Below, in pieces: positions 1 through 64,000 of a stretch of 64,000 nucleotides of DNA. The stretch is from Spirochaetota bacterium (GTDB lineage Bacteria > Spirochaetota > UBA4802 > UB4802). Numbering within the stretch: position 1 is the stretch's first letter; each line of letters starts with the position of its first letter. A program made the translations under genes and the position numbers. The notes below the pieces were generated by a model. The model saw only the letters and a list, made by a program, of their open reading frames with translations. It was not told where the DNA came from and did no database searches. Where the stretch lies: contig JBFLZD010000003.1 of the NCBI GenBank assembly GCA_040756435.1, forward strand, positions 1 through 64,000, in the 5' to 3' direction.

Positions 1-205
1 TAAACATTATTTTAAAGATTTTATTTATATTGTAACCTAATTTAATTATAGATATTAAATTATTAATGTATATATTTATTTATATGTTATTTTATACTAT
101 TTAATTTTCAAAATTTATGGTCATTCATTAATTTTTTATTGACATTTTTTACACTTTAATGCATTGTTACAAAAATATTGAAAATAAATTTTATGGAGGT
201 TTTTT

Positions 206-703
206 ATGGCTAAGTTAGACAAAAACAGACTTATCTTTGGGTTACTACTTATTATTCTTATAGCTATTGGTGAAATAATTTTCCATGTTCTTCATGTCCC
301 TGCCTGGCCTGCATTTTTGATTATGATCTTTTTCTTCATGGCACATATGGATAAAAAGCAGGCTCCTAATATGTTAGTTGGCGGTGCATTTGGTATATTG
401 ATGATAATTGCAGCAAAAATAATTGTTACAACACTTGTTGGCGCCGGATTAGATCAATTTGTAGCATTTCTGATATTCGTCCTTGTATTTGTATATTGTA
501 TAGTTGCTTTAGGGGAAATATTGCCAATATTATTCAATAATTATGCTTTCATGGCTTTGCTTTTTACAGCAACGTACATGCAAACGCCTAATCCTCAAAA
601 CCCATTTATCTTAACTGCAATATTATTAATTGGAGGAGGAATTTTCATCATAGGTATACTTGGAATAGTAAAATTATTGATGAAATTAGCTTCCCCTAAA
701 TGA
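206..703 (+). CDS. small polytopic membrane protein
   Basis: The 165-residue product is almost entirely hydrophobic, with about five or six predicted membrane segments (near residues 9-28, 33-48, 52-77, 82-103, 106-124 and 135-160) and a short Lys-containing tail. An SD (ggaggt) sits just before the ATG. Length and the Trp/Phe-rich second segment are loosely like DUF1097 (YcdZ) inner-membrane proteins, but this is only a resemblance. A TTGACA at 139-144 could be its -35 box, although the matching -10 is poor. It is followed by a hairpin and an acyl-CoA ligase gene in the same direction. No function is assigned. Confidence 0.8.
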   Translation: MAKLDKNRLIFGLLLIILIAIGEIIFHVLHVPAWPAFLIMIFFFMAHMDKKQAPNMLVGGAFGILMIIAAKIIVTTLVGAGLDQFVAFLIFVLVFVYCIVALGEILPILFNNYAFMALLFTATYMQTPNPQNPFILTAILLIGGGIFIIGILGIVKLLMKLASPK

Positions 704-728
704 ACACGATTAATTAATATCTTTTTTA

Positions 729-769
729 TTTAAGGAGGGATTTGTATTTAATTGAACGCCCTCCTTAAA
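729..769 (+). other. 11-bp perfect inverted repeat between genes
   Basis: The arms 729-739 and 759-769 are exact reverse complements (tttaaggaggg and its complement) around a 19-nt loop. No U-run follows on the plus strand, so it is not a classic rho-independent terminator. It could end the upstream transcript weakly or structure the leader of the acyl-CoA ligase mRNA. The left arm contains an SD-like sequence that would be hidden in the fold. Confidence 0.55.
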
Positions 770-842
770 ACTTCAAAACTTACATCTTATTCCCGTGGAA
801 ATAGTTATTAAAATAAATTTTAATTTTACAGGAGGAAAGTAT

Positions 843-2519
843 ATGAGCAAAAAAACTATCTCATATAAAGACAAACCATGGTTAAAATTTTATGATAAAG
901 GAGTACCTGCCACTATTGATTTTGTGGACTGTACTTTAAATGATTATTTTAATGAAGCTATAAATAAATATTCTGAAAGAGTAGCGTTTGTATCGCAGGG
1001 ATATGAAATGACATATAAAGAACTTGGAGAAGTTGTCAATAGATTTGCTACCTGCCTTGCTGATTTTGGTATACAAAAAGGCGACCGTGTTGCTATTCAT
1101 TTGCCAAATATTCTTCATTGTGTAGCTGCCTACTATGCTGTCATTAAGATTGGCGGCATAGTAGTCATGCATAATCCGTTATACTCCCCTGCTGAGCTTG
1201 AATATCAATTTAACGATTCAGGGACAAAAGTTGTAGTTACTCTAGACCTTTTTGGGAATACAATTATTGATTTAAGGCCAAAAACACAGGTTAAGCAGAT
1301 CGTTTGTGTCTCTTTACGGGATTACCTCCCTTCAAATGTTGACCCTAATACCATACTATCTGTAGAACCAAAACAAGCAGAAGATGTTTATAAGTGGAAA
1401 GATATTATGGATAAATATCCGGCACAACCCCCAAAAGTAACTGTAACAACTGAGGATATTGCTCAATTACAATATACAGGGGGAACAACAGGAGTTTCAA
1501 AAGGTGCGATGCTAACTCATAGCAACCTGACAAAACAGTTACAACAAATTGACGCCTGGGACACAACCATTCACAGAGGTGATGAAATGACCATGGTAGG
1601 CGCATTACCATTTTTTCACGTTTATGGATTATCAACTGTTATGAATTTAAATATTTATGATGGATTTAAAACAATTCTTACTGGTAGACCGACACCTGAA
1701 GCACTTATGGAAATTATTCAAAAATATCGACCACAAATTGCATGCCTTGTCCCCACAATGTATATTGGAATGCTCAATCACCCAGATTTTGAAAAATTAG
1801 ATCTTACATGTGTTAAGCGATTGATGTGCGGAAGCGCACCACTACCATTAGAAGTAATAAAAGCATATGAAGAAAAAGCTGGTGTGCATATTAATGAGGG
1901 ATATGGATTAACCGAAGCATCACCAGTTACACACTCAAATCCTTATGGAACTGTACAAAAATCCGGTAGCATAGGTGTTCCTTATCCCAGTACAGAAGTT
2001 AGAATTGTTGACCTTGAAACAGGAGAAAATGATGTACCCGTTGGTCAGCCAGGTGAAATGATTATTAAAGGCCCTCAAATAATGAAAGGATACTGGAATA
2101 GGCCGGATGAAACATCCAAAACCATACGGAATGGATGGCTATACACCGGTGATATCGCAATTATGGATGAGGATGGATATTTCTTTATTGTTGATAGGAA
2201 AAAAGATATGGTAATATCAGGTGGCTATAATGTTTATCCGCGTGAGATTGATGAAGTTTTATATACTCATCCCAAGGTTCTGGAAGCTTGCTGTATAGGG
2301 ATACCACATCCTACAAGAGGTGAGCAAATAAAAGCATTTGTAGTTCTTAAAGAAGGCGAAACAGCTACTGAAAAAGAAATAATTGATTACTGTGCAACAA
2401 AATTAGCCAAATATAAATTACCAACAATAGTTGAATTTAGAACAGAATTACCCAAAAGTAATGTTGGAAAAATATTACGTAAAGTTCTTAGAGAGGAGGA
2501 AATGCAGAAGATTAAATGA
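843..2519 (+). CDS. long-chain acyl-CoA synthetase (AMP-forming)
   Basis: This 558-residue enzyme of the ANL superfamily should activate fatty acids to acyl-CoA using ATP. Visible motifs in order: phosphate loop YTGGTTGVSKG (about residue 211), YGLTEASPV, GWLYTGDIA (about 430), hinge/adenylate motif DRKKDMVISGGYN (about 451), and the C-terminal KSNVGKILRK with the catalytic Lys (about 540). The ATG at 843 was chosen because aggagg lies directly upstream; an in-frame GTG at 795 would add 16 unlikely residues. It precedes HMG-CoA reductase, with an inverted repeat between them. The exact acyl chain specificity cannot be read from sequence. Confidence 0.93.
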   Translation: MSKKTISYKDKPWLKFYDKGVPATIDFVDCTLNDYFNEAINKYSERVAFVSQGYEMTYKELGEVVNRFATCLADFGIQKGDRVAIHLPNILHCVAAYYAVIKIGGIVVMHNPLYSPAELEYQFNDSGTKVVVTLDLFGNTIIDLRPKTQVKQIVCVSLRDYLPSNVDPNTILSVEPKQAEDVYKWKDIMDKYPAQPPKVTVTTEDIAQLQYTGGTTGVSKGAMLTHSNLTKQLQQIDAWDTTIHRGDEMTMVGALPFFHVYGLSTVMNLNIYDGFKTILTGRPTPEALMEIIQKYRPQIACLVPTMYIGMLNHPDFEKLDLTCVKRLMCGSAPLPLEVIKAYEEKAGVHINEGYGLTEASPVTHSNPYGTVQKSGSIGVPYPSTEVRIVDLETGENDVPVGQPGEMIIKGPQIMKGYWNRPDETSKTIRNGWLYTGDIAIMDEDGYFFIVDRKKDMVISGGYNVYPREIDEVLYTHPKVLEACCIGIPHPTRGEQIKAFVVLKEGETATEKEIIDYCATKLAKYKLPTIVEFRTELPKSNVGKILRKVLREEEMQKIK

Positions 2520-2571
2520 TAAAGAAGTACTAAAACCAAATAATCGAATAATTCAGGCCACCAATTCTGTA

Positions 2572-2616
2572 TAATGAGTGCTGGCATTACAGTGTTGTTT
2601 AAACCAGCACTCATTA
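2572..2616 (+). terminator. 13-bp perfect inverted repeat, probable terminator
   Basis: Arms 2572-2584 (taatgagtgctgg) and 2604-2616 are perfect reverse complements with a 19-nt loop. It lies 50 bp after the acyl-CoA ligase stop and is followed by an A/T-rich stretch without a strong U-run. A terminator or mRNA-stabilising hairpin is most likely. An operator for the next gene is possible. Confidence 0.5.
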
Positions 2617-2733
2617 ATATACCTTTATTTGCCACTTTTATTCTCTACAATTTATACTTATCTTAACCTATTATTTTTGTAAAATATATTACATTGCCAA
2701 TCATTTAATCATTTATAGCAAGGAGGAAAGATT

Positions 2734-3909
2734 ATGTTAGAAAGAACCAAAATTCCAAGAAATGACAATAATGACTATACTATAGAAATGGCAAAACTAC
2801 GTCAAAATTTCATCACAACAATGACAGGAACAGAATTACATCATGTTAGTTCATTTTCCTTTGATCCAAAAGTTCTTCCGGGAAACATTGAACATTTTAC
2901 TGGTGTAGCCCAGGTCCCTATTGGAATAGCAGGACCACTCTTAATACATGGTGAACATGCCAATGGCGAATTTTATGTTCCGTTAGCAACTACCGAAGGC
3001 ACATTAGTTGCCAGTTATAACCGAGGCATGAAATTATTTTATGAAGCCGGTGGAATTATTACAACAGTAAGTGATGATTCTATGCAAAGAGCCCCTGTCT
3101 TTGTTTTTGAAAATGCTATCTTAGCTCGAAATTTTGGAGAATGGATTGATGAACATTTTTATGATATTAAAGAACAGGCAGAAAGTACTACTAAAACAGG
3201 TAAATTAAAGAAAATTGAAAAATTCCATGTTGGTAATATGATGTTTTTACGCTTCAATTTTTCAACCGGTGATGCAGCTGGTCAAAATATGGTGGGGAAA
3301 GCAACATGGGTAGCCTGTAATTGGATAATGAAAAACAACTCTACGATTAAACGATATACTCTCTCTGGTAATATTGATACCGATAAAAAATATTCTCACC
3401 TTAATACTTTAAGTACGCGAGGCAAAAGAGTTACAGCAGAAATAACAATTCCCAGAAAATTATTTATCGATTTTATGAAACTCCCACCGGAAGCTGTAGT
3501 AAAAATGAGATATACAACTACACTGGGAGCATTTATTTCTGGGGCCAATAACAACGGCCTTCATTCTGCCAATGCTATTACAGCTATTTTTATTGCCACT
3601 GGTCAGGATGTTGCAAATATTGCAGAATCATCATCTGCTATAGCCTATGCAGAAGTAACTGAAAATGGGGATTATTATTATTTTATAACATTACCTTCGC
3701 TTATAATTGCAACGTACGGTGGCGGAACAGGGTTGCCAACTCAAAAAGAATGCCTTGAAATCTTGGGTTGTTATGGTGCTGGTAAAGTATATAAATTTGC
3801 AGAAATTATTGCGGCAACAGTTTTATGTGGCGAATTTTCACTGGCAACAGCAGTGATTTCAGGAGGAGAATGGGTTTCCAGTCATGAAAAATTAGGAAGG
3901 AATAGATAA
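2734..3909 (+). CDS. hydroxymethylglutaryl-CoA reductase, class I type
   Basis: The 391-residue product is the catalytic part of HMG-CoA reductase (HMG-CoA to mevalonate). Visible signatures: GVAQVPIGIAGPL, ATTEGTLVAS with the catalytic Glu (about residue 87), SGDAAGQNM, the DTDKK active-site Lys (about 218), GQDVANIAESS with the catalytic Asp (about 292), GGGTGLPTQ, and a C-terminal SSHEKLGRNR matching the catalytic His of class I enzymes. There is no membrane anchor, unlike eukaryotic class I forms. A strong SD (aaggagg) precedes the ATG. No other mevalonate-pathway gene is in the window, so its pathway role is inferred. Confidence 0.93.
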   Translation: MLERTKIPRNDNNDYTIEMAKLRQNFITTMTGTELHHVSSFSFDPKVLPGNIEHFTGVAQVPIGIAGPLLIHGEHANGEFYVPLATTEGTLVASYNRGMKLFYEAGGIITTVSDDSMQRAPVFVFENAILARNFGEWIDEHFYDIKEQAESTTKTGKLKKIEKFHVGNMMFLRFNFSTGDAAGQNMVGKATWVACNWIMKNNSTIKRYTLSGNIDTDKKYSHLNTLSTRGKRVTAEITIPRKLFIDFMKLPPEAVVKMRYTTTLGAFISGANNNGLHSANAITAIFIATGQDVANIAESSSAIAYAEVTENGDYYYFITLPSLIIATYGGGTGLPTQKECLEILGCYGAGKVYKFAEIIAATVLCGEFSLATAVISGGEWVSSHEKLGRNR

Positions 3910-3912
3910 GTT

Positions 3913-4833
3913 TTATAATTCATCCGTTTTATTTTCATTCAACATCTTCTCCCGTAATTGGCACATCTTTTCATAATCAAAATAATATTTTTTTGATTCA
4001 TAAATTTTTCTAAATTTAGTTTTGTATTTTTTTGAATCGAAATATTCCTTCATACGTTTTGATACAGGAAATATTTGTTCAGAAGGATCATAAACCTGGG
4101 GGGTATTGGTGTTTTTATCAATGATAGTCCCAGTAATCATACCCCAAGACATATCTGAAAGCGAATAACCTTTAATATCTCGCAGGATAGCTCTTAATAT
4201 TGCTTCATGACTGGGATTAAAAAACTTGAATTTTCGTGAATACATTACTGCACCATGAAAATGATCAGGAACATCCATGAAACCATCTTTCACTACCTGT
4301 TCACCAACAATGTACATTAACTCCATCATATAATTTAAGCTTCCCAGTCCAGGCTTTGATTGACCAGGCAGTTGTGGTTTATCAGGGTCAAAAGTTGCTT
4401 TAGGATTTTGAGCAGAAAGCCATTCGATTACAACCATATCCAATGACGTTGGAGCATCATATTCCTCACAAAACCTCTTTTGTGGCATAAAACGAGATTC
4501 AGAAACTCTTAAATCTATTAATAGATGTTCAGGATCCATCTTTTCATAATATATTTTTAAATAATGTATTTGAGCATCGTCTTTATCTATATCAATTTCA
4601 ATATTATCAAATCCTAATCTCAGTAGATGGTCGACCAAACCAACTGTTTTAATCATTCCATAAAGAGTATCTGCATCCAACCTGTTTAAAAATAAATTCT
4701 TATTTTGACTGCTTAAAGCAAAATATCCAAAACTCCCTTCAAGATCTAGTGTTCCAAAATTTTTTGAAAGTGTTTTCCCAGAATCGATTGGTTCAAAATA
4801 TTTTAATATAGATTTTTTTTTAGGTTTTCTCAC
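3913..4833 (-). CDS. conserved hypothetical protein, soluble
   Basis: I do not recognise a characterised family. The 306-residue protein has no signal peptide or membrane segment. The N-terminus is very basic. A central, strongly patterned block (LPGQSKPGLGSLNYMMELM, then DGFMDVPDHFHGAVMYSRKF and RDIKGYSLSDMSWGMITG) looks like the conserved core of a widespread hypothetical family. The C-terminal 50 residues are Lys/Tyr-rich. The start is a GTG with SD aaaggag 9 nt upstream. It is the second gene of a likely two-gene operon, 19 bp after its partner. It is convergent with HMG-CoA reductase with only 3 bp between stops. Confidence 0.8.
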   Translation of the reverse strand: MRKPKKKSILKYFEPIDSGKTLSKNFGTLDLEGSFGYFALSSQNKNLFLNRLDADTLYGMIKTVGLVDHLLRLGFDNIEIDIDKDDAQIHYLKIYYEKMDPEHLLIDLRVSESRFMPQKRFCEEYDAPTSLDMVVIEWLSAQNPKATFDPDKPQLPGQSKPGLGSLNYMMELMYIVGEQVVKDGFMDVPDHFHGAVMYSRKFKFFNPSHEAILRAILRDIKGYSLSDMSWGMITGTIIDKNTNTPQVYDPSEQIFPVSKRMKEYFDSKKYKTKFRKIYESKKYYFDYEKMCQLREKMLNENKTDEL

Positions 4834-4852
4834 TCAAATTTTCTCCTTTCTT

Positions 4853-5710
4853 TTATTCTGACCACCGATCTGAATTGTACACCATTTTCACCTGTAATAA
4901 AAAATGATCTATATTTCTCAAATCAATTATAGGCACAACCATCATTCGTGCAAATTTATCATATTCGCGAACCTGTAATAATGCTTTTCTGTAATCATCA
5001 TTTAATGTTTCACCAATAATTATAAGTCGTGCATTGGATTGTTGATAAAACTTTAAAAGTTCCTTTGGATCATTTACCGTAAAAACATCTTCAGTGGGAA
5101 GAAAGTCAGGTGAAATTTCTATTTTGCAATCTTTTTTTCGTGAAACTATCGCACTTACCAGGTCAGTATTTTTTTTAAATCTCTCAATATAGCTGGTTTC
5201 AGCATGCGGTTGCAGATTTACAAATATAATTATTCCATTTTCTGAGTTACGATAATATATTCGTTTATTCCTATCTAAAAGGCGTTTTACTTGATTCCAC
5301 TGTTTATAATCGATTGCATCATTATGCTTGAAAACTGTAATTCTTTTCCCTGTATGCTGGTCATACGAATAAATATCTCCAATACAAATTAAATAACGTT
5401 TTCGTTTTGTTAATGTACTTACTCTATCGAGTGTCTCCAGCTTACGGTCAATAGTAATAAAATCAGCTGAAGCATAGGGTACACGATACTCAGCAGGAAA
5501 TAGTGTGGATAATAAACTATAAACTATTTCATCATATTTTATTTCAATTGCTTCAACACCAGCCTGTTCAAATCTGTAAATATCATCAATAAATATTTGA
5601 TCTGATTCATTATAGGTTTTTCCCTTTATTGTATAACTTTGTAAATATTTACAAATACAAGCGGGATTATTTTCTAAAATTTTTTTTATTTGTTCAATTT
5701 TTACTAGCAT
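4853..5710 (-). CDS. hypothetical protein, soluble
   Basis: The 285-residue product is unrecognised. It has no signal peptide or membrane segment. Hydrophobic beta-strand-like runs (KRYLICIGDIYSYD, GIIIFVNLQPHAETS, ARLIIIGETLNDDYRKAL, MMVVPIIDLRNIDHFL) suggest an alpha/beta fold. It is the first gene of a pair with 3913-4833. The SD is weak (aagaag). An ACTATCGC copy lies inside it at 5145-5152. No function can be inferred from context. Confidence 0.75.
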   Translation of the reverse strand: MLVKIEQIKKILENNPACICKYLQSYTIKGKTYNESDQIFIDDIYRFEQAGVEAIEIKYDEIVYSLLSTLFPAEYRVPYASADFITIDRKLETLDRVSTLTKRKRYLICIGDIYSYDQHTGKRITVFKHNDAIDYKQWNQVKRLLDRNKRIYYRNSENGIIIFVNLQPHAETSYIERFKKNTDLVSAIVSRKKDCKIEISPDFLPTEDVFTVNDPKELLKFYQQSNARLIIIGETLNDDYRKALLQVREYDKFARMMVVPIIDLRNIDHFLLQVKMVYNSDRWSE

Positions 5711-5826
5711 CTTCTTAATTTAACATAATTGCATTTTAAATACAATGAATACAATATTTTAACATTGAGTTAAATATTCTATTAAAATAAGTATAATAAC
5801 TAAATATTCTTTTATTCAAGTATATT

Positions 5827-5911
5827 TTATGGGCACCTCTAAAAAACTGCTTTCTACCGAAATTATTCATATAATAAAAAGCAGTTTTACCTTATTATAT
5901 TGTGCCCATAA
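5827..5911. repeat. nested inverted repeat in a 395-bp gene-free gap
   Basis: Two nested stems are visible: an outer one, tatgggcac at 5828-5836 against gtgcccata at 5902-5910, and an inner one, aaaactgcttt at about 5843-5853 against its complement at about 5878-5888. A diverged second copy of the ctctaaaaaact segment follows in inverted orientation near 5930-5946. Begins GGGCACCTCTAAAAAA, which loosely resembles the GGGGCTGTCTTAAAA ends of the MITE-like elements in this window. It may be a small non-autonomous element or a terminator. The rest of 5711-6105 shows nothing else. Confidence 0.5.
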
Positions 5912-6105
5912 GGGTACAACCAAAATAATAGTTTTTAGAAGTTCCTTTATTTATTCAATAAAAATTTAATTGAAATTATTGTACAAATTTATTATAATCG
6001 TATAGCTACTTAATTAATGACAATTTTAACATAATGTATACAATTACCCATTAAAATAGCGGGATTGGAGTCTTTAATTTCCTAATGTTTTATGAATAAA
6101 TTCAG

Positions 6106-7200
6106 TTATAAATCAATAATATATTTATATAAACTCACTGCATTTTTAATTTTTGAGCTATCTATCTGCCCAATTTTTATTGAATCACGAAAAAGGGTTG
6201 AAATAGCTTCAATTTCCTTTTCTATAAATTTATTTTCCTCATACAAAAATAATACAATTAACCCTATCATTGGCCGGTAGTTTATACATGAATAAGATTT
6301 TAACTTATTTAATTTATTTGACAGGTACCTGAAAATACAATAAATGTATTGATCCTCATACTGTGATTTAATAATCACATATTTTACATAACAATTTGAT
6401 CTGGCAATATAATAATAGTTTTCAAACACTTTAAAAACTTCATGAAAATAATTTGAGCCCAAAAAAAGCGAACCCTTATTTATGGCTAATGATAATTCAA
6501 TCAAAGAAAATATTGTGGGGATACAATTACTATATAATTCATTAATAATTTTTTGATGAATTATAAATTTTTCATGCACCCTAATGAATATAACCGGGCA
6601 GAATATTTCTATAGCTGTTGGACATGGGATATTTAAATACGATATAACATTTTTAACCATGGGATATGTTGAAAATGCCCAGATTAAAGAACTCTGCTCT
6701 TCAAACAACTTTAACCGTTTTTCATATAATTTATCATTTTTTAAAGTTGTGATATCAATTATTACACCATCTGGTTGGCTGATAATTTTTTTATACAGAT
6801 CATCTGATAAGGTTATAAAAAAATCTTTGAAAATGTTATCATTAAAGGAGTTGATCAAAATACCAAAGTAATTTTGCTTAAAATCATATTGAAATAATAA
6901 AGCCTCAACAAACCCTAAAGATTTAAGTTTTTTATTTAATTCTTCTCCTATAAATTGCAATGTATTTTCATACATTATTTCAGGACTAACAAATGTTATT
7001 GAATCATTAAATGACCTACTTAAAACAGTATAATATAACTTATGAAGGGAATAAAGCAAGCTATCAGGATTATCTATAGAATCCTGGGGTTTATGAATTA
7101 CTTTAGCAACCAGTTCTTGAAATTCTGTGTTAAATGTTTTTTCTCGTATTTTTTGAATTTCATCATTGAATTCAATATTTTCCAAAGTACGCCTCACCAC
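6106..7200 (-). CDS. hypothetical protein
   Basis: The 364-residue product is unrecognised. It has no signal peptide. Ile/Tyr/Phe/Asn-rich sequence with hydrophobic stretches (PTAIEIFCPVIFIRVH, MIGLIVLFLYEE) and predicted helices suggests a soluble, helix-rich protein. The middle could be a degenerate GAF- or PAS-like sensor region (LLFQYDFKQNYFGILINSF), but this is weak. The start is set at a GTG 3 bp after the nadA stop, without a good SD, so it probably depends on translational coupling; the true start could be slightly downstream. It is the last gene of an apparent barrel protein-nadA-unknown operon. Confidence 0.7.
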   Translation of the reverse strand: MVRRTLENIEFNDEIQKIREKTFNTEFQELVAKVIHKPQDSIDNPDSLLYSLHKLYYTVLSRSFNDSITFVSPEIMYENTLQFIGEELNKKLKSLGFVEALLFQYDFKQNYFGILINSFNDNIFKDFFITLSDDLYKKIISQPDGVIIDITTLKNDKLYEKRLKLFEEQSSLIWAFSTYPMVKNVISYLNIPCPTAIEIFCPVIFIRVHEKFIIHQKIINELYSNCIPTIFSLIELSLAINKGSLFLGSNYFHEVFKVFENYYYIARSNCYVKYVIIKSQYEDQYIYCIFRYLSNKLNKLKSYSCINYRPMIGLIVLFLYEENKFIEKEIEAISTLFRDSIKIGQIDSSKIKNAVSLYKYIIDL

Positions 7201-7203
7201 AAA

Positions 7204-8097
7204 TCAGGATAAATCCAGCATTTTCTGCAGCGCTGTAAATGCTTTAATCCTGGTGTCCTCTTTTACAGTTACTATCGGTTGTTCATCTTGTAATGCTATT
7301 AAAATTTTTTCAAGGGTAATCTTCTTCATATTTGGGCATATAAAACCTTTTGAAGCAAGTATAAATTCTTTTTCTGGTGCAATTTTTTTCAATTTATGCA
7401 ACATTCCTTCTTCTGTCCCAACAATAATTTGCTTATGAGGAATTGTATTAATATTTTTTACCATCTGTCCTGTTGACAAAACTTTATCGGCCATGTCAAT
7501 GATTTCTGGCCTGCATTCAGGATGAACTATCACACAAGCTTGTGGATATTTTTGTTTTATAGCAATCAACTCTTCCTTTGTAAAACGATCGTGTGTTGGA
7601 CAAAATCCTTTCCAGGGAATGATTTTTTTAGATGTAAATCGTTGAACATAATGAGCCAAATTTTTATCTGGAATAAATAAAATTGTATCATTATGTATCT
7701 TATTAATAATATTAACAGCATTTGCTGATGTTACACAAATGTCAGAAACAGCTTTAACTTCAGCAGAAGAATTAATATATGTTACAACCGCAGCATCAGG
7801 ATTTTCTTCTTTCAACTTTAAAACATCTTCTGCTTCAGCCATATCCGCCATGGGACAACCTGCTGACAAATCAGGCAAAATTACTTTTTTTTGTGGCGAT
7901 AGTATATATGCTGATTCTGCCATAAAATGAACACCACAGAATACTATAACATCAGCATCGTTATCAGCAGCAATGCGCGATAGTTCTAAGGAATCGCCTG
8001 TAAAATCTGCAATATCCTGAACCTCTGGATTTTGATAATTATGTGCAAGTATTAACGCTTTTTTTTGTCTTTTCAATTTCTCAATTTCTTTTATCAA
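7204..8097 (-). CDS. nadA: quinolinate synthase A
   Basis: The product (297 residues) condenses iminoaspartate with dihydroxyacetone phosphate to quinolinate in NAD synthesis, using a 4Fe-4S cluster. Diagnostic blocks: ILAHNYQNPEVQDIADFTGDS, FCGVHFMAESAY (first cluster Cys), CVTSANAV (second), HPECRPEI, GTEEGMLH and FICPNMKK (third). The longest ORF starts at 8202, but that extension is not NadA-like and overlaps the next gene. A TTG at 8097 with SD aggggag at proper spacing gives the normal family length. No nadB or nadC is present here, so it is separated from its usual partners. An ACTATCGC copy lies inside at 7977-7984. Confidence 0.95.
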   Translation of the reverse strand: MIKEIEKLKRQKKALILAHNYQNPEVQDIADFTGDSLELSRIAADNDADVIVFCGVHFMAESAYILSPQKKVILPDLSAGCPMADMAEAEDVLKLKEENPDAAVVTYINSSAEVKAVSDICVTSANAVNIINKIHNDTILFIPDKNLAHYVQRFTSKKIIPWKGFCPTHDRFTKEELIAIKQKYPQACVIVHPECRPEIIDMADKVLSTGQMVKNINTIPHKQIIVGTEEGMLHKLKKIAPEKEFILASKGFICPNMKKITLEKILIALQDEQPIVTVKEDTRIKAFTALQKMLDLS

Positions 8098-8176
8098 TAC
8101 TACTCCCCTAAAAAAAATAGAATGTGTAATCAATACAATAACAAAGTGTGATATATAAAACTTCAAGGAAATTTTT

Positions 8177-9091
8177 TTAAAATGAATATGAAAGTGAAAC
8201 ACTCAGCAAGTGAGCAAAAAATGACTTTCCTGCCAGATCAGATCGTATATAGGGATTCATACCCTTATAGCCACTACCGTTGCTCCCACCATGTCCCCCA
8301 CCTGTTGTTGATGTTAGAGAAGGAGGATTGTAATAATTTACATTATAGGCTATCATTATTTTTATAGTGTTATAGACTTTTTTACTCAAACCAAAATCAG
8401 CTCCATAGATTGTATAATCACCTGAATCAGTTCCAGCATTAATTCCAACCATATATACAGTTTGATCATCATACAAGGACATCCCTATTCTTACGACTTT
8501 TTTGTCATAGGTATAGTCCAGATTTGAAAAATTATTAGATAGATAATGATATTCCAATTCATAACCAATTATATCATTTAAATCATAACTTAATGAACCA
8601 ATAAACGTATGATTAATTATATCAATATTAAAATTATAATCGTATTGTTTATCTTCTCTAGTATAATCTAAATCAATGGTTGCATTTCCAATATAAATGC
8701 TACCGTTTATTATATACATTTTGCTGTTAAATGAATTTTCACCTTTTGCTATTGAATACCCTCCGCCCAACTCCATAAATTCACCAATCGATAGTAAAGT
8801 TTTAATTTGTCCCAACCCTGTATTAATTTCAGCAAAGTTACCTGCACCATCGGTTATTTGTTGATGTATAGTATACATACCTGTTGCTTCAATTTCTAAA
8901 AAGCTCACTGCATACCCAATCCTGCCAAAAGGTTTATACGCAATGTTTGTATCAGAAATACCAGAAGAGTAAGTACTTTTAAATCCTATTGTTGTTTTAA
9001 TTTTTTCAGCAAATACTGTAATAGGACAACATGTTATTATCAAAGAAGTTATAAAGATAATGATAAAATATTGCTTTTTATAACAATTCAT
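8177..9091 (-). CDS. predicted outer-membrane beta-barrel protein
   Basis: The 304-residue product starts with a signal peptide (basic MNCYKKQ, then a hydrophobic run ending ITVFAEK; cleavage after about residue 28). The mature part alternates aromatic and polar residues in strand-like segments (GFKSTYSSG, ISLGEFMELGGGYS-type, TIDLDYTRED, YELEYHYLSN) and ends with an aromatic Phe (LLSVSLSYSF), the usual barrel C-terminal signal. A Gly-rich loop (TTGGGHGGSNGSGY) is near the end. It probably acts in the outer membrane. Its specific cargo or role is unknown. It is upstream of nadA in the same direction. Confidence 0.75.
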   Translation of the reverse strand: MNCYKKQYFIIIFITSLIITCCPITVFAEKIKTTIGFKSTYSSGISDTNIAYKPFGRIGYAVSFLEIEATGMYTIHQQITDGAGNFAEINTGLGQIKTLLSIGEFMELGGGYSIAKGENSFNSKMYIINGSIYIGNATIDLDYTREDKQYDYNFNIDIINHTFIGSLSYDLNDIIGYELEYHYLSNNFSNLDYTYDKKVVRIGMSLYDDQTVYMVGINAGTDSGDYTIYGADFGLSKKVYNTIKIMIAYNVNYYNPPSLTSTTGGGHGGSNGSGYKGMNPYIRSDLAGKSFFAHLLSVSLSYSF

Positions 9092-9280
9092 ACAATTCCC
9101 TCTTTAAAAAAATGTGATTATTTTTTTAATTATCTAAATTAACATTACCACTTGTTGGATAAATTTGTGAAAAATATTTTATTACCTATTGAGTGTTCCT
9201 CCAGCCCTGGGTACTATAGTATATATTTTTTCCATATTGTCACTTTTAAAATTCACAGCCCACTATCCTTTTACAAACAA

Positions 9281-9311
9281 AATAAGCCATGTCATCACGG
9301 CATGGCTTATT
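9281..9311 (-). terminator. rho-independent terminator of the Lys-rich secreted protein gene
   Basis: Perfect 11-bp stem: aataagccatg at 9281-9291 and its complement at 9301-9311, with a 9-nt loop. On the minus strand it is followed by a T-rich tract (ttttgttt). It sits 26 bp past the stop of the gene at 9337-9657. Confidence 0.85.
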
Positions 9312-9336
9312 CAAATTATTGTACCAGATTAAATTC

Positions 9337-9657
9337 TTACTTAGTAGCACCTTTCTGTTCTTGTTTTGCTTCTTTTTTCTGTTCTTTTGCTTCTTTCTTT
9401 TCCTGTTTAGCTTCTTTCTTAGCTTCTTTCTTTTGTTCTTTTTCCTGTTTCTTTTCTTCTTTAGCCTGTGCTTTTTCTTCCTTCTTAGCTTCTTTCTTCT
9501 GTGTTTGTTCCTGCTTCTTTACTTCAGCTTTCTGCTGCACTTCGATTTTCTTTTCCTGACCAACATTCTTGGTTGCTTCTTTTGTCTGGACCTGTGTTTG
9601 TGCAAATACAGATGCTGCAAAAAGCAGTGATACTACTGTAGCCAACAACTTTTTCAT
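9337..9657 (-). CDS. secreted Lys/Glu/Gln-rich helical protein
   Basis: This 106-residue protein has a clear signal peptide (MKKLLATVVSLLFAASVFAQ, cleavage after AFA-like VFA) and a mature part of almost pure Lys, Glu, Gln and Ala in repeating KKEAK/EQKK/EEK units. That composition predicts one long charged alpha helix, likely periplasmic or surface exposed. The SD (ggagggt) is strong and a terminator follows, so it is a stand-alone, well-expressed-looking gene. Long opposite-strand ORFs over it are artefacts of its composition. The family is unknown; low-complexity sequence prevents homology-based calls. Confidence 0.85.
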   Translation of the reverse strand: MKKLLATVVSLLFAASVFAQTQVQTKEATKNVGQEKKIEVQQKAEVKKQEQTQKKEAKKEEKAQAKEEKKQEKEQKKEAKKEAKQEKKEAKEQKKEAKQEQKGATK

Positions 9658-9775
9658 ATAACCCTCCTAGTAGAGTTTATTTAAAAATTTTGTTGATAAA
9701 AATTATTGTTTATCAACTCTTTGCAGTATAATACAATCTAACATATAAAAAACGGACAATATTTTTTAAAAAATT

Positions 9776-10288
9776 ATGATTTCCCGTGAACAACTAATAT
9801 CACTATATTCAACACATTATAAAGAAATTTTCAACTATATTTACCATCTTACTGGTTCTTTTGAAACTGCAGAGGACATCTTGCAGGAAACATTTATCAA
9901 CATTATTGAATACTCTAAAAAAACAACAATACATCTTGATACCGCAAAATCCCTTTTATACAGAACTGCACATAATCTATCTATTAACTATCTCAAAAAA
10001 AATGAAAAAATCGATAGTTTAGATGATGATAATAACTACTTGCCAGTAAGAAATACTTTTGATGATGATGTAATTGCTGAAGAAATTCAAGAAGAAATTT
10101 TAAAGGCACTACACCAATTGGATGCTGTAAGCAGATCAATCTTTATCCTAAAAAGAGATAATAATTACACAAATGAAGAAATAGCAAAGCTTTTACATAT
10201 ATCTGAAAAAACAGTGAGACGAAAGTTGCAATCCACTTTATCGCAATTACTATTGCATTTAAAAAGTAAAGGGTTTTATGAAGAATGA
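9776..10288 (+). CDS. RNA polymerase sigma factor, ECF type
   Basis: The 170-residue product has region 2 (residues about 10-75: YKEIFNYIYHLTGSFETAEDILQETF, here given only as its key DILQETF motif at about 35) and region 4 with a helix-turn-helix (NYTNEEIAKLLHISEKTVRR, about 133-152). It should direct RNA polymerase to a small regulon in response to an envelope or surface signal. A FecR-like anti-sigma gene follows 124 bp downstream in the same direction, the normal partner arrangement. No obvious SD is present near its ATG. Expression is probably autoregulated, as in the family, but no promoter was identified. Confidence 0.92.
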   Translation: MISREQLISLYSTHYKEIFNYIYHLTGSFETAEDILQETFINIIEYSKKTTIHLDTAKSLLYRTAHNLSINYLKKNEKIDSLDDDNNYLPVRNTFDDDVIAEEIQEEILKALHQLDAVSRSIFILKRDNNYTNEEIAKLLHISEKTVRRKLQSTLSQLLLHLKSKGFYEE

Positions 10289-10412
10289 GTATACTACTCA
10301 ATGACCATCTAAAAAAGGTTAATATTTTTTCAAAGATTATGAAAAATTTACACTATCGTGTGTCCAAATTTTGTGATACAATTGTATTATAAATAAGGGT
10401 AAAATATATGTT

Positions 10413-11501
10413 ATGAAGCATGTAGATGAACTAACATTACTTGCCATTGCAAAAAATAGTTTACGTGAAGATGATGCAAAAAATGCACTACTTCATGTTA
10501 AACAGTGTGGTCTATGCTCTAAAAAGTTACAGATGATCCAGGCTACTATCGCCCCACAAAAATTAATTGAACCTTCACGCGATATTTTATCTTCTATACT
10601 GGAATATCATTCTAAATCAGAATCAAAAAAAGAATCATTCTTTGATGGTCTTTTCAATTTTATACAAACATATAAACGGTCTCTGGCTTTCACTACTGGT
10701 ATTGTAATTCTAAGTATTGCAGTTGTATTATTTAGCATTAAACCCAATTACAAATCCATTCCACATATATTGTATATTGCTGGTAAAACCAATAACATTG
10801 TCACCACCCAAACAATCAAAGAAGGCCACAGGATTTTATTAAACGAAAGCGATTCAGCTGTTCTGATTGCTAACAACGATATTAGGTTCATGTTGGCTGG
10901 TGCTGCTGATTTAACAGTTTCCAAGTCCCGATATAATACCACAGTAGAAAAAAAGAAATTCCAGTATATCTTAAGTAAAGGTATAGCAAACATAAAATCA
11001 TATAGTCCGCATGACACCATGCAGTATGAAATAAAAACACCGGATGCCATTGTGCAGCCATTGGGAACAGAATTTTATATTAATGTATCACCAGAAGGTT
11101 CACACATTTACATTGTTGAAGGAGCTGTAAAGATACTTAATACCGTAACTAATGAAACAGTAGAAGCTGAAACAGGAAAATTATATACAATAAGTAAAAA
11201 TGAAATTACCTCTTTTGATATTGAAAAATATGAACTCCAGTGGGTTAACGACATTGACGGATCATTTATGAATTTTTCGGATAATTTAGATTATGGTGAA
11301 TATTCTGCAATCAATTCTAATATCAATGATAATACTGGCAAAGGAAGTTCTACTGAAAACAGGCCAAAAGATGTTACTTCACCTGACATGAATAAAGAAA
11401 CCGAATCATTGAAAAATAAAAATGAAATTCTTGAAATGAAAGAATTACAGAACGAAATGCGACAATTGAAAAAAGAATCAAAGCATAAACAAGGGAAATG
11501 A
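10413..11501 (+). CDS. FecR-domain anti-sigma factor
   Basis: The 362-residue product combines a cytoplasmic zinc-finger-like anti-sigma motif (HVKQCGLC, about residues 28-35), a single membrane segment (about 88-108) and a periplasmic FecR domain (about 120-280, with the typical IKTPDAIVQPLGTEF block). The C-terminal 80 residues are a Lys/Glu-rich coiled coil. It should bind the ECF sigma factor encoded just upstream and release it on an extracytoplasmic signal. The extra coiled-coil tail is longer than in simple FecR proteins. An ACTATCGCC copy lies at 10545-10553. Confidence 0.88.
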   Translation: MKHVDELTLLAIAKNSLREDDAKNALLHVKQCGLCSKKLQMIQATIAPQKLIEPSRDILSSILEYHSKSESKKESFFDGLFNFIQTYKRSLAFTTGIVILSIAVVLFSIKPNYKSIPHILYIAGKTNNIVTTQTIKEGHRILLNESDSAVLIANNDIRFMLAGAADLTVSKSRYNTTVEKKKFQYILSKGIANIKSYSPHDTMQYEIKTPDAIVQPLGTEFYINVSPEGSHIYIVEGAVKILNTVTNETVEAETGKLYTISKNEITSFDIEKYELQWVNDIDGSFMNFSDNLDYGEYSAINSNINDNTGKGSSTENRPKDVTSPDMNKETESLKNKNEILEMKELQNEMRQLKKESKHKQGK

Positions 11502-11507
11502 TAATGA

Positions 11508-11548
11508 TGAGTATAATTCCGCCACCGAATGCAGCAGAATTATACTCA
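11508..11548. terminator. 12-bp perfect inverted repeat between convergent genes
   Basis: Arms 11508-11519 (tgagtataattc) and 11537-11548 are exact complements with a 17-nt loop. It lies between the stops of two convergent genes, where a bidirectional terminator is expected. Neither side has a strong U-run. Confidence 0.55.
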
Positions 11549-11568
11549 ATGGTATATATAGCGTGGTA

Positions 11569-12507
11569 TTAGTTAATTATTATTGCTTCATCTTCTGCAT
11601 ACGATTTTACTGATAGTGGAAGTGATTTTCCTTTCATCATATTAATCCTGATATCTTTTTCATACCACAAATCATTGAGCCATTGTTGAAATTTATTTTT
11701 GAATACAGGATCATCAACATAATCACCAACAAAATCATCAGTAACCGGTATTTCTTCAACGTGCACCTTTATTATATTAACCCTGCCACACAAAAAATCC
11801 CAGAATGACATTCTTCCCTGTGGATATACAATTGTAACATCCAGAATTGATGTAATCATATTCCCCATAGTTGAAAATACAAAGCCAATACCACCTGATT
11901 TTGGTTTTAAGAGATTTTTATATGGTGACTCCTGGTTTGCATGTTTTTCTGGTGTAAAGCGTGTTCCTTCTACAAAATTCATAATTGATACAGGAATATA
12001 TTTAAATTTCTGGCATGCTTTTTTGGTAACCTCGATATCTTTTCCTTTGAGATGTGGATGCTTCAACAGGAATGATTGTGAATAGCGTCGCATAAATGGG
12101 AAATCAAGTGCCCACCAGGCAAGACCCAGTACAGGTACCCAGATTAATTCTTTCTTTAAAAAGAATTTTAAAAATGGTATTTTGCCAGTCAAAATTTTTT
12201 GCAATACAACAATGTCTGTCCATGATTGATGATTGGCAATAACTATATACCAGCTTTTCTTACTGAGATTTTCAATACCAGAAACATCCCAGGTAATGGA
12301 TCGTGTTATTTTCAAACCAGCATTGTTGCAGTAAATCCAGCAACATGCAATAGTATCCAGTGATTTATTTATTAACGTACGCCATATTCTTATAGGTATA
12401 ATTTTTAAAACTGCAATTGGAAATAAAAATGAAGCCCAGAAAAGTGTATTGAGTGCCAGTAAAAGTACAGTAGCAACTCCGGTGATGTTTTCCTTAAATT
12501 TTTTCAT
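11569..12507 (-). CDS. lysophospholipid acyltransferase, YihG-like
   Basis: This 312-residue membrane enzyme of the PlsC/LPLAT superfamily should transfer acyl groups to a lysophospholipid or similar acceptor. It shows an N-terminal membrane segment (about 8-38), the catalytic HX4D box in NHQSWTDIVVL (about residue 93), a second block LDFPFMRRYS, and the acceptor-binding FVEGTRFTPEK (about 178). Overall length and the LKPKSGGIGF block match the E. coli YihG subgroup. The SD (aggaga) is good. Substrate cannot be inferred beyond the family. Confidence 0.9.
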   Translation of the reverse strand: MKKFKENITGVATVLLLALNTLFWASFLFPIAVLKIIPIRIWRTLINKSLDTIACCWIYCNNAGLKITRSITWDVSGIENLSKKSWYIVIANHQSWTDIVVLQKILTGKIPFLKFFLKKELIWVPVLGLAWWALDFPFMRRYSQSFLLKHPHLKGKDIEVTKKACQKFKYIPVSIMNFVEGTRFTPEKHANQESPYKNLLKPKSGGIGFVFSTMGNMITSILDVTIVYPQGRMSFWDFLCGRVNIIKVHVEEIPVTDDFVGDYVDDPVFKNKFQQWLNDLWYEKDIRINMMKGKSLPLSVKSYAEDEAIIIN

Positions 12508-12700
12508 TAATCTTCTCCTGAAAAATTGAATTTTTTGATTATTATTTTTAACTAAACCTGGAAACTATTATCGTCTTCCGATTCCTATCAATCCTGTTCC
12601 AATACAATAGTGGATTAATATGATTGTTTATCTACTGACTTATAAATACAAGCCAACAACCCATTATAAAGACAACTGGAATCAGGAAATGGTTGCAAAA

Positions 12701-14533
12701 TTATTTTTTAAAAAGAAATAATTTTGAACTGTGGGGTGGTAATTCAAAAGTCTTTGATTGGGACGGTGTTTGTATATTGTTTTCAATCACAAATATTTTA
12801 GAATAATTTTTTATTATTTCCTGTTCAAGTGTTGCTTCACAGGTAGTATCATCTACATTCAATACTACACCCAATCCTTTTGAATTATAGAATGAACGTA
12901 TTGACCTCAATACATCATTACAATAAATATCTCCATCCTTTGCTATATCAAATAATGCAATTGCCTGTAATAGCATTTCACGTTCAGTTGCAGAATAATC
13001 AGGCAACCTATCGGATATTACAAGCATAGCACCAAGTGCTGCTATTACATTATACAACGTTTGTCGTTCTTCAGGTTTAAGTTTAGTTTTATGCTGGCGT
13101 ATCATAAGGCAATCAGGATCGTTAACCCAAAAACGGTTATGCATAAATGAACGGTACACACTGCTACAAATAGCTGAACGTGTTGAAATCCCTGAATCAC
13201 TGTTAAATAGCTTATCAAAAAATGTCCGACCCCACTGAGGTGCTACATCAGGACCAATACGCATTGCATCAACATACCCAATGCCTGCCTGTAATGGCAT
13301 TCCACATCCCAGAACAAATGCATTACCACTTGCCTTCCGAATACGGGCAACCGCCTGTGCAAGCGCTTCATACCTTGAAATTGTCATATTGTGCCGCACC
13401 CCTGGTAGCGCTGCAGCATATATAAAATCTAACTTGAGGTACTCATACCCCCATTCATACAATAACGTATTAATAGTATCCTCAATCCAGCTTAATACCG
13501 CAGGCTGGGTCACATCAACAGTATAATAATAGCCACCCCATACAGGATTAAAACCAGCAATAACAGGTTTCCCGTTGCTATCTTTAAGAATCCAGGATTT
13601 ATTCTCTTTAAAAATCCTTGAATCTTTTGAAACAATAAATGGCGAATACCATATCCCGGGTGTAAATCCATATCCTTTGATAGTATCAGCAATATACCGC
13701 ATGGCAGCCGTAAATGATCCTTTAACAGTAGTCCATTCACCTATTGTAGTCTGATACCCATCATCTACCTGGATAAAATCAAATGGTATGGATTGTTCTT
13801 TAGCATATTTAGCATTAAGAAGTATTTCATCTTTGGTAATGGTACTATAGTAATAATACCAGGAACACCAGCCCTTGCGTATTTTTTTATTAAATTTTGG
13901 CGATAGTTCCTGTGCAATAATCTCTGCATAATATTGTAAAATCCGCCATGCATTTCCCTGTATAATACAAATCGCATCAAGTATGTAGTCTTCCTCAGCA
14001 TCACAGAATCTATCAATATCCCATATAATGGACAACAATTTTGTGCGATAGTTATATTCAAAGGAAACAAACTGATGGAAATGCTTGTGTACGGGAAGCT
14101 GTCCAAAAACATAAGCTTCTTGCAGGTTACTATCGCCCATCACAAACAACATATCAGACTGAACTATTCCGCGGATACCTTTTGGCGGATTAGCTGCATT
14201 TTCTTGATTTGCGATGACAAATTGTGGCCAGGGTTTTCGTTTTTTTGATTCTTTAAAAAAAGGTCCTGTATATGTCCATGACTGATAACCGTTAGCAAAA
14301 CACGCTATATCATCCGAAGATAAAACCTTAAACGTCAGAATTACTTTTTGTATATACAGTCGCGTTACAGGTTTTACCACACACTGTATTGAATCTTTAT
14401 TCCGTTTATACTGTAAGTGTAAATTATCGTTTAAATAATTATTATGCTGTACAGTATGGCTTGATGCTACTTTAGATGTATCCTGTGTTTTATATAGTAT
14501 TTCTATGCTATGGTCATCAATCGTTAGCTGCAT
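12701..14533 (-). CDS. alpha-galactosidase, GH36 family
   Basis: The 610-residue product has the GH36 plan: N-terminal beta-sandwich (with FANGYQSWTYTGPF), then a TIM-barrel with GWCSWYYYYSTIT, IQVDDGYQ, GIWYSPFIV, the nucleophile Asp in YLKLDFIYAAALPG (about residue 366) and the likely acid/base Asp in RIGPDVAPQW (about 430). The C-terminal domain starts near 520. No signal peptide is seen, so it is probably cytoplasmic and hydrolyses imported alpha-galactosides. No sugar transporter or regulator lies next to it. Three ACTATCGC copies fall within it (13899, 14045, 14129). Confidence 0.92.
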   Translation of the reverse strand: MQLTIDDHSIEILYKTQDTSKVASSHTVQHNNYLNDNLHLQYKRNKDSIQCVVKPVTRLYIQKVILTFKVLSSDDIACFANGYQSWTYTGPFFKESKKRKPWPQFVIANQENAANPPKGIRGIVQSDMLFVMGDSNLQEAYVFGQLPVHKHFHQFVSFEYNYRTKLLSIIWDIDRFCDAEEDYILDAICIIQGNAWRILQYYAEIIAQELSPKFNKKIRKGWCSWYYYYSTITKDEILLNAKYAKEQSIPFDFIQVDDGYQTTIGEWTTVKGSFTAAMRYIADTIKGYGFTPGIWYSPFIVSKDSRIFKENKSWILKDSNGKPVIAGFNPVWGGYYYTVDVTQPAVLSWIEDTINTLLYEWGYEYLKLDFIYAAALPGVRHNMTISRYEALAQAVARIRKASGNAFVLGCGMPLQAGIGYVDAMRIGPDVAPQWGRTFFDKLFNSDSGISTRSAICSSVYRSFMHNRFWVNDPDCLMIRQHKTKLKPEERQTLYNVIAALGAMLVISDRLPDYSATEREMLLQAIALFDIAKDGDIYCNDVLRSIRSFYNSKGLGVVLNVDDTTCEATLEQEIIKNYSKIFVIENNIQTPSQSKTFELPPHSSKLFLFKK

Positions 14534-14544
14534 TATGTACCTTT

Positions 14545-14844
14545 TTATTTACAATCACTTTCTTTTACTATTTCACATTTATTTATAAATAGTTTTTTAT
14601 CCCCTGCTGTGTAATTAATTTTTACAACCTGACACGGTTCAAGATCTGCATAAGAAGCATTGGAATTATTTTTCATTATTACTGATTTTTCCTGTATATA
14701 AAATACTTTCTCTGTTTTTCCATATTTCACTTCTATGTAATCTTTACCAACAAATATCAAACGGCCTGTAAAGCTTTGTTCTTTTGCAAAAACAACAACT
14801 GACAGAAAAAGAATAATTAATACAATAATGGTTGTCTTTTTCAT
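14545..14844 (-). CDS. small exported protein, possible OB-like fold
   Basis: The 99-residue product has a signal peptide (MKKTTIIVLIILFLSVVVFAKE) followed by about 75 residues of beta-rich sequence (TGRLIFVGKDYIEVKYGKTEKVFYI) that could form a small barrel. A Cys pair occurs near the C-terminus. The ATG at 14844 with SD aggagg is preferred over an upstream in-frame ATG. It lies 11 bp upstream of the alpha-galactosidase start and in the same direction, so they may be cotranscribed. No function is known. Confidence 0.8.
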   Translation of the reverse strand: MKKTTIIVLIILFLSVVVFAKEQSFTGRLIFVGKDYIEVKYGKTEKVFYIQEKSVIMKNNSNASYADLEPCQVVKINYTAGDKKLFINKCEIVKESDCK

Positions 14845-14982
14845 ACTGCAACCTCCTGTTGTAAACAACATTATGTGTCATTTATAAAAATATATTCATT
14901 ATATAGAATAAAAAGAATTGAATTTTCTGCAACTATATTTTGTGATTTAAACTCTAAAATGTTGAATTTTAATCATTATACT

Positions 14983-15065
14983 ATCGTCATTGCGAGGCAC
15001 GCAGTGCTATGACAATCTCATCACCCTTCACCTATCACTCATCACCCATCACATATCACCCATCA
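14983..15065. repeat. REP-like unit plus short tandem repeat
   Basis: A cattgcgaggcacgcagtgc palindromic unit at about 14986-15007 is followed by about five imperfect copies of a 10-mer related to tcacccatca (15018-15065). The tandem part runs into the last codons and stop of the PD-(D/E)XK protein gene, so repeat expansion may have reset its C-terminus. Confidence 0.7.
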
Positions 15066-16600
15066 CGCTTCCACTCAAACCCAACCAAATCCTTCTGTTC
15101 CTTACTAAACTCTATCCCAATAAGATATATCTCCTGAAATTTCCCCCTGTATTTCTCCGCATACCTCTTTGCCTCTAACTGTGCCAATGCCTTACCCTCC
15201 AGCTCTATCTCCACTACCTTAAATTCCATAATATAACATCTTCCCCCATACAGTATCGTTAAATCTATCCTCCCCCTGCTGGTATAATCCTCGGCTACCA
15301 TATCAAATCCTGCACCCGCCAAAAAGCTATACACCACACTTGCATAATACCCTTCATATCCTGCTATCTCATTGCTCCTGTACCACTCGTACGGTATGCT
15401 CGCAAAAAGCGACTTCAATACTACTTTAAAACCTTCTAAATCTCCTTTTTCCAAATATATATCAAGCTTATCCTTTAATCTTTCATTCTCTGCCCCTGCT
15501 TGCGTTAAATATGCTGCTACATAATCATTTAGCGATATCTGCACTTCTTTGTTGGGATATCCCAAATAATATTTTAACCCCCTCTGTGATTGTTTATAGC
15601 TTTTTATAGTAAGATATCCCGTCTGAAATAACAAATTCTCTGGCTCTATGACATCAACATCAAAGCTCCCTATTAAATTTTCTGATGCCACCAACTCCGC
15701 TAAATTTGGCATATAAAATCTTTTCTGTACCAAAAGCTTTATCAAAAAATTTGGTGTACCTGTCTCAAACCAATAGGGATGAAATTTCCTCTCCTGTAAA
15801 TACAATAGGATGTCAAAAGGATTGTAAACGCTTTCACCAAGCCAGGAGTATCCATTATACCAGCATCTAATTGCTTCCAAATCTTCCCCTTTTAACTCAC
15901 CGGCAAAAACATCCTCTAGCTCTGATTGAGTATAGCCACATATGGTTGCATACTCTCCGCTTAATGTAATATCCCTCAACTGGTTTAACCCCGAAAACAA
16001 AGAAACCTTGGAAAACTTTGATACCCCCGTTAATAATACAAATTTCAAATACACATCTAGCGGTTTTAGCACGCTGTAAAAATTCTTTAAAACTTCCCGT
16101 ATACTTGTAGCTTCTTCTTTGTCTTCTATCCTATCTAATATTGGTTTATCATACTCGTCTATAAGAACTACTACTTTTTCTTTGTATTTCTCATAGCTTT
16201 TTCTTATCAGCTCTTCAAAACAAAAATCATATTGGGTCTTTTTGCTACACACAACATCAAGTTTAGATTGAGCTTGTTCAAGCTTTTCTATTATGTGCTT
16301 CTTTAAATGATCTGCGTTCTCAATTACCCTTCCACCAAAATCTAGATATATAACTGGATACTTACTATCCCAGTCCCAGTTATTCTCTAAGTATAGCCCC
16401 TTAAATAACTCCCTTTTCCCTAAAAAAGCCTGCCGTAATGTATCCAAAAACAAGGACTTCCCAAAACGCCTCGGACGGGATAAAAAATAATATTTACCTT
16501 CACCTACAAGTTTTGCAACAAAGGGAGTTTTATCTACATAGTAATATTCACCAGTCCTTATTTCTTCAAAACTTTGTATCCCTATAGGTAGTTTTCTCAC
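15056..16600 (-). CDS. AAA-ATPase-like/PD-(D/E)XK nuclease family protein
   Basis: The 514-residue product starts with KLPIGIQSFEEIRTGEYYYVDKT and SRPRRFGKSLFLDTL (P-loop-like, about residues 40-54), the hallmark of the AAA-ATPase-like (PF09820) family. A conserved LIDEYDKP (Walker B, about 146) follows. The C-terminus carries the PDDEXK_9 (PF08011) nuclease-like domain: RGRIDLTI and YIMEFKV (about 443-465). These proteins are abundant, often multicopy, and of unknown role; they have features of selfish or defence-associated genes. Start is GTG with SD aggagag. Its base use looks less AT-rich than its neighbours, and it is flanked on both sides by REP-like repeats, so recent acquisition is plausible. 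Confidence 0.88.
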   Translation of the reverse strand: MRKLPIGIQSFEEIRTGEYYYVDKTPFVAKLVGEGKYYFLSRPRRFGKSLFLDTLRQAFLGKRELFKGLYLENNWDWDSKYPVIYLDFGGRVIENADHLKKHIIEKLEQAQSKLDVVCSKKTQYDFCFEELIRKSYEKYKEKVVVLIDEYDKPILDRIEDKEEATSIREVLKNFYSVLKPLDVYLKFVLLTGVSKFSKVSLFSGLNQLRDITLSGEYATICGYTQSELEDVFAGELKGEDLEAIRCWYNGYSWLGESVYNPFDILLYLQERKFHPYWFETGTPNFLIKLLVQKRFYMPNLAELVASENLIGSFDVDVIEPENLLFQTGYLTIKSYKQSQRGLKYYLGYPNKEVQISLNDYVAAYLTQAGAENERLKDKLDIYLEKGDLEGFKVVLKSLFASIPYEWYRSNEIAGYEGYYASVVYSFLAGAGFDMVAEDYTSRGRIDLTILYGGRCYIMEFKVVEIELEGKALAQLEAKRYAEKYRGKFQEIYLIGIEFSKEQKDLVGFEWKRDG

Positions 16601-16687
16601 TGGCTCTCCTCTTATTTATTATGTCTTCAATCGATAATGTTTATTATAATCTTTTGGCATACATTTTACAACCAATTTTTCTCCCCG

Positions 16688-16860
16688 TAATTGCGAGGCA
16701 CGCAGTGCCGCGGCAATCTATTTCCTGTCATTGCGAGGAGCCCCCAGGGCGACGAAGCAATCTCGCCTTTCGTAGCATTGAAAATGCTTCCCTCCGACAA
16801 GTGGTTGCTGAGCTCGTCGAAGCACTAAGTGCAAGCACTTCGTTCGCAATGACACAAGGC
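16688..16860. repeat. cluster of REP-like palindromic units in an 825-bp gene-free gap
   Basis: The units share a core of the type cattgcgag ... gaagcaatctc, with a terminal gttcgcaatgac copy in inverted orientation. They can fold into GC-rich stems in an otherwise AT-rich region. A 132-codon ORF over them is a translation of repeat sequence and is not a gene. The remainder of 16601-17425 holds no recognisable gene; a TTGACA at 17290-17295 could be a -35 box for the next gene but its -10 is poor. Confidence 0.8.
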
Positions 16861-17425
16861 TACAATGATATTGCGTCAATACGCTCGCAATGTTATTATG
16901 TCATTCAAAAAATTACTTTGTATCACTCAATTATCCCTCCACCCGTTAAAAAAAATGTCAACGAAATAAATGTGATAAAAGTTGAGTATCGTTGTTTTCA
17001 GGGAGAACTTTACACGTAATCCGCTTCTTTTCTGCTGTGTGATTCTTTCTTTCCAGCACTCTTTTTTACGTCTATAGAAGCTTAATGCATCATATTTCCC
17101 TCCAAATTATAAATTTCAGATGAATATTATACTATGGGCATGGTGTTTTTAAAGTGGGATGATTGGAGGGATACAAAATAATGTTATGGTAAATTCACCA
17201 TATAAGGGCACTAAATTTTATATAAAAACAATATTCAGTTAGCCAAGCAAGCTTTTATTAATATTTTTTCAAATTGATATGTTTTAATCTTGACAAAAAT
17301 TATCAATCATTTTGCTTTACATTGGTATATATCTGTTCTTCCACAAGCATTTTATTATATGCTCTCCACATTTTTAACGGACTTGCCATTACATAATATT
17401 CATGATTGATATGAAAGGAGTAGTT

Positions 17426-18637
17426 ATGGAGTTAGCAAAAAGATTATCTAAAATCAAGCCATCCCCTACCCTGGCGGTTACAGCACTGGCAAATTCACTC
17501 AAAGCACAGGGAATTGACGTCATTGGCTTTGGTTCTGGTGAACCGGATTTTGATACACCACAATCCATTAAAAATGCTGCAATTATAGCCCTTGAACAGG
17601 GTAAAACAAAATATACCCCATCAGGCGGTATTCCTGAACTAAAAAAAGCAATTGTTGAAAAATTTAAAAGAGACAATAATCTGGAATATAAAATTTCTGA
17701 AGTTACTGTAAATTGTGGAGGCAAACACTCATTCTATAATCTTATGCAGGTACTACTCAACAGTGGCGATGAAGTGATTATTCCGGCACCTTACTGGGTA
17801 TCATACCCTGATATTGTCCTTCTTGCCGATGGCGTTCCTGTAATTATCCATACTGATGAATCAACAGATTTTAAAATAAACCCTGAAATGCTTGAAAAAC
17901 ATATAACTAAAAAAACCAAAGCCATAGTTATAAATTCACCTTCCAATCCTACAGGTGCAATGTACACAATGGATGAACTGAAAGCAATTGGCGAAGTTTT
18001 AAAAAAATATGATATATGCATTGTAACAGATGACATTTATGAAGTTATAATTTATGATAATAAAAAGTTCTGCAATATTGTAAATGCTGTCCCTGAACTC
18101 AAACCAAAAACTATGGTCTTGAATGGTGTTTCTAAAACGTATTCAATGACTGGCTGGCGTATTGGATATATGGCAGGTGATGAAACAATAATCAAACAGG
18201 TGGAAATGATTCAAAGCCAGTCGGTATCCAATCCAACATCAATTGCACAGTGGGCAGCAGTTGAAGCATTAACTGGAGATCAGAGCGTTTTGAATCCAAT
18301 GATTGAAGCTTTTGCCCGACGACGTGAAATAATTGTAAAAGGCCTCAATGAAATAAAGGGAATTGAATGCCATAACCCTGATGGCGCTTTTTATGTCTTC
18401 CCAAATGTCAGGGGTGTTTATTCTCTTCCTGGTTTTTCAGCAATAAAGGATAAATATAAAGATGAAGCGCTTTCTTCAAAGTTGTCATCATATCTTCTTG
18501 AGGAAGCACGAGTTGCAGTTGTGCCCGGCATTGCATTTGGTTCAGATGATAATATACGGCTTTCATTTGCAACATCTGATAAGAATATAGTTGAAGGATT
18601 AAACCGTATAAAAGAAGCAATTGAAAAGCTTGCATAA
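17426..18637 (+). CDS. pyridoxal-phosphate aspartate aminotransferase, class I
   Basis: The 403-residue product matches the aspartate aminotransferase Ib/gamma type (aspartate plus 2-oxoglutarate to oxaloacetate plus glutamate). Signatures: GFGSGEPDFDTP, YTPSGGIPELKKA, INSPSNPTGAMY (substrate-carboxylate/PLP region), DDIYEVIIYD, the PLP-binding Lys in NGVSKTYSMTGWRIGYMAG (about residue 235), and the C-terminal NIRLSFATS with the conserved Arg. The ATG at 17426 has the SD aaaggag; two in-frame ATGs upstream do not. It is followed by a strong terminator, so it is monocistronic. Confidence 0.93.
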   Translation: MELAKRLSKIKPSPTLAVTALANSLKAQGIDVIGFGSGEPDFDTPQSIKNAAIIALEQGKTKYTPSGGIPELKKAIVEKFKRDNNLEYKISEVTVNCGGKHSFYNLMQVLLNSGDEVIIPAPYWVSYPDIVLLADGVPVIIHTDESTDFKINPEMLEKHITKKTKAIVINSPSNPTGAMYTMDELKAIGEVLKKYDICIVTDDIYEVIIYDNKKFCNIVNAVPELKPKTMVLNGVSKTYSMTGWRIGYMAGDETIIKQVEMIQSQSVSNPTSIAQWAAVEALTGDQSVLNPMIEAFARRREIIVKGLNEIKGIECHNPDGAFYVFPNVRGVYSLPGFSAIKDKYKDEALSSKLSSYLLEEARVAVVPGIAFGSDDNIRLSFATSDKNIVEGLNRIKEAIEKLA

Positions 18638-18646
18638 GCCATTACC

Positions 18647-18682
18647 AAAAAATATCCCACTCAAACGGTGGGATATTTTTTA
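18647..18682. terminator. bidirectional rho-independent terminator
   Basis: A 14-bp stem (aaaaaatatcccac at 18647-18660 and its complement at 18668-18681) with a 7-nt loop. It has a T-run on either strand. It lies between convergent genes and should serve both. Confidence 0.92.
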
Positions 18683-18705
18683 TCATCTATCTAATAAAAA
18701 TTTTA

Positions 18706-19098
18706 TCAAAAATTTCCTGTAATGATTTTACCGCTCTGGCCTGGTTTTATTATCTTTGATGGTCCAATGGGATCGCCTTTGGGGTTGCTGATTGCATTTT
18801 GAATCTGCATCATCATATTCACATAATATGTTTGTGTGGCAATGAATTCTTTTATAAGCTGACTTTCCGAAACCTTCTGACTTATATCCTGTAATTTTTT
18901 CTTTTCCTCAACTTCAATTACACCACCATTAGCTTCTTTCTGATATAGTTCTTCGCTCAACTTTATATATTCTTCAAGCAACTTGCGTGCATTTTCATCG
19001 GCTTCAATCTTTTTTACCAGTTCTTCATAGCGCTTGTAAATATCTGACCCTTTGATCATTAGTCCCAATTCATTTGCTTTTTGTAATATCTCTTCCAT
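18706..19098 (-). CDS. YlbF/YmcA-family protein
   Basis: The 130-residue, all-helical, highly charged protein fits the YlbF (DUF964) family: MEEILQKANELGLMIKGSDIYKRYEEL at the N-terminus is typical (the SDIYKRY block about residues 17-23). In Firmicutes, related RicA/RicF proteins act with RNase Y in RNA processing; here the role is unknown. The ATG at 19098 with SD aaaggag is preferred over the longest ORF (19140). A Pro/Gly/Lys-rich tail (PIGPSKIIKPGQSGK) follows the helices. Confidence 0.82.
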   Translation of the reverse strand: MEEILQKANELGLMIKGSDIYKRYEELVKKIEADENARKLLEEYIKLSEELYQKEANGGVIEVEEKKKLQDISQKVSESQLIKEFIATQTYYVNMMMQIQNAISNPKGDPIGPSKIIKPGQSGKIITGNF

Positions 19099-19330
19099 AG
19101 TAACTATCTCCTTTATAAAATCATACGCAAATGGTAACAAATATTGACGTGATATTCCATATTTTCAGAAGAAATCTGAATACAATGTCACAATATATGC
19201 GATAATTATTGTTAAGTATAGCTTCATGTGCAATATTTGCAATAAATTTGCTTGATAAAATTATGCAAGGATTTTTTGAAAAATTTCATTAATTATTTCT
19301 AAAATGTGGAATTTTTAACAAAATACGAAA

Positions 19331-19369
19331 TAGTGTATCCCCCGCCGCCGAAGGCGGGGGGGTACACTA
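19331..19369. other. GC-rich hairpin between divergent genes
   Basis: In a very AT-rich gap, tagtgta then tcccccgcc pairs with ggcgggggg then tacacta around a 6-nt gccgaa loop, making a stem of about 16 bp with small imperfections. It lies upstream of both the YlbF gene and the bactofilin gene, so it is not a terminator for either. It may be a regulatory or replication-related structure, a small RNA remnant, or a repeat. Confidence 0.55.
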
Positions 19370-19540
19370 CATTCATTATGAAATTTTTTAAAGAATTATT
19401 ACTGGAAAAATTTTATATTTAGAGTAATTTGGATTGACAAAGTTTACAAAATATCATCAAATTAAAACCAACTTTTTAAGAACTCGAATATACCAATTTA
19501 ACATATAGTGATAAATTTTTTTTAAGGAGAGTCAATAATT

Positions 19541-19891
19541 ATGGTTGAGCAAAGAGAAATTATTGAGGATGAAAATAAGATTGGCACGGTGATAGCAGAA
19601 GATATAAAATTTAGGGGTACATTAAAATTCAAATCTTCATTAAAAATAAAAGGATTTTTCCAGGGCAAAGTTGAAACAGATGGTACTCTAATCATTGGTG
19701 ATGAAGCCAATGTAAGCGCAGAGGTAACTGCTGCAGTTGTTTCAATCAGCGGGAAATGCCAGGGTAAGATTAAGGCCAGTAAGTTAATTGAAATATTTGA
19801 ACATAGCAATATGTCAGGAGATATTATAACACCGGACCTGTATATAGAAAATGGCGCTAAATTTAACGGAACATGTATAATGCCAAAATAA
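19541..19891 (+). CDS. bactofilin family cytoskeletal protein
   Basis: The 116-residue product is a compact bactofilin (DUF583): a beta-helix of repeating hydrophobic-Gly units (LKIKGFFQGKVETDGTLIIG, ANVSAEVTAAVVSISGKCQG, SGDIITPDLYIENGAKFNG), with short N- and C-terminal tails. Bactofilins polymerise without nucleotide and scaffold cell-wall or envelope processes. The SD (aaggaga) is strong. A predicted outer-membrane barrel gene follows 10 bp downstream, so the two are likely cotranscribed, which suggests envelope shaping. Confidence 0.92.
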   Translation: MVEQREIIEDENKIGTVIAEDIKFRGTLKFKSSLKIKGFFQGKVETDGTLIIGDEANVSAEVTAAVVSISGKCQGKIKASKLIEIFEHSNMSGDIITPDLYIENGAKFNGTCIMPK

Positions 19892-19901
19892 TGGTAAAAA
19901 A

Positions 19902-20576
19902 ATGACATTAGTTACTTATAGAAAGCTCTCTATACATAAAATTTTGTTTTTAATTTTACTTTTAATTTTGTTTTTTTCTTTTTATACTTCCATTCATGCA
20001 CAATCCCGTAATGAAAATTTTATTTTAGGTTTCAATGTTACTGGCGGAATGAATGATGTATTGCATAGAAGTGGTAGTGAAGAGGGAAAAACTGTAAATT
20101 GGAAACCCGGCATAATGGCAGGAGGAGGTATTTTTTTAGAGAACATGTTAACCTCGCATTTTGGAATACATTCAGGTCTATATTATGCTTATCATGAAAC
20201 TGAATTAGAATTTGGAGATACACCTGATGCTCAATTAACTTCCCGTAATCATTCGATTATTATACCTTTATATCTGGTATCCTCATTTGGTAACAATGTT
20301 CGTTTTGATATATTATATGGCCTTACTTACATGCATATATTTTACAATACAATGTCAAATGACAATGACAGTACCAACGGAATACAATTTATAAATTACA
20401 ACCAGTTTGGATTTGGATTGCAACTTAGATTGTCTTTTGCTCTCAACAGATTTACTTATATCTATGCAGGTCCCCATGGTCAGTTTTACTTTTCAAATGT
20501 AATAGATTCTACAGACTGGTGTGATTATATGTATAACATCCAGCTTGAAATTGGCATGCTATTTAAAACTTTTTAA
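19902..20576 (+). CDS. outer-membrane beta-barrel protein
   Basis: The 224-residue product has a signal peptide (hydrophobic stretch about residues 12-30, cleavage after IHAQ) and a mature part of alternating strand segments (FILGFNVTGG, FGIHSGLYYAYHETELEFG, IIIPLYLVSSFG, GLQLRLSFALNRFTYIYAG) ending in Phe (QLEIGMLFKTF). This is the PorT-like outer-membrane beta-barrel pattern. It is 10 bp after bactofilin. No catalytic residues are apparent. Its role is probably structural or transport. Confidence 0.82.
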   Translation: MTLVTYRKLSIHKILFLILLLILFFSFYTSIHAQSRNENFILGFNVTGGMNDVLHRSGSEEGKTVNWKPGIMAGGGIFLENMLTSHFGIHSGLYYAYHETELEFGDTPDAQLTSRNHSIIIPLYLVSSFGNNVRFDILYGLTYMHIFYNTMSNDNDSTNGIQFINYNQFGFGLQLRLSFALNRFTYIYAGPHGQFYFSNVIDSTDWCDYMYNIQLEIGMLFKTF

Positions 20577-20585
20577 TAGGCTATT

Positions 20586-22211
20586 CTATTTTTTCAGAAC
20601 TTCAGGCAATATTGTTTTCCTCAATTCCTTTTTATTGAATTTCCCTACACTTGTTTTAGGTATTTCTTTTAAAAATACTACTTCATCTGGAAGCCACCAC
20701 TTAGCAACCCTTGCTTGCAAAAATTCAATAATATCTTCTTTTGTTATTGAATCAGCAAATTCAGGTTTTGGCACTATGCATGCCAGTGGTCTTTCTTGCC
20801 ATTTTTCATGAGGCATTGCAATGACTGCTGCTTCAAGAACTTTAGGATGAGCCATAATCTGATTTTCAAGATCAACAGATGAAATCCACTCCCCACCACT
20901 TTTTATTAAATCCTTGGTACGATCAACAAGCGAAATATAACCCTCTTCATTAATTGTGGCGATATCACCGGTATGCAACCACCCATCTTTGAATGTTTGT
21001 TTACTCCTTTCAGGGTCTTTATAATATTCATTGGCTATCCATGGACCACGTAAACAAACTTCCCCCATTTCTTTACCGTTCCACTGCACTTCTTTTCCAG
21101 TTTCTAAATTTACAACCTTCATTTCCAAACCCAATGCTAAAAGCCCTGCAGTGGTTTTAACATCAAATAATTCTTTTTCGGGTAAATTATGCATATAACT
21201 TTTAGGTATAGCAGCAGTTGCAAGAGGTGATGTTTCGGTCATTCCATAGGCCTGAACAATATTAAAATTATATTTCTTTGCAAATGATTCCATAAGATAG
21301 CGAGGCATTGCTGCACCACCAGAATAAACCGCACGTATTGATGAGAAATCGTGTTCCCCACCATTTTCTAAATACTGATGCAGCATCATCCATATTGTTG
21401 GCACTCCACAAGTAAAAGTAACTTTTTCTTCTGAAATGATTTTGCATAATGCTTTCATATCAAGAATTTGTCTTCCAGGTAATACTTGTTTGCACCCCAA
21501 ACCTGTAGCACCAAAAGGTCCACCCCATGCATTAGCATGAAACATGGGAACTACATGCATAGCACAATCACTTTCGTTCAATCCCAGTGTGACACCAGCA
21601 GCATATGCATGAAGAACAAGTCCACGATGTGAATAAACAACACCTTTAGGGTCACCAGTTGTTGCTGATGTATAACATATTAATGCAGGATCATATTCAT
21701 CTCTGTCTTTGGGGAAATCATATTCTTCAGGAAAATCCCTAATCAGGTCATCGTATAATAGTGCTGGTGATAACTTTGTTTCAGGCATTTTGCCTGTTTG
21801 CGATAAAATCACATAATGCTTTACTGTTTTCAACTTATCCTTAACAGGCTCAAGTAGAAAATACAGATCTTCATCAACAAATATTACTTTATCTTCAGCA
21901 TGATTTATAATATAAATAAGATGTTCATGGGATAAACGAACGTTGAGAGTATGGAGTACTGCTCCCATACATGGCACACCAAAATATAATTCTAAATGAC
22001 GATGATTATTCAATGCAAATGAGGCAACACGATCACCTTTTTTAATTTTAAGTGATTGTAATGCATGCGCTAACTGACAGCAGCGTTTATACCAATGCCC
22101 ATAATTATACACAAACTTTTCGTTGGGATATACTGATACTATTTCTTTTTTGGGGAAATATTTGGCTGCTCTTTCCATAAAATTAGTGAGCAGTAATGGA
22201 TACTTCATCAT
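20586..22211 (-). CDS. medium/long-chain fatty-acid CoA ligase
   Basis: The 541-residue AMP-forming ligase shows YTSATTGDPKGVVYSHRG (phosphate loop, about residues 178-195), MFHANAWGGPF, QAYGMTETSPL, GWLHTGDIA, DRTKDLIKSGGEWISSVDLE and a C-terminal KTSVGKFNKKELR with the catalytic Lys. The GGEWISS variant is typical of AlkK-like medium-chain acyl-CoA synthetases. The ATG at 22211 has SD ggaggt; an in-frame TTG at 22217 sits too close to it. It is the second acyl-CoA ligase in the window, not clustered with beta-oxidation genes. It is convergent with the barrel gene. Confidence 0.93.
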   Translation of the reverse strand: MMKYPLLLTNFMERAAKYFPKKEIVSVYPNEKFVYNYGHWYKRCCQLAHALQSLKIKKGDRVASFALNNHRHLELYFGVPCMGAVLHTLNVRLSHEHLIYIINHAEDKVIFVDEDLYFLLEPVKDKLKTVKHYVILSQTGKMPETKLSPALLYDDLIRDFPEEYDFPKDRDEYDPALICYTSATTGDPKGVVYSHRGLVLHAYAAGVTLGLNESDCAMHVVPMFHANAWGGPFGATGLGCKQVLPGRQILDMKALCKIISEEKVTFTCGVPTIWMMLHQYLENGGEHDFSSIRAVYSGGAAMPRYLMESFAKKYNFNIVQAYGMTETSPLATAAIPKSYMHNLPEKELFDVKTTAGLLALGLEMKVVNLETGKEVQWNGKEMGEVCLRGPWIANEYYKDPERSKQTFKDGWLHTGDIATINEEGYISLVDRTKDLIKSGGEWISSVDLENQIMAHPKVLEAAVIAMPHEKWQERPLACIVPKPEFADSITKEDIIEFLQARVAKWWLPDEVVFLKEIPKTSVGKFNKKELRKTILPEVLKK

Positions 22212-22492
22212 GGCCAACCTCCAGATACTATAAAATTACTTTATACAGCATTTTTTTTGTTAAAATAAACTAGAGCACCTTCCTTATAATACTTTGTATT
22301 ATTGTGATAAGCAATTAATCAGATTGGCATATAAAGTATATAATAATAATTATGTTAACATATAATATAATAGTATTAATATACAGGCAAGTCAATCAAT
22401 TTTTTTAAAGTATATCCTATTAAAATAATGCACATTAGATTATTGCCCTATTTATATGTGTATATGCTTTATAAAGTCAGTTTAAATATGTT

Positions 22493-22522
22493 TTGACATA
22501 CGGTTTAACGTTCCTGTATATT
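22493..22522 (+). promoter_or_regulatory. sigma-70-type promoter of the lipoprotein gene
   Basis: TTGACA at 22493-22498, an 18-bp spacer and TATATT at 22517-22522 match the vegetative consensus. It lies about 60 bp upstream of the lipoprotein ATG. The rest of the 22212-22580 gap is AT-rich with no other recognisable signal. Confidence 0.6.
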
Positions 22523-22580
22523 TCAAGTAATCTATTTAAAATTATGGATTTTATAACCAGTATACATTGAGGTTGTTATC

Positions 22581-23402
22581 ATGAAAAATTTCAACATTAT
22601 GTTACTTATTACTTTACTATTTACCACTGGTTGTTTTGATTTTGACATTGTTCATTATATTGAACCAAAAAAAGATAAGTCATTATTTATAAAGTTCAGA
22701 GTAACATCAATGTATTTTAAAGATCAAAATAATAAGAATGCATTTGGAAATGATGTCATAAAAGGCAATCTTCCTGATGATAAAAACACAAAGGTAACCT
22801 ATCAATTAATACAAGATGATATTACTGCAGGTATAGAAGCCACTATCACAACTAAACCATATTCAACTATGTCTGAACTTGATAAACTACCCCTTATTCC
22901 GTATCAGGATAAATTTGGCCAATATATTCTTCTTTTCCATAACTATCAGAAAATTAGCTCTTCATCTGATTTTTTCGATTCACAAAAAATTGCCGAAGGA
23001 TTAATTGCTGCATCAAAATACAGGTTAGCATTTGGCAATTGTATACCCAAAAAAATAGTAATTATCGTTAATAAAGAGAATCAGGAGAAATTCTATCCAA
23101 ACATCTATCAGTTAGGAAATATATACCATATTGATATACCAATGAATCTTGTGCTTATGAATGAATCTGCTGTGATTGTTAGCTTCACAAATACTATCAA
23201 TGACTCTGAAATCAGTAACTATCTTGCAAAATTAATGGAAAAGCGAAAAGAAGAAGAAAAAAAATATCAGGAAGAATTAAATAAAAATGGAAATGTTGAT
23301 GATGATGGTGATGAAAATATATATAATGAAGATAATGACACTAATAAGAACCAATATGATGATAACGATGAAAACACTGACACAAACTCTAACTCCAGAT
23401 GA
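22581..23402 (+). CDS. lipoprotein with acidic low-complexity tail
   Basis: The 273-residue product has a lipoprotein signal (MLLITLLFTTGCFDF, lipidated Cys at about residue 18). The mature body (residues 20-220) is unrecognised, with strand-rich segments. The last 45 residues are almost only Asp, Asn, Glu and Lys (DDDGDENIYNEDND-like), a probable flexible or ion-binding tail. It sits 9 bp upstream of the broken sigma-54 activator and in the same direction. No function can be assigned. Confidence 0.8.
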   Translation: MKNFNIMLLITLLFTTGCFDFDIVHYIEPKKDKSLFIKFRVTSMYFKDQNNKNAFGNDVIKGNLPDDKNTKVTYQLIQDDITAGIEATITTKPYSTMSELDKLPLIPYQDKFGQYILLFHNYQKISSSSDFFDSQKIAEGLIAASKYRLAFGNCIPKKIVIIVNKENQEKFYPNIYQLGNIYHIDIPMNLVLMNESAVIVSFTNTINDSEISNYLAKLMEKRKEEEKKYQEELNKNGNVDDDGDENIYNEDNDTNKNQYDDNDENTDTNSNSR

Positions 23403-23411
23403 TATACTACA

Positions 23412-24273
23412 ATGATGAACTCTGATTGTGTTGCAAACATTATTTTAGACAGTATTGTTGATGGGGTATTTACCATTGACTTGGATTTCAGAATCACGTC
23501 ACTCAACAATGCTGCTTGTAAAATTTTAGGCCTCCAAAGTAAAGATGAGGCGTTAGGTAAACTTTGCTTTGAAATATTTCATGCAAATATTTGCGAGCAT
23601 TCCTGTGCGTTACGTGAAACTATGCTGACTGGGAAAAATATTATTAATAAAACAGTATATATAGTTAACAAATCAGGAGAAAAAGTAACTATAAGCATAA
23701 GCACCGCATTGCTTAAAGATGATCAGGGAAATATCATTGATGGTGTTGAAACCTTTCGTGATATCAGCGATATTGAAACTTTGAGGAAAAAAATTGAATC
23801 AACCTACTCTTTTGAAGATATTGTAAGTAAAAACAACACGATGCAGCAAATTTTTTCCATACTGCCTGATGTAGCATTAAGTGACAGCTCTGTGTTAATT
23901 GAAGGACCAAGCGGGAGTGGTAAAGAACTCATTGCACGTGCCATTCATTCATTAAGCAGGCGAAATGAAAAGCCATTTATTTTGGTAAACTGCGGAGCTT
24001 TGCCTGAAAACCTGCTTGAATCGGATTCGTGAGATAGAAAATATCATCGAGCATGCTTTTGTGCTGTGTCATGAAGCATATATCAAAGCTGAGCACCTGC
24101 CAGCATATATATACGGTATAACGCCCGTTTCAACACTTTCGCTAGAAGAAATGGAGAAAAACATGATAAAGCAGGCTTTAGCCCGATATCCCAACAAGAA
24201 AGATGCTGCAGCAGCACTGGGCATTGATACTTCTACATTATGGCGAAAATTAAAAAAATATAATATTGAATAA
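23412..24273 (+). pseudogene. PAS-domain sigma-54-dependent activator, internally deleted
   Basis: The first ORF (23412-24032) encodes a PAS domain (about residues 5-115) and the start of the AAA+ domain, including Walker A GPSGSGKELIARAIHS and NCGALPENLLES. It then stops. A second ORF in another frame (from about 24016) resumes at REIENIIEHAFVLC and carries the Fis-type helix-turn-helix (KKDAAAALGIDTSTLWRKLKKY). About 150 residues that should hold GAFTGA, Walker B and the sensor motifs are missing, and the frame is shifted. The protein cannot activate sigma-54 polymerase. Position and family suggest it once controlled the adjacent NifX/MinD/Mrp genes. Confidence 0.88.
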
Positions 24274-24353
24274 AATATATTTTAAAAGAATCTTCTTTTC
24301 TCCTTTGTTTTACCTCTTGAAAATCGCCAAAATTATCAGAGCCTCAAGGTGTG

Positions 24354-24400
24354 TTGCATTTTGCAATATTTCAATATGATACAGTATCGCATTTTGCAAT
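24354..24400 (+). promoter_or_regulatory. two activator-site-like dyads (candidate UAS)
   Basis: GCATTTTGCAAT occurs twice, at 24356-24367 and 24389-24400, exactly 33 bp (about three helical turns) apart. The first copy extends to a TTGCA-N3-TGCAA dyad. Such paired dyads are typical binding sites for sigma-54 activators. They lie about 440 bp upstream of the sigma-54-like promoter, with a repeat cluster in between. Assignment is inference. Confidence 0.45.
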
Positions 24401-24408
24401 GTTAAATG

Positions 24409-24712
24409 TAATCGAGGCGTGGCAATGTCTTTATTGGTATTATCAGTACACGCGAGCGACCAAAGAATCTCGTCGTTTCTTACACAAAATCATTGCTGTT
24501 TATGTGGGTCTGTTTCGCTTCGCTCGCAGTGACATAAGTTTCGTCATTGCAAGAAATGAAGGTGTCCCAAAACAAACAGATGGCTCTCAATGTTGCGGGT
24601 GCAATGTCATTGCGAGCGTAGCGCTTGCACTGAGCCTGTCGAAGTGCTTGCACTGAGCTTGTCGAAGTGCTTGCACTGATTATGTCGAAGTGAAGCAATC
24701 TCATTTTTTTAC
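24409..24712. repeat. REP-like repeat cluster with a MITE left end
   Basis: Several cattgcgag/gaagcaatctc units and three copies of a gcttgcactgagc...gtcgaagt unit are visible. From 24561 the sequence (ggtgtcccaaaacaaacaga...) matches the left ends of the elements at 32647 and 37616 over about 60 bp. No clear right end is seen. ORFs over this block are not genes. Confidence 0.8.
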
Positions 24713-24829
24713 TTACGACTGCCCAACATCAAAAGCTTTTTAACAGCAACTATCGCCCATAAAAAATATAAAACTTCTTTAATCAGAGATTTTTTAAAAA
24801 TTTATTGCAAACTCCAAAATCATATAATT

Positions 24830-24847
24830 TTGGCACAATTTATGCTT
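24830..24847 (+). promoter_or_regulatory. sigma-54-type promoter
   Basis: TTGGCAC followed by a TGCTT element places GG (24832-24833) and GC (24844-24845) exactly 10 bp apart, the strict sigma-54 spacing. A start site about 12 bp downstream (about 24857) would lie 2 nt before the ATG at 24859, which has no SD, so the transcript would be essentially leaderless. It fits the neighbouring sigma-54 activator remnant. Confidence 0.65.
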
Positions 24848-24858
24848 CTTCATTTAGT

Positions 24859-25287
24859 ATGAAGAACGTAATTGTTGCATTACCAGTGTTTCAGGACCGA
24901 CTATCGCCACTTTTGGATGAGGCACGCAGGTTTGTCGTTTTAACATTGAATGAAAATGCTATTTCAGAACGCACAGTGATTGATATTGATGAACAAAGTC
25001 CGTTTATAAGGATTGAGCGACTTAAAGAAATGGGAGTAACCGTGTTATTATGCGGAGCTTTAAGCGATGTGCTGGCCAGGTTTATTCTTGATAGGGAAAT
25101 TAAGCTATATTCGTGGCTCAATGGCAGCGTTGAGGAAGTGGTAGCACAGTACATCAATGGAACATTAGCTTACAAATGCATGCACTATGTAACAAAAGGA
25201 CAAACTTGCAGGCGCCACAGGCGTGGATGGAAATTACATCAAAGGAGTAATCATTATGAAGATAGCAATACCGGCACAACAGAATAG
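24859..25287 (+). CDS. NifX/NafY-type (dinitrogenase FeMo-cofactor) family protein
   Basis: The 142-residue product starts MKNVIVALPVFQDRLSPLLDEARRF, like the small dinitrogenase iron-molybdenum cofactor domain (about residues 3-105), which binds metal clusters or cofactor precursors. The C-terminal 30 residues are basic and Cys/His-containing (TCRRHRRGW). The start avoids an upstream in-frame codon that would lie before the sigma-54-type promoter. There is no SD. It overlaps the next gene by 32 bp. ACTATCGCC occurs at 24900-24908. Confidence 0.8.
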   Translation: MKNVIVALPVFQDRLSPLLDEARRFVVLTLNENAISERTVIDIDEQSPFIRIERLKEMGVTVLLCGALSDVLARFILDREIKLYSWLNGSVEEVVAQYINGTLAYKCMHYVTKGQTCRRHRRGWKLHQRSNHYEDSNTGTTE

Positions 25288-25615
25288 TTTAGACAGCCAA
25301 GTGGATGAACATTTTGGAAGAGCAAAAGGATTCATTGTGTATGATTCTGATACAGGAAGCTATACATGGATAGAGAATAAGCAGAGTGTTCAATCAACGC
25401 AGGGTGCTGGAATACAATCTGCAAAGAATGTGATAGATAATGGTGCAGAAGTTCTTATTGCTACAAACGTAGGACCAAAAGCATATTCAATTTTACGTTC
25501 GTCAGGAGTGGAAGTGTATGTATGCGATAGTATGCTGGTATCACAGGCAATTGCTGAGTACAAAGCTGGAAAATTGGTAAAAGCAACTGAAGCTATTGTT
25601 GAGAGTCACTGGTAA
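25256..25615 (+). CDS. NifX/NafY-type family protein
   Basis: The 119-residue product is a classic single-domain member: MKIAIPAQQNSLDSQVDEHFGRAKGFIVYD, TQGAGIQSAKNVIDNGAEVLIATNVGPKA and a C-terminal GKLVKATEA. Family members bind iron-molybdenum or other metal clusters or carry them between proteins. The ATG at 25256 has SD aaaggag. It is second in the NifX/MinD/Mrp locus. No nitrogenase structural genes are seen, so nitrogen fixation should not be assumed. Confidence 0.9.
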   Translation: MKIAIPAQQNSLDSQVDEHFGRAKGFIVYDSDTGSYTWIENKQSVQSTQGAGIQSAKNVIDNGAEVLIATNVGPKAYSILRSSGVEVYVCDSMLVSQAIAEYKAGKLVKATEAIVESHW

Positions 25616-25650
25616 TAATTTTTTATATTTATTGTAAAGGAGGTGAGCCT

Positions 25651-26118
25651 ATGAATCAATCAACATTACATAATGGTTTTACAGGATATACACAAAATGT
25701 ACAGGAAGCAGACAAAACAATGCGCCAACGGATGCTTCAGTGCATAAAAAAACTTCATGAGAAAAATTTACATTGTCTTCAAGAAGCACAAACTCATGGA
25801 AAAGAAAAATTGTTCTCTGAAATTGAAACAATTCATAAGCGACTGGAAAAGTTTGAACAGGAAATTAATAAACAACCTGTTGCACATTTTAAATTTGAAG
25901 GACTGGATCAGTCCGATGAAGATAGGCTGAAAATGATTGAAGAAAAAATTGAACGACTGGCACAGGAATGCGGTGATATAATCGATAACCTTTCCTGTTC
26001 TCAGGTTGATACGCATATTATTGAACAGTATACACGTATTGCATCGCATTTGCGATTGGCTGAACGTTTGTACCAAGAACGAATGTTGATTTTAAAAAAG
26101 GCAATGGTATTTGGTTAA
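25651..26118 (+). CDS. coiled-coil hypothetical protein in the NifX/Mrp locus
   Basis: The 155-residue product is Gln/Glu/Lys-rich and predicted to be all helical with coiled-coil segments (about 25-80 and 90-150). No known domain is recognised and there is no signal peptide. The SD (aaaggaggt) is strong. It lies between a NifX-like gene and the DUF5320-like gene and is probably part of the same operon. A partner or scaffold role is speculation. Confidence 0.78.
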   Translation: MNQSTLHNGFTGYTQNVQEADKTMRQRMLQCIKKLHEKNLHCLQEAQTHGKEKLFSEIETIHKRLEKFEQEINKQPVAHFKFEGLDQSDEDRLKMIEEKIERLAQECGDIIDNLSCSQVDTHIIEQYTRIASHLRLAERLYQERMLILKKAMVFG

Positions 26119-26199
26119 CACCAAAAGTAATTATGTGCGATAGTTATTAGTTAAAAGCTTTATTGCATTACATTACTATTTCTAAAAGGAGGTAACACT

Positions 26200-26541
26200 A
26201 TACCCTGTGGAGATAGAACAGGTCCTTATGGTGCCGGCCCTATGACAGGACGTGGTGCAGGGTTTTGCGCTGGATACGGTATGCCAGGATATGCCAATCC
26301 AACTGGTAGATCTGGTGCATTTTGTTTTAACAGAGGTTTTGGTGGCAGAGGACGGGGTTTCCGTCACTGGTTCTATGCAACGGGTTTACCGGGCTGGATG
26401 CGTTTTGGCAACAATGCACCATACTATCAGTATTCTAAAGATGATGAAAAATCATTTTTAAAAAAGCAGGTTGAATTTTTAAGTAAAACCATTGAGGATT
26501 TGAACAAACGCTTAGCAGAACTGGAAAAAGAAGGTGAATAA
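26200..26541 (+). CDS. DUF5320-like Gly/Arg-rich protein, apparent ATA start codon
   Basis: The family begins with the sequence M-P-x-G-D-R-T-G-P...G-P-M-T-G-R-G-A-G-x-C. Here the homologous codons begin ATA-CCC-TGT-GGA-GAT-AGA-ACA-GGT, 7 nt after a perfect SD (aaaaggagg, 26185-26192). The only in-frame ATG (26242) lies inside the conserved block and has no SD. So translation most likely starts at the ATA at 26200, giving 113 residues. The N-terminal half is Gly/Arg/Phe-rich with Cys residues; the last 35 residues form a coiled coil. A mutated start is the alternative. Such proteins accompany NifX/Mrp loci in anaerobes; the function is unknown. Confidence 0.75.
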   Translation: MPCGDRTGPYGAGPMTGRGAGFCAGYGMPGYANPTGRSGAFCFNRGFGGRGRGFRHWFYATGLPGWMRFGNNAPYYQYSKDDEKSFLKKQVEFLSKTIEDLNKRLAELEKEGE

Positions 26542-26597
26542 AATTTATTTATTACATGGGGCATTGCTTCCTGATGCCCTTATAATGTTATTTTGAC

Positions 26598-26895
26598 AAA
26601 CGAAGTGCAATCTTATTTTGAAGGAGTGAAGCAATTTGTCATTTCGACGAACCAAGTGAGGAGAAATCTTAAAATGATAAGCAAAGATTTCTCGCTACGC
26701 TCGAAATGACTGTGTTATTAGTCATTTAGTAAGTGTGAAGCGATTTGTCATTTCGACGAACGGAGTGAAGAGAAATCTTAAAATGATAAGCAAAGATTTC
26801 TCGCTACGCTCGAAATGACAGTGTAATATAGAGGTTCCAGGTCAGGCCTGGAATGACTGTGTTATTAGTCATTAGTAAGTGTGGAGCGAATCAGA
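26598..26895. repeat. tandemly duplicated palindromic repeats in a 413-bp gap
   Basis: A 109-bp unit beginning gtcatttcgacgaac starts at 26638 and again at 26747. Each unit contains an inverted pair (gagaaatctt ... aagatttctc, and the gtcatttcga/tcgaaatgac ends). A short ttccaggtcaggcctggaa palindrome follows at about 26834-26853, then a partial third copy. No gene is present between 26542 and 26954. Confidence 0.85.
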
Positions 26896-26954
26896 AATCT
26901 TATTGATAATTTGATCATTAAATAATCATTAAACATTAAAAAAAGGAAAAAACA

Positions 26955-27800
26955 ATGAAAACAAAAATTACAATACTTTGTGAAAATAGCATTGCAACTC
27001 CGTTCCCTTTAATTGGAGAACATGGGCTTTCTATTCTCATTGAATCAGATGATACCACACTATTTGATACCGGTCAGGGACTTGGTATTTTGCAAAACCT
27101 AAAAACATTGGGAAAAGATATTACAGCCATTCAAAGAATTATATTAAGTCACGGACATTACGACCACACTGGTGGACTTTTACAGGTATTGCAATCCATA
27201 AACAGAAAAATCAATGTGTATGCCCATCCAGATGTATTTACCAACAAAGTTGCTGTTATTCCCTTGGGCAATCAAACACTGGAAGCACCTATAGGGGTCA
27301 GAGCATCAAAAGAAGAATATGAAAAGGCAGGAGCAGTTTTTCAACCAATATCGGGATTAACAGCAATAACCAACTCTTTCAGAGCTATCGCCGAAATTAA
27401 TCGTCCGCAAAGCTGGCAAGGTTTTGATGAACGCTTAAAAGTCAAACTTCCTGATGGTACAATAAAAGATGATATCTTCAATGATGATTGTTCGCTTGTC
27501 ATTGACACAGAATCAGGTCCTGTTGTGCTCCTGGGATGTGCACACGCGGGTATTGTAGATATACTTCATGACATAGCCAAACAAACCGGGTATAAAGAAT
27601 TTCATGCTGTGATTGGTGGCACTCATTTAGAAAGCGCACCGGATGATTATATCAAAAAAGCAATTCATACGTTAAAAGAATTTAAAGTTAAAAAGATTGG
27701 CACATCACACTGTACTGGATTTAAGGTTGCTTGCATTATGCAACAGGAGTTTGGGGATTCATTAATTAACGCAACGTGTGGCGTTTCATTTGAATTTTAG
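26955..27800 (+). CDS. metallo-beta-lactamase-fold hydrolase, COG1237-like
   Basis: The 281-residue product has the MBL metal motif LSHGHYDHTGG (about residues 64-74), a distal GCAHAGI (about 194) and TSHCTG (about 254) as further metal ligands. The layout matches the 7,8-dihydropterin-6-methyl-4-(beta-D-ribofuranosyl)-aminobenzene-5'-phosphate synthase-like group, which often sits next to MinD-type Fe-S ATPases. Its real substrate is unknown. The upstream sequence has only a modest SD (aaaagg). The next gene starts 16 bp downstream. Confidence 0.88.
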   Translation: MKTKITILCENSIATPFPLIGEHGLSILIESDDTTLFDTGQGLGILQNLKTLGKDITAIQRIILSHGHYDHTGGLLQVLQSINRKINVYAHPDVFTNKVAVIPLGNQTLEAPIGVRASKEEYEKAGAVFQPISGLTAITNSFRAIAEINRPQSWQGFDERLKVKLPDGTIKDDIFNDDCSLVIDTESGPVVLLGCAHAGIVDILHDIAKQTGYKEFHAVIGGTHLESAPDDYIKKAIHTLKEFKVKKIGTSHCTGFKVACIMQQEFGDSLINATCGVSFEF

Positions 27801-27816
27801 TTTTGGAGATAGTTAC

Positions 27817-28659
27817 ATGAAAATTGCTATTGCCAGCGGTAAAGGTGGTACCGGTAAAACTACAATATCTACAACTCTGGCATATTATTTCGCACAACAA
27901 TTTCCTACTGCATTGTTAGATTGTGATGTGGAAGAACCTGACGCAAACATATTTTTAAATATTCCAGTTAGCAGAACGTTTGATGTTGATGTTTTAATTC
28001 CCCAAGTTGATATGGACTTGTGTACAGGTTGTGGTAGATGTGAAAAGATGTGCCAATACAATGCAATAGTACTCATTAAAGGAAAACCATTAGTGCTTCC
28101 TGAGTTATGCCATTCGTGTGGTGGATGTTATCTGGTATGTCCTGAAAAGGCAATAAAAGAAGTAAAACGTTCTGTTGGAACGGTTGAAGTTGGTGTTAAT
28201 GGTAACCTGCATTATGCTGGTGGTATTTTAAACATTGGAGAGCACATGGCAATTCCGTTAATAGATGAAGTAAAAAAAGAACATTATAACGCAACATTTC
28301 GTATTGTTGATGCCCCGCCGGGTTCATCCTGTCCGGTTGTTCATTCTATGCAAGGAAACGACCTTATTATTATTGTAGTAGAACCAACACCCTTTGGTTT
28401 TCATGATGCTGTTCTGGCATATGACGTGGCAAAAACTTTAAATATTCCCTGTGCAGTGGTTATAAACAATTTGGTTGAAGAATATAAACCGTTATTTAGT
28501 TTTTTAGAAAAAGAAAATATACCAGTTTTAGCGGTTATCCCTCACGATGTTGATGTTGCACGCTCATGTGCACAGGGCAATTGCATTGAGTATATGCTTA
28601 CAAAATATCAGGATAAATTTGAAGCAATAATGCGTTATATTAAGGAAAAAGTACAATAA
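27817..28659 (+). CDS. MinD-superfamily P-loop ATPase with inserted ferredoxin domain (first copy)
   Basis: The 280-residue product has the deviant Walker A IASGKGGTGKTTIS (about residues 4-17) and, inserted at residues 62-110, two 4Fe-4S motifs (CTGCGRCEKMCQYNA and CHSCGGCYLVCPEKA). DAPPGSSCPV is the switch/Walker B region. Such ATPases are thought to act in Fe-S or metallocofactor handling. The ATG at 27817 is chosen over a codon 39 nt earlier because the protein then begins at the canonical MKIAIASGKGG. It overlaps the next gene by 1 nt (TAATG). Confidence 0.92.
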   Translation: MKIAIASGKGGTGKTTISTTLAYYFAQQFPTALLDCDVEEPDANIFLNIPVSRTFDVDVLIPQVDMDLCTGCGRCEKMCQYNAIVLIKGKPLVLPELCHSCGGCYLVCPEKAIKEVKRSVGTVEVGVNGNLHYAGGILNIGEHMAIPLIDEVKKEHYNATFRIVDAPPGSSCPVVHSMQGNDLIIIVVEPTPFGFHDAVLAYDVAKTLNIPCAVVINNLVEEYKPLFSFLEKENIPVLAVIPHDVDVARSCAQGNCIEYMLTKYQDKFEAIMRYIKEKVQ

Positions 28660-29534
28660 TGACTAACACTATTAAACAGTTGGCGATAGTAAGCGGTAAA
28701 GGTGGTACCGGTAAAACAAGCATTGCTGCATCATTTGCTAAACTGGCAAAACAGCGCATTGTGGTTGATTGTGATGTTGATGCTTCAAATATGCCTCTTG
28801 TGCTTCCTCACACTATTATAGAGGAGATCCCTTTTTTGGGGGAAAAAAAAGCTGTCATATCTCAGGACCGATGCAGAGGGTGTGGCGATTGCGTCATTTA
28901 TTGCAGATTCAATGCAATCAAAGATTTTTATGTCGTTGAGCCCGTGCTTTGTGAGGGGTGTGCAGTGTGCACAATGATGTGCCCTTATGAAGCAATTGAT
29001 ATGGTAGACAATCAATCAGGCACTGTAGTGATTTCACAATCTGACGATCAGCCATTTCTTTTTGCAAAGATGGGTGTTGGCCAAGGCAACTCCGGTAAAT
29101 TAGTTTCCGAATTGCGTGAAAAGGCAAAATCAATTGCAGAAGAAGATAATTACAATCTTATTATCATTGATGGTCCACCGGGCATTGGTTGCCCTGTCAT
29201 TTCATCTATTACAGGAGTATCCCATGTTCTTATTGTTACCGAACCTACATTAAGTGGCATGCATGATTTGGAAAGAATAATACAGTTAACCAAACATTTT
29301 AGAATTAATGCTTCAGTGTGTATTAATAAATCTACTATATCATCAGACAATATAGAAAAAATTAAGGAAATTTGCTCAAAGTTTGATATTGCAGTAATTG
29401 GTACAATACCATTGGATATGGATTTTGTAAAAGCGCAGATAGCAGGGAAAACGATTGTTGAATATCCCAATTCTGTTGCATCACAGGCTATAAAAAGTTT
29501 ATGGGAAAGAATTTCACAATTACTGAATTTATAG
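28659..29534 (+). CDS. MinD-superfamily P-loop ATPase with inserted ferredoxin domain (second copy)
   Basis: The 291-residue paralogue has IVSGKGGTGKTS, then CRGCGDCVIYCRFNA and CEGCAVCTMMCPYEA (about residues 68-110), and DGPPGIGCPV. The two ATPases are encoded head-to-tail with a 1-nt overlap and probably form a heterodimer, as in similar loci of anaerobes (inference). An ACTATCGCC copy (28682-28690) falls within the codons just before its Walker A. Confidence 0.92.
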   Translation: MTNTIKQLAIVSGKGGTGKTSIAASFAKLAKQRIVVDCDVDASNMPLVLPHTIIEEIPFLGEKKAVISQDRCRGCGDCVIYCRFNAIKDFYVVEPVLCEGCAVCTMMCPYEAIDMVDNQSGTVVISQSDDQPFLFAKMGVGQGNSGKLVSELREKAKSIAEEDNYNLIIIDGPPGIGCPVISSITGVSHVLIVTEPTLSGMHDLERIIQLTKHFRINASVCINKSTISSDNIEKIKEICSKFDIAVIGTIPLDMDFVKAQIAGKTIVEYPNSVASQAIKSLWERISQLLNL

Positions 29535-29545
29535 GAGGGCATTTA

Positions 29546-30427
29546 ATGTTTTCTAAAGAATCAAAATCTCATGCTGTAAAACCAGGAATGGATAATAAAA
29601 CCGCTGCGGAAATTAATGAAGAATTGCGGTTGCAGGAAAATCTGAATAAAATAAAACATACGATACTGGTTTTATCAGGTAAAGGTGGTGTTGGTAAAAG
29701 CACTGTTGCCACAAATTTAGCTGTAGCACTTGCATCCAGAAAATTTAAAACCGGTCTTTTAGATATTGATATTCATGGACCAAGCGTGCCAACACTTCTG
29801 GGTATAGAAAAAGCAGCATTACAGGCAACTGAGCATAATACAATAGTACCTGTTGCATACAATGACTTTCTAAAAGTTATATCGGTTGGGTTTATGCTGC
29901 CGGATACAAAAGAAGCTATAATTTGGCGTGGTCCATTAAAATATAATCTTATCAAACAGTTTTTATCTGATGTACAATGGGGAGAGCTTGATTATCTTAT
30001 CATTGATTCCCCACCCGGAACCGGCGATGAGCCTCTTTCAGTTGCACAGTTAGTAAAAAATCCAACTGGTGCAGTTATTGTGACAACACCACAGAATGTT
30101 TCAACTATCGATGTAAAAAAATCCATAACTTTTTGCCATAAACTCAACATACCGGTTTTAGGTGTCGTGGAAAACATGAGTGGATTTGTATGTCCTCACT
30201 GCGGAAAAGAAACATATATATTCAGAAAAGGTGGCGGTAGTGAGATAGCTACTGAGATGAATGTACCATTTTTAGGAACTATACCATTAGACCCTTTCAT
30301 TGTGGAAAACAGTGATGCAGGAAGACCATTTGCCCAGTCAGCTACGGTCAACGCAACTGCTTCACAAAAGCATTTTGAAGAAATAATAACAGCATTATTA
30401 AAAATAATCAATCAAAAGGAGAAATAA
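29546..30427 (+). CDS. Mrp/NBP35-type Fe-S carrier ATPase
   Basis: The 293-residue product has LSGKGGVGKSTVATN (about residues 39-53), DIDIHGPSVPTLLG, DSPPGTGDEP and the C-terminal CPHCG motif used by Mrp/NBP35 proteins to carry a bridging 4Fe-4S cluster. It likely delivers Fe-S clusters to target proteins. The ATG at 29546 with SD aggagg was chosen over one 45 nt upstream. It is 11 bp after the second MinD gene and 1 bp before a NifX-like gene. Confidence 0.93.
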   Translation: MFSKESKSHAVKPGMDNKTAAEINEELRLQENLNKIKHTILVLSGKGGVGKSTVATNLAVALASRKFKTGLLDIDIHGPSVPTLLGIEKAALQATEHNTIVPVAYNDFLKVISVGFMLPDTKEAIIWRGPLKYNLIKQFLSDVQWGELDYLIIDSPPGTGDEPLSVAQLVKNPTGAVIVTTPQNVSTIDVKKSITFCHKLNIPVLGVVENMSGFVCPHCGKETYIFRKGGGSEIATEMNVPFLGTIPLDPFIVENSDAGRPFAQSATVNATASQKHFEEIITALLKIINQKEK

Positions 30428-30428
30428 C

Positions 30429-30770
30429 ATGAAGATTGCAGTTCCATTAACCCAGGACAATATCTTTTCGCTACATTTTGGCCACTGTGATAAGTTTGCT
30501 TTATATGATATCGATGAAACAAATAAAAACATCATAAAAAAAGAAGAGATACCTGCACCACCTCATCAGCCAGGACTATTACCGCGCTTTTTAGCAGACA
30601 AAGGTGCAACATGTATTCTTGCAGGTGGCATGGGAACACGTGCACGCCAGCTTTTTGAAGAGCAAAAGGTTATTGCCATAACAGGAGTGGAAGGCACTGA
30701 TCCAGATATGTTAGTCAATGATTATTTACAGGGAAAACTTAAAACAGGCGCCAATGTGTGTGACCATTAA
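30429..30770 (+). CDS. NifX/NafY-type family protein (third in locus)
   Basis: The 113-residue product begins MKIAVPLTQDNIFSLHFGHCDKFALYD and includes AGGMGTRARQLFEEQ and TGVEGTDPDMLVNDYL, typical of the FeMo-cofactor-binding fold. The HFGHCDKF segment has His/Cys residues fit for metal binding. It directly follows mrp, with SD aaggag. A third NifX-like protein in one locus suggests several cofactor-binding partners or carriers. Confidence 0.9.
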   Translation: MKIAVPLTQDNIFSLHFGHCDKFALYDIDETNKNIIKKEEIPAPPHQPGLLPRFLADKGATCILAGGMGTRARQLFEEQKVIAITGVEGTDPDMLVNDYLQGKLKTGANVCDH

Positions 30771-31020
30771 ACTTATACTCAATGAACATTGTATTGAGAC
30801 TGCTGCAAAGGAAGCATTGCAAAAGCTTCTTGATGCAATGTTACAATCTGAAACTGAAGACAAAAATCTTCAGGAGCAGTATCAGCTTTTATACGATTTT
30901 ATACAAACCACTGATTTTAAAAAGTTAAGAGCTTCTGATGAAAGGCTAACTGGTATAGTCCCTGCAGTATGCGAAGTGTATGTTGATGATGCCGGGAAAC
31001 CTGCTCTTAGAATTATATAA
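30754..31020 (+). CDS. small hypothetical protein
   Basis: The 88-residue product is unrecognised, helix-rich, with two Cys and an acidic middle. Start is placed at an ATG overlapping the NifX-like gene by 17 nt; an upstream in-frame codon (30718) would extend it inside the previous gene. No strong SD is visible, so coupling to the upstream gene is probable. It is the last intact small gene before a decayed ferredoxin segment. Confidence 0.6.
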   Translation: MCVTIKLILNEHCIETAAKEALQKLLDAMLQSETEDKNLQEQYQLLYDFIQTTDFKKLRASDERLTGIVPAVCEVYVDDAGKPALRII

Positions 31021-31028
31021 TATGATAA

Positions 31029-31184
31029 ATAGAGCTGTATACGATTATTGTTGATAATACTCTCTGTACCGGTTGCAAACAGTGTGAACGCATATGTCCT
31101 AACTTTTTCCTGCATCTTATTATCTCATCTGTATTGTTATGCTACCGTATTAATACTTTTAGAGTTATTAAAAAATTAATTTGA
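31029..31184 (+). pseudogene. ferredoxin remnant
   Basis: One reading frame spells ...IIVDNTLCTGCKQCERICPN, a perfect CxxCxxCxxxCP 4Fe-4S motif (31065-31103), then runs into unrelated Ile/Leu-rich codons and stops at 31184. There is no ATG or SD in frame, upstream stop is at 31026, and the second cluster motif of a normal ferredoxin is missing. It looks like the N-terminal remnant of a ferredoxin gene of this locus. A short functional protein starting with ATA is a remote alternative. Confidence 0.55.
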
Positions 31185-31244
31185 CGAACATAACGGTGTT
31201 ATTTGAATGTTGTCCTATACTTTATTTTTTCAAGGAGGACTAAA

Positions 31245-32303
31245 ATGGAAGATATATACACCGCATTGCAAAAACGCCTTGATATGTACTCATTGGGTTT
31301 TCCTGAAACACAGTCAAAGATAGAAATAACGATATTAAAAAAGCTATTTTCAGAGGAGGATGCAAAGCTTTTCTTAGAACTATCGCCCATGCTTGAAACT
31401 ACAGAAAGCATTGCTACCCGCACCGGGCGCAAGCTACAAGAACTGTCATCACATCTTGAAGATATGGTAAAACGCGGGCTTTTATTTAAAAAAACAAAAG
31501 ATGGTGTATCTAAGTATGGGGCCATACCATTTATTCATGGCTTATTTGAATTTCAGGTTAAGAGGTTAAGCAAAGACCTGGCCCTATTATTGGAGCAATA
31601 TTATGAAGAAGGATTATCAAAAGCAGTAGCAAAAAGTACCAATATGTTTTTGCGCCCCATTCCAGTAAATGAATCAATTGAAACAAAAAGCACTGTTGCG
31701 CCCTTTGAAGATGCTGTTTCAATAATTAAGCAGGCCCCTGTGATAGCCGTTGCAGATTGTATATGTCGTAAGGAAAAAAAGATTATTGGCAAAGGTTGCG
31801 ATAAACCAATGGAAACCTGTCTTATGTTTGGTTCAATGGCCGAATATTATATAGACAATAATTTAGGAAGAAAGATAAGTGCAGATGAAGCGATAGCAAT
31901 TGTGAAAAATGCGCAAAAGCATGGAATGGTAACACAGCCAGGAACCGCACAAAACCCTGCTGGTATGTGCAGTTGCTGTGGCGACTGTTGCGCCGTATTG
32001 CTATCAATTAAGCGATTTCCAAAGCCTGCTGAGATGGTTTTTTCAAACTATTTTGCACAAACAAACGATAACTGCACATCTTGTGGTAGTTGTGTTGATA
32101 TGTGCCAGATGGATGCAATAGAAATTACTGATACTGCCCATGTAAATTTAGATCGTTGTATAGGATGTGGACTGTGTGTCTTAGCGTGCCCTAATGAAGC
32201 CATAAAACTTGTACAAAAATCAGAAGATAAAAAAATACCACCAAAAACCAGCGGCGAACAGATGATGGAAATGGCAAAACAGCGTGGAATTTTACCAAAA
32301 TGA
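31245..32303 (+). CDS. 4Fe-4S protein with N-terminal winged-helix-like region
   Basis: The 352-residue product starts with about 90 residues resembling a winged helix (SIATRTGRKLQELSSHLEDM, LVKRGLLFKKTKDG-type wing). A central Cys-rich part (CICRKEKKIIGKGCDKPMETC, CSCCGDCC) precedes two ferredoxin motifs (CTSCGSCVDMCQMDA and CIGCGLCVLACPNEA, about 275-325). Such proteins occur in anaerobes as putative redox partners or regulators. SD is strong (aaggagg). It closes the NifX/MinD/Mrp locus; its precise role is unknown. ACTATCGCCC occurs at 31379-31388. Confidence 0.85.
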   Translation: MEDIYTALQKRLDMYSLGFPETQSKIEITILKKLFSEEDAKLFLELSPMLETTESIATRTGRKLQELSSHLEDMVKRGLLFKKTKDGVSKYGAIPFIHGLFEFQVKRLSKDLALLLEQYYEEGLSKAVAKSTNMFLRPIPVNESIETKSTVAPFEDAVSIIKQAPVIAVADCICRKEKKIIGKGCDKPMETCLMFGSMAEYYIDNNLGRKISADEAIAIVKNAQKHGMVTQPGTAQNPAGMCSCCGDCCAVLLSIKRFPKPAEMVFSNYFAQTNDNCTSCGSCVDMCQMDAIEITDTAHVNLDRCIGCGLCVLACPNEAIKLVQKSEDKKIPPKTSGEQMMEMAKQRGILPK

Positions 32304-32384
32304 TGCATATGTGCGTATTAATATATTGACAATAGTAACACATTATTGTTTATTATTTTCTAATATGAAATAAAAATTTATTAA

Positions 32385-32621
32385 ATAACGGTTAAATTGG
32401 CTGGTGTACTTATTGTGTTTGCTCTATTGCTTTCACCAGCAATGATCGCGCTATCATTACCTATAAAGTATCCACTTATAGTTGCCTGGATTGCAGGCAC
32501 AATTATTAACATTATTGCTATATGTTTATCCTATACATTTGATTTACCTACTGGATACACACTTGTTACAGTACATACCATTGCTGCAATGGGTGTTAAT
32601 ATATTTGGATTGAAGATATAA
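32385..32621 (+). pseudogene. C-terminal remnant of a metal ABC transporter permease (ABC-3 family)
   Basis: The 74-codon open stretch encodes AGVLIVFALLLSPAMIALSL, then two more hydrophobic segments and a DLPTGYTLV loop. This matches the last third of ZnuB/MntB-type permeases (the typical VGVLLVxALLxxPA...DxPxG pattern). A stop codon sits directly upstream and there is no proper start, ATPase or binding-protein gene. It is a truncated fragment of a former zinc or manganese transporter. Confidence 0.65.
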
Positions 32622-32646
32622 TTTTATATTTGACTATTTTGATAAT

Positions 32647-32816
32647 GGGGTGTCCCTAAACAATCCGTGGAGTTCTCAATGACGCGGGTGCAAAGTCATT
32701 GCGAGCGTAGTGAAGCAATCTAAATACCACAGGAGACAAGATTGCTTCGTCACTTCGTTCCTCGCAATGACAGTATGGCAAAAGTCATTGCAGAAGATGT
32801 CTTTTAAGACAGCCCC
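32647..32816. mobile_element. MITE-like element carrying REP units
   Basis: The element starts ggggtgtccctaaac and ends ttttaagacagcccc, imperfect terminal inverted repeats. Its first 60 bp match those of the element at 37616 and the segment at 24561. The interior holds cattgcgag/gaagcaatct palindromes. It has no coding capacity. The ends resemble those of IS4/IS1182-type insertion sequences (from memory), so a helper transposase elsewhere may mobilise it. Confidence 0.65.
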
Positions 32817-32880
32817 AAATTGTAAAATATTGTGGAATTATTATGCAATATATAAAAAATATATAAAATATACTGATTTT

Positions 32881-33298
32881 AGATACAAATCTAAAGAATA
32901 CATTGATAAAGTTGAAGAAGGGAATGATTTCATTATCGTTCGTAAAAGAAAACCTACACAATGTGATATATCTATATTTCAATTATAACTGAAATTGAAG
33001 CTTTTTCAACATTACATAGACTGCTTCACGATAAACAGATTGATAAACAAGATTTTTTTTACTTTTACATAAGAAAATTGAAACATATTTACAGTATTTT
33101 ACAATTATTGACATCAATGAATCTGTTATTAAACTTTCAAAATATCTAATTATGCATCACAGTTTGAAAACTCTTGAATCAATACAATTATCTTCAGCAC
33201 TTGTAATTAAAGACACTATTGATTATTTTGTGTGCAGCGATAACAGGCTTGTTACCGCTGCCAAAAAGGAAAAATTACACATACTAAATCCAGGATAA
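32881..33298 (+). pseudogene. decayed antitoxin (Phd/YefM-like) and PIN-domain toxin pair
   Basis: 32881-32966 encodes an antitoxin-like EYIDKVEEGNDFIIVRKRKP segment. The reading then passes into YISIITEIEAFSTLHRLLHDK (about 32967-33080), a PIN-domain piece, and after a frameshift continues as TIIDINESVIKLS, TLESIQLSSALVIKD, FVCSDNRLVTAAKKEK and LHILNPG to the stop at 33298. This order is the Phd/PIN (VapC) toxin-antitoxin module. The antitoxin N-terminus, the toxin start with its first catalytic Asp, and the frame are lost. The module is inactive. Confidence 0.75.
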
Positions 33299-33317
33299 AT
33301 CAATACTACACGTGTAA

Positions 33318-36300
33318 CTATGACAACTTCCTTTCTTGTTTTTGTTGTGCGGTATCTTTGATGAGTGTTAAATACGGCACAACAGCATCATTTTTAAAGC
33401 TACCAGTACCATCATACGTTAAGCTTACCACCGGCACACCAGTCACCTCATAAATCTTATGCGCCATTGCTTCAGTTATAAGGGATGGGCAACAAAATGC
33501 AGGGCTTGTTTGTACAAACAGCTTAATATCAGGATAATGCTGCAAAAGCGAAAATATCTTGATAAGATTATCAAACGATTCGCCGGTATGATACATGGTT
33601 ACGCCAAACTGTGATAATACTTTTTCAAAGTCTACAGTATATACTGGATTTGGCTCATTCAGCAGAGTTTCAAAATAACTGTAGTATTTCTTTTCCATAC
33701 GTTCAACTGCTGTCAGCAATGTTTTACCGGTAACTATCGCCCCATATTTTCCTTCCCTGAACCATTTTTTAAAATACGGATTGGCTATCATCTTGGCATA
33801 GTAATTATACGGTGTTGTGATAACCTCACCGCCATGTTTTTCAATAAAAGCTATAAGGTTTTGATTCATAACATCGTTGTCACGAACATACAGGTCGCCA
33901 AATATTGCCACTTTGGGACGATTAGTGCGTTTAACCTTTATTGCATTGAATCGTTTAACCATAGTACCCAGTGCATCTGACCATTCCATTTCATCCCTGA
34001 AAGCTTGCTCAAACTCGTTCATGGTTTGCTCAATAGCTTTATCAGTGGAACCATGAATGCATTCATATGGTCTGAAATGGCACCCTACTCTTCGCAGCAA
34101 TCCGCTAAACATAAAAGCAAAATAACTGTAAATAGCTGCTTTAATTGAAACTTCCTTAAATGAGATATCGCCCACAAACACTCGTGTATGTTCAAATCCT
34201 TTGCCATAACTATCAAAAATACTTTTTATAAAATACGGATACATACGAATATTACACGCAATTTCAGAATCAGCCATCCACAATATTGTTTTAGCAGGAT
34301 CTAAATTATGCTTTTCTACATAATCAATGTATTCATACGCAATGATGTTTAAAGGAATACATTGCCCAGTATTGGTTCGTGTGCCTTTTGCAATAAGCGC
34401 ATCATCTTCATAAAGTATATGCGCATCAATGCCTTCACGCTGCAAATTTGCCCTTAAAAGACGTGCTGCCATCATATCCCAGTTTGGCAGCAACACTGTT
34501 TTACCGTGTAATGATTCCCGTGTAATTGAAGGAACAACATGGAGATGTGTCACTGGTGAAGTTTTTGATGTGTAATGATTTTTAAACGAACGGATTGCCG
34601 CTTCAATGCGCGTTTCATACCCAACGGTTGAATCATGCTCATCAAGCTGCAAAATTAAATACGGTTTGCCTGCTTTATCCATGATACGTTTAAAGTATTC
34701 CATCACAAACGAATCAGGTGCACATTTAAACGATGTAACCAGCACAGGATATAACCCATCCTTTTTGGCAATGACATGTGCTGTTTCAATTACTTTTGAA
34801 GCATAATACCAGTGAAATGCTTTAAGCAAATCGTCAATTTCTTCAACATCCTTCCTGGAATACTCAATCATATCCTGATATAACACTGGCATCCCTAAAT
34901 TCACAAACATTGAAGGTATGGATTTATTCATTGACTCAGGTAATACATTATACGGCCTGCCAAGCAAAACCACAGCCATGCCCTTGTGTGACTTCAAAAA
35001 TTGAGTACCCACTTTCAGTAGTTTTTTGCTTTTTTCCTTATACGCTGTCAGTGCCTGCTCAAAAGCCATCATGATTTCAAGGTAATTAGCATCAATGTTC
35101 ATCTTTTTACATGAATTAAATAATGCCATTCTACTTTGCAGTGGCTGTATTTCATAATTAAGTACAGGCGATAGTACCTTTGAAGAAGCTTCAGGCACAA
35201 GATGACCCAATGCAGGCGCAAATTGTGTATAATAACAATACTGCCTGCGCGCCTCTTGTGGTGCATCCTTTTCTATATAAAATGGGGTAAAGATGTAATC
35301 ACATTTATCAGCAAGATATGCAATATGACCATGAAAAGCTGCCATAGGTGCACAGAATTCCGCCTGTGCTAAACGCTTGCCGGTAGCTACCGGATCGGGG
35401 CAATCCATGCTGGTGGTAACACTAACACCCAAACGGGTAAAGAAATCAATCCACAGGTCAATCTCATCTACTAAGTGAAGTGCTGCTGGTATTCCTACTG
35501 TTGCTGTTGTATGTTTGGTTGACGTAAATACAATCTTTTTTCGTTCTTTTACAAAATCAAATATGCCTTTTGTTTTGCTGACAAACTTTTTATAATGATA
35601 ATCCCTGCCACATAAAAATCCAAATGCAACAACCTCATTATCAATAGTAGCTACTTTAAGTTTGCAGTGATTGGTGCATAGATTGCATACTTCATTTTTA
35701 ATAGGTATGTCTTTTTTATATAAGTCTATGCCACGAAATTTTGTCTTTCCGGTATATGTTTCCATCACTTCAAGTGCGCAACCCAGTGCACCGGTTAAAT
35801 GGCAATACTTTGAAACAAATATTGGCTTTTGCAATCGCTGTTCAAACGCTGCTACCAGTGCCTTGTTTTTTGCTGTGGCACCTTGAAAGCACACTAACTT
35901 ACCAATCTTTGCCTCGCCCGAAACCTTTGATAAATAATTTTCCACTACCGAATGCAGCACTGTTGCAAGCAATTCATCAGTTGAATAGCCTTTACTCATA
36001 AGGTAGTTGATATCGCGCTCCATAAATACAGTGCAACGATCACTTGCAACTGGCGACTGTTTACCCAACGCCCTGTGAGCATATTCAGAAAGGGGACAAC
36101 CTAATTTATATGCCTGCTCTTCAATAAAGCTTCCGGTTCCGGCGGCGCACACATTGTTCATCTGCGAAAATACCACATTACCATTTTTCAGCATGGTAAA
36201 CTTTGAATCCTGTCCACCAATTTCAATAATTGTATCAACATCAGGATGTAGCGCAACTGCTGCTTTTGCATGCGCAGAAATTTCATCAAGGATTACATCG

Positions 36301-37496
36301 GCACCAATGAGCGTTCCTATAAACTTTCGCCCTGAACCGGTAGTGGCTGCTCCTTTAATGGTTAACGTAACACTATTACGCTGTACATAGCTATCAAGCG
36401 CTTCAAACAATGATTGCACTGCTTCAAGTGGTTTTCCGGCAGTACGGGTATAGAAACCAGCCAGCATAGTACCGGAACTATCGATCACTGCCATTTTGGT
36501 GCTTGTAGAACCAATATCAATGCCAATAAAAGCCTCAGTGTGGGGCATAAATGTTGTATAGATATCAACTTCAACTTCGTGCCTTGATTTAAAAATATAT
36601 GATTCCTTGCCAGCAAAATCAGGATACTGGCTCAAAATTATATCTAATGTATCATAGTGGTATTCTTTGTGCTCATTTGTATGCGCAAATTCAATTGCTA
36701 CCTCTTCATCTTGCGCATTGGAAACAGCCCACAGTGCAGCACCTAAACTACCATACAGGTGCGATAACTCCGGCACTAAAACGTTTGTATTAAGAATTGA
36801 TTCTAAGTGTTTAATAACTGCCTTATTCAATGACACACCACCTACTATTGCTATAGGCTCCAAAGGCTTTTTACTTGCAAACAATGTATCGGCAATATTT
36901 CTTGCAAGACCAGAACACAGGCCATCACAAATTTCATAAATACTGTAACCTTCCTGCTGCACATGGATAAGGTCAGTCTTTGCAAATACCGCACAGCGTG
37001 ATGCTATTTTGGGTATATCACCGTAATTCTTGAGCGCTAACTCTGAAAGCTGGTGTGAACCTTCAAGCTGCAATCGCCGTGCTTGCTGATCTAAAAAGCC
37101 ACCTGTACCCGCAGCACAACTTGTGTTTCCCCGGTATTGCGAATAATTGCCATATTCATCAAATTCAATCACACCAAACTTTTCACCCCCAATGATAACC
37201 ATTGTTCTAACATGGGGCATATACTCCTTAGCTGTCTGAACATAGGCTACCTGTGTATTGACAATTGAAGCTTTCAACACTTGTGATGTTGATGAAGTTA
37301 TGGCTATACCTGCTACTTTTGTTATTTGTTTTTCAAGTAAATAGTGTTCGATAGTATCCTTAATCCTGCCATGATGATATGTATAGTATGTATCAATAAT
37401 GTTTTTATTTTCATCCAGTATGACAATTGAAAGAGCAGTTGAACCTGCATCAATACCAATATAATAATTAACAGCACTGTCATGATTCTTCTCCAT
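33318..37496 (-). CDS. fused acyl-CoA dehydratase activase (BcrA/BadF/HgdC-type), 1392 residues
   Basis: The product fuses two ASKHA ATPase domains: first about residues 10-275 (GIDAGSTALS, CAAGTGGFLDQQ, GGVSLNKAV), second about 320-570 (GIDIGSTSTKMAV, IGGQDSKF, CAAGTGSFIEEQ). These activate 2-hydroxyacyl-CoA dehydratases by ATP-driven electron transfer. Next comes a DUF2229-type part (CNLCTNHCKLKVATI, GFLCGRDY) and a long C-terminal region related to the dehydratase subunits (DCPDPVATGKRL, GRPYNVLPESMNK). The ATG at 37496 with SD gaggtg replaces a longer ORF. No separate dehydratase genes are adjacent. It is anaerobic-type chemistry, probably in amino- or fatty-acid metabolism. Confidence 0.9.
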   Translation of the reverse strand: MEKNHDSAVNYYIGIDAGSTALSIVILDENKNIIDTYYTYHHGRIKDTIEHYLLEKQITKVAGIAITSSTSQVLKASIVNTQVAYVQTAKEYMPHVRTMVIIGGEKFGVIEFDEYGNYSQYRGNTSCAAGTGGFLDQQARRLQLEGSHQLSELALKNYGDIPKIASRCAVFAKTDLIHVQQEGYSIYEICDGLCSGLARNIADTLFASKKPLEPIAIVGGVSLNKAVIKHLESILNTNVLVPELSHLYGSLGAALWAVSNAQDEEVAIEFAHTNEHKEYHYDTLDIILSQYPDFAGKESYIFKSRHEVEVDIYTTFMPHTEAFIGIDIGSTSTKMAVIDSSGTMLAGFYTRTAGKPLEAVQSLFEALDSYVQRNSVTLTIKGAATTGSGRKFIGTLIGADVILDEISAHAKAAVALHPDVDTIIEIGGQDSKFTMLKNGNVVFSQMNNVCAAGTGSFIEEQAYKLGCPLSEYAHRALGKQSPVASDRCTVFMERDINYLMSKGYSTDELLATVLHSVVENYLSKVSGEAKIGKLVCFQGATAKNKALVAAFEQRLQKPIFVSKYCHLTGALGCALEVMETYTGKTKFRGIDLYKKDIPIKNEVCNLCTNHCKLKVATIDNEVVAFGFLCGRDYHYKKFVSKTKGIFDFVKERKKIVFTSTKHTTATVGIPAALHLVDEIDLWIDFFTRLGVSVTTSMDCPDPVATGKRLAQAEFCAPMAAFHGHIAYLADKCDYIFTPFYIEKDAPQEARRQYCYYTQFAPALGHLVPEASSKVLSPVLNYEIQPLQSRMALFNSCKKMNIDANYLEIMMAFEQALTAYKEKSKKLLKVGTQFLKSHKGMAVVLLGRPYNVLPESMNKSIPSMFVNLGMPVLYQDMIEYSRKDVEEIDDLLKAFHWYYASKVIETAHVIAKKDGLYPVLVTSFKCAPDSFVMEYFKRIMDKAGKPYLILQLDEHDSTVGYETRIEAAIRSFKNHYTSKTSPVTHLHVVPSITRESLHGKTVLLPNWDMMAARLLRANLQREGIDAHILYEDDALIAKGTRTNTGQCIPLNIIAYEYIDYVEKHNLDPAKTILWMADSEIACNIRMYPYFIKSIFDSYGKGFEHTRVFVGDISFKEVSIKAAIYSYFAFMFSGLLRRVGCHFRPYECIHGSTDKAIEQTMNEFEQAFRDEMEWSDALGTMVKRFNAIKVKRTNRPKVAIFGDLYVRDNDVMNQNLIAFIEKHGGEVITTPYNYYAKMIANPYFKKWFREGKYGAIVTGKTLLTAVERMEKKYYSYFETLLNEPNPVYTVDFEKVLSQFGVTMYHTGESFDNLIKIFSLLQHYPDIKLFVQTSPAFCCPSLITEAMAHKIYEVTGVPVVSLTYDGTGSFKNDAVVPYLTLIKDTAQQKQERKLS

Positions 37497-37615
37497 AGTA
37501 TTCACCTCTCTATTTGTATGACAATAATAAATATGACATTTATCTATAATATGTTTACTGAGATAATTATACACTCTGCTTCAAAATAATCAACAAAAAT
37601 TTAAAAAATAAAAAT

Positions 37616-37937
37616 GGGGCTGTCTTAAAACAAACAATGGAGCTCTCAATGACGCAGGTGCAAAGTTATTGCGAGCGTAGCGCTTGCACTGAGCATATCG
37701 ACAAGCTCAGCAACCGTGCTTATACAAGCCCAGTAACCATACTTCGACAGGCACAGTAACCACCTGTCGAAGCGCCTGCCCTAAGCTTGTCGTAGTGAAG
37801 CAATCTCAATCCCGCATGAGATGAGATTGCCAGGTGCCTGAGACGCTCGCAACTATGGGATTGCTTCGTCACTAGGGTTCCTCGCAATGACAGGAGGGCA
37901 AAAGTCATTGAAAAGAGGTATCTTTTGAGAAGCCCCC
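37616..37937. mobile_element. MITE-like element carrying REP units (322 bp)
   Basis: Starts ggggctgtcttaaaac and ends tcttttgagaagccccc, forming imperfect terminal inverted repeats. The 5' part matches the element at 32647; the interior has tandem gtcgaag/cactgagc and cattgcgag/gaagcaatctc units with dyad symmetry. It accounts for most of the 498-bp gap 37497-37994, in which no gene is seen. Confidence 0.7.
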
Positions 37938-37994
37938 ATAAAAATGTACGTATACTTTCTATTACAACTCAAAAATAAAATTGAAGCTCATTAA

Positions 37995-39152
37995 TTATGT
38001 GGCCTGAGGTTTTTTATTACCCAACAGCTTAAATGCAATAAATATTGCCATACCAGCTACTAACAGAATAATAGCAAGAATTGGGCGCACAGCAATCCAT
38101 GCAATTGCAATAACAATTAATGATAGAGCTAATGCAACAACAAATGAAACAACCCCTGTTCCAAAATGCAATACACTCCCTATAAAGGGAACCACGTCAC
38201 CCAATGTAACTAAAGGCTTAAATATCATCATCAAACCTATAAACATCAATCCAAAGCCTAATAATCGCACTAACCAGGTGCGTATTGTATTGCTTTCTTG
38301 AGCCTGCTGAAACATCATTTCTGCACTTACAATACCAGTATTGATCATCTGTATTGTTGTTTTTGTTTTCGTTAAAAAAGGAGTTAGATAATTACTCTGT
38401 TGTTGTGCAATGACTGAAACCTTCTGTGGTGAACGAACTATAGTACACATAATTTTCAAATCACCAATTTGTGGGTTGTTTGGATCGTTGCCAATATATA
38501 TTTCATTTTTTATCTTTTTTGCTCTACCGACAAATGCTCTATCTATCTTTGATTCATCGAGTGCTATTATCTCTTCACCTTGAATCTGTTTTATTAATTC
38601 TTCGTTTAACACAAAATCACCTACTCTAACATTCTTTGCCACAAACTCTTGTGCTGGTATCTCCATTGATCGTGGATTATTATGCCCTTCGGGATATCTG
38701 AAAGAAGATGAATCAATTATATTTTCAGACCATACTTTTTCATAAGTATATTCGGTGGTTGTCTCAGTTGATCCTCCTAATTTTTTTTCTGTTTTACTTT
38801 TTGTTATTTCTTTCCACTGATACATTTGTACCTTACGGACCATTTTTATTGCTTTTTCACTTACCCCTAATAATGTATCAGTCAACAAATCATCAGTTGC
38901 TGCATCACCAAAAAAATAAATCAACTTGCCATTATTTGCAGGATCTACTTTAGGTTGGGGCAATGAAATTACTTCACTAGCTCCTTGTGATAACCCTTGA
39001 GCAATTTTCACAGCACAACCTTCATTTTTCCATAAGACAGGAAATGCTACCAGGAATAATAAAAAACCAACACCTACACTTTTTATTGATTGGCCTAAAC
39101 GTTGCAACCAGGAAGTTTTGGTAACTTCAGTAAAGCTTTCTCTATCTGTCAT
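37995..39152 (-). CDS. TMEM43-family membrane protein
   Basis: The 385-residue product has one membrane segment near the N-terminus (about 25-45), a large extracytoplasmic beta-rich domain (about 50-285; includes SRYPEGHNNPRSMEIPAQEF-like FRYPEGHNNP and VGDFVLNEELI) and three membrane segments at the C-terminus (about 290-380). This is the TMEM43/LUMA layout, found in many bacteria with unknown function. SD (ggaggt) is good. It stands alone, with a repeat element on its 3' side. No partner gene is evident. Confidence 0.85.
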   Translation of the reverse strand: MTDRESFTEVTKTSWLQRLGQSIKSVGVGFLLFLVAFPVLWKNEGCAVKIAQGLSQGASEVISLPQPKVDPANNGKLIYFFGDAATDDLLTDTLLGVSEKAIKMVRKVQMYQWKEITKSKTEKKLGGSTETTTEYTYEKVWSENIIDSSSFRYPEGHNNPRSMEIPAQEFVAKNVRVGDFVLNEELIKQIQGEEIIALDESKIDRAFVGRAKKIKNEIYIGNDPNNPQIGDLKIMCTIVRSPQKVSVIAQQQSNYLTPFLTKTKTTIQMINTGIVSAEMMFQQAQESNTIRTWLVRLLGFGLMFIGLMMIFKPLVTLGDVVPFIGSVLHFGTGVVSFVVALALSLIVIAIAWIAVRPILAIILLVAGMAIFIAFKLLGNKKPQAT

Positions 39153-39457
39153 AGGTCAACCTCCATAATATAATTATGTATCTGTTATAGTTTTTATAAA
39201 TTTTTAAAGGTATGGAAATATTGTACTATAACAGTAACATTTTCACCAAAGATTATAACTCAAATTCACGATGGATGTCAATAGAAAATATTATTTTATA
39301 TTTTGTAAATTATTTGAGAAGTGAAAAGTTGAAATCTATATAAAAAAATATCTTTTATTTTTTTAGCAGGTATACCGCTATTCATTTTATAAAAATTATA
39401 TGCAGTACTTCTTAAACAAAAATTATAGTAACGTAATTATGTAATGCATCAGTAATT
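39153..39457. other. gene-free AT-rich gap
   Basis: I see no ORF, RNA gene or convincing repeat here. It lies between the start of the TMEM43-like gene and the end of the VOC gene, both on the minus strand, so it should hold the promoter of the former. Confidence 0.6.
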
Positions 39458-39970
39458 TTACTTATAATACTTCCCAAACTGTAGTTTGCGTAACAATGGG
39501 GCAACTATCGCCCCTAAATAACGCAATGCAATATAGTTAAATTTTAAATCAATAAGCTCAATAAGATTACCATCCATATCCTGCATAAACACCCATTCAT
39601 TGGGGCCAGTTTTCTGTGGCTGGCATAAAAATGTTACACCTTTATCTTTTAGCTTTTTATACCATTTCTTCACATTCCGTACATCCAGGGTAATATGTGT
39701 TAAACCAATTTTATTCCAGCATACCTTATCAGAAGGGATAGCAGGAGTAAATTCAAATATTTCAAGCACCGCACCACCTGGTGTACGCAAAAAGCCAAGA
39801 CGTAATTTTGTATTTTTCAAGCCATAAAGGCTATACAATGCTTCAACCTGTTTTTCATCCATAGTTTCCTCAGCAACCAGTGGGAACCTGAACATTTCCC
39901 AATACCATTTTACTGCTTTTTCAAAATTACTTACCGTAATTCCAACATGGCTTAATGATTTTACCTTCAT
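39458..39970 (-). CDS. VOC (glyoxalase/dioxygenase) superfamily protein
   Basis: The 170-residue product has one full VOC module: SHVGITVSNFEKAVKWYWEMF (about residues 6-26, with metal-ligand His), TPGGAVLEIFEF, IGLTHITLDVRNVKKWYKKL (second His) and GNLIELIDL (Glu ligand). The family includes glyoxalases, methylmalonyl-CoA epimerases and dioxygenases, all metal-dependent. The ATG at 39970 with SD gggaggt is preferred. It is the last gene of the SCP2/aminotransferase/transketolase operon, which suggests an isomerase-like or lyase-like step on its product (inference). ACTATCGCCCC occurs at 39504-39514. Confidence 0.85.
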   Translation of the reverse strand: MKVKSLSHVGITVSNFEKAVKWYWEMFRFPLVAEETMDEKQVEALYSLYGLKNTKLRLGFLRTPGGAVLEIFEFTPAIPSDKVCWNKIGLTHITLDVRNVKKWYKKLKDKGVTFLCQPQKTGPNEWVFMQDMDGNLIELIDLKFNYIALRYLGAIVAPLLRKLQFGKYYK

Positions 39971-40062
39971 GATACCTCCCATTGATAATATACGTTTTTT
40001 TATTTACAACAATGCAGGTTGCCTTTGACTGGCAGCCTGCATTACAAAAGAATATTGCAACG

Positions 40063-40839
40063 TTATGATGCTAATTGTCCAACCGTATTCATGAATGAAC
40101 CTATCTCTTTGCCATATTCCGGTGAACCTTCAATAACAAGGACACGATTTATTGAGGCTTCTATCATATCAGTGGTTTGTAATAAAATACCTAATGCACC
40201 ATCAACGCTATCAAATTTAAATTCCACAAATGGTTTAGAACGAGTATATTTGCCCCTCCCTGCCTTAGAATTCCCTGCCTTCATGCGCAGATACGAAGCT
40301 ATATCAGTTCCGGTTACCGACCATGCAAAAGTTCTGTCGGGGCTTTTTTTACAAAATTTTGATATCTCAGGATGACCGGCTTTGTTAAGCTGGCTTATTC
40401 CAAGTGGCAGCAAATAAAGCATAAGCCGTACCATAAGCTCACGGTCTTCTTTCTTTTTTGGTGGGGTTTTCCTGCCAATGATCTTAAGTGCCAGTAATAA
40501 ATTCACTGCTTTCATTAACAGTTTAAATTTAGTTAAGCCTTTTATTGATGGCACTGCTGGCTTGCCGGCAAAAAATGCATTCATAGTCTTTACATCCTTA
40601 AATGTAAAGACTATATCTGGTTTTTCATGAATGCCATACTTTACATCCAGAACACCATCAATAAACTGCAGATATGCACCAATATCGCCAGCATCATCCT
40701 TTGCAATAAACTGCACCACACCATTTAAACCTTTGTACTTTGCAGCCATCTTTGGTCTGTATTCCAGTATTACTTTAATAAGTGGCAATGCGGCTTTTAG
40801 AAAAATTGTTGATGCAAACAATTCGTTCTGGGTTGCCAT
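40063..40839 (-). CDS. SCP2-like sterol/lipid-binding protein (second copy in operon)
   Basis: The 258-residue product has an SCP2-like domain (about residues 25-120): VVQFIAKDDAGDIGAYLQFI, VKYGIHEKPDIVFTFKDVKTM and FAGKPAVPSIKGLTKF. The rest is helical and less conserved, ending in DMIEASINRVLVIEGSPEYG. SCP2 proteins bind lipids or acyl-CoA in a hydrophobic tunnel. The start (SD gaggtg) is 1 nt after the transketolase stop, so they are translationally coupled. Together with the second SCP2-like protein it suggests a hydrophobic pathway intermediate. Confidence 0.78.
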   Translation of the reverse strand: MATQNELFASTIFLKAALPLIKVILEYRPKMAAKYKGLNGVVQFIAKDDAGDIGAYLQFIDGVLDVKYGIHEKPDIVFTFKDVKTMNAFFAGKPAVPSIKGLTKFKLLMKAVNLLLALKIIGRKTPPKKKEDRELMVRLMLYLLPLGISQLNKAGHPEISKFCKKSPDRTFAWSVTGTDIASYLRMKAGNSKAGRGKYTRSKPFVEFKFDSVDGALGILLQTTDMIEASINRVLVIEGSPEYGKEIGSFMNTVGQLAS

Positions 40840-40840
40840 A

Positions 40841-41854
40841 TTACACCTCGTCTTCCCAGTCTTCAGTTTGTTCAAAATCCTTGCCCATAATCTGCCGTAC
40901 TTTTTCAATAATCTTATTCTGATCAAAGCCATAGTAGTTTTGTAAATCTTCAGGCAGTCCAATGATTGCATATTCATCAGGTATGCCAACCGATTCAAAT
41001 GCACAGGCTTTCCCGCTTTTTACTATAACTTCAGCAACTGCACTTCCCAATCCACCATAGATATTGTGGTCTTCAAATGTCACAATTCGCCGTGTTTCCA
41101 TAACCGCTTTAAGTATTGCCTCTTCATCTATAGGCTTTATAGTATGCATGTTGAGAACCCGCACACTCAATCCATCATCTTTTTCAAGAATACCAGCAGC
41201 ATGGTAGGCATTATACGCAGCAGCACCACATGCTATAATTGTGATATCAGTACCATCTTTAAGCTGTACTGCTTTACCTATCTGGAAACCATAATCAGAC
41301 TTTTCGTACAAAAATGGGTCAAAGCCGCGATTGATTCGTATATACACTGGACCTTTGTATTCATACGCAGCAATAACCGCATTTGCAGTTTCAATACCAT
41401 CTGCCGGGGCTATCACCACCATATTTGCAAATGAACGCATTACCGCTAAATCTTCGGTGCAATGATGAGTGGTACCTGCCTGCCCAAACGATGTCCCCGC
41501 ATGGGTGGCAATAATCTTTACATTAAGCTTTGGATAACAAATATCAGTACGCACCTGCTCAGCAGCACGAAGTGATGCAAATACCGCAAATGTGGATACA
41601 AACGGAGTAAGCCCTGATTTTGCAAGCCCCGCAGCCATGCCAAACATATTCTGCTCAGCAATACCTGCATTAAAAAATCTGTTTGGAAACTTTGCCGCAA
41701 ACTGGCCAATCTTTGTGGACTTGGCTAAATCTGCTGAAAGTCCCACAATATCATTATGTTTTTCAGCTAAGTCACATAAAACCTTACCATAAATTTCAGC
41801 AGTTGACATATTGGCAGTGTCAACGATAGTATATGTTAATCCATCAGCAGCCAT
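40841..41854 (-). CDS. transketolase, C-terminal (pyrimidine-binding) subunit
   Basis: The 337-residue product is the second half of a split transketolase: GLSADLAKSTKIGQFAAKFP, the catalytic Glu region AEQNMFGMAAGLA (about residues 61-75), HAGTSFGQAGTTHH and a C-terminal domain from about 195. It works with the subunit encoded just upstream to make a thiamine-diphosphate site. SD is aaggagg. Split transketolases appear in dedicated biosynthetic loci as well as in the pentose pathway; the neighbours here point to the former. Confidence 0.9.
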   Translation of the reverse strand: MAADGLTYTIVDTANMSTAEIYGKVLCDLAEKHNDIVGLSADLAKSTKIGQFAAKFPNRFFNAGIAEQNMFGMAAGLAKSGLTPFVSTFAVFASLRAAEQVRTDICYPKLNVKIIATHAGTSFGQAGTTHHCTEDLAVMRSFANMVVIAPADGIETANAVIAAYEYKGPVYIRINRGFDPFLYEKSDYGFQIGKAVQLKDGTDITIIACGAAAYNAYHAAGILEKDDGLSVRVLNMHTIKPIDEEAILKAVMETRRIVTFEDHNIYGGLGSAVAEVIVKSGKACAFESVGIPDEYAIIGLPEDLQNYYGFDQNKIIEKVRQIMGKDFEQTEDWEDEV

Positions 41855-41869
41855 TGTTTTCCTCCTTAT

Positions 41870-42712
41870 TTACATTTCACAATAATGTTTGTCTATACAA
41901 GCTTTGGCAAGTTCAACCTTTTCACTATCCAGTCCACCATAGTGCCATTCATATTTATCTTCCATAAAATCCACACACTTGCCTTTAATTGTATGCGCAA
42001 TTATAACAACCGGTGCTTTATCTTCCTTCTGTGCATATTCAATTGCATCAGCTAATTGATTAAAATCATGTCCATCAACTTCTTTCACAATCCAGCCAAA
42101 AGCTTTCCACTTATCAGCAAATGGTTCAAGGCGCATAACCTCTTCCGTTGGGCCATCTATCATCATTCTGTTGCGGTCAACGATAGTTACCAAATTAGTA
42201 ACCTTATAGTGTGCGGCAGCCATTGCAGCTTCCCACACCGAGCCCTCATCACACTCACCGTCTCCCATTATACAATATGTGAGCCAGGATTTATTCTGCA
42301 AGCGTGCACCTATTGCCAACCCCACCGCTATTGGCAAACCATGCCCTAATGAACCAGTGGATACATCAACACCCGGCACCTTGTTGCCATCTAAATGCAT
42401 TCCCAATATTGAACCGGTGTGATTATATTCTTTCAAAAGCTCTTTTGGGAAATAGCCCTTATCAGCTAAAATTGGTGCATATCCCACCCCCGCATGTCCC
42501 TTGCTCAGTACAACCCTATCTCTGTCAGGCCATTGTGGATTTTTGGGATCAATATTTAAATACTTATAGTAAAGAATAACCATAATTTCGGTAAAACTTA
42601 ACGAGCCACCCACATGTCCACCACCTGCCCAATATACAGTGTCAATAGTGTCCTTTCGTATCTGACATGCTTTTTCATTGAGCTGTTTTAATTCCTGCTG
42701 GCTTAACGGCAT
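41870..42712 (-). CDS. transketolase, N-terminal (ThDP-binding) subunit
   Basis: The 280-residue product has the thiamine-diphosphate motif GDGECDEG...DRNRMM (about residues 151-183), plus GGHVGGSLSFTEIMVILYY, LSKGHAGVGYAP and GHGLPIAVGLAIGA. It pairs with the next gene (15 bp downstream) as a two-subunit transketolase transferring two-carbon ketol units. SD is aaggagg. No other pentose-phosphate gene is near. Confidence 0.92.
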   Translation of the reverse strand: MPLSQQELKQLNEKACQIRKDTIDTVYWAGGGHVGGSLSFTEIMVILYYKYLNIDPKNPQWPDRDRVVLSKGHAGVGYAPILADKGYFPKELLKEYNHTGSILGMHLDGNKVPGVDVSTGSLGHGLPIAVGLAIGARLQNKSWLTYCIMGDGECDEGSVWEAAMAAAHYKVTNLVTIVDRNRMMIDGPTEEVMRLEPFADKWKAFGWIVKEVDGHDFNQLADAIEYAQKEDKAPVVIIAHTIKGKCVDFMEDKYEWHYGGLDSEKVELAKACIDKHYCEM

Positions 42713-42805
42713 ATATATCCTCCTTGTTTACAGTAATTTTTCATAAAATTCTTATGGGCGATAGTTACTGCTAAGATAACCCCATTCATGGTACAATTGC
42801 AAGCA

Positions 42806-44107
42806 TTAATATTTTTCACCATATTTCTTCTTCAACAATTGGCATACATCATCAACGATATTCCACGTCTTCTGAATATCCTTATCTGTGTGTGCGGCTG
42901 ATACAAACCAATTGTGATGCGAAGTAAAATAAGCACCACGGGCTGTACACTCAGCACACCATTCCTGATGCAGAATATTGCTTGGATCATTGGTAATGCG
43001 GACATACGGCATGGAATATGCGCCGGTAACTTTCAAATCATAACCATACTGTCCGCATATTTTAACCATACCATCGAAAAGTTTTTTGCCAATCTTATTC
43101 ATAAGTACAGGAGCATTAATCCTTTTTAATTCTTTCAATGTAGCTAGAGCGGCAGCCATAGGTACAGCCTGATACCAGTAACTGCCTGTGTAAAAAACCT
43201 TTGCAGCAACAGTCCGTAGCGCATCAACACCAACCAGTGCTGAAATGGGATAACCATTGGCAATAGCTTTACAATAACATGCTAAATCAGGTTTAAACCC
43301 AAAATACGCTCCTGAGCCGCGCATATCAAGTCTAAACCCACAACGAACATCATCAATAATAAGCACTATGCCATGCTTGGTACACAGTTCGCGAATACGC
43401 TGCCAGTAGCCAGTAGCAGGGAATTCACTATCAGCAAATGTTGGATGATGATATGGTGTGGCAATAAACCCTGCAATACCATTAGGATTGGCGGCAATTG
43501 CCTCTTCAAACTGTGTAACATTATTCCATTCTATACCAATGATGTTTGCAATATCTTCTTCTATTACACCATAGTGACCATACCCCTGCATCCAGGGAGC
43601 AACGCCATGATATCCGCCTTTTATCATGACAATTTTTTTCCTGCCAGTTGCAGCGCGGGCAATCATAATTGCTAAATTGGTAACATCACCACCATTTTTG
43701 GCAAAGAAAGCCCAGTCGGCACCAGCAATTGTAGAACATAACATTTCAGCTAAATCCACCATTATTTTACCGGGTGCTGACATGCAATCGCCCTTTTGCC
43801 TTTGCTGGCTTGCCGCAGCTTCAACTTTTGGATTATTATACCCCAGCACCATTGGACCATATGCACACATATAATCAATAAACTCATTACCATCAATATC
43901 CCAAAAGCGCGAACCCTTTGCCTTTTCAGCATAAAAGGGATACATGGTAGGTGGAACAAGTGGCGCGGGACTAAAATGCCCGGGAATACCACACGGTATA
44001 ACTTTTAAAGCACGCTGAAATAATTTTTGCGAATTAGAATATGTATACGTCTTACTTTTTATTTTTGCTGCCGAACTTTGTGTTGTTCCTTTAGCTTCTA
44101 GTTTCAT
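42806..44107 (-). CDS. class III aminotransferase, glutamate-1-semialdehyde aminomutase-like
   Basis: The 433-residue product is a PLP enzyme of class III: AYGPMVLGYNNPKVEAAASQQ, IARAATGRKKIVMIKGGYHG, the PLP-contacting Asp in LIIDDVRCGFR (about residue 245), the Schiff-base Lys in YCKAIANGYPISALVG (about 275), and GSYWYQAVPMAAALATL. It lacks heme-synthesis neighbours and sits between an SCP2-like protein and split transketolase, so it probably aminates a keto group of a dedicated metabolite (inference) rather than making 5-aminolevulinate. SD is gaggtg. Confidence 0.88.
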   Translation of the reverse strand: MKLEAKGTTQSSAAKIKSKTYTYSNSQKLFQRALKVIPCGIPGHFSPAPLVPPTMYPFYAEKAKGSRFWDIDGNEFIDYMCAYGPMVLGYNNPKVEAAASQQRQKGDCMSAPGKIMVDLAEMLCSTIAGADWAFFAKNGGDVTNLAIMIARAATGRKKIVMIKGGYHGVAPWMQGYGHYGVIEEDIANIIGIEWNNVTQFEEAIAANPNGIAGFIATPYHHPTFADSEFPATGYWQRIRELCTKHGIVLIIDDVRCGFRLDMRGSGAYFGFKPDLACYCKAIANGYPISALVGVDALRTVAAKVFYTGSYWYQAVPMAAALATLKELKRINAPVLMNKIGKKLFDGMVKICGQYGYDLKVTGAYSMPYVRITNDPSNILHQEWCAECTARGAYFTSHHNWFVSAAHTDKDIQKTWNIVDDVCQLLKKKYGEKY

Positions 44108-44129
44108 AATAACACCTCATAAAAAGATT

Positions 44130-44888
44130 TTATACTAAATATAAAGCAATCCTGTCCAAAACAGGACTTACTGCATCCAACCATTCAATATGCCCTTTAG
44201 TAGCAACAGCACCAGAAGCTATTGCACTGAATGCATCCATCTTGCCATTTAAAAAATCATTGGCTATTTTCATTGATTTGAATTGTAATACTGCAAGTGG
44301 TTGTTCATGGTAGCCTTTATGCACTTCAAACCCGTTGTCCTTTTGTTCAATATACACAGCAGGGCCTTTATCAACATTCATCATCACCATGCTTCCTTTG
44401 ATTTTCTTTGCAATGTGTTTCCCAATGGGATCAAAAAGTAGTAATTCTTTCAGTGCAAATAAAGCGGTGTTTAACGTCATGATGGTATTTATTGTAACAA
44501 ACTTGTTATCCTTCAATTTGTTGTCATCAGGCTTCAGATAGTATTCTAAGCGTTCAGTGAGTTTTGGAAATTCTTTTGTTAAAAATCCAAGTTTTGTTAA
44601 ACCCTTTAATGGGATGGGATTTGCTTTGCCATCAAACATTTTGTTTAGATGTGCAGGTGAAGTAAAAAATAACACAATATCAGGTTTTTTTTCAGTGCTA
44701 TCTGTAACAATACATTTTCCATTTTCAAAAATTAAATTTACATTTCCGCTACCCTTAACAGTGAATTTTATTACTACGTTCCAGTCTTTAATAAGTTTTT
44801 TTGCTTCCTCATCATACTGAACAAGATCTTCAATATTTTGTAAAACAGCATAGAGATGTAACCGTGATTTTATGAAATCATAATTCAT
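44130..44888 (-). CDS. SCP2-like sterol/lipid-binding protein (first gene of operon)
   Basis: The 252-residue product resembles two weak SCP2 modules: first about residues 30-115 (GSGNVNLIFENGKCIVTDST, PDIVLFFTSPAHLNKMFDGK, IPLKGLTKLGF), second about 165-250 (GPAVYIEQKDNGFEVHKGYH, AVLQFKSMKIANDFLNGKMD). It should bind a hydrophobic ligand. It leads the operon and starts 126 bp downstream (minus strand) of the TetR-type palindrome. SD is aaggagg. Confidence 0.78.
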   Translation of the reverse strand: MNYDFIKSRLHLYAVLQNIEDLVQYDEEAKKLIKDWNVVIKFTVKGSGNVNLIFENGKCIVTDSTEKKPDIVLFFTSPAHLNKMFDGKANPIPLKGLTKLGFLTKEFPKLTERLEYYLKPDDNKLKDNKFVTINTIMTLNTALFALKELLLFDPIGKHIAKKIKGSMVMMNVDKGPAVYIEQKDNGFEVHKGYHEQPLAVLQFKSMKIANDFLNGKMDAFSAIASGAVATKGHIEWLDAVSPVLDRIALYLV

Positions 44889-45013
44889 TTTCTTCCTCCT
44901 TTTAATTATAAAATATATTTAGAAAAATTCATTTACAATATTGATTCTTCACTTCACTCCGATTAATAGTGCTAAAAATTTCACATTACTGTAGTTATCA
45001 AATTATCAAAATA

Positions 45014-45041
45014 ATATATGAGTGAGTACTTACTCATATAT
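45014..45041. promoter_or_regulatory. TetR-type operator palindrome
   Basis: ATGAGTGAGTA meets TACTTACTCAT head to head at 45018-45037. The arms extend through flanking atat on both sides to 28 bp with one mismatch per arm. The TGA(G)TGA...TCA form is like operators of TetR-family fatty-acid regulators. It lies in the leader region of the SCP2/aminotransferase/transketolase operon, so a repressor encoded elsewhere probably controls it. Confidence 0.65.
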
Positions 45042-45083
45042 AATATATAAAAAATATGTCAACAAAAAAAATATTTTTATTTT

Positions 45084-46025
45084 TTATATTATTGTTATTA
45101 ATGGTACATATTTTTTTTCATATAGAACAAACTCAAGTGATTGTCGCTTGCCATGTTCATCAATATACTGCGCCTGAAATATATCACTTATTTCGGCACC
45201 ATTTTTTAGTTCAATGTATCCATGCTCAATTAATTGAAGCAAAAATGTTCTGATAATACCAAACGACATCTTCTGGATATTCACATCGCCGTGATGTTCA
45301 TGATCATACAAACCTAAATTAACATCAGCAACCTTACAGTTGGATAACACCGCATCTATATTTATTCCTGTTTCAACACCATACATCTGCCAGAAGCTCA
45401 CTTTTGTAAAAAAGGAAAGCGTACCAGCAACTTCCCCGCTTAATGGATAGGCTAATTTACGCAGTGGTTCTAAATTACTATGAACTATCGCCGAAAACAA
45501 AGGTTGTGCTACATACTTTTTTACCCTGCCCATTTCCCGCCAAAAACTTGCTTTGGCAAAATCATACCCTTGCAACACTGCGCCAGCCAGTCCTAACACA
45601 AAATGTGTTCCAAAATAGTGTGCAACCACATCAGCATCCAGAAAAACTATAACTGTATTATGGATATCTGCCTTATATCCAGTAATAAGATAATATAGGG
45701 ATCTACGCATGTCGGCACCCTTACCTTTTTCAAGGCCCATATCTGGCACATTAATTGCATTACAAACTATGACCTTTGCTCTGCTGCTTGCTTCCTTAGC
45801 TTTTATCTCGGTCAATTCTTCTTTATCATCATCGAGACGTCGGTGAGACACGAATATACCATCAACACTTTGTAATGTATCGATAAGTCGTATTTTTTGA
45901 TATATAAGTTCTGCCTCACGCTCACCAAAAGTGGAAAATATCACATAAATTTTTCTATTTCCCTTTATCTTTACAAGGCTTTCATCATTGAAATCAGTAG
46001 CTTCAAAATAATCGATTATACTCAT
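45084..46025 (-). CDS. GT-A fold glycosyltransferase, glucosyl-3-phosphoglycerate synthase-like
   Basis: The 313-residue product has GREAELIYQ-type N-terminus, a nucleotide-sugar DXD-like motif in VIVFLDADVVAHYFGTHFV (about residues 128-146) and YPLSGEVAGTLSFF (about 200-213), which is the signature of GT81 (GpgS/MpgS-type) enzymes. It could make a glucosyl- or mannosyl-glycerate precursor or related glycoside. There is no signal peptide. It stops 43 bp from the palindrome controlling the next operon. ACTATCGCC occurs at 45484-45492. Confidence 0.78.
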   Translation of the reverse strand: MSIIDYFEATDFNDESLVKIKGNRKIYVIFSTFGEREAELIYQKIRLIDTLQSVDGIFVSHRRLDDDKEELTEIKAKEASSRAKVIVCNAINVPDMGLEKGKGADMRRSLYYLITGYKADIHNTVIVFLDADVVAHYFGTHFVLGLAGAVLQGYDFAKASFWREMGRVKKYVAQPLFSAIVHSNLEPLRKLAYPLSGEVAGTLSFFTKVSFWQMYGVETGINIDAVLSNCKVADVNLGLYDHEHHGDVNIQKMSFGIIRTFLLQLIEHGYIELKNGAEISDIFQAQYIDEHGKRQSLEFVLYEKKYVPLITII

Positions 46026-46147
46026 AACTATCTCTCATAGAAAAATATTTAAGTTTTTTCTAAAATACTTGTAACATTTTGGTGTTTCTATTGTATATTA
46101 TATGCAGGATAGTTCAAGTAATAATTTTTAGATAGTAGGAGATAGTT

Positions 46148-46438
46148 ATGAAATCAACAAAAAGAACATATACAATTCAGTGCATAAAACCATTGAATGA
46201 AAAACATATTATCAATATACAAAGCCTGTTAGGTGTTGATTCCATAGAGTACCGATATCCCAAATTTACTATACATTATGACTTACAATTTATTAACCGA
46301 CAGCTTATTTTAAAGCATCTACAGCAGGAAAAGATAGTGTATAAAACATCACTTTTACATAAAATAGCAAATGCCCTTGAAATTTTTTCAGAGAAGAATA
46401 TAATCAAAAATAACAGGCTTTTGCCATTTTATAATTAA
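46148..46438 (+). CDS. small hypothetical protein, HMA-like fold possible
   Basis: The 96-residue product has a pattern (SLLGVDSIEYRYPKFTIHYD...LILKHLQQEKI) like a heavy-metal-associated ferredoxin fold but without the CxxC pair, so metal binding is unlikely by that route. SD is aggaga. It is upstream of the NAPE-PLD-like gene by 28 bp and may be cotranscribed. Its function is unknown. Confidence 0.7.
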   Translation: MKSTKRTYTIQCIKPLNEKHIINIQSLLGVDSIEYRYPKFTIHYDLQFINRQLILKHLQQEKIVYKTSLLHKIANALEIFSEKNIIKNNRLLPFYN

Positions 46439-46466
46439 TTTTATTTTTATCAATGCGAATACACCA

Positions 46467-47540
46467 ATGAAAAAAATACTCATTTTACTGCTACTAGTAT
46501 TCCTTTCTTGTTCCACATCTGATAAGCAGTTTTCTGAAAAAGTGTGGCATAATCAGGTATTACATACTGATACTTCTTCTTTGTATGCACCCCATTATAA
46601 CAATGGGGAATTTTTTAATCCATGGATGCCCATGAAAGATAGAAGCTTTTTTCATTTTCTTAAATGGAAATTTTCTAATAACTCATATTCATATACTGAT
46701 GAAGAAAAAAATTATTTACCACAGGTTATACCAAATCCGTTAGAAAGGATACATGCTCTTGTAAATCCTGATTTTATTATGTGGATTGGGCACAATACCT
46801 TCCTGATTAGAATTGATGGAACTTATTTTATTATTGATCCAATATTTTCTGAAAGGGCACTGCTGCCTAAACGCTTAACCCCGCCAGGAATAACTATAAA
46901 TGAACTCAAACAATTGACAAATGAGATACATGTCATAATAACTCACAACCATTATGATCATCTGGATGAAGACAGTATAAAGCAATTGCCCAAAGAAGCA
47001 ATGTTTTATGTGCCGCTTGGCCTGAAGGATTATTTCATTTCATTGGGAAGAAATAATGTCGTAGAGCTTGACTGGTGGCAAGAATTTGTATTGGAAAATA
47101 AATTTAAAATCGTAGCGCTTCCTAAACAGCACTGGTCCAAACGTGTTACACAATCCACCAATAGTACACTATGGGCAAGCTATATGTTGATCACTCCCAA
47201 ACTTACTATATATATTGCAGGTGATAGTGGCTATTTTATTGGTTATCGCGAATATGCTAAGAAATTTCCTCATATTGATTATGCATTATTGCCAACAACT
47301 GCCTATCATCCACGGTGGTTTATGCACTATGCCCATATGGATGTATATGAGGCACTCATGGCGTTTGAAGATTTGGGGGCACAGTATTTCATACCCACCC
47401 AATGGGGAACCTTTGCTCTTGGCGAAGAGCCTCCAGGTTTTCCGGCTCTTGACCTTAAAAGAAAAATTACTGCAAAAGGGTTGGATCAAAAACGGTTTTT
47501 AATAATGGATATTGGGGAAATTAAATTATTAAAAAAATAA
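46467..47540 (+). CDS. NAPE-PLD-like metallo-hydrolase lipoprotein
   Basis: The 357-residue product has a lipoprotein signal (ILLLLVFLSCSTS, Cys about residue 15) and an MBL fold of the UlaG/NAPE-PLD type: WIGHNTFLIRIDGTYFIIDP, the metal motif ITHNHYDHLDE (about residues 158-168), PKQHWSKR, IYIAGDSGYF and a final PTQWGTF. The homologues hydrolyse N-acylphosphatidylethanolamine or similar phosphodiesters. It is probably anchored in the outer or inner membrane facing the periplasm. SD is weak. It has no operon partner downstream. Confidence 0.85.
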   Translation: MKKILILLLLVFLSCSTSDKQFSEKVWHNQVLHTDTSSLYAPHYNNGEFFNPWMPMKDRSFFHFLKWKFSNNSYSYTDEEKNYLPQVIPNPLERIHALVNPDFIMWIGHNTFLIRIDGTYFIIDPIFSERALLPKRLTPPGITINELKQLTNEIHVIITHNHYDHLDEDSIKQLPKEAMFYVPLGLKDYFISLGRNNVVELDWWQEFVLENKFKIVALPKQHWSKRVTQSTNSTLWASYMLITPKLTIYIAGDSGYFIGYREYAKKFPHIDYALLPTTAYHPRWFMHYAHMDVYEALMAFEDLGAQYFIPTQWGTFALGEEPPGFPALDLKRKITAKGLDQKRFLIMDIGEIKLLKK

Positions 47541-47730
47541 ATCTATTTATTGTTATGGCTTTGTGCTATTCCTGTGATAAATGTTTTTAGTAAAAACTTT
47601 TTTAGGAGGGAGTGTGATGCTATTTTTTTAAGAATCTTATACATACCCATATTATTTGGATCCTTTTTGTTTAATATTAAACTACAAAATCAATTCTAAC
47701 ATATTTCAATAATTTTTTTTTAAATTATTA

Positions 47731-47758
47731 TTGACAAAAATTATTTTATTTTTATACG
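47731..47758 (+). promoter_or_regulatory. putative sigma-70-type promoter
   Basis: TTGACA at 47731-47736, 16-bp spacer and TATACG at 47753-47758. It lies about 75 bp upstream of the envelope protein gene at 47833. The adjacent gap (47541-47830) is otherwise AT-rich with no gene. Confidence 0.45.
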
Positions 47759-47832
47759 TTAAAAATCAAATTAGATATAAATAAAAAAAAATTACATTTA
47801 TAATTAAAAATAAAAATTTTGGAATGAATTGT

Positions 47833-48564
47833 ATGATTAAAAAATATTTAAAAAAAATAATCCCCTATATTTTTAATTTTTTAATAATTTTTTCCACTCT
47901 CTTTTTTGTTATTTTAACGTTTAGCAATCATGCTACTGCAACATATTTGGGTATTGGAGGACAATATTCTTATTCATTTTTAAATTATAAATTTCCAAAA
48001 GATATCTTTGATACTTCACCCCACATTCAAGATTTAGAAGAAATAGGAATTAAAAACAATACAAGGGCAATGTCCAGTGATTACGGTTTAAGTGTTATAA
48101 TAGATGATGGAGATGATTTTAAATATCTTAATAAAATTAATCTAAAATTAGAATACTATAAGTTTGCAATTTACTTAGATGACACAAATAATTCAATAAA
48201 AGGAACTAGAGTAGGTTATCTACTAACTTTTGGGTTTGATCTTTTTGGAAGTGAAACAAATAAATATTTTGCAGGTCTTACTACAGGATTATATTTCAGT
48301 TATGGCACTACCACAATAAACAACTCATCCTATCAAACATACGAAATGCCTATAGGTTTAAGTTTAGGTAATAAATTCGCTATATCTGATAATACCGCAT
48401 GCATAATATCATTGGTATATAGCTATTACAATTGGTATATGAATAATATAACATTTCTAGGCGGTTTCAATAACGTTGCAGGTGTAGGAGGTTTTATAAC
48501 AAGAAAAAATGAATTTACTATATCTTTCAGCTATGTTTTCCAGATAGGATCTATTTTCATTTAA
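47833..48564 (+). CDS. predicted outer-membrane beta-barrel protein
   Basis: The 243-residue product has a basic start and long hydrophobic signal (about residues 5-32, cleavage after ATA), followed by strand-rich sequence (YLGIGGQYSYSFLNYKF, GYLLTFGFDLFG, YFAGLTTGLYFSYG, FTISFSYVFQIGSIFI). The barrel-type C-terminus is hydrophobic. The ATG at 47833 is better spaced from the tttgga SD than the one at 47824. It precedes two lipoprotein genes in the same direction. The role is unknown. Confidence 0.72.
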   Translation: MIKKYLKKIIPYIFNFLIIFSTLFFVILTFSNHATATYLGIGGQYSYSFLNYKFPKDIFDTSPHIQDLEEIGIKNNTRAMSSDYGLSVIIDDGDDFKYLNKINLKLEYYKFAIYLDDTNNSIKGTRVGYLLTFGFDLFGSETNKYFAGLTTGLYFSYGTTTINNSSYQTYEMPIGLSLGNKFAISDNTACIISLVYSYYNWYMNNITFLGGFNNVAGVGGFITRKNEFTISFSYVFQIGSIFI

Positions 48565-48622
48565 CATTAAAATCATTGTAACAAATTTTAATTAAAATTT
48601 TATTTTAAGGGGAGGTTTTTTA

Positions 48623-49234
48623 ATGCTTAAAAGAATTATATTATTTTTTTATGTAAGCATTATTCCTTTAATGCTTGCATGTACTTCTTTGCAAAAGGAT
48701 ATATCAAATAATTCATTCATATTTGGAAGGATTATAAGTGATACTGAAAGTTTAAGTGTGCAATATGTAAATTTCATTGAGTGTCCTAATACCAAAAATT
48801 CAAAAGAATATGAATCTGATACCCATAAACAATCTGGTTATTTCTGGTTGGCTAATTTAAAATCTGGATCGTATAGAGCAATCTGGTTCTACCAAAAATC
48901 ATTATTTGATTATATTACCAGTAACCCCGGTAAATATTATATTCTACCTTCATATGGAAGTGGTCCTTTTCTGGTTAGAATTAATAAACCCGGAATTTAC
49001 TATATGGGAACATACAAATATATCATTGATCCAAAGAAAAATTCAGTTAGTAAGATACTTATGGGTAGTCCAACTACATTTGATATGGAAAAAGTTAAGG
49101 ATGATAATCCTGCTGAAATATTAGAATGGATATTGAAAAACAGAATACGAAAAAGTTCACCATGGTATCATTTAATAGAGAAAACTTTAAAAGAAAGGAG
49201 CTGGATCAATGCAGAAGATACGGTTAAATTGTAA
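48623..49234 (+). CDS. lipoprotein
   Basis: The 203-residue product has a lipoprotein signal peptide (FYVSIIPLMLACTSLQ, lipidated Cys about residue 20). The mature part is unrecognised, with aromatic-rich strands such as SGSYRAIWFYQKS and KPGIYYMGTYKYI. SD is strong (ggggaggt). It overlaps the start of the next lipoprotein by 26 bp, which implies translational coupling and possibly a common complex. Confidence 0.8.
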   Translation: MLKRIILFFYVSIIPLMLACTSLQKDISNNSFIFGRIISDTESLSVQYVNFIECPNTKNSKEYESDTHKQSGYFWLANLKSGSYRAIWFYQKSLFDYITSNPGKYYILPSYGSGPFLVRINKPGIYYMGTYKYIIDPKKNSVSKILMGSPTTFDMEKVKDDNPAEILEWILKNRIRKSSPWYHLIEKTLKERSWINAEDTVKL

Positions 49235-49844
49235 AATTAAATTTTCTTTCTTTGTATTATTAATAACATTTAGTTTGTTTATAACAGCCTGTACCACTGC
49301 TAAAAGTGTTACCTCAATTGATAGTATTGGCAAAAACGATGTTCTGATAGTAGGTAAAATAATATTAGAACCTTCACTTTCTAAAGATGAATTGAAAACA
49401 CCATATTCACTCCCAATGTATACTGTTTATGGGAAATCCGGTAATATAAATATATATTTTCAAGACACATTAACATCACTCACTAAACTTGAAGTAGGTA
49501 TGAAAGAATCTATCAATTCAATATCAACTGAATTTGATAAAACATTTTTTATTAAAATTAAAAGAAAACCCATATATTTATATTATGGTTATATTATTAT
49601 GGGTTATGATTCAGATATAACTGACAGTTATATATTCCATTATTTACCAGCAGGGTGGAAACTTAATATCTCTGATCAAGATAAGGCAATATATATTGGG
49701 ACAATAAAATATACACGTGACGAATTTTTTAGAATAAAAAAAATAGAGGTAATTGATGAATATGATACCATAGCCAAAGAATATGAAGCCAAATTTGGCA
49801 CCAAATTGCCTTTAAAAAAATCTTTATTGCTGCCAATTGAATAA
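49209..49844 (+). CDS. lipoprotein
   Basis: The 211-residue product has a lipobox (FSLFITACTTAK, Cys about residue 29) and a mature domain with strand-rich segments (NDVLIVGKIILEP, KPIYLYYGYIIMGYD, KAIYIGTIKYTRDEFF). The pattern echoes that of the upstream lipoprotein (IFGRIISD, YYMGTYKYIID), so the two may be diverged paralogues. SD aaaggag. A terminator follows 41 bp downstream. Confidence 0.8.
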   Translation: MQKIRLNCKIKFSFFVLLITFSLFITACTTAKSVTSIDSIGKNDVLIVGKIILEPSLSKDELKTPYSLPMYTVYGKSGNINIYFQDTLTSLTKLEVGMKESINSISTEFDKTFFIKIKRKPIYLYYGYIIMGYDSDITDSYIFHYLPAGWKLNISDQDKAIYIGTIKYTRDEFFRIKKIEVIDEYDTIAKEYEAKFGTKLPLKKSLLLPIE

Positions 49845-49884
49845 TCGTTATATAAAAATAAATATTATAAAATTTTCTTCAATC

Positions 49885-49922
49885 AAAAGCACCTCCGGCT
49901 AATTACCAGGAGGGGCTTTTTT
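49885..49922. terminator. rho-independent terminator
   Basis: Arms 49885-49896 (aaaagcacctcc) and 49909-49920 pair with one mismatch around a 12-nt loop, followed by Ts on the plus strand. It lies between convergent genes and may serve both. Confidence 0.88.
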
Positions 49923-49944
49923 ATTAGTTAGATAATAAATTTTC

Positions 49945-51960
49945 TTACGGTACAAAATATCCAGCCCATTCTGTACCCTTCTGGCCTTTGTATGAAACAT
50001 TGACAGTAAGATCTGACCACCATCCCTTCAATGACTTCATTTTAAACGTTGAATAAATTAATACATAGCGATAATCGTTTGCTTTTTTTATTGCATCATA
50101 CACTGTTCGTAATCCATCCAATTCACTTGCTTTATAAATTGCGCCACCTGTTTCCTGGGCTATACGCATTAAAATTGGGGATTTTGTTTTTAATGTAAGA
50201 ATATACACTGGAATAAAATGCGATTTTGCATAATCAATGATAATATCAGCAGAATATGCTTTAAAATCTTGTTCGTTTGCATCACCATCTGTAATGAGTA
50301 TTACACCACGCCGCGACATTTCAGGCAAGACATCGCTGATTGCAGTATAAAGTGCTTTGCCAATATCACGCCCTTTGCCATAATCAAATGACTTTAATAC
50401 TTTTAATGCTCTGCGCCTACTCCAATCATACTGATTGGCAACCCAGGTATCATCAGCAAAGTTTATTATTTTTAGTTGATCGTTTTTATGCATTTTTTGC
50501 AATATAAACTCGGCAAGCCATGGCACGTCATTATGATAGTTTTTCAATGTACCTGAACGGTCAACACACATAACCATTGAAGCTGCTGGCATCATGTTTT
50601 TTAGATAATCAGCACTCATATTGGTGATTGTTGCCCCATCTTCAATGATAGTGAAGTTTTCCTTTGTTAATCCATAGATTGGTCTGCCATAACGGTCACG
50701 GATATTGCAATACACTGCAACAACAGGAAATTTTTTTGCATCAACATTAGTTACTTCTACTTCAATGTTGCTTATCTGTTGCTGAAGAGGTGAAAACATA
50801 TATATGGCTTCATTTTTATTGCTACATGTATATACAAACCCATTATCATCCATAACAGCCGAAGTAAGATGATAAAATTTCTTTTTCCCTTCCCAGCTAA
50901 CAAACCACTGTGATTGACCTGTTTCAAAGTTATACATAAAAAGGCCTTTTTTTTCATCACTCACAGCCATGAGGTTACCCTGTACAAAGATTCCACGGGG
51001 TACAGCAAACTCCGATGGTGTAAGGTTCTCAACAAAATTACCTGAATCATCAAAGACAGCTATCCGTTTGTTGTTTGTATCAGTCACATATACGTTTTCA
51101 TGCCGTACTGCCACATCAGTTGGTTTATTCAGTTGACCTTCATATTCACCAAATTGTCCAAATGCCAGTATGAATCGTCCATCTAAACCAAACTTTTGAA
51201 CACGGTGATTGCCACTGTCCACTACATATAAGGAACTATCGCCGCCAAAACAAACCCCCTCAGGGCCGTTAAACTGGCCTTCCTGATTACCTGTGCTGCC
51301 AATTGTTTTAACTACTTTGCCATCAGTGTTAATAATAAACACTTTATTATTTGCAAAATCAGTTACAGCCAGAAGTTCCGACTTATAATCTATACCATAG
51401 AGCTTACCGTCAAGATTGTATGTGCGGGTAAAAATGCCTTCACCATTAGGATCAAGCTTTACAAGTTTGCCATTGGAAAAAGATGTGATATACATGTTTT
51501 TATCATTATCAATGGCAATATCAATGGGTGATGAAAAACGGAACCTTCCTAAATCAACAGGTAAATATGAAGCTGTTTCAATAAGTTCAATTGGTTGTAC
51601 AAACGAGCTGTACAACGAACCCCTGAAATTAATCATATCAATTTTATTTTGAATAAGAGGATTTTCTTTGGTCATATCAAGCAGGATTTGCCATTGTTGA
51701 AGTGCCAGGTTTGTATACCCTGCCAATTTGTAGGCACGTGCTAAATATTCATTTGCGGTATAGTACTCAGGATACACTTCTAATGCTTTTCTGAAAAATT
51801 CAATAGCGGCAAGATAATGCATTTCATTAAAGTGATACATCCCCTTGGCCACTTCACTTTTGGCTTTCTGGAAAATAGCAACCTGTTTATCTAAGGTTAT
51901 ACCAATGGTTGGAATGAATGTAATAAGTACTATTAAAACTACTATTATTTTTTTTAGCAC
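49945..51960 (-). CDS. TPR / NHL beta-propeller / VWA exported protein
   Basis: The 671-residue product has a signal peptide (about residues 1-20), two or three TPR units (about 25-105), an NHL-type six-bladed propeller (about 120-400; repeats like GQFNGPEGVCFGGDSSLYVVDSGNHRV, here noted by the GPEGV and VVDSGNHRVQKF cores), and a VWA domain (about 470-650) with MIDAS-like DRSGT and ITDGDANEQD. Start is GTG at 51960 with SD agagga. It is probably a periplasmic or surface protein that binds other proteins. It has no clear operon partner. Confidence 0.82.
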   Translation of the reverse strand: MLKKIIVVLIVLITFIPTIGITLDKQVAIFQKAKSEVAKGMYHFNEMHYLAAIEFFRKALEVYPEYYTANEYLARAYKLAGYTNLALQQWQILLDMTKENPLIQNKIDMINFRGSLYSSFVQPIELIETASYLPVDLGRFRFSSPIDIAIDNDKNMYITSFSNGKLVKLDPNGEGIFTRTYNLDGKLYGIDYKSELLAVTDFANNKVFIINTDGKVVKTIGSTGNQEGQFNGPEGVCFGGDSSLYVVDSGNHRVQKFGLDGRFILAFGQFGEYEGQLNKPTDVAVRHENVYVTDTNNKRIAVFDDSGNFVENLTPSEFAVPRGIFVQGNLMAVSDEKKGLFMYNFETGQSQWFVSWEGKKKFYHLTSAVMDDNGFVYTCSNKNEAIYMFSPLQQQISNIEVEVTNVDAKKFPVVAVYCNIRDRYGRPIYGLTKENFTIIEDGATITNMSADYLKNMMPAASMVMCVDRSGTLKNYHNDVPWLAEFILQKMHKNDQLKIINFADDTWVANQYDWSRRRALKVLKSFDYGKGRDIGKALYTAISDVLPEMSRRGVILITDGDANEQDFKAYSADIIIDYAKSHFIPVYILTLKTKSPILMRIAQETGGAIYKASELDGLRTVYDAIKKANDYRYVLIYSTFKMKSLKGWWSDLTVNVSYKGQKGTEWAGYFVP

Positions 51961-52053
51961 AGTGTATCCTCTGTAACTGATTATAATATTTTTATAATTA
52001 TCGGTATAGCAAGCAATATAATTGCATATTGTCAAATAATGCAATTAATTTAT

Positions 52054-54870
52054 CTATTTGCGGGATAAAATCTGTTTTAAAAATTGTCCTGTATATGAAC
52101 CTGAAGCCTTAGCCACATCTTCTGGTGTGCCCTGGGCAATGATACGCCCACCTGCATCACCACCTTCTGGCCCTAAGTCAATGATCCAGTCAGCACATTT
52201 TATTACATCTAAATTATGCTCTATAACAATGACAGTATTGCCCTTTTCAACTAAACTTTGTAATACATCAACAAGCTTTTCCACATCAGCAAAGTGCAAT
52301 CCAGTAGTTGGCTCATCAAGGATATACAGTGTGTTGCCTGTAGCGCGTTTTGATAGCTCAGTAGATAGTTTAACCCTTTGTGCCTCACCACCTGACAGTG
52401 TTGTTGCAGGCTGACCCAATTTGATATATCCCAGCCCTACCCGTTTTAATGTTTCAAGCTTAGATTTTATTGATGGGATATTAATAAAAAACTCATAGGC
52501 TTCATCAACAGTCATTTCCAGTACTTCATATATATTTTTCCCTTTATAACGAACTTCCAATGTTTCATGGTTATAGCGTTTACCTTTACATACTTCACAG
52601 GTTATATAAACGTCGGGTAAAAAATGCATTTCTATCTTTTTAATGCCATCACCCCAGCATGCCTCACATCTGCCTCCTGTTACATTGAATGAAAACCTCC
52701 CCGGCTTGTACCCTCTAATCTTTGAATCAGGTAAATTTGCAAAAAGCTCACGGATTGGCGTAAAGGTACCGGTATAAGTAGCGGGATTGGAACGTGGTGT
52801 TCTTCCAATGGGTGACTGGTCAACATCTATTACTTTGTCAATATATTCTATCCCTTCTATCTTATTGAATTTACCGGGATAGTCTTTGCTGCGCATCTTC
52901 AATGATGCCAGTGCCTTATATAAAATATCAATTACTAAAGTAGATTTTCCTGAACCGGAAACACCGGTAACACAGGTAAACACCCCTAAAGGGAATGACA
53001 CATCTATTGACTTCAAATTATTTTCTGCCGCACCCCGTATAGTTAAATACTTTTCAGTCTTTCTGCGCCTTGACGGTGTTTTTATATACCTCTTCCCACG
53101 TAAATATAATCCAGTAATTGATGTTTCATTTTGTTCTATTTCCCGCGGTGTCCCCTGCGCTACCACATAGCCACCATCAAGCCCTGCACCAGGACCCAGG
53201 TCAACAACATAGTCTGATTCACGGATTGTCTCTTCATCATGTTCAACCACAATCACCGTGTTGCCAATATCACGCAATTCTTTTAATGTATCTAAAAGCT
53301 TTTTGTTGTCACGCTGATGCAGACCAATGCTTGGCTCATCAAGAATATACAGCACACCCGTTAAACCTGACCCAATCTGCGTGGCAAGCCGTATGCGCTG
53401 TGCTTCACCCCCAGACAATGTCCCTGCCGCACGGTCAAGGGTCAGATAATCAATACCCACATTGGAAAGAAATTGCAAACGTGCTCGTATTTCTTTAAGT
53501 ATCTGGCGGGCAATTGTCATTTGAGTTTCAGACATCGACAAGTCATTAAAAAATTTTACTGCTTCTTTAATGGACAGTGCACTAATATCAGCAATATTCT
53601 TATCAATAACTTTCACTGCTAAGCTTTCAGGCCTTAGTCTTTTGCCGCCACATGCATCACATACTCTATTGCGCATAAAGCCTTCCATCCATTCGCGCAT
53701 CTCATCAGATTGTGTTTCTTTATAACGACGCATTAAATTTGGTATCACACCTTCAAATTCTTTTGTAAATTTATATTGCGCTTCAAATCGCTCAATAGAA
53801 TAGTCAAATTTTTTACCATTTGATCCATATAAAACAATATTCTGAATTTGTTTTGGCAGCTTTTTCCACGGCGTATAGGGATCAAACTTAAGATGCCGTG
53901 ACAGCGTCAGCACCTGTTCCTGATACCAGTAGCTGGTAGTTTTACCCCATACCGCCAGTGCCCCATCCATCAGTGATTTATCGGGATTGGCAACAATAAG
54001 CTCTGGATCAAACTGCATGATAAATCCAAGGCCATCACAGGTTGGACAGGCACCATATGGACTATTAAAGGAAAACATGCGGGGCGATAGTTCCGGTAAT
54101 GAAATATCACAGTCAGGACAGGTCATTTTGGTGGAAATTAACTGCTCGTTATCATCTATGATTAATATTACCTGACCATCAGCTAATTCAATTGCAGTCT
54201 CAATTGAATCTGATAATCGTGAACGGATATTCTCTTTAAGTACTATCCTGTCAATGATGACCTCAATGGAATGTTTTTTATTTTTATCCATTTTTATTGT
54301 ATCATCAAGTGAATACACCTGCCCATCAACTCTGACTCGCGAATACCCTTGCTGCTTGAATTTTTCAAACATATCCTGATACAAACCCTTGCGCCCACGC
54401 ACAACCGGAGCAAGTACCTGTATTTTTGTCCCGGCACTATGGGTAAGTACGTTTTCAACAATCTGGTCAATGGTTTGTGAGGTTATGGGTTTTCCGCACT
54501 TATAACAGTATGGCACTCCAACCCGTGCAAACAGTAAACGCAGGTAATCATGAATTTCGGTTACAGTACCCACTGTTGAACGAGGATTGCGGTGAGTGGT
54601 TTTCTGTTCAATGGATATTGCAGGTGAAAGCCCTTCAATAAGGTCAACATCAGGTTTTTCCATCTGGCCCAAAAACTGCCTTGCATACGCCGACAACGAT
54701 TCAACATACCGTCGTTGCCCTTCAGCATAAATGGTATCAAAAGCTAAAGAGGACTTCCCTGATCCGGAAAGTCCTGTTATAACAACCAGCTTTTCCCGTG
54801 GAATGTCAATAGAAATGTTTTTTAAATTGTGCTCACGGGCACCTTTGATGCGAATATATTGCTGACTCAT
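52054..54870 (-). CDS. uvrA: excinuclease ABC subunit A
   Basis: The 938-residue product is full-length UvrA, the damage-sensing ATPase of nucleotide excision repair. Walker A motifs occur at [14 protein letters not shown] (about residue 33) and [10 protein letters not shown] (about 640), ABC signatures at LSGGEAQRI (about 484 and 826), and zinc-finger Cys pairs at CPDCDISL...CPTC and CEACWGDG...CEVC. Its start overlaps the stop of the acidic zinc-ribbon gene by 4 nt (ATGA), so they are coupled. A palindrome 130 bp upstream of that gene may be its operator. Confidence 0.97.
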
Positions 54871-55151
54871 ATCTGTGTAATATTAGTAGAACCACACATC
54901 GGACAGATAATCTCCAGATCTTCAATATCTTCATCTTTATGTTTTACAATGACATCTTCCCATCGGTAATCGCAATCATCGCAGGCTAAAATCACTGCTA
55001 TTTGTTTTTCATCTTCTTCCACTTCATCTTCTTCTACTAAATCATCTTCAAGCATCTCTTCTTCAAGCATCTCTTCATCATCAAATGTTTCTTCATAGAA
55101 ATCATCTTCATATACTTCATCATCAAATTCTTTTTCAAAATCATTTGGCAT
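54867..55151 (-). CDS. acidic protein with C-terminal zinc ribbon
   Basis: The 94-residue product begins with about 48 residues dominated by Asp/Glu, then a zinc ribbon (CDDCDYRW about residue 56-63; CPMCGST about 84-90). It overlaps uvrA by 4 nt and is translationally coupled to it. Its long acidic tail could mimic DNA or bind basic proteins, for example modulating UvrA (speculative). SD is gaggg. Acidic zinc-ribbon proteins of this sort are not a standard uvrA partner. Confidence 0.85.
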
Positions 55152-55281
55152 AATCTACACCCTCGTATACAGATATTATTATGCAAAACACTACTATCAA
55201 TATATGAATACTTTAAAAACTATCTAACAAAATTTTAAAAAAAATACAAAATTTTAAAGTATTTTCTTATTACCCCGCTTA

Positions 55282-55306
55282 TGCACTACAATACAAATGT
55301 AGTGCA
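55282..55306. promoter_or_regulatory. palindromic operator-like site upstream of the uvrA operon
   Basis: TGCACTACA and TGTAGTGCA (9-bp perfect arms, 55282-55290 and 55298-55306) with a 7-nt spacer. It lies 131 bp upstream of the zinc-ribbon/uvrA start. No U-run follows, so a repressor site is likelier than a terminator. LexA control of uvrA is known in other bacteria, but this site is not a textbook LexA box. Confidence 0.5.
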
Positions 55307-55391
55307 AAACAAAGGCAAAAATTTTTAAAAAATTAGCGTAATACCTTTTTGTCAAAAAAGTTAGTATATGCAAAATGGTCAATAAAAAAAG

Positions 55392-56042
55392 TTATTTTTT
55401 TATAGATTTTGGTTTTACCAATTTTGCAGGTGGTTGCTTCATTGTTTTTTGTTCTGGCTCTGATTTTTTCATTTCAATAGCATCAGGCAATGTATCCAAC
55501 GTGCTCAATAGTATATCCCACACACCAAAAAAGCCACCTGCTGAAGAATACTCTTTAAATTCCACAGTTAAGGTTTTATTAACAATAAATTCACGAGTAA
55601 TGTTAAGTACAACAGTGCTGTTTTTTATTGTCATTTCACTGAATGCAAGTTGCTTAACAGGTTTGTTATTACAGGATATAACACACAAAGCATCAATGGG
55701 TGTTTTTTCAGGATGATCAAAAGTCACAAAATTTATATGCAGGTAGTATGAACTCTCAGTTAAATTTTCAAAGACAATCCTGGAGCCATATTTTGAAATA
55801 AACCAGGCACAGTTATCAATAACTGGCTTATCATCGTAATTTACGTTACAATAATATACTTTACCCCAATCGGAAATTTTTTTGTAATCTAACGCTGTTA
55901 TCCAGTTCCATTGTACCAAAAAACTATCCTTTGGAGCAAGCTGGTACACTTTAATTATGGGCGATAGTTCCTGCGAATGGCCATTGCCATATAGCATGGC
56001 TGCCAGTAAAATCACACTTACTGTAAATATCATGTATCTCAT
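55392..56042 (-). CDS. exported hypothetical protein
   Basis: The 216-residue product has a signal peptide (MIFTVSVILLAAMLYGNGHSQ; cleavage near residue 24) and an unrecognised mature domain with beta-rich sequence (VFENLTESSYYLHINFVTFD, STVVLNITREFIVNKTLTVE) and a Lys/Pro-rich C-terminal tail (PPAKLVKPKSIKK). Start at 56042 replaces a longer ORF that reads into the compositional island upstream. The SD is weak. Function is unknown. Confidence 0.7.
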   Translation of the reverse strand: MRYMIFTVSVILLAAMLYGNGHSQELSPIIKVYQLAPKDSFLVQWNWITALDYKKISDWGKVYYCNVNYDDKPVIDNCAWFISKYGSRIVFENLTESSYYLHINFVTFDHPEKTPIDALCVISCNNKPVKQLAFSEMTIKNSTVVLNITREFIVNKTLTVEFKEYSSAGGFFGVWDILLSTLDTLPDAIEMKKSEPEQKTMKQPPAKLVKPKSIKK

Positions 56043-56099
56043 CGTCTCAATAATTTCAGACACTTTATACAAGTGCAAGAATTTTTTTCTCTTTTTTAG

Positions 56100-56330
56100 T
56101 GCTCTGACCCATTTGCCCAAAACCCCGTCGCAATGAATACACCGTCATCACAAGACCCGGCAAATTCCTCTCAATACATTCCTTATTTTACTCGAAACAC
56201 CCGACGAACTTTTAGTGGATACCGGTCTCCGAGTCCGTGCTAAGCATGCATATCGAGGTGACCGACTTGCACCCTTTATCAATTGAGATGGCTTCCCGAA
56301 AAAATCGCGATAAATTCAAAATTCGTAGTG
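56100..56330. other. non-coding island of higher G+C
   Basis: This stretch is clearly richer in G+C than its surroundings (about half by eye) and contains many restriction-like GC words (accggtctccgag, ccgacgaac). No convincing ORF, tRNA fold or IS end is visible. Short frames on the minus strand read as Ser/Arg-rich nonsense. It may be a decayed foreign segment or an unrecognised RNA gene. The gap 56043-56478 has no gene. Confidence 0.4.
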
Positions 56331-56387
56331 ATATACATTTTATTCAAATTTTACGCTTCTATTTATTTATAATTTATTAAAATAAAA

Positions 56388-56416
56388 TTGACAAATACAA
56401 TAATATATTGAATTAT
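56388..56416 (+). promoter_or_regulatory. putative sigma-70-type promoter
   Basis: TTGACA at 56388-56393 and AATTAT at 56411-56416, 17 bp apart. It lies about 65 bp upstream of the C11 peptidase start. The -10 is only a partial match. Confidence 0.4.
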
Positions 56417-56478
56417 TCCCATTCAATAAACCAACCATTTTTAAAAAAAAATTTAAAAATAAAAAGGAGGATTTTCCC

Positions 56479-58170
56479 ATGAAAAAGCATTTTCTTAATC
56501 TCTCAAAGTTTATGTATCTGTTTTCACTTATTTTAATTTTTATTCTGTCTTCGTGTGGAGGCGGAGGTAGTGATAGTAATGATAAGCCAAGCTGGACAAT
56601 TATGGTATACATGGCTGCAGATAATGATCTTTCAATGTATACGTACTCCGACCTTAATGAAATGATTAGTAGTATTAACAACGATGGGAATGTCACCATT
56701 ATTGCTTTATGTGACCAAGATGGAAATTCCGATACAAATTTATATAAAATTAAATATTATTCAACCGAGCAATTGTTTGATGCAACCTTGGGAGTTACCT
56801 CAAACTCTTCCGAACTTAATATGGGTGATCCCCAAACATTAAGTAAATTTATTGATTTTTGCAAAAACAACTATCCTGCTGATAATTATGCTCTTGTTCT
56901 ATGGAATCATGGAGGTGGATGGCGCAATAAAATGCCCCAAAAAATTTCTATACAAAATTTAGACAGCATAAAACAATATATTGCAGATAAAAAATTAAAA
57001 AGCACTACCACTAAAAGTTCATTATCAACCCTTTTGGCAAAAAAAACCACTTTGCCAGTAAAAGCTGTATGCTGGGATGAGACTGATAATAATGACTACC
57101 TTACAATGGCCGAAGTAAAGCAAGCCGTTAGCGGCAAAGGCTTAACGTTAATTGGATTTGATGCTTGCCTTATGGGAATGGTTGAGGTTGCTTATGAGCT
57201 AAAAGACTGTGCACAGTATATGGTTGCCTCAGAAGAAACTATTCCAGGATTTGGCTGGGCGTATGATTATTTATTACAAAAATTTTATGCAAGCTCGCAA
57301 TCGCCAGTTGATTTAGGTAAAGCCATAATTGATGGATATAAAGAATCGTATGAAGAACATGGTGAAGATGGTGTTACGTTATCACTTATAGATTTAAGTA
57401 AGATGGATGCGCTGGCAAATGCCATTGATACGTTTGCCTCATCATTACAAAGCCAGGCTGACAAAAGCATAATAACTGCAGCACGCCACAAAACATTATG
57501 TTTTACAGTTCCTCATTACATTGACCTATACCATTTTGCTCAGAACGCTTCATCATTTACAGGGGCATCTGATGTTATGCATGCAGTGCAGGATGCTGTT
57601 GTATACCATACATATTTAGATGATTCAGGTGAATATGGTTTTGATAATTCCCATGGTTTATCAATCTATTTTCCAGTTAATAAAGATTATGATTCTGAAT
57701 ATAGTGACTACAACACATCAAACATAGATTTTGCACAAAAAAGTTGGGATGAGCATTTAGCAAATTACTTTGTCAATGCAACAAAACATACTATTGAAAC
57801 ATTCCCTAATGGTGGTGGTAGTGATACAGATACCTATATTGCTGTATTTTATTACAACAATGGAATATTAAACTACCTGTGGGAAGATGATGATAATGGT
57901 ACTACTAGTCTTTATTCTAAAATTAATATACCATTAGCGTCTGGAAGTATATATTATATACTATGTTTGGATATTTGGGGTGATTATGGATATTATTCAA
58001 TCCTTGTAAATCAAAATGGCGGTGGCTTATCATCGTCTACACCATCATCATATGATGTTAATGAACCAGATGATAATTGGGAACAAGCTAAACAAATAAT
58101 CTATGGTACTGTTTATGATTATTATTTATCATATAAAGACCTTGATTGGATGTATACAATAATTCCTTAA
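56479..58170 (+). CDS. clostripain-like (C11) peptidase lipoprotein
   Basis: The 563-residue product has a lipoprotein signal ending LSSCGGGG (Cys about residue 27) and a C11 peptidase domain (about 35-440): WTIMVYMAADNDLS, the catalytic His in LWNHGGGW (about 155) and the catalytic Cys in GFDACLMGMVEV (about 235), then VASEETIPGFGWAY. The C-terminal 110 residues are beta-rich. It should be a surface or periplasmic cysteine endopeptidase cleaving after basic residues. SD is aaggagg. It is followed by a small exported protein gene. Confidence 0.92.
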   Translation: MKKHFLNLSKFMYLFSLILIFILSSCGGGGSDSNDKPSWTIMVYMAADNDLSMYTYSDLNEMISSINNDGNVTIIALCDQDGNSDTNLYKIKYYSTEQLFDATLGVTSNSSELNMGDPQTLSKFIDFCKNNYPADNYALVLWNHGGGWRNKMPQKISIQNLDSIKQYIADKKLKSTTTKSSLSTLLAKKTTLPVKAVCWDETDNNDYLTMAEVKQAVSGKGLTLIGFDACLMGMVEVAYELKDCAQYMVASEETIPGFGWAYDYLLQKFYASSQSPVDLGKAIIDGYKESYEEHGEDGVTLSLIDLSKMDALANAIDTFASSLQSQADKSIITAARHKTLCFTVPHYIDLYHFAQNASSFTGASDVMHAVQDAVVYHTYLDDSGEYGFDNSHGLSIYFPVNKDYDSEYSDYNTSNIDFAQKSWDEHLANYFVNATKHTIETFPNGGGSDTDTYIAVFYYNNGILNYLWEDDDNGTTSLYSKINIPLASGSIYYILCLDIWGDYGYYSILVNQNGGGLSSSTPSSYDVNEPDDNWEQAKQIIYGTVYDYYLSYKDLDWMYTIIP

Positions 58171-58276
58171 GCTATAAATAATATGAATTTGTAGAAGGAC
58201 TTAAGCATAATTGCCAGTCTTTCTACTCTTAAAATCATTTATTCTATATTGGATAAAAAGAATTGGAGGCTTTAAT

Positions 58277-58825
58277 ATGAAAAATATTATGTATATAATT
58301 ATACTTATTTTTATGACATCAACGCTTTATTCCCAGAAACATTTTTTAAAACAAGAATATTCCAATACTAATACTAAAGGGAATATCATTTTTGGCCTTG
58401 TTACCAAGAAGAATGATACATATTATATAACACATAACTGGCGTTCACGATCACTGGTAACATATAAAATTGAAGGGAACACTGCAGAACTTGAAAAATT
58501 TGTCAATAAGCCAGTTTTAGCAAAAGGTAAAATAACACAATCAAATGAAATCCCTAGAAATCGCTTTATACTTGAATCAGTAACTAAAAGCTGGGAATCA
58601 GGTAAAAGCATCTCATTAAAAGGACACGTTAAAAAAGGTAAAAATCATATTTATTTTATTGAATATCCATTACCAAATGAGCGCTTTATGTATATTGTGA
58701 CCAGCGATAAAACAAATTCCATTGAAAAGTTTAATACAAAATTTATTACTGTAAAAGGTATAATCAAGGCAGAAAATAACTGGAACAAAATTTTTCTTGA
58801 AATAGAAGAAATAGAAGAAAAGTAA
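58277..58825 (+). CDS. exported hypothetical protein
   Basis: The 182-residue product has a signal peptide (MKNIMYIIILIFMTSTLYSQ) and a mature part of two similar strand-rich halves (LVTYKIEGNTAELEKFVNKPVLAKGKI and MYIVTSDKTNSIEKFNTKFITVKGII). These may be tandem OB-like folds. The ATG at 58277 with SD ggagg is chosen. It is 106 bp after the C11 peptidase. Function is unknown. Confidence 0.78.
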   Translation: MKNIMYIIILIFMTSTLYSQKHFLKQEYSNTNTKGNIIFGLVTKKNDTYYITHNWRSRSLVTYKIEGNTAELEKFVNKPVLAKGKITQSNEIPRNRFILESVTKSWESGKSISLKGHVKKGKNHIYFIEYPLPNERFMYIVTSDKTNSIEKFNTKFITVKGIIKAENNWNKIFLEIEEIEEK

Positions 58826-58884
58826 ATTACAAAATTATTGCAGTATTTATTTCTATAATAATGTAAAATCTTGAAATATACCTG

Positions 58885-58922
58885 CCCTGCCGCCTTACCC
58901 TTCGGTGGCAGGGTTGTTTTAT
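58885..58922 (+). terminator. rho-independent terminator
   Basis: A GC-rich stem, ccctgccgcc at 58885-58894 and ggtggcaggg at 58904-58913, with a 9-nt loop and a T-rich tail. It ends the plus-strand transcript and faces the convergent gene at 59002. Confidence 0.9.
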
Positions 58923-59001
58923 TTAGTATTAATAGTTATAAAAAACTGTCCCATTTACCATCAGTTGACCTTTTCCGGTAACTATCGCCCAAAATATTAT
59001 A

Positions 59002-60015
59002 TTATGTAATTTTTGCAATTTCTTTTATTGGATGCAATCCGTGGCTGGTATCATCAGTAAGAATCTCAAACGCACAACGGTTTTTTGTTTTTAAAGAAAA
59101 TTGCTCACCCCCAATAGTGCATACAAGCTCACATGAAGCAATCTTTGTATTGAGGCAGTATTTTATTCCCCCTGGCGGATTATAATATGGCAAACATACA
59201 AAATCCTTATTAAGTGCAAAGATTGAACCTGCTAAGCTAATGTCCTTTGATCTGGCATTGAAATCCCAGTAGAAATAACCAAAATGAGCTCGGCATAATG
59301 TTTCACCCAGTGAATTCAATGCATACTCCTTGCCCTTGTATCGTAAAACAATTGGAGTCATAAAAGGTGTCCACAGCGGACCTAACTTTATCCGTGCAGT
59401 TGCCAGTTCAAGAAATGCCTCAGGTTCATTATCAAATCCACAAACCTGGCCCCACGCATAATGATCTGTATGCTTTGATCCCCAGTTGTGGTTCTGGCTT
59501 CCCACCCAGTTATCAATGGTAATTGTTTCTCCATTTACATTTATTGTGCCATTAAATATTGCATTGGGCAATCCAACTAATGATTTTGCCTTAGGCAATT
59601 TTGTTGTATATAGCTTTGGTGGAAATAAAAAAAGGGGCTCTTCATTGCCGGTATAGGTTACATCCCATTGTATTTTTTGCGATCCATAGCCAATACAACC
59701 ATTGAGCGTTCCCGGCGTTAATACCGCATCACCAATAACAATGTTAAAATCATCCTGTGCAAAACTACAACGCAAGATTGGATACTCAGCCTTCAATGCT
59801 ATATGATTATCTGTAGCACCATTAAAAATAATAGCCCATAATTCGCCTATTGCATTATCAGGCTTTCTTGCAGGCTGAAAAATAGTATAGCGTATCCAGA
59901 ATGCCAACGGCCGGTAAGGATGATTTGCACGCACAAAAAAGCTTTCGTAGTGACCACCCTTCCCAGGCCTGTAACGTGTATAATTTGCACTGGCAATTAA
60001 ACTTTCTTTATCCAT
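59002..60015 (-). CDS. CrtC/AttH-like lipocalin-fold protein
   Basis: The 337-residue product has the pattern of the hydroxyneurosporene synthase (CrtC)/AttH superfamily of tandem lipocalin-like barrels: IGYGSQKIQWDVTY, IDNWVGSQNHNWGSKHTDHYAWGQVCGF (the NWGSKH core about residue 183), and PPGGIKYCLNTKIASCEL. Related proteins hydrate or cyclise lipids and isoprenoids. No signal peptide is seen. ATG at 60015 (SD ttggag) is preferred over the longer ORF. It heads a lipid-type gene neighbourhood with START and GMC genes. Confidence 0.7.
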   Translation of the reverse strand: MDKESLIASANYTRYRPGKGGHYESFFVRANHPYRPLAFWIRYTIFQPARKPDNAIGELWAIIFNGATDNHIALKAEYPILRCSFAQDDFNIVIGDAVLTPGTLNGCIGYGSQKIQWDVTYTGNEEPLFLFPPKLYTTKLPKAKSLVGLPNAIFNGTINVNGETITIDNWVGSQNHNWGSKHTDHYAWGQVCGFDNEPEAFLELATARIKLGPLWTPFMTPIVLRYKGKEYALNSLGETLCRAHFGYFYWDFNARSKDISLAGSIFALNKDFVCLPYYNPPGGIKYCLNTKIASCELVCTIGGEQFSLKTKNRCAFEILTDDTSHGLHPIKEIAKIT

Positions 60016-60068
60016 AGAGTACTCCAAATATAAAATATGTGCGATAGTTACTGTTAATACATCGAAGT

Positions 60069-60518
60069 TTATAATTCATTATAGCTTTGTAGCAATCGGT
60101 ACAGATAAACCACCCACACCCCTAACGGGAAATCGGTTATAAAAATAATACAATTTGCAAGATTGTTTGCGTTATTAGTGTACACAAACCCAGATATAAA
60201 AGCAAGCAAACCACATACAGATGATGTAAATTTCATAGTTGCTAAAGGTATTACCATAGTACTATATCGTTCTGCATTTTTATAGAGCAGCAATGAACAT
60301 ACAGTTACCCCTGCCATCATAGATACACTTAATATAGTGTAAAATTGACTTTGTTGGTGTGCCAGGGGAAGTGATGGAAACAATTTTTGCGATAGTTCAT
60401 TGATAATAGCCATAAGTTGTGGTGTAAAAAAAATAAAGACAAAGGTGGTAATAACAAACGCAATTGCATACACAAGCCCTGTTATTTTTATCAGATTAAG
60501 CAATTTTTCTTTATTCAT
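60069..60518 (-). CDS. four-helix membrane protein
   Basis: The 149-residue product has four predicted membrane segments (about residues 10-32, 58-78, 90-110 and 118-140) and short loops. The family is unknown. SD (gggg) precedes the ATG. It lies 53 bp upstream of the CrtC/AttH-like gene in the same direction, and an ACTATCGC copy (60041-60048) is in the gap. A second copy (60389-60396) is inside it. Confidence 0.75.
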   Translation of the reverse strand: MNKEKLLNLIKITGLVYAIAFVITTFVFIFFTPQLMAIINELSQKLFPSLPLAHQQSQFYTILSVSMMAGVTVCSLLLYKNAERYSTMVIPLATMKFTSSVCGLLAFISGFVYTNNANNLANCIIFITDFPLGVWVVYLYRLLQSYNEL

Positions 60519-60559
60519 ATATTCCCCCTTAAACCATTACATTGTAAAGAAGCTTTTCC

Positions 60560-60960
60560 TACACGTCATTCCGGGCTTGACCCGGAATATTTACCCTCAC
60601 CATTATAGATCCTGAATCAAGTTCAGGATGACTGCACTGAATCAATCCTGAAATAAATTCAGGATGACTTATTGCTTCACGTCATTCCGGGCTTGAGCCA
60701 GAATCTTTACCCTCACCATTATAGATCCTGAATCAAGTTCAGGATGACTGCACTGAATCAATCCTGAAATAAGTTCAGGATGACTTATTGCTTCACGTCA
60801 TTCCGGACTTGAGCCGGAATCTTTACACCACACTGTCATTTCGAGCACAGCGAGAAATCTTTGCTTATCACGTTATGATTTCTCCTCACTTCGTTCGTCG
60901 AAATGACATGAGGGCAGAAGTCATTTTAAAGAGATGCCTTTGGGTATACCCCCCCCTCTA
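60560..60960. repeat. tandem palindromic repeats with a 116-bp period in a 494-bp gap
   Basis: A 116-bp unit beginning cgtcattccgg starts at 60564, 60680 and 60796 (third partial). It contains gggcttgacccggaat and the inverted pair tcctgaat...attcaggatga. It is followed by one unit of the gagaaatctttgc/gtcgaaatgac type, and by a sequence (60918-60957) like the right end of the 37616 element. No gene lies between 60519 and 61012. Confidence 0.85.
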
Positions 60961-61012
60961 TCAAAAAACATCAAAATGACATATTAAAGAACTTCATACA
61001 CATTAAATACAA

Positions 61013-61681
61013 TTATTTACCATTCTCTAAATAGTTTTTTATGCCATATAGATAATCTTTTATACTCTTTTTTGTAAGGCTGTTTTCCACAAACCCTGGA
61101 ACAGGCACTGAAACTTCAACAACCGGAGCATAGTACAGTAGGGTGGTATTGTCATCCATTGATATGCAATATTGATATCCTTCAATATTTCTAATTCCAC
61201 TACTGTGGGGATTAATATGATTTGTAATGTTATACAACTTTATATCATCATCCGATAGCAATCGCCATTTCTGAAAATAATTGTTTTTTTGATTTTGTAC
61301 TATGAGTGTATATCTAAATTTTAAAAATGTAACATGTATCTGACCCTCAATGACAGATGTAGTGCCATTTATTTTTGTTAACACCTTATAATAATCCAGA
61401 CCATCGACATAGTGGGACATATGTTCCCAATCAAGAATACATTTCCACACTTCTTCAACAGGTTTTTGTATCAGTATTGCACCAACAACACGCGCCATCT
61501 CACCTTCCTGTGTTTTTTGTTTATATTTTTTTATAATACTATTACCCGCTTTTAACGCGTTAATATCCTCTTTACTTAAATCCGAAGGGAAATTATTAGA
61601 ATATGCATTATAATAAACAATAATTAAACTTACTATAAGTACAATCATCGTTTGTATAATTTTGTTAAATTTAAAGTGCAT
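61013..61681 (-). CDS. exported or membrane-anchored START/SRPBCC-fold protein
   Basis: The 222-residue product has an N-terminal hydrophobic segment (about residues 10-28) followed by a START-like domain (about 60-215; KPVEEVWKCILDWEHMSHYV, EGQIHVTFLKFRYTLIV, LLYYAPVVEVSVPVPGFV). The family binds hydrophobic ligands. It is 24 bp after the GMC oxidoreductase stop in the same direction, so the START-like protein may bind the oxidase substrate. SD is aggaag. Confidence 0.78.
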   Translation of the reverse strand: MHFKFNKIIQTMIVLIVSLIIVYYNAYSNNFPSDLSKEDINALKAGNSIIKKYKQKTQEGEMARVVGAILIQKPVEEVWKCILDWEHMSHYVDGLDYYKVLTKINGTTSVIEGQIHVTFLKFRYTLIVQNQKNNYFQKWRLLSDDDIKLYNITNHINPHSSGIRNIEGYQYCISMDDNTTLLYYAPVVEVSVPVPGFVENSLTKKSIKDYLYGIKNYLENGK

Positions 61682-61705
61682 AGGTCTTCCTAAATAATGT
61701 ACTCT

Positions 61706-63211
61706 TTACTTTTGCTTTTTTAGATCATCTGCAATATGCTGCGAAATCTTTGTTGCAAGTGCCATTATTGTTATCTGTGGATTTACTCCCAGTGATGTTG
61801 GTACAATGCTGCCATCGGCAACATACAGATTGTCCGTGTTGAAACATTTGCCATTGCTATCAACTACTCCCCAGTTACTATCGCCACCCATACGACATGT
61901 ACCCAATGGATGAAATGCAAATACTTCAGGTATGTGCGTTCTTTTTATGGTGTGCATTTTAAGTTTAACAACATCATCCATTGAATGTATCATTGGGAAT
62001 GAAGCGATAGGGGTAAATATTTTTTTTGCTCCTGCCGCTATGAAAACTTCGGACAAATATGCTATACCCTTTTTTAATGTTTCGATATCCTGTGTATTCA
62101 GATTATACCATGATAACGGCGTATCCAGCGAACCAAAAACCTTTCCCTGACCGGTGTCATGTACCATAACCCCAAATGCAGCAATATGCGAAAATTGCTG
62201 TGCCAGCTCAAAAAATTCATTCCCAATCCCTGGCAACGATGCAGTTAATATTGATGGGTGCACAAATATGCCTTCCAACATAATGCCTTCATCTGCATAA
62301 TCATCAATATATGCACCCTGTGAAACACCAACCCAACCATTAACTACTTCTTCCATCAGAGCAACAACACGCGAACATGGATGTATCTGGAGGTGTTTGG
62401 CAAGATGTTTATTCTTAACACCACTTTTTTTAAGCAATAATGGCGTAATCATTGTACCACATGCGCAGACTATGATTTTTGCTTTCACAATGCACTGTGC
62501 AATATTTTCCCCTTTGTCACCAATAACATTACATTGCACAGCATATGCTTTATTGTTTTTAAAGAGTATCTTTTGTGCTTTGCAATGAGTAAGCAATTGA
62601 GTATTATATTGCAATGCACGTGGGATGTAGCTTACCTCGGTACTTTGTTTTGCTCCTTCAACACAGCCAAACTGGCATGTACCACACCCCTTGCAATTTT
62701 TAACATTGTGCTTTAATGGCTTGCAATGTAAACCCAATGCATCAGCACCGCGTTTGATAATCTTTGCACAGTTACCCAGGACATCCCAGGATAATTCCGT
62801 CACATTAATAATCTTCTCTACTCTTTCAAAATATGGTTCCAAGTTTTTGTAATCTATATTAACCCGCAAATTTTCTTTCCACTGCATAATAATATGTTCT
62901 GGCGTACGAAAACATGTTGCCGAATTAATTGCGGTTGTACCACCAACACATCTGCCGGTAGGAATGGAAATTGGAGGAATGCCAAATGAAACAGTACTAC
63001 CTGCCCCACGCCACATTGTTTTCATATTCTTTAAAGGCTTTCCATCATAATCGTTTGTTGTATAATAGCCACCTTCTTCAATGACAATGACACTGTAACT
63101 CATCAAAGCTAACTCATATGCTACAACAGCGCCACCAGCTCCGCTGCCTATAACACACACATCAGCATCAAATGAATTATACTTTTTATAATCGTTTTGT
63201 GAGTATATCAT
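61706..63211 (-). CDS. GMC-family FAD oxidoreductase
   Basis: The 501-residue product has the FAD Rossmann motif VIGSGAGGAVVAYELA (about residues 19-34), GGTTAINSATCFR, a Cys-rich insert CKGCGTCQFGC (about 175-185), and the C-terminal FHPLGTCRMGG and VADGSIVPTSLGVNPQITIMALA blocks with the catalytic His region. Relatives oxidise alcohols, including sterols and sugars. Part of an operon with a small protein upstream and the START-like gene downstream. The Cys motif is notable; it may bind an Fe-S cluster. ACTATCGCC occurs at 61877-61885. Confidence 0.9.
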   Translation of the reverse strand: MIYSQNDYKKYNSFDADVCVIGSGAGGAVVAYELALMSYSVIVIEEGGYYTTNDYDGKPLKNMKTMWRGAGSTVSFGIPPISIPTGRCVGGTTAINSATCFRTPEHIIMQWKENLRVNIDYKNLEPYFERVEKIINVTELSWDVLGNCAKIIKRGADALGLHCKPLKHNVKNCKGCGTCQFGCVEGAKQSTEVSYIPRALQYNTQLLTHCKAQKILFKNNKAYAVQCNVIGDKGENIAQCIVKAKIIVCACGTMITPLLLKKSGVKNKHLAKHLQIHPCSRVVALMEEVVNGWVGVSQGAYIDDYADEGIMLEGIFVHPSILTASLPGIGNEFFELAQQFSHIAAFGVMVHDTGQGKVFGSLDTPLSWYNLNTQDIETLKKGIAYLSEVFIAAGAKKIFTPIASFPMIHSMDDVVKLKMHTIKRTHIPEVFAFHPLGTCRMGGDSNWGVVDSNGKCFNTDNLYVADGSIVPTSLGVNPQITIMALATKISQHIADDLKKQK

Positions 63212-63219
63212 GCTATTAC

Positions 63220-63588
63220 CTATCTACAATGCTCTAAATGGGTATACCCAATATGAGCTGCATGAATATCATCATCAAAATATACCAGAGTGCTGATAAG
63301 TTTTACTATCATAATAATACTTTGCCCATAAAATGATTTTTCACATTCTTTTAAAAGTTCAACTATGTGATCCCCAGCAAGGGAATAAAGCATTGCTTGT
63401 TTTTTTATAATCGATAGTACATTGAAATAAACCACACTGAAGTGTATTGCCAGCTTAACGTAAAAAGGAGTAAGCTCAATATAACCTTTAAACTGGATTA
63501 TTGCTTCATTATCAGCAAAATCATCTTTCCCAATTATTGCCTGAACCAATGCAACAAGCGTTTTTGTTGATATACTATGTATATTCAT
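63220..63588 (-). CDS. small helical protein, possible GMC oxidase partner
   Basis: The 122-residue product is mainly helical and lies 8 bp upstream of the GMC oxidoreductase in the same direction. The size and position are like the gluconate 2-dehydrogenase subunit 3-type partners of GMC enzymes, but no diagnostic motif is seen, and it lacks the usual twin-arginine signal. The start at 63588 is the first Met that fits; no good SD is visible. Confidence 0.6.
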   Translation of the reverse strand: MNIHSISTKTLVALVQAIIGKDDFADNEAIIQFKGYIELTPFYVKLAIHFSVVYFNVLSIIKKQAMLYSLAGDHIVELLKECEKSFYGQSIIMIVKLISTLVYFDDDIHAAHIGYTHLEHCR

Positions 63589-63747
63589 AATATTTATTTT
63601 ACTCTTTCTTAATATAGACTTTAAGTACATATTATAAATTGAGAAAAAAAAGTCAAACTTTTTTTAAAACTTTTTTTATTGATTTTATGTGCTATTACTT
63701 GTTTATTGATATTCTTAAATACAAATTTATAAAATAAGGAATGAACC

Positions 63748-63978
63748 ATGTTACCACGAACACCTGTACTTGGTATGTTTTTTGCAATGATTATCGCTAT
63801 ATTAATTGTTCTGGTGTTTGAAATACCCGGAAGACCTTTTACCATACGGCTTGCTATATGGCTGTATACTCTATCACTTCTTCCTGGCTTAGGCATTGCT
63901 ATGCTTTTTGACCCGGCACCCCGTGCAGCAAGAGAACGCTTTTTAAAAATTAATTTTTATGAGGAGAAAAAATCATAA
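63748..63978 (+). CDS. small membrane protein with two helices
   Basis: The 76-residue product has two predicted membrane helices (about residues 8-26 and 36-54) and a basic C-terminal tail. SD is aagga. It is transcribed away from the GMC operon and overlaps by its stop (TAA) the probable start of the HAD gene. No family is recognised. Confidence 0.7.
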   Translation: MLPRTPVLGMFFAMIIAILIVLVFEIPGRPFTIRLAIWLYTLSLLPGLGIAMLFDPAPRAARERFLKINFYEEKKS

Positions 63979-64000
63979 AAGCAATACTTTTTGACATAGA
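63972..64000 (+). CDS. HAD-superfamily hydrolase, 5' end only
   Basis: The last bases encode IKAILFDI, the classic HAD start (Asp nucleophile motif beginning DxD). The window ends before the motif is complete. There is no ATG in frame: the codons preceding Lys are ATC then ATA, 6-9 nt after SD gaggag at 63961-63966. This suggests another non-ATG start, coupled to the TAA of the upstream gene. The identity and the start are tentative. Confidence 0.55.

Follow-up and report, generated by a model that had tools for sequence, protein, structure and literature searches.

The stretch of DNA analysed here (the window, 64,000 nucleotides from a Spirochaetota bacterium) carries 25 exact copies of one octamer, the core word ACTATCGC, divided between the two strands (12 plus, 13 minus). 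According to a crude ORF map, five copies lie between genes, at 24749..24756 (+), 26137..26144 (-), 42758..42765 (-, adjoining an aminotransferase gene), 58981..58988 (+) and 60041..60048 (-), and the others fall within genes. A NadA gene holds two copies 81 bp apart, at 7896..7903 (-) and 7977..7984 (-), and those at 33733..33740 (+) and 35168..35175 (-) are in BadF/CoA-activase gene sequence. Single copies occupy genes for a FecR-domain protein (10545..10552, +), a 4Fe-4S protein (31379..31386, +), an NHL-repeat/VWA protein (51235..51242, +), a GMC oxidoreductase (61877..61884, +) and uvrA (54084..54091, -). The remaining genic copies are found at 5145..5152 (+), where each of the 4 genus relatives used for comparison also has the word, at 13900..13907 (-), at 14045..14052 (-) and 14129..14136 (+), 84 bp apart and in opposite orientations, and at 24900..24907 (+), 25524..25531 (-), 28683..28690 (-), 39504..39511 (+), 45484..45491 (+), 55961..55968 (-) and 60389..60396 (-). 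In the genus genome G004, the form GCTATCGC was found at the copies starting at 10545, 31379, 45484, 51235, 54084, 55961 and 60389, and it also occurs in G001 at 45484 and in G003 at 54084.

The first-pass annotation had listed 23 of these copies, all of them real, but it had missed those at 7896 (-) and 25524 (-), and four minus-strand copies that it had placed one base off start at 13900, 28683, 35168 and 54084. The extension of the core to ACTATCGCC that it had described is likewise real, in 18 of the 25 copies rather than in 17. Its other statements on the window agreed with our counts: no strand bias, five copies between genes, a preceding base that is usually A (17 of 25), and at least eleven seven-base variants, since ACTATCG occurs 36 times and 11 of these lie beyond the 25 full octamers.

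The over-representation of the octamer was stronger than first claimed: 100 dinucleotide shuffles of the window gave a mean of 0.53 copies and a largest value of 3, and none reached 25. Across the whole assembly we counted 1,327 copies (669 and 658 on the two strands), about 1 per 2.7 kb, versus 106 of the reversed word (47 and 59). In 418,599 bases of the source genome, an order-3 Markov model predicted 9.4 copies where 155 were observed, giving ACTATCGC the top z-score among octamers with at least 12 copies. A maximal-order Markov test gave the octamer no special place, since the shorter words within it are enriched as well. The ratio of perfect to one-mismatch copies was calculated for the 9-mer AACTATCGC and reached 0.63, the highest of 728 9-mers with at least 100 copies (median 0.066). 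Perfect copies thus do not exceed one-mismatch copies, which counts against an uptake signal, as the corresponding ratio for USS of the Haemophilus influenzae type is given as above 1 (PMC1626085).

The octamer proved to be the core of a non-palindromic motif of about 33 bp, composed of a T-rich tract, CAGkA, RCTATCGC and an A/T-rich tract. The motif extends from about -15 to +18 and, in a profile of 40 positions, holds 18.2 bits, with information graded from position to position; the T-rich tract on one side and the A/T-rich tract on the other each lie 10-14 bp from the core centre.

We then considered how the copies are placed in the genome. With the replication strand inferred from the GC skew of each piece, and with pieces of absolute skew of 0.03 or less set aside (23 of 453 sites), 224 of 430 copies lay on the G-rich strand, so that no leading-strand bias was found (P = 0.41). 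Of the 453 sampled sites, 361 were coding and 86 intergenic, the 6 at gene edges being kept apart. Coding copies occupy five of the six reading frames, the absent frame being the one that gives a stop; when the centre of a site decided its frame, the count there was 1 of 131. A codon or peptide bias was rejected as the origin of the word, given its presence in five frames and between genes and the stop in the missing one. All exact pairs less than 30 bp apart (6 of 6) are inverted, intergenic and able to fold as hairpins. When the looser core CTATCG was used instead, 13 pairs stood within 30 bp of each other: 6 of the 13 were intergenic and inverted, while 6 of the 13 lay inside genes and 3 of the 13 were not inverted, which we count against the uptake reading. 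For H. influenzae, a terminator role has been described for inverted USS pairs (PMC5217627); of the two inverted pairs in piece L290, a terminator scan listed neither, a further point against.

Depletion of the word in foreign-looking genes was looked for and rejected, as a codon-usage proxy gave the opposite direction: genes with atypical codon usage were richer in copies (0.508 versus 0.181 per kb), which also counts against uptake, on a proxy that follows G+C content and is perhaps not a measure of foreign origin. Among the matches listed in a check of viral contigs, at least 120 stretches matching the exact 19-position pattern held at least 192 RCTATCGC sites and 78 control words in 1.03 Mb, at least 120 of those RCTATCGC sites being the ones by which the stretches had been selected.

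The word was enriched in all five genomes examined of the source Spirochaetota genus and in none of 34 others of the order; in G005, G006, G010 and G014 (80-104 kb each) no other enriched word of comparable strength was found. At orthologous sites in four genus relatives it was retained in 15 of 23, 21 of 28, 7 of 16 and 10 of 18 cases, compared with fractions of 0.255, 0.152, 0.114 and 0.095 for control octamers (4 GC, with CpG), that is, 2.6-5.8 times more often, with incompletely alignable sites excluded and the word's own copies left within the control. Retention exceeded the control in all four relatives, and it was also elevated where amino acids were unchanged. The alignment was ungapped at 83 of the 85 orthologous sites, and new copies come about through base substitution, in genes that are not related to one another. 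G004 is shifted toward G at the first core base, with 815 copies of GCTATCGC and 651 of ACTATCGC, versus 273/1327, 371/1151, 271/1023 and 302/1118 in the remaining four genus genomes. This dialect consists in a changed balance between two coexisting forms. Reduced divergence around the sites was also looked for as a trace of biased recombination, and no drop was seen.

The search for competence genes gave a divided picture. ComEC was found in four of the five genus genomes (not in G004) and DprA in all five. For ComEA, no HHH_3 match was obtained in G000 and six weak or partial ones, none convincing, across the other four; the only match above the cut-off, in G004, covered 39 of 65 positions in a 427-aa frame. 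A single strong match to the PF00437 ATPase was present in each of four of the five genomes, and none in G002 or G005. In G000 this one ATPase lies in a type II secretion operon, which leaves no motor found for a type IV or Tad pilus. In G002 (93% complete), where the word is strongly enriched, neither the secretion ATPase nor prepilins were found, and in the sequence pieces searched, flanks gave no match by which a true absence of the secretion operon from G002, or of ComEC from G004, could be told from a gap in the assembly. Neither a type IV pilus with a receptor minor pilin nor the full set of ComEA, ComEC and DprA was found in the genus genomes. ComEC, DprA and the PF00437 ATPase also occur in members of the order that do not carry the word, a further point against uptake.

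Our tentative interpretation, for which we would claim somewhat less than an even chance, is that the word is an independent self mark resembling a DNA-uptake signal, as predicted from sequence. Of the meanings offered by the first-pass annotation, DNA uptake agrees best with the anatomy of the sequence and is at odds with the gene content, where ComEA and a type IV pilus ATPase were not found. The fit lies in a word far above expectation genome-wide, an extended motif with A/T tracts, the lack of replication-orientation bias, the genic and intergenic spread, the lineage-specific variants and dialect, and the inverted, hairpin-forming intergenic pairs. The enrichment in the genus genomes alone among those examined, the retention at orthologous sites with its ungapped alignments, the copy in each of 60 windows of 20 kb and the top rank of AACTATCGC for its perfect-to-one-mismatch ratio also speak for this reading. 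One sequence-specific DNA-binding protein would read the genus-wide motif, probably during uptake, and DNA fragments bearing it would be preferentially taken up and then recombined. Copies born by point mutation would therefore be kept and spread, in genes and between them and in both orientations, and such a bias, rather than selection on individual copies, would maintain the word. One conceivable route would lead from the pseudopilus of a type II secretion system to ComEC and DprA. The fuller proposal, that Spirochaetota hold a third, independently evolved uptake signal whose reading involves neither a type IV pilus nor ComEA, via such a pseudopilus to ComEC or via another receptor, is more doubtful still, though far from fanciful.

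The main rival, which we consider unlikely yet worth serious attention, is that the word is the site of an abundant, genus-specific nucleoid or segregation protein that organises the chromosome, and is kept by selection on architecture. Copies without orientation bias would suit such a protein, as would their even spread (all 60 windows of 20 kb hold a copy and none is empty; variance-to-mean 0.82, not significant, P = 0.17), and a motif so long, non-palindromic and flanked by A/T tracts would suit one that bends DNA; uptake machinery would not be needed. Against it, the majority of copies are genic, their spacing is near-random (gap CV 0.93), and the same base change at hundreds of G004 sites is hard to obtain through selection at each site. 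To our knowledge, no organising protein has more than 1,000 unoriented sites of this kind.

We regard as improbable that the word is recognised by a DNA methyltransferase, either orphan or linked to restriction, and is maintained as HIP1 seems to be in cyanobacteria, where HIP1 abundance tracks methyltransferases (PMC4390886). Three DNA methyltransferase genes, chosen as candidates by a short motif search, were seen in the 36% of the genome that was sampled (HsdM in L286; Eco57I/TaqI-like and N6_N4 in L296), but graded information over about 33 bp with A/T tracts reaches far beyond an enzyme site and weakens this reading, and the dialect is a shift in proportion between two coexisting forms. 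HIP1 and its two described derivatives are palindromic (PMC4390886), whereas ACTATCGC is not. The likeness to HIP1 suggested at first is consequently poor: both are highly iterated octamers, HIP1 being of unproven function, but GCGATCGC is a palindrome with methyltransferase sites, and the present word contains neither GATC nor CGATCG and sits in a long extended context.

A recombination hotspot of the Chi kind, recognised by RecBCD or AddAB, would also be an over-represented octamer, and about 1 copy per 2.7 kb would agree with it. A leading-strand preference is expected of Chi, however, and the absence of strand bias reported above largely refutes this reading, which we hold to be very improbable; we know of no Chi motif with a 33-bp extension. 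Finally, it is scarcely credible that the word is carried along by chance in a mobile repeat or in some recurring gene or peptide motif: dispersed repeats of about 130 bp do exist in the genome (28, 16 and 29 matches in the sample), but their three representatives in the window do not contain the core word, 436 of the 451 sites with full 150-bp flanks (2 of the 453 had incomplete ones) share no flank similarity with another site, with 15 in similar-flank groups, and the ungapped alignments and the reading-frame counts likewise refute a repeat or one gene family.

The motif is closer in kind to the uptake signals found in Pasteurellaceae and Neisseriaceae than to Chi, HIP1 or a mobile repeat. 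With the Neisseriaceae DUS it shares a genus-wide word and single-base species dialects, and there too a single genome can contain two forms, S. muelleri being the example (PMC3630211). The CTG core of DUS is absent here, the type IV pilus was not found in the spirochaete genus, and DUS are described as without flanking motifs and close to one per kb (PMC1626085), in contrast to the flanking tracts and lower density of the present motif. The Pasteurellaceae USS differ in their core (AAGTGCGGT or ACAAGCGGT), in having both AT-rich segments 3' of it instead of one tract per side, in the balance of perfect and one-mismatch copies, in phylum and in the pilus ATPase and ComEA, which were not found here. 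They are nevertheless alike in a short, very frequent core without strand bias and often genic, in AT-rich flanks at about helical spacing and up to 32 bp in total, in subclade-specific variants and in inverted pairs (PMC1626085, PMC12616744, PMC5217627, PMC2346458). A similar motif anatomy and a species dialect recur in an unrelated phylum, in cells in which the pilus of both families was not found. If the uptake interpretation is true, self-marking has had a third origin, along a different route; the alternative would mean that genome-wide words of this kind can persist in the service of quite another function. The 33-bp motif and its two-form dialect offer a ready bait for finding the protein that reads them.

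The window contains 25 copies of the core octamer ACTATCGC (12 on the forward and 13 on the reverse strand; shuffle mean 0.53). The 23-copy list of the first-pass annotation lacked two of these and placed four one base away, but was otherwise correct. In the whole genome (G000; 3,609,771 bases, 126 contigs, 99.65% complete) we counted 669 + 658 copies, against 47 + 59 for the same word read backwards, and 483 copies of AACTATCGCC against 6 for its control. The claimed over-representation was upheld by an order-3 Markov model, in which ACTATCGC headed the octamer z-scores with 155 copies seen and 9.4 expected in 418,599 bases of G000. When 155 sites were aligned on the core, conservation reached beyond the octamer. 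An iterated 40-position profile showed purines near -15 and a T-rich tract from -12 to -8. C, A, G, G/T and A occupy positions -5 to -1, directly before the core (A C T A T C G C), which is followed by C/A at both +8 and +9 and then by a stretch, rich in A/T and poor in G, that extends from +10 to about +18. Dyad symmetry is absent from the motif. Measured from the middle of the core, its tracts are 10-14 bp away, roughly one helical turn. Information content was 18.2 bits in G000, 17.2 in G002, 18.6 in G001 with G003 and 15.9 in G004, where the tracts were weaker than in the other profiles. Scanning 418.6 kb of G000 with the profile returned 275 sites, versus 29 in the reversed sequence.

The word was enriched in all five genomes examined of the genus, with copies against control of 1327 vs 106 (G000), 1151 vs 83 (G001), 1023 vs 125 (G002), 1118 vs 110 (G003) and 651 vs 107 (G004). 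It was not enriched in G005, the one examined genome from a different genus of the family and only 71% complete (30 copies vs 46), nor in any of 33 further genomes from the order, where the top ratio was 48 to 29. No alternative word of similar strength emerged from 80-104 kb each of G005, G006, G010 and G014; the same word-finding test recovered the word from an 80-kb piece of G000. The closest relatives of the window's aminotransferase (96, 91 and 86% identical) came from the MAGs A05DMB-I-13 (Spirochaetota), R1_Bin_METABAT__127_1 (uncultured bacterium) and UBA2205 (Spirochaetia; unclassified Spirochaetia at NCBI), followed at 67-70% by mostly Spirochaetes and more remotely by many phyla.

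Within the genus, G004 has a dialect. Where CTATCG was common to G000 (A-first) and G004, the latter read G in 8 of 16 cases, the background A-to-G rate being 0.077. Genome-wide, GCTATCGC/ACTATCGC stood at 815/651 in G004, compared with 273/1327, 371/1151, 271/1023 and 302/1118 in G000 to G003. The G+C content of G004 is no higher, at 0.347 against 0.351-0.373 in the other four (genome samples). Because the most distant member, G002 (UvrA 90% identical to G000, the lowest of the genus, vs 95-97%), is A-type, the G-type is probably the derived form. A similar mixture of two forms one base apart, in near-equal numbers, is described for the DUS of one Neisseriaceae genome (PMC3630211).

Copies also outlasted comparable octamers. 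At alignable positions of G000 contig C3 the word was unchanged in 15/23 (G001), 21/28 (G003), 7/16 (G004) and 10/18 (G002) cases, whereas control octamers containing a CpG and four G/C bases in all were retained at 0.255, 0.152, 0.114 and 0.095, respectively (binomial P = 7e-5, 3e-12, 1e-3 and 1e-6, values that are not independent since the relatives share history). Three-codon stretches with the word and conserved amino acids kept all bases in 5/8, 12/15, 3/4 and 4/6 cases (G001, G003, G004 and G002), small numbers, against 0.44, 0.26, 0.22 and 0.18 for same-amino-acid stretches elsewhere. Among 85 aligned orthologous octamers, 53 were identical, 30 carried 1-4 substitutions and 2 were gapped, indicating that copies are gained and lost through substitution rather than insertion. 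Sequences near the sites were no less diverged from those of the relatives.

Placement was studied in 47 pieces of G000 (1,286,386 bases, 36%; 453 copies). Every one of 60 20-kb windows held at least one copy (variance-to-mean ratio 0.82; P = 0.17 vs Poisson) and, taking the G-rich strand as leading, 224 of 430 copies lay on it (P = 0.41). A simple ORF map placed 361 copies in genes, 86 between genes (a slight, weak excess, P = 0.030) and 6 at edges. Genic copies ran 202 along and 159 against the gene, a weak bias (P = 0.027), and filled all five stop-free frames, leaving the sixth empty. Neighbouring copies were more often opposite than same in orientation (237 vs 169, P = 0.0009), at all distances and not just in close pairs. 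All six exact pairs less than 30 bp apart were inverted and intergenic, with both copies pairing in the predicted fold; the looser core CTATCG gave 13 pairs within 30 bp, 10 inverted (6 intergenic, 4 genic) and 3 not (1 intergenic, 2 genic). Inverted USS pairs of H. influenzae are described as terminators (PMC5217627). A terminator scan of one G000 piece (L290) reported neither of its two inverted pairs.

The window also holds three mutually unrelated dispersed repeats of ~130 bp, at ~5825-5955, ~16722-16853 (including GTCATTGCGAGG) and ~19279-19411, to which 1.29 Mb of G000 gave 28, 16 and 29 matches, respectively; these window representatives lack the core word. Another word in excess, though far less common, is GCTCTGACCCC / GGGGTCAGAGC, which appeared in samples of G000 contigs C1-C3 and of G002 (CTCTGACCCC, 16 seen vs 0.1 expected in 418.6 kb of G000; CTCTGACCC, 14 vs 0.2 in the G002 sample) and is probably a piece of another dispersed repeat. 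An AAA-ATPase-like/PDDEXK_9 gene (15056-16600, reverse strand), in a stretch breaking the G001 alignment, has similar copies on G000 contigs C13, C61 and C2; the family appears to be mobile or expanded.

Competence genes, for which the first-pass annotation had advised a search, were recovered in part: ComEC and DprA were found, ComEA and a pilus motor were not. Pfam searches of 13 genomes (G000-G012) detected ComEC (PF03772) in 12, all but G004, and DprA (PF02481) in all, one G000 copy with the DprA winged helix. G000 had no match to HHH_3 (PF12836, the ComEA domain), and G001-G004 together had six, all weak or partial, of which one exceeded the cut-off, within a G004 frame of 427 aa; strong matches in G007, G011 and G012 all fell in 710-773-aa frames, which we take to be Tex. 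The prepilin motif (PF07963) matched four times each in G000, G001, G003 and G004 and not at all in G002 and G005. In G000 these matches share the end of contig C38 with genes for T2SSG, T2SSF, T2SSE and secretin, and G003 has a similar gene order, as judged from its ORF list. The T2SSE ATPase family gave a single strong match per genome in 11 of 13, the rest being weak (E > 1e-4), with no strong match in G002 or G005; thus the searches revealed no motor of a type IV or Tad pilus. That G002 gave no strong ATPase match and no prepilin match, when its four congeners gave both, reflects either loss or an assembly gap. A single absence may be due to a gap in a MAG; it is less likely that ComEA and pilus motors were overlooked in all five genomes.

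Our leading reading, which we rate a little short of an even chance, is that the word works like an uptake signal. The main rival places a chromosome-organising protein behind it. A HIP1-like or methylation site is an alternative weakened by how long the motif is and by its asymmetry; DNA methyltransferase genes are present in G000, of Eco57I/TaqI-like and N6_N4 type on contig C28 (piece L296, 12030-13784 and 17959-18702) and of type I HsdM type on C18 (L286, 12642-14183). A Chi site conflicts with the strand counts. We found no paper on four forms of the word, and the best-ranked matches on uptake sequences or natural transformation in spirochaetes, judged by title and abstract with most subscription journals outside coverage, held no uptake word in Spirochaetota.

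The uptake-type proposal of the first-pass annotation fits in anatomy but not in machinery, and therefore the uptake-like reading leads without the word being classed as USS or DUS. Since PMC6370729 describes com and Flp filaments with no PilT homologue identified, a one-motor filament could in principle serve, a route that would require the missing G002 operon to be an assembly gap. Compared with USS and DUS, these spirochaetes differ in machinery, whereas the word shares with those signals, as they are described, an extended motif, the absence of strand bias, genic spread, inverted intergenic pairs and a dialect (PMC1626085, PMC12616744, PMC2346458).

What the first reader, a model, noticed from the sequence alone, without database searches (positions are those of the whole stretch)
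39458..44888. Operon of SCP2-like proteins, class III aminotransferase, split transketolase and VOC protein
Tight spacing (1-94 bp between the first five genes, one 92-bp gap before the VOC gene) and one direction suggest a dedicated pathway. Ketol transfer, amination and lipid-binding carriers together would fit synthesis of an aminated polyol or amino-lipid, with the two SCP2-like proteins holding a hydrophobic intermediate. I know of no described pathway with this gene set. It is my best candidate for an undescribed system in this window.
Basis: inference. Interest (0 to 1): 0.65.

Follow-up and report, generated by a model that had tools for sequence, protein, structure and literature searches.

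The report
Transketolase–aminotransferase sphingoid-base operon with lipid carriers
A tight gene set kept together across many bacterial phyla pairs a fumonisin-type aminotransferase and a remodelled transketolase, each with its own lipid-carrier protein, and it shares a control site with sphingolipid genes, so it probably takes apart (or builds) sphingolipid backbones by a route nobody has described.

Summary
In detail: six same-strand genes (44888 down to 39458) encode SCP2A, class III aminotransferase (AT3), split transketolase (TKN, TKC), SCP2B and a VOC protein, with gaps of 1-93 bp. The host is a Spirochaetota MAG. SCP2A-AT3-TKN-TKC-SCP2B stands in that order in 48 of 58 scorable loci, spanning Spirochaetota and about nine other phyla; VOC is optional. 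AT3 is not glutamate-1-semialdehyde aminomutase (the genome has a separate one). Its best solved relative is FumI, which removes the 2-amino group of a sphinganine analogue onto pyruvate. The transketolase keeps all catalytic residues but loses the acceptor-site pair Asp469/Arg91. SCP2A and SCP2B are predicted tandem SCP2 folds. A TetR-type operator ahead of SCP2A recurs ahead of a serine palmitoyltransferase homologue, alanine dehydrogenase or transhydrogenase, ceramidase-family genes, and the TK half where it is detached. I conclude this is a sphingoid-base pathway: amine to 2-ketone (AT3), then C2-C3 cleavage to fatty aldehyde plus a C2 ketol (TK), SCP2 proteins carrying the lipid. Breakdown is likelier than synthesis, but direction is unproven. 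No biochemistry exists, and I found no publication in the library searched.

The parts
45020..45035 (-). TetR-type operator core GAGTAAGTACTCACTC inside the imperfect palindrome TGAGTAAGTACTCACTCA, 132 bp before the SCP2A start; a TTGACA-like -35 lies at about 45057-45062
   Evidence: The core occurs with 0-1 mismatch upstream of SCP2A in all 19 same-order loci tested. The promoter was read by eye.
44130..44888 (-). SCP2A: tandem SCP2-fold lipid-carrier protein, 252 aa, always beside the aminotransferase
   Evidence: PF02036 7.4e-14; AF2 model pLDDT 90, two alpha/beta lobes; A2 alignment
42806..44107 (-). AT3: class III PLP aminotransferase of the FumI branch, 433 aa, PLP lysine K280 kept
   Evidence: PF00202; best PDB hit FumI 6hbs, E 3e-114 as profile and 1e-97 as single sequence, against 7e-58 and 1e-44 for GSAM; 40% identity to FumI, 26% to own hemL
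41870..42712 (-). TKN: N-terminal (ThDP/Mg-binding) half of split transketolase, 280 aa
   Evidence: PF00456 6.8e-47; best PDB hit 6yak, N chain of Carboxydothermus split transketolase; EcArg91 position is Asn in 77/79 family members
40841..41854 (-). TKC: pyrimidine-binding and C-terminal half of split transketolase, 337 aa
   Evidence: PF02779/PF02780; best PDB hit 6yaj; EcAsp469 position is Ala in 72/75 and Gly in 3/75; EcArg358 position mostly Ala
40063..40839 (-). SCP2B: tandem SCP2-fold lipid-carrier protein, 258 aa, always beside the transketolase
   Evidence: PF02036 weak; AF2 model pLDDT 92; Foldseek matches the SCP2-like domain of alkylsulfatases and SCP2 proteins
39458..39970 (-). 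VOC (glyoxalase/epimerase superfamily) accessory gene, 170 aa
   Evidence: PF00903 6.6e-15; sixth operon gene in this family, Clostridia and Spirochaetales loci, absent elsewhere

Best explanation
The operon encodes a sphingoid-base pathway. AT3, like FumI, interconverts the 2-amine of a long-chain 2-amino-3-hydroxy (1,3-diol or 1-deoxy) base and its 2-ketone, with pyruvate/alanine as partner. The split transketolase then acts on that hydroxyketone, breaking (or making) the C2-C3 bond: fatty aldehyde on one side, a C2 ketol on ThDP that is passed to a sugar aldehyde on the other. SCP2A holds the lipid for AT3 and SCP2B holds it for the transketolase. Alanine dehydrogenase recycles alanine; a TetR repressor controls the set together with other sphingolipid genes. 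I favour the breakdown direction, which would be an oxygen-independent route that needs no sphingosine kinase or sphingosine-1-phosphate lyase. Shown: gene order, families, active-site substitutions, shared operator. Inferred: substrate, reactions, carrier role, direction. My split: sphingoid or closely similar base about 0.75; AT3-then-TK chemistry given that about 0.75; breakdown rather than synthesis about 0.7.
For: (1) AT3 groups with FumI apart from GSAM (support 0.99 with few outgroups); FumI converts hydrolysed fumonisin B1 + pyruvate to the 2-keto product + alanine (PMC2933618). (2) The transketolase keeps EcHis26/66/100/261/473, Asp155 and Asn185 equivalents but has Asp469->Ala/Gly in 75/75 and Arg91->Asn in 77/79; these two form a salt bridge in E. 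coli TK, and Asp469 changes open it to non-polar, non-hydroxylated aldehydes (PMC5073344). (3) The operator lies at 0-1 mismatch before an SPT homologue in 12 of 13 genomes of families f1/f5, before detached TKN in 8 of 8 genomes, before ceramidase-family genes in G035 and G017 (0 mm) and G002 (1 mm), before alanine dehydrogenase in G000, G001, G003 and before a PNT-alpha-like gene in G008, G017, G009, G018, G035, G002; the reversed-pattern control gave 0-1 hits per genome. (4) Alanine dehydrogenase, OYE-type reductase or aldehyde dehydrogenase genes sit beside the operon in other phyla. (5) SCP2A travels with AT3 when TK is absent and SCP2B with TK when AT3 is absent.
Against: No biochemistry. 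FumI identity is only 40% and FumI's own cluster has no transketolase. An SPT homologue under the same operator is a synthesis gene and fits synthesis or homeostasis as well as breakdown; it scores below NCBIfam's SPT cut-off (503 against 640 bits). Ceramidase-family genes are missing from many operon genomes, and three f1 copies have only a 2-mismatch site. Three of four phosphate-binding residues remain in TKC, so sugar phosphates are still likely partners. TK stereochemistry at C3 (3S product in E. coli TK) does not match natural 3R sphingoid bases unless the enzyme or VOC alters it.
Confidence: 0.55

Rival explanations
1. Same chemistry run in the building direction: the transketolase adds a C2 ketol to a fatty aldehyde and AT3 aminates the ketone with alanine, giving a sphingoid base without serine palmitoyltransferase.
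For: Co-regulation with an SPT homologue; many operon genomes (f4, f7, several Desulfobacterota and Clostridia) lack an SPT-like gene in the searches made, so the operon could replace it; anaerobic sediment bacteria are rich in sphingolipids (PMC12619533, PMC11334938); TK+transaminase cascades make 2-amino-1,3-diols in biocatalysis (own knowledge).
Against: No fatty-aldehyde-forming reductase was found in the operon or at the operator sites; co-regulated ceramidase-family, thiolase, enoyl-CoA hydratase and alanine dehydrogenase genes look degradative; SPT and operon coexist in f1/f5 instead of replacing each other.
Confidence: 0.22
2. The operon acts on another hydrophobic amine or ketol (different amino-lipid or aminopolyol); the shared operator reflects a general membrane-lipid regulator, not a common substrate.
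For: The family is 40% identical to FumI, leaving room for other substrates. A paralogous TKN-TKC-SCP2B set sits with a zinc dehydrogenase and an SDR in four genomes, so this transketolase family serves more than one pathway. Some operon-free AT3-SCP2A pairs lie next to amino-acid-type transporters.
Against: SPT homologue, ceramidase-family genes, FumI-like AT and alanine dehydrogenase all point the same way.
Confidence: 0.18
3. The transketolase is the housekeeping pentose-phosphate enzyme and its position next to lipid genes is incidental.
For: The window genome has no full-length transketolase; only this pair, DXS and one divergent split pair (L003) match PF02779. G002 shows only the operon copy.
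Against: Most relatives in the order carry a full-length transketolase as well; gene order is conserved across phyla; the acceptor site is changed in every member; a TetR operator controls it.
Confidence: 0.04

Closest known systems
FumI aminopentol aminotransferase (Sphingopyxis sp. MTA144, PDB 6hbs/6hbv; fumonisin catabolism)
   Same: Closest characterised relative of AT3; class III PLP enzyme that moves the C2 amino group of a long-chain 2-amino-3-hydroxy compound to pyruvate
   Different: 40% identity; FumI groups outside the operon family; FumI is not known to work with a transketolase or SCP2 proteins
Split-gene transketolase of Carboxydothermus hydrogenoformans (PDB 6yak/6yaj)
   Same: Closest solved relative of TKN and TKC; two-chain transketolase with the same catalytic residues
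   Different: Keeps Asp469 and Arg91 equivalents and Arg358; not linked to AT or SCP2 genes as far as reported (PMC7661550)
Sphingosine kinase / sphingosine-1-phosphate lyase route
   Same: Would give the same split: fatty aldehyde plus a C2 unit carrying former C1-C2
   Different: Uses phosphorylation and a PLP lyase giving phosphoethanolamine; neither gene type is in the operon or at the operator sites examined
Pseudomonas aeruginosa SphBCD
   Same: Inducible bacterial sphingoid-base metabolism
   Different: Periplasmic oxidoreductase, cytochrome c and PLP aldolase-like protein, product unknown (PMC11893366); no shared genes
Enzyme-linked SCP2 domains (SCP-X thiolase, MFE-2, alkylsulfatase SdsA1/Pisa1)
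   Same: SCP2 fold attached to an enzyme acting on an aliphatic substrate; SdsA1/Pisa1 are top Foldseek matches of SCP2B
   Different: Here the carriers are separate tandem-SCP2 proteins, one per enzyme; overall TM-scores are low because single domains are matched

Membership tests
FumI-type (aminopentol) aminotransferase | Sequence closer to FumI than to GSAM and other class III enzymes | tested here: met
   (90 of 96 AT3 score higher against FumI than against hemL)
FumI-type (aminopentol) aminotransferase | 2-deamination of a long-chain 2-amino-3-hydroxy compound with pyruvate | not testable with these tools
   Needs an enzyme assay
Glutamate-1-semialdehyde aminomutase (HemL) | Equivalog score and role as the only GSAM of the genome | tested here: not met
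   230 bits against a 398-bit cut-off; separate hemL at G000:C18 (L195)
Transketolase (EC 2.2.1.1) | Catalytic His and ThDP/Mg residues | tested here: met
Transketolase (EC 2.2.1.1) | Acceptor-site Asp469/Arg91 and phosphate-binding Arg358 | tested here: not met
   Asp469->Ala/Gly 75/75, Arg91->Asn 77/79, Arg358->Ala 54/75 and Arg 14/75; Ser385, His461, Arg520 kept
SCP2 lipid-transfer family | SCP2 fold with hydrophobic ligand | tested here: inconclusive
   Fold supported for both proteins; ligand binding not testable
Sphingosine-1-phosphate lyase pathway | S1P lyase and sphingoid-base kinase in the gene set | tested here: not met
   None among operon genes or annotated operator-linked genes; the rest of the genome was not searched for them
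Classical SPT sphingolipid synthesis | Serine palmitoyltransferase in the operon | tested here: not met
   An SPT homologue is elsewhere in the genome (C70) under the same operator; 503 bits against the 640-bit cut-off
Housekeeping glyoxalase I / methylmalonyl-CoA epimerase (VOC) | Equivalog cut-off | tested here: not met
   38-41 bits against cut-offs of 115 and higher

The most novel reading that the evidence does not exclude
Bacteria of many phyla, mostly from anoxic habitats, use a transketolase on lipids: with a FumI-like aminotransferase and two dedicated SCP2 carriers it cleaves or assembles sphingoid bases, linking sphingolipid metabolism directly to the pentose-phosphate sugars and bypassing both sphingosine-1-phosphate lyase and (in reverse) serine palmitoyltransferase.
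Probability: 0.5. Interest if true: 0.92.

Novelty: categorically new. Interest (0 to 1): 0.82.

Why it matters
Sphingolipids make up about a fifth of the lipids in anoxic Black Sea sediment (PMC12619533), and anaerobic bacteria of many phyla appear to make them (PMC11334938), yet I know of no described anaerobic route for taking the backbone apart; even the Pseudomonas product is unknown (PMC11893366). If this operon does it, it gives a marker gene set for that flux, a transketolase that works on lipids, and a clear enzyme-plus-private-carrier design. It also offers new aminotransferase/transketolase pairs for making amino-diols. If it runs in reverse, it is a second way to make sphingoid bases. 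Both readings can be tested with purified proteins.

Tried and rejected
GSAM/haem role for AT3: rejected (separate hemL, FumI closer). Housekeeping transketolase: rejected as the main reading. VOC as a core member: rejected, present in only 14 of the 80 fetched loci. Link of the operon to the upstream GpgS-like glycosyltransferase (45084-46025), TMEM43-like and HgdC-like neighbours: seen only within the genus, and the operator lies between the glycosyltransferase and SCP2A. Ceramidase co-occurrence alone: modest (9 of 21 operon-positive against 6 of 38 operon-negative relatives, my count), so I rely on the operator instead. PDB search with the SCP2A profile found nothing. Literature searches for this gene set or a sphingoid/transketolase link found no description; the library holds only open-licence papers. 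The random-window background for exact matches (4.3%) is inflated because loci had been fetched for having sites; the per-genome reversed-pattern control (0-1 hits) is the fair one.
Full report
OBSERVATION. Pfam confirms each family. The window is contig C3 of a 3.6-Mb, 99.65% complete genome; the nearest named records are Spirochaetota MAGs such as A05DMB-I-13 and UBA2205.

CONSERVATION. In relatives of the same order the unit has two halves: SCP2A-AT3 and TKN-TKC-SCP2B. In families f1, f4 and f7 all five genes are contiguous. In f5 the halves lie on different contigs, and two f5 genomes (G013, G022) show only TK-SCP2B. A scan of GTDB contigs with the AT3 alignment returned 567 relatives; the 80 best were kept. 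Of 58 loci with enough flank, 48 have SCP2A-AT3-TKN-TKC-SCP2B in that order on one strand, with median gaps of 15, 32, 5 and 3 bp. By record title they come from Spirochaetota, Desulfobacterota (Desulfosarcina widdelii, Desulfatibacillum alkenivorans), Bacteroidota (Draconibacterium), Clostridia (Lutispora, Vallitalea, Oceanirhabdus), Hydrogenedentota, Actinomycetota (Thermoleophilia), Verrucomicrobiota, Myxococcota, Nitrospirota and Chlorobiota. Many of these are MAGs, so single placements can be wrong; the overall spread cannot be. Paenibacillus and a few others have SCP2A-AT3 without TK. So each enzyme has a private SCP2 partner.

AMINOTRANSFERASE. The best solved relative is FumI, E 3e-114 with the profile and 1e-97 with the single protein, against 7e-58 and 1e-44 for GSAM. 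Identity is 40% to FumI and 26% to the genome's own HemL; a quick tree joins FumI to the operon family to the exclusion of HemL (few outgroups). FumI transfers the 2-amino group of hydrolysed fumonisin B1, a sphinganine analogue, to pyruvate (PMC2933618). The genome has a separate HemL.

TRANSKETOLASE. TKN and TKC are closest to the split transketolase of Carboxydothermus. Across 75-79 family members all catalytic and cofactor residues are kept, but Asp469 (E. coli numbering) is Ala (72) or Gly (3), Arg91 is Asn in 77 of 79, and Arg358 is mostly Ala. Asp469 and Arg91 form a salt bridge in E. coli TK, and Asp469 substitutions were selected when that enzyme was evolved from phosphorylated towards non-polar aldehydes (PMC5073344). 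Natural loss of both residues is what one would expect for an acceptor (or product) that is a plain alkyl aldehyde. The split form lacks the linker that narrows the site in full-length enzymes (PMC7661550).

SCP2 PROTEINS. AlphaFold2 models are confident (pLDDT 90 and 92) and show two SCP2-like lobes. Foldseek puts SCP2B next to the SCP2-like domain of alkylsulfatases and human SCP2. Ligand binding was not testable.

REGULON. Upstream of SCP2A lies TGAGTAAGTACTCACTCA. Similar sites precede SCP2A in Spirochaetota, Desulfobacterota and Clostridia, often with a TetR gene beside the operon. The window genome has a 53%-identical orthologue of that TetR at C8. Scanning 35 genomes with GAGTRAKNRNTCRYTC gave up to 13 strand hits per genome in the order, while the reversed pattern gave 0-1. 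Sites lie at 0-1 mismatch before SCP2A in all 19 same-order loci tested (17 exact); before an SPT homologue in 12 of 13 f1/f5 genomes; before detached TKN in 8 of 8 f5 genomes, but not before TKN inside the operon; before alanine dehydrogenase in G000, G001 and G003 and a related PNT-alpha-like gene in six others; and before ceramidase-family genes in G035 and G017 (0 mm) and G002 (1 mm), with a 2-mismatch version in G000, G001 and G004. Thiolase and enoyl-CoA hydratase genes also adjoin sites. The SPT homologue's best solved relative is Sphingobacterium SPT, 1e-121, but it is below the NCBIfam cut-off. That separated halves keep the same operator, and share it with sphingolipid genes, is the strongest evidence for one pathway and for its substrate class.

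MECHANISM. Inferred: long-chain base + pyruvate <-> 3-hydroxy-2-ketone + alanine (AT3, SCP2A); ketone + aldose phosphate <-> fatty aldehyde + ketose phosphate (TK, SCP2B); alanine -> pyruvate + ammonia (alanine dehydrogenase, beside the operon in Desulfobacterota and a Spirochaetales locus, and under the operator in f1). Aldehyde dehydrogenase and OYE-type reductase neighbours in Bacteroidota and Clostridia would fit disposal of (unsaturated) aldehydes. VOC could epimerise C3, because E. coli TK makes 3S products while natural bases are 3R; this is speculation. Breakdown is favoured by ceramidase-family, thiolase, enoyl-CoA hydratase and alanine dehydrogenase genes; synthesis is favoured by the SPT homologue.

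COMPARISON. No described pathway with this gene set was found. The sphingosine-1-phosphate lyase route and Pseudomonas SphBCD (PMC11893366) share no genes with it. FumI shares one enzyme family. I therefore rate the system as categorically new as a pathway, built from known enzyme families, with its function inferred and not shown.

Noticed in passing
L183 1298-6382, L184 4172-7886, L185 7255-12285, L182 1-4861: A second conserved set, zinc alcohol dehydrogenase-like - TKN - TKC - SCP2B - SDR/epimerase, in four genomes. Its transketolase has the same acceptor-site changes but it lacks the operator: possibly a sister lipid pathway that enters the same ketone by alcohol oxidation.
   Followed up: partly
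L233 6255-7241, L235 6146-7207, L243 6025-7017: A secreted ~330-aa protein with the motif GDIILSTSPG...SHSGMAVD (looks like a permuted papain/YiiX-type fold) sits under the operator in two copies in the window genome; no Pfam match. Candidate lipid amidase.
   Followed up: partly
L245 1961-3010; L177 13479-14528: An alpha/beta-hydrolase-like protein (349 aa) is divergent from the SPT homologue and shares its operator.
   Followed up: no
L247 3653-5704, L250 4017-6080, L249 1-1503: A secreted ~680-aa protein without Pfam match lies under the operator in three f5 genomes.
   Followed up: no
L003 423-2370 (G000:C38): The window genome's other split transketolase lacks the Ser385 and His461 equivalents and has Asn at the Asp469 position, and its C-terminal half has no obvious start; no full-length transketolase was found in this genome.
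   Followed up: partly
window 45084-46025: Glycosyltransferase distantly related to glucosyl-3-phosphoglycerate synthase, upstream of the operon within the genus only.
   Followed up: partly
window 61013-63211: START/SRPBCC-like secreted protein next to a GMC-type oxidoreductase; a similar secreted lipid-binding-type protein lies under the operator in G008 (L246 5088-5732).
   Followed up: no
window 33318-37574: 1418-aa protein with duplicated BadF/HgdC-type activator domains plus DUF2229.
   Followed up: no
L137 7808-11239, L138 7830-11233, L069 7497-11245: SCP2A-AT3 pairs without transketolase lie behind amino-acid permease (Paenibacillus) or sodium:neurotransmitter symporter genes.
   Followed up: partly
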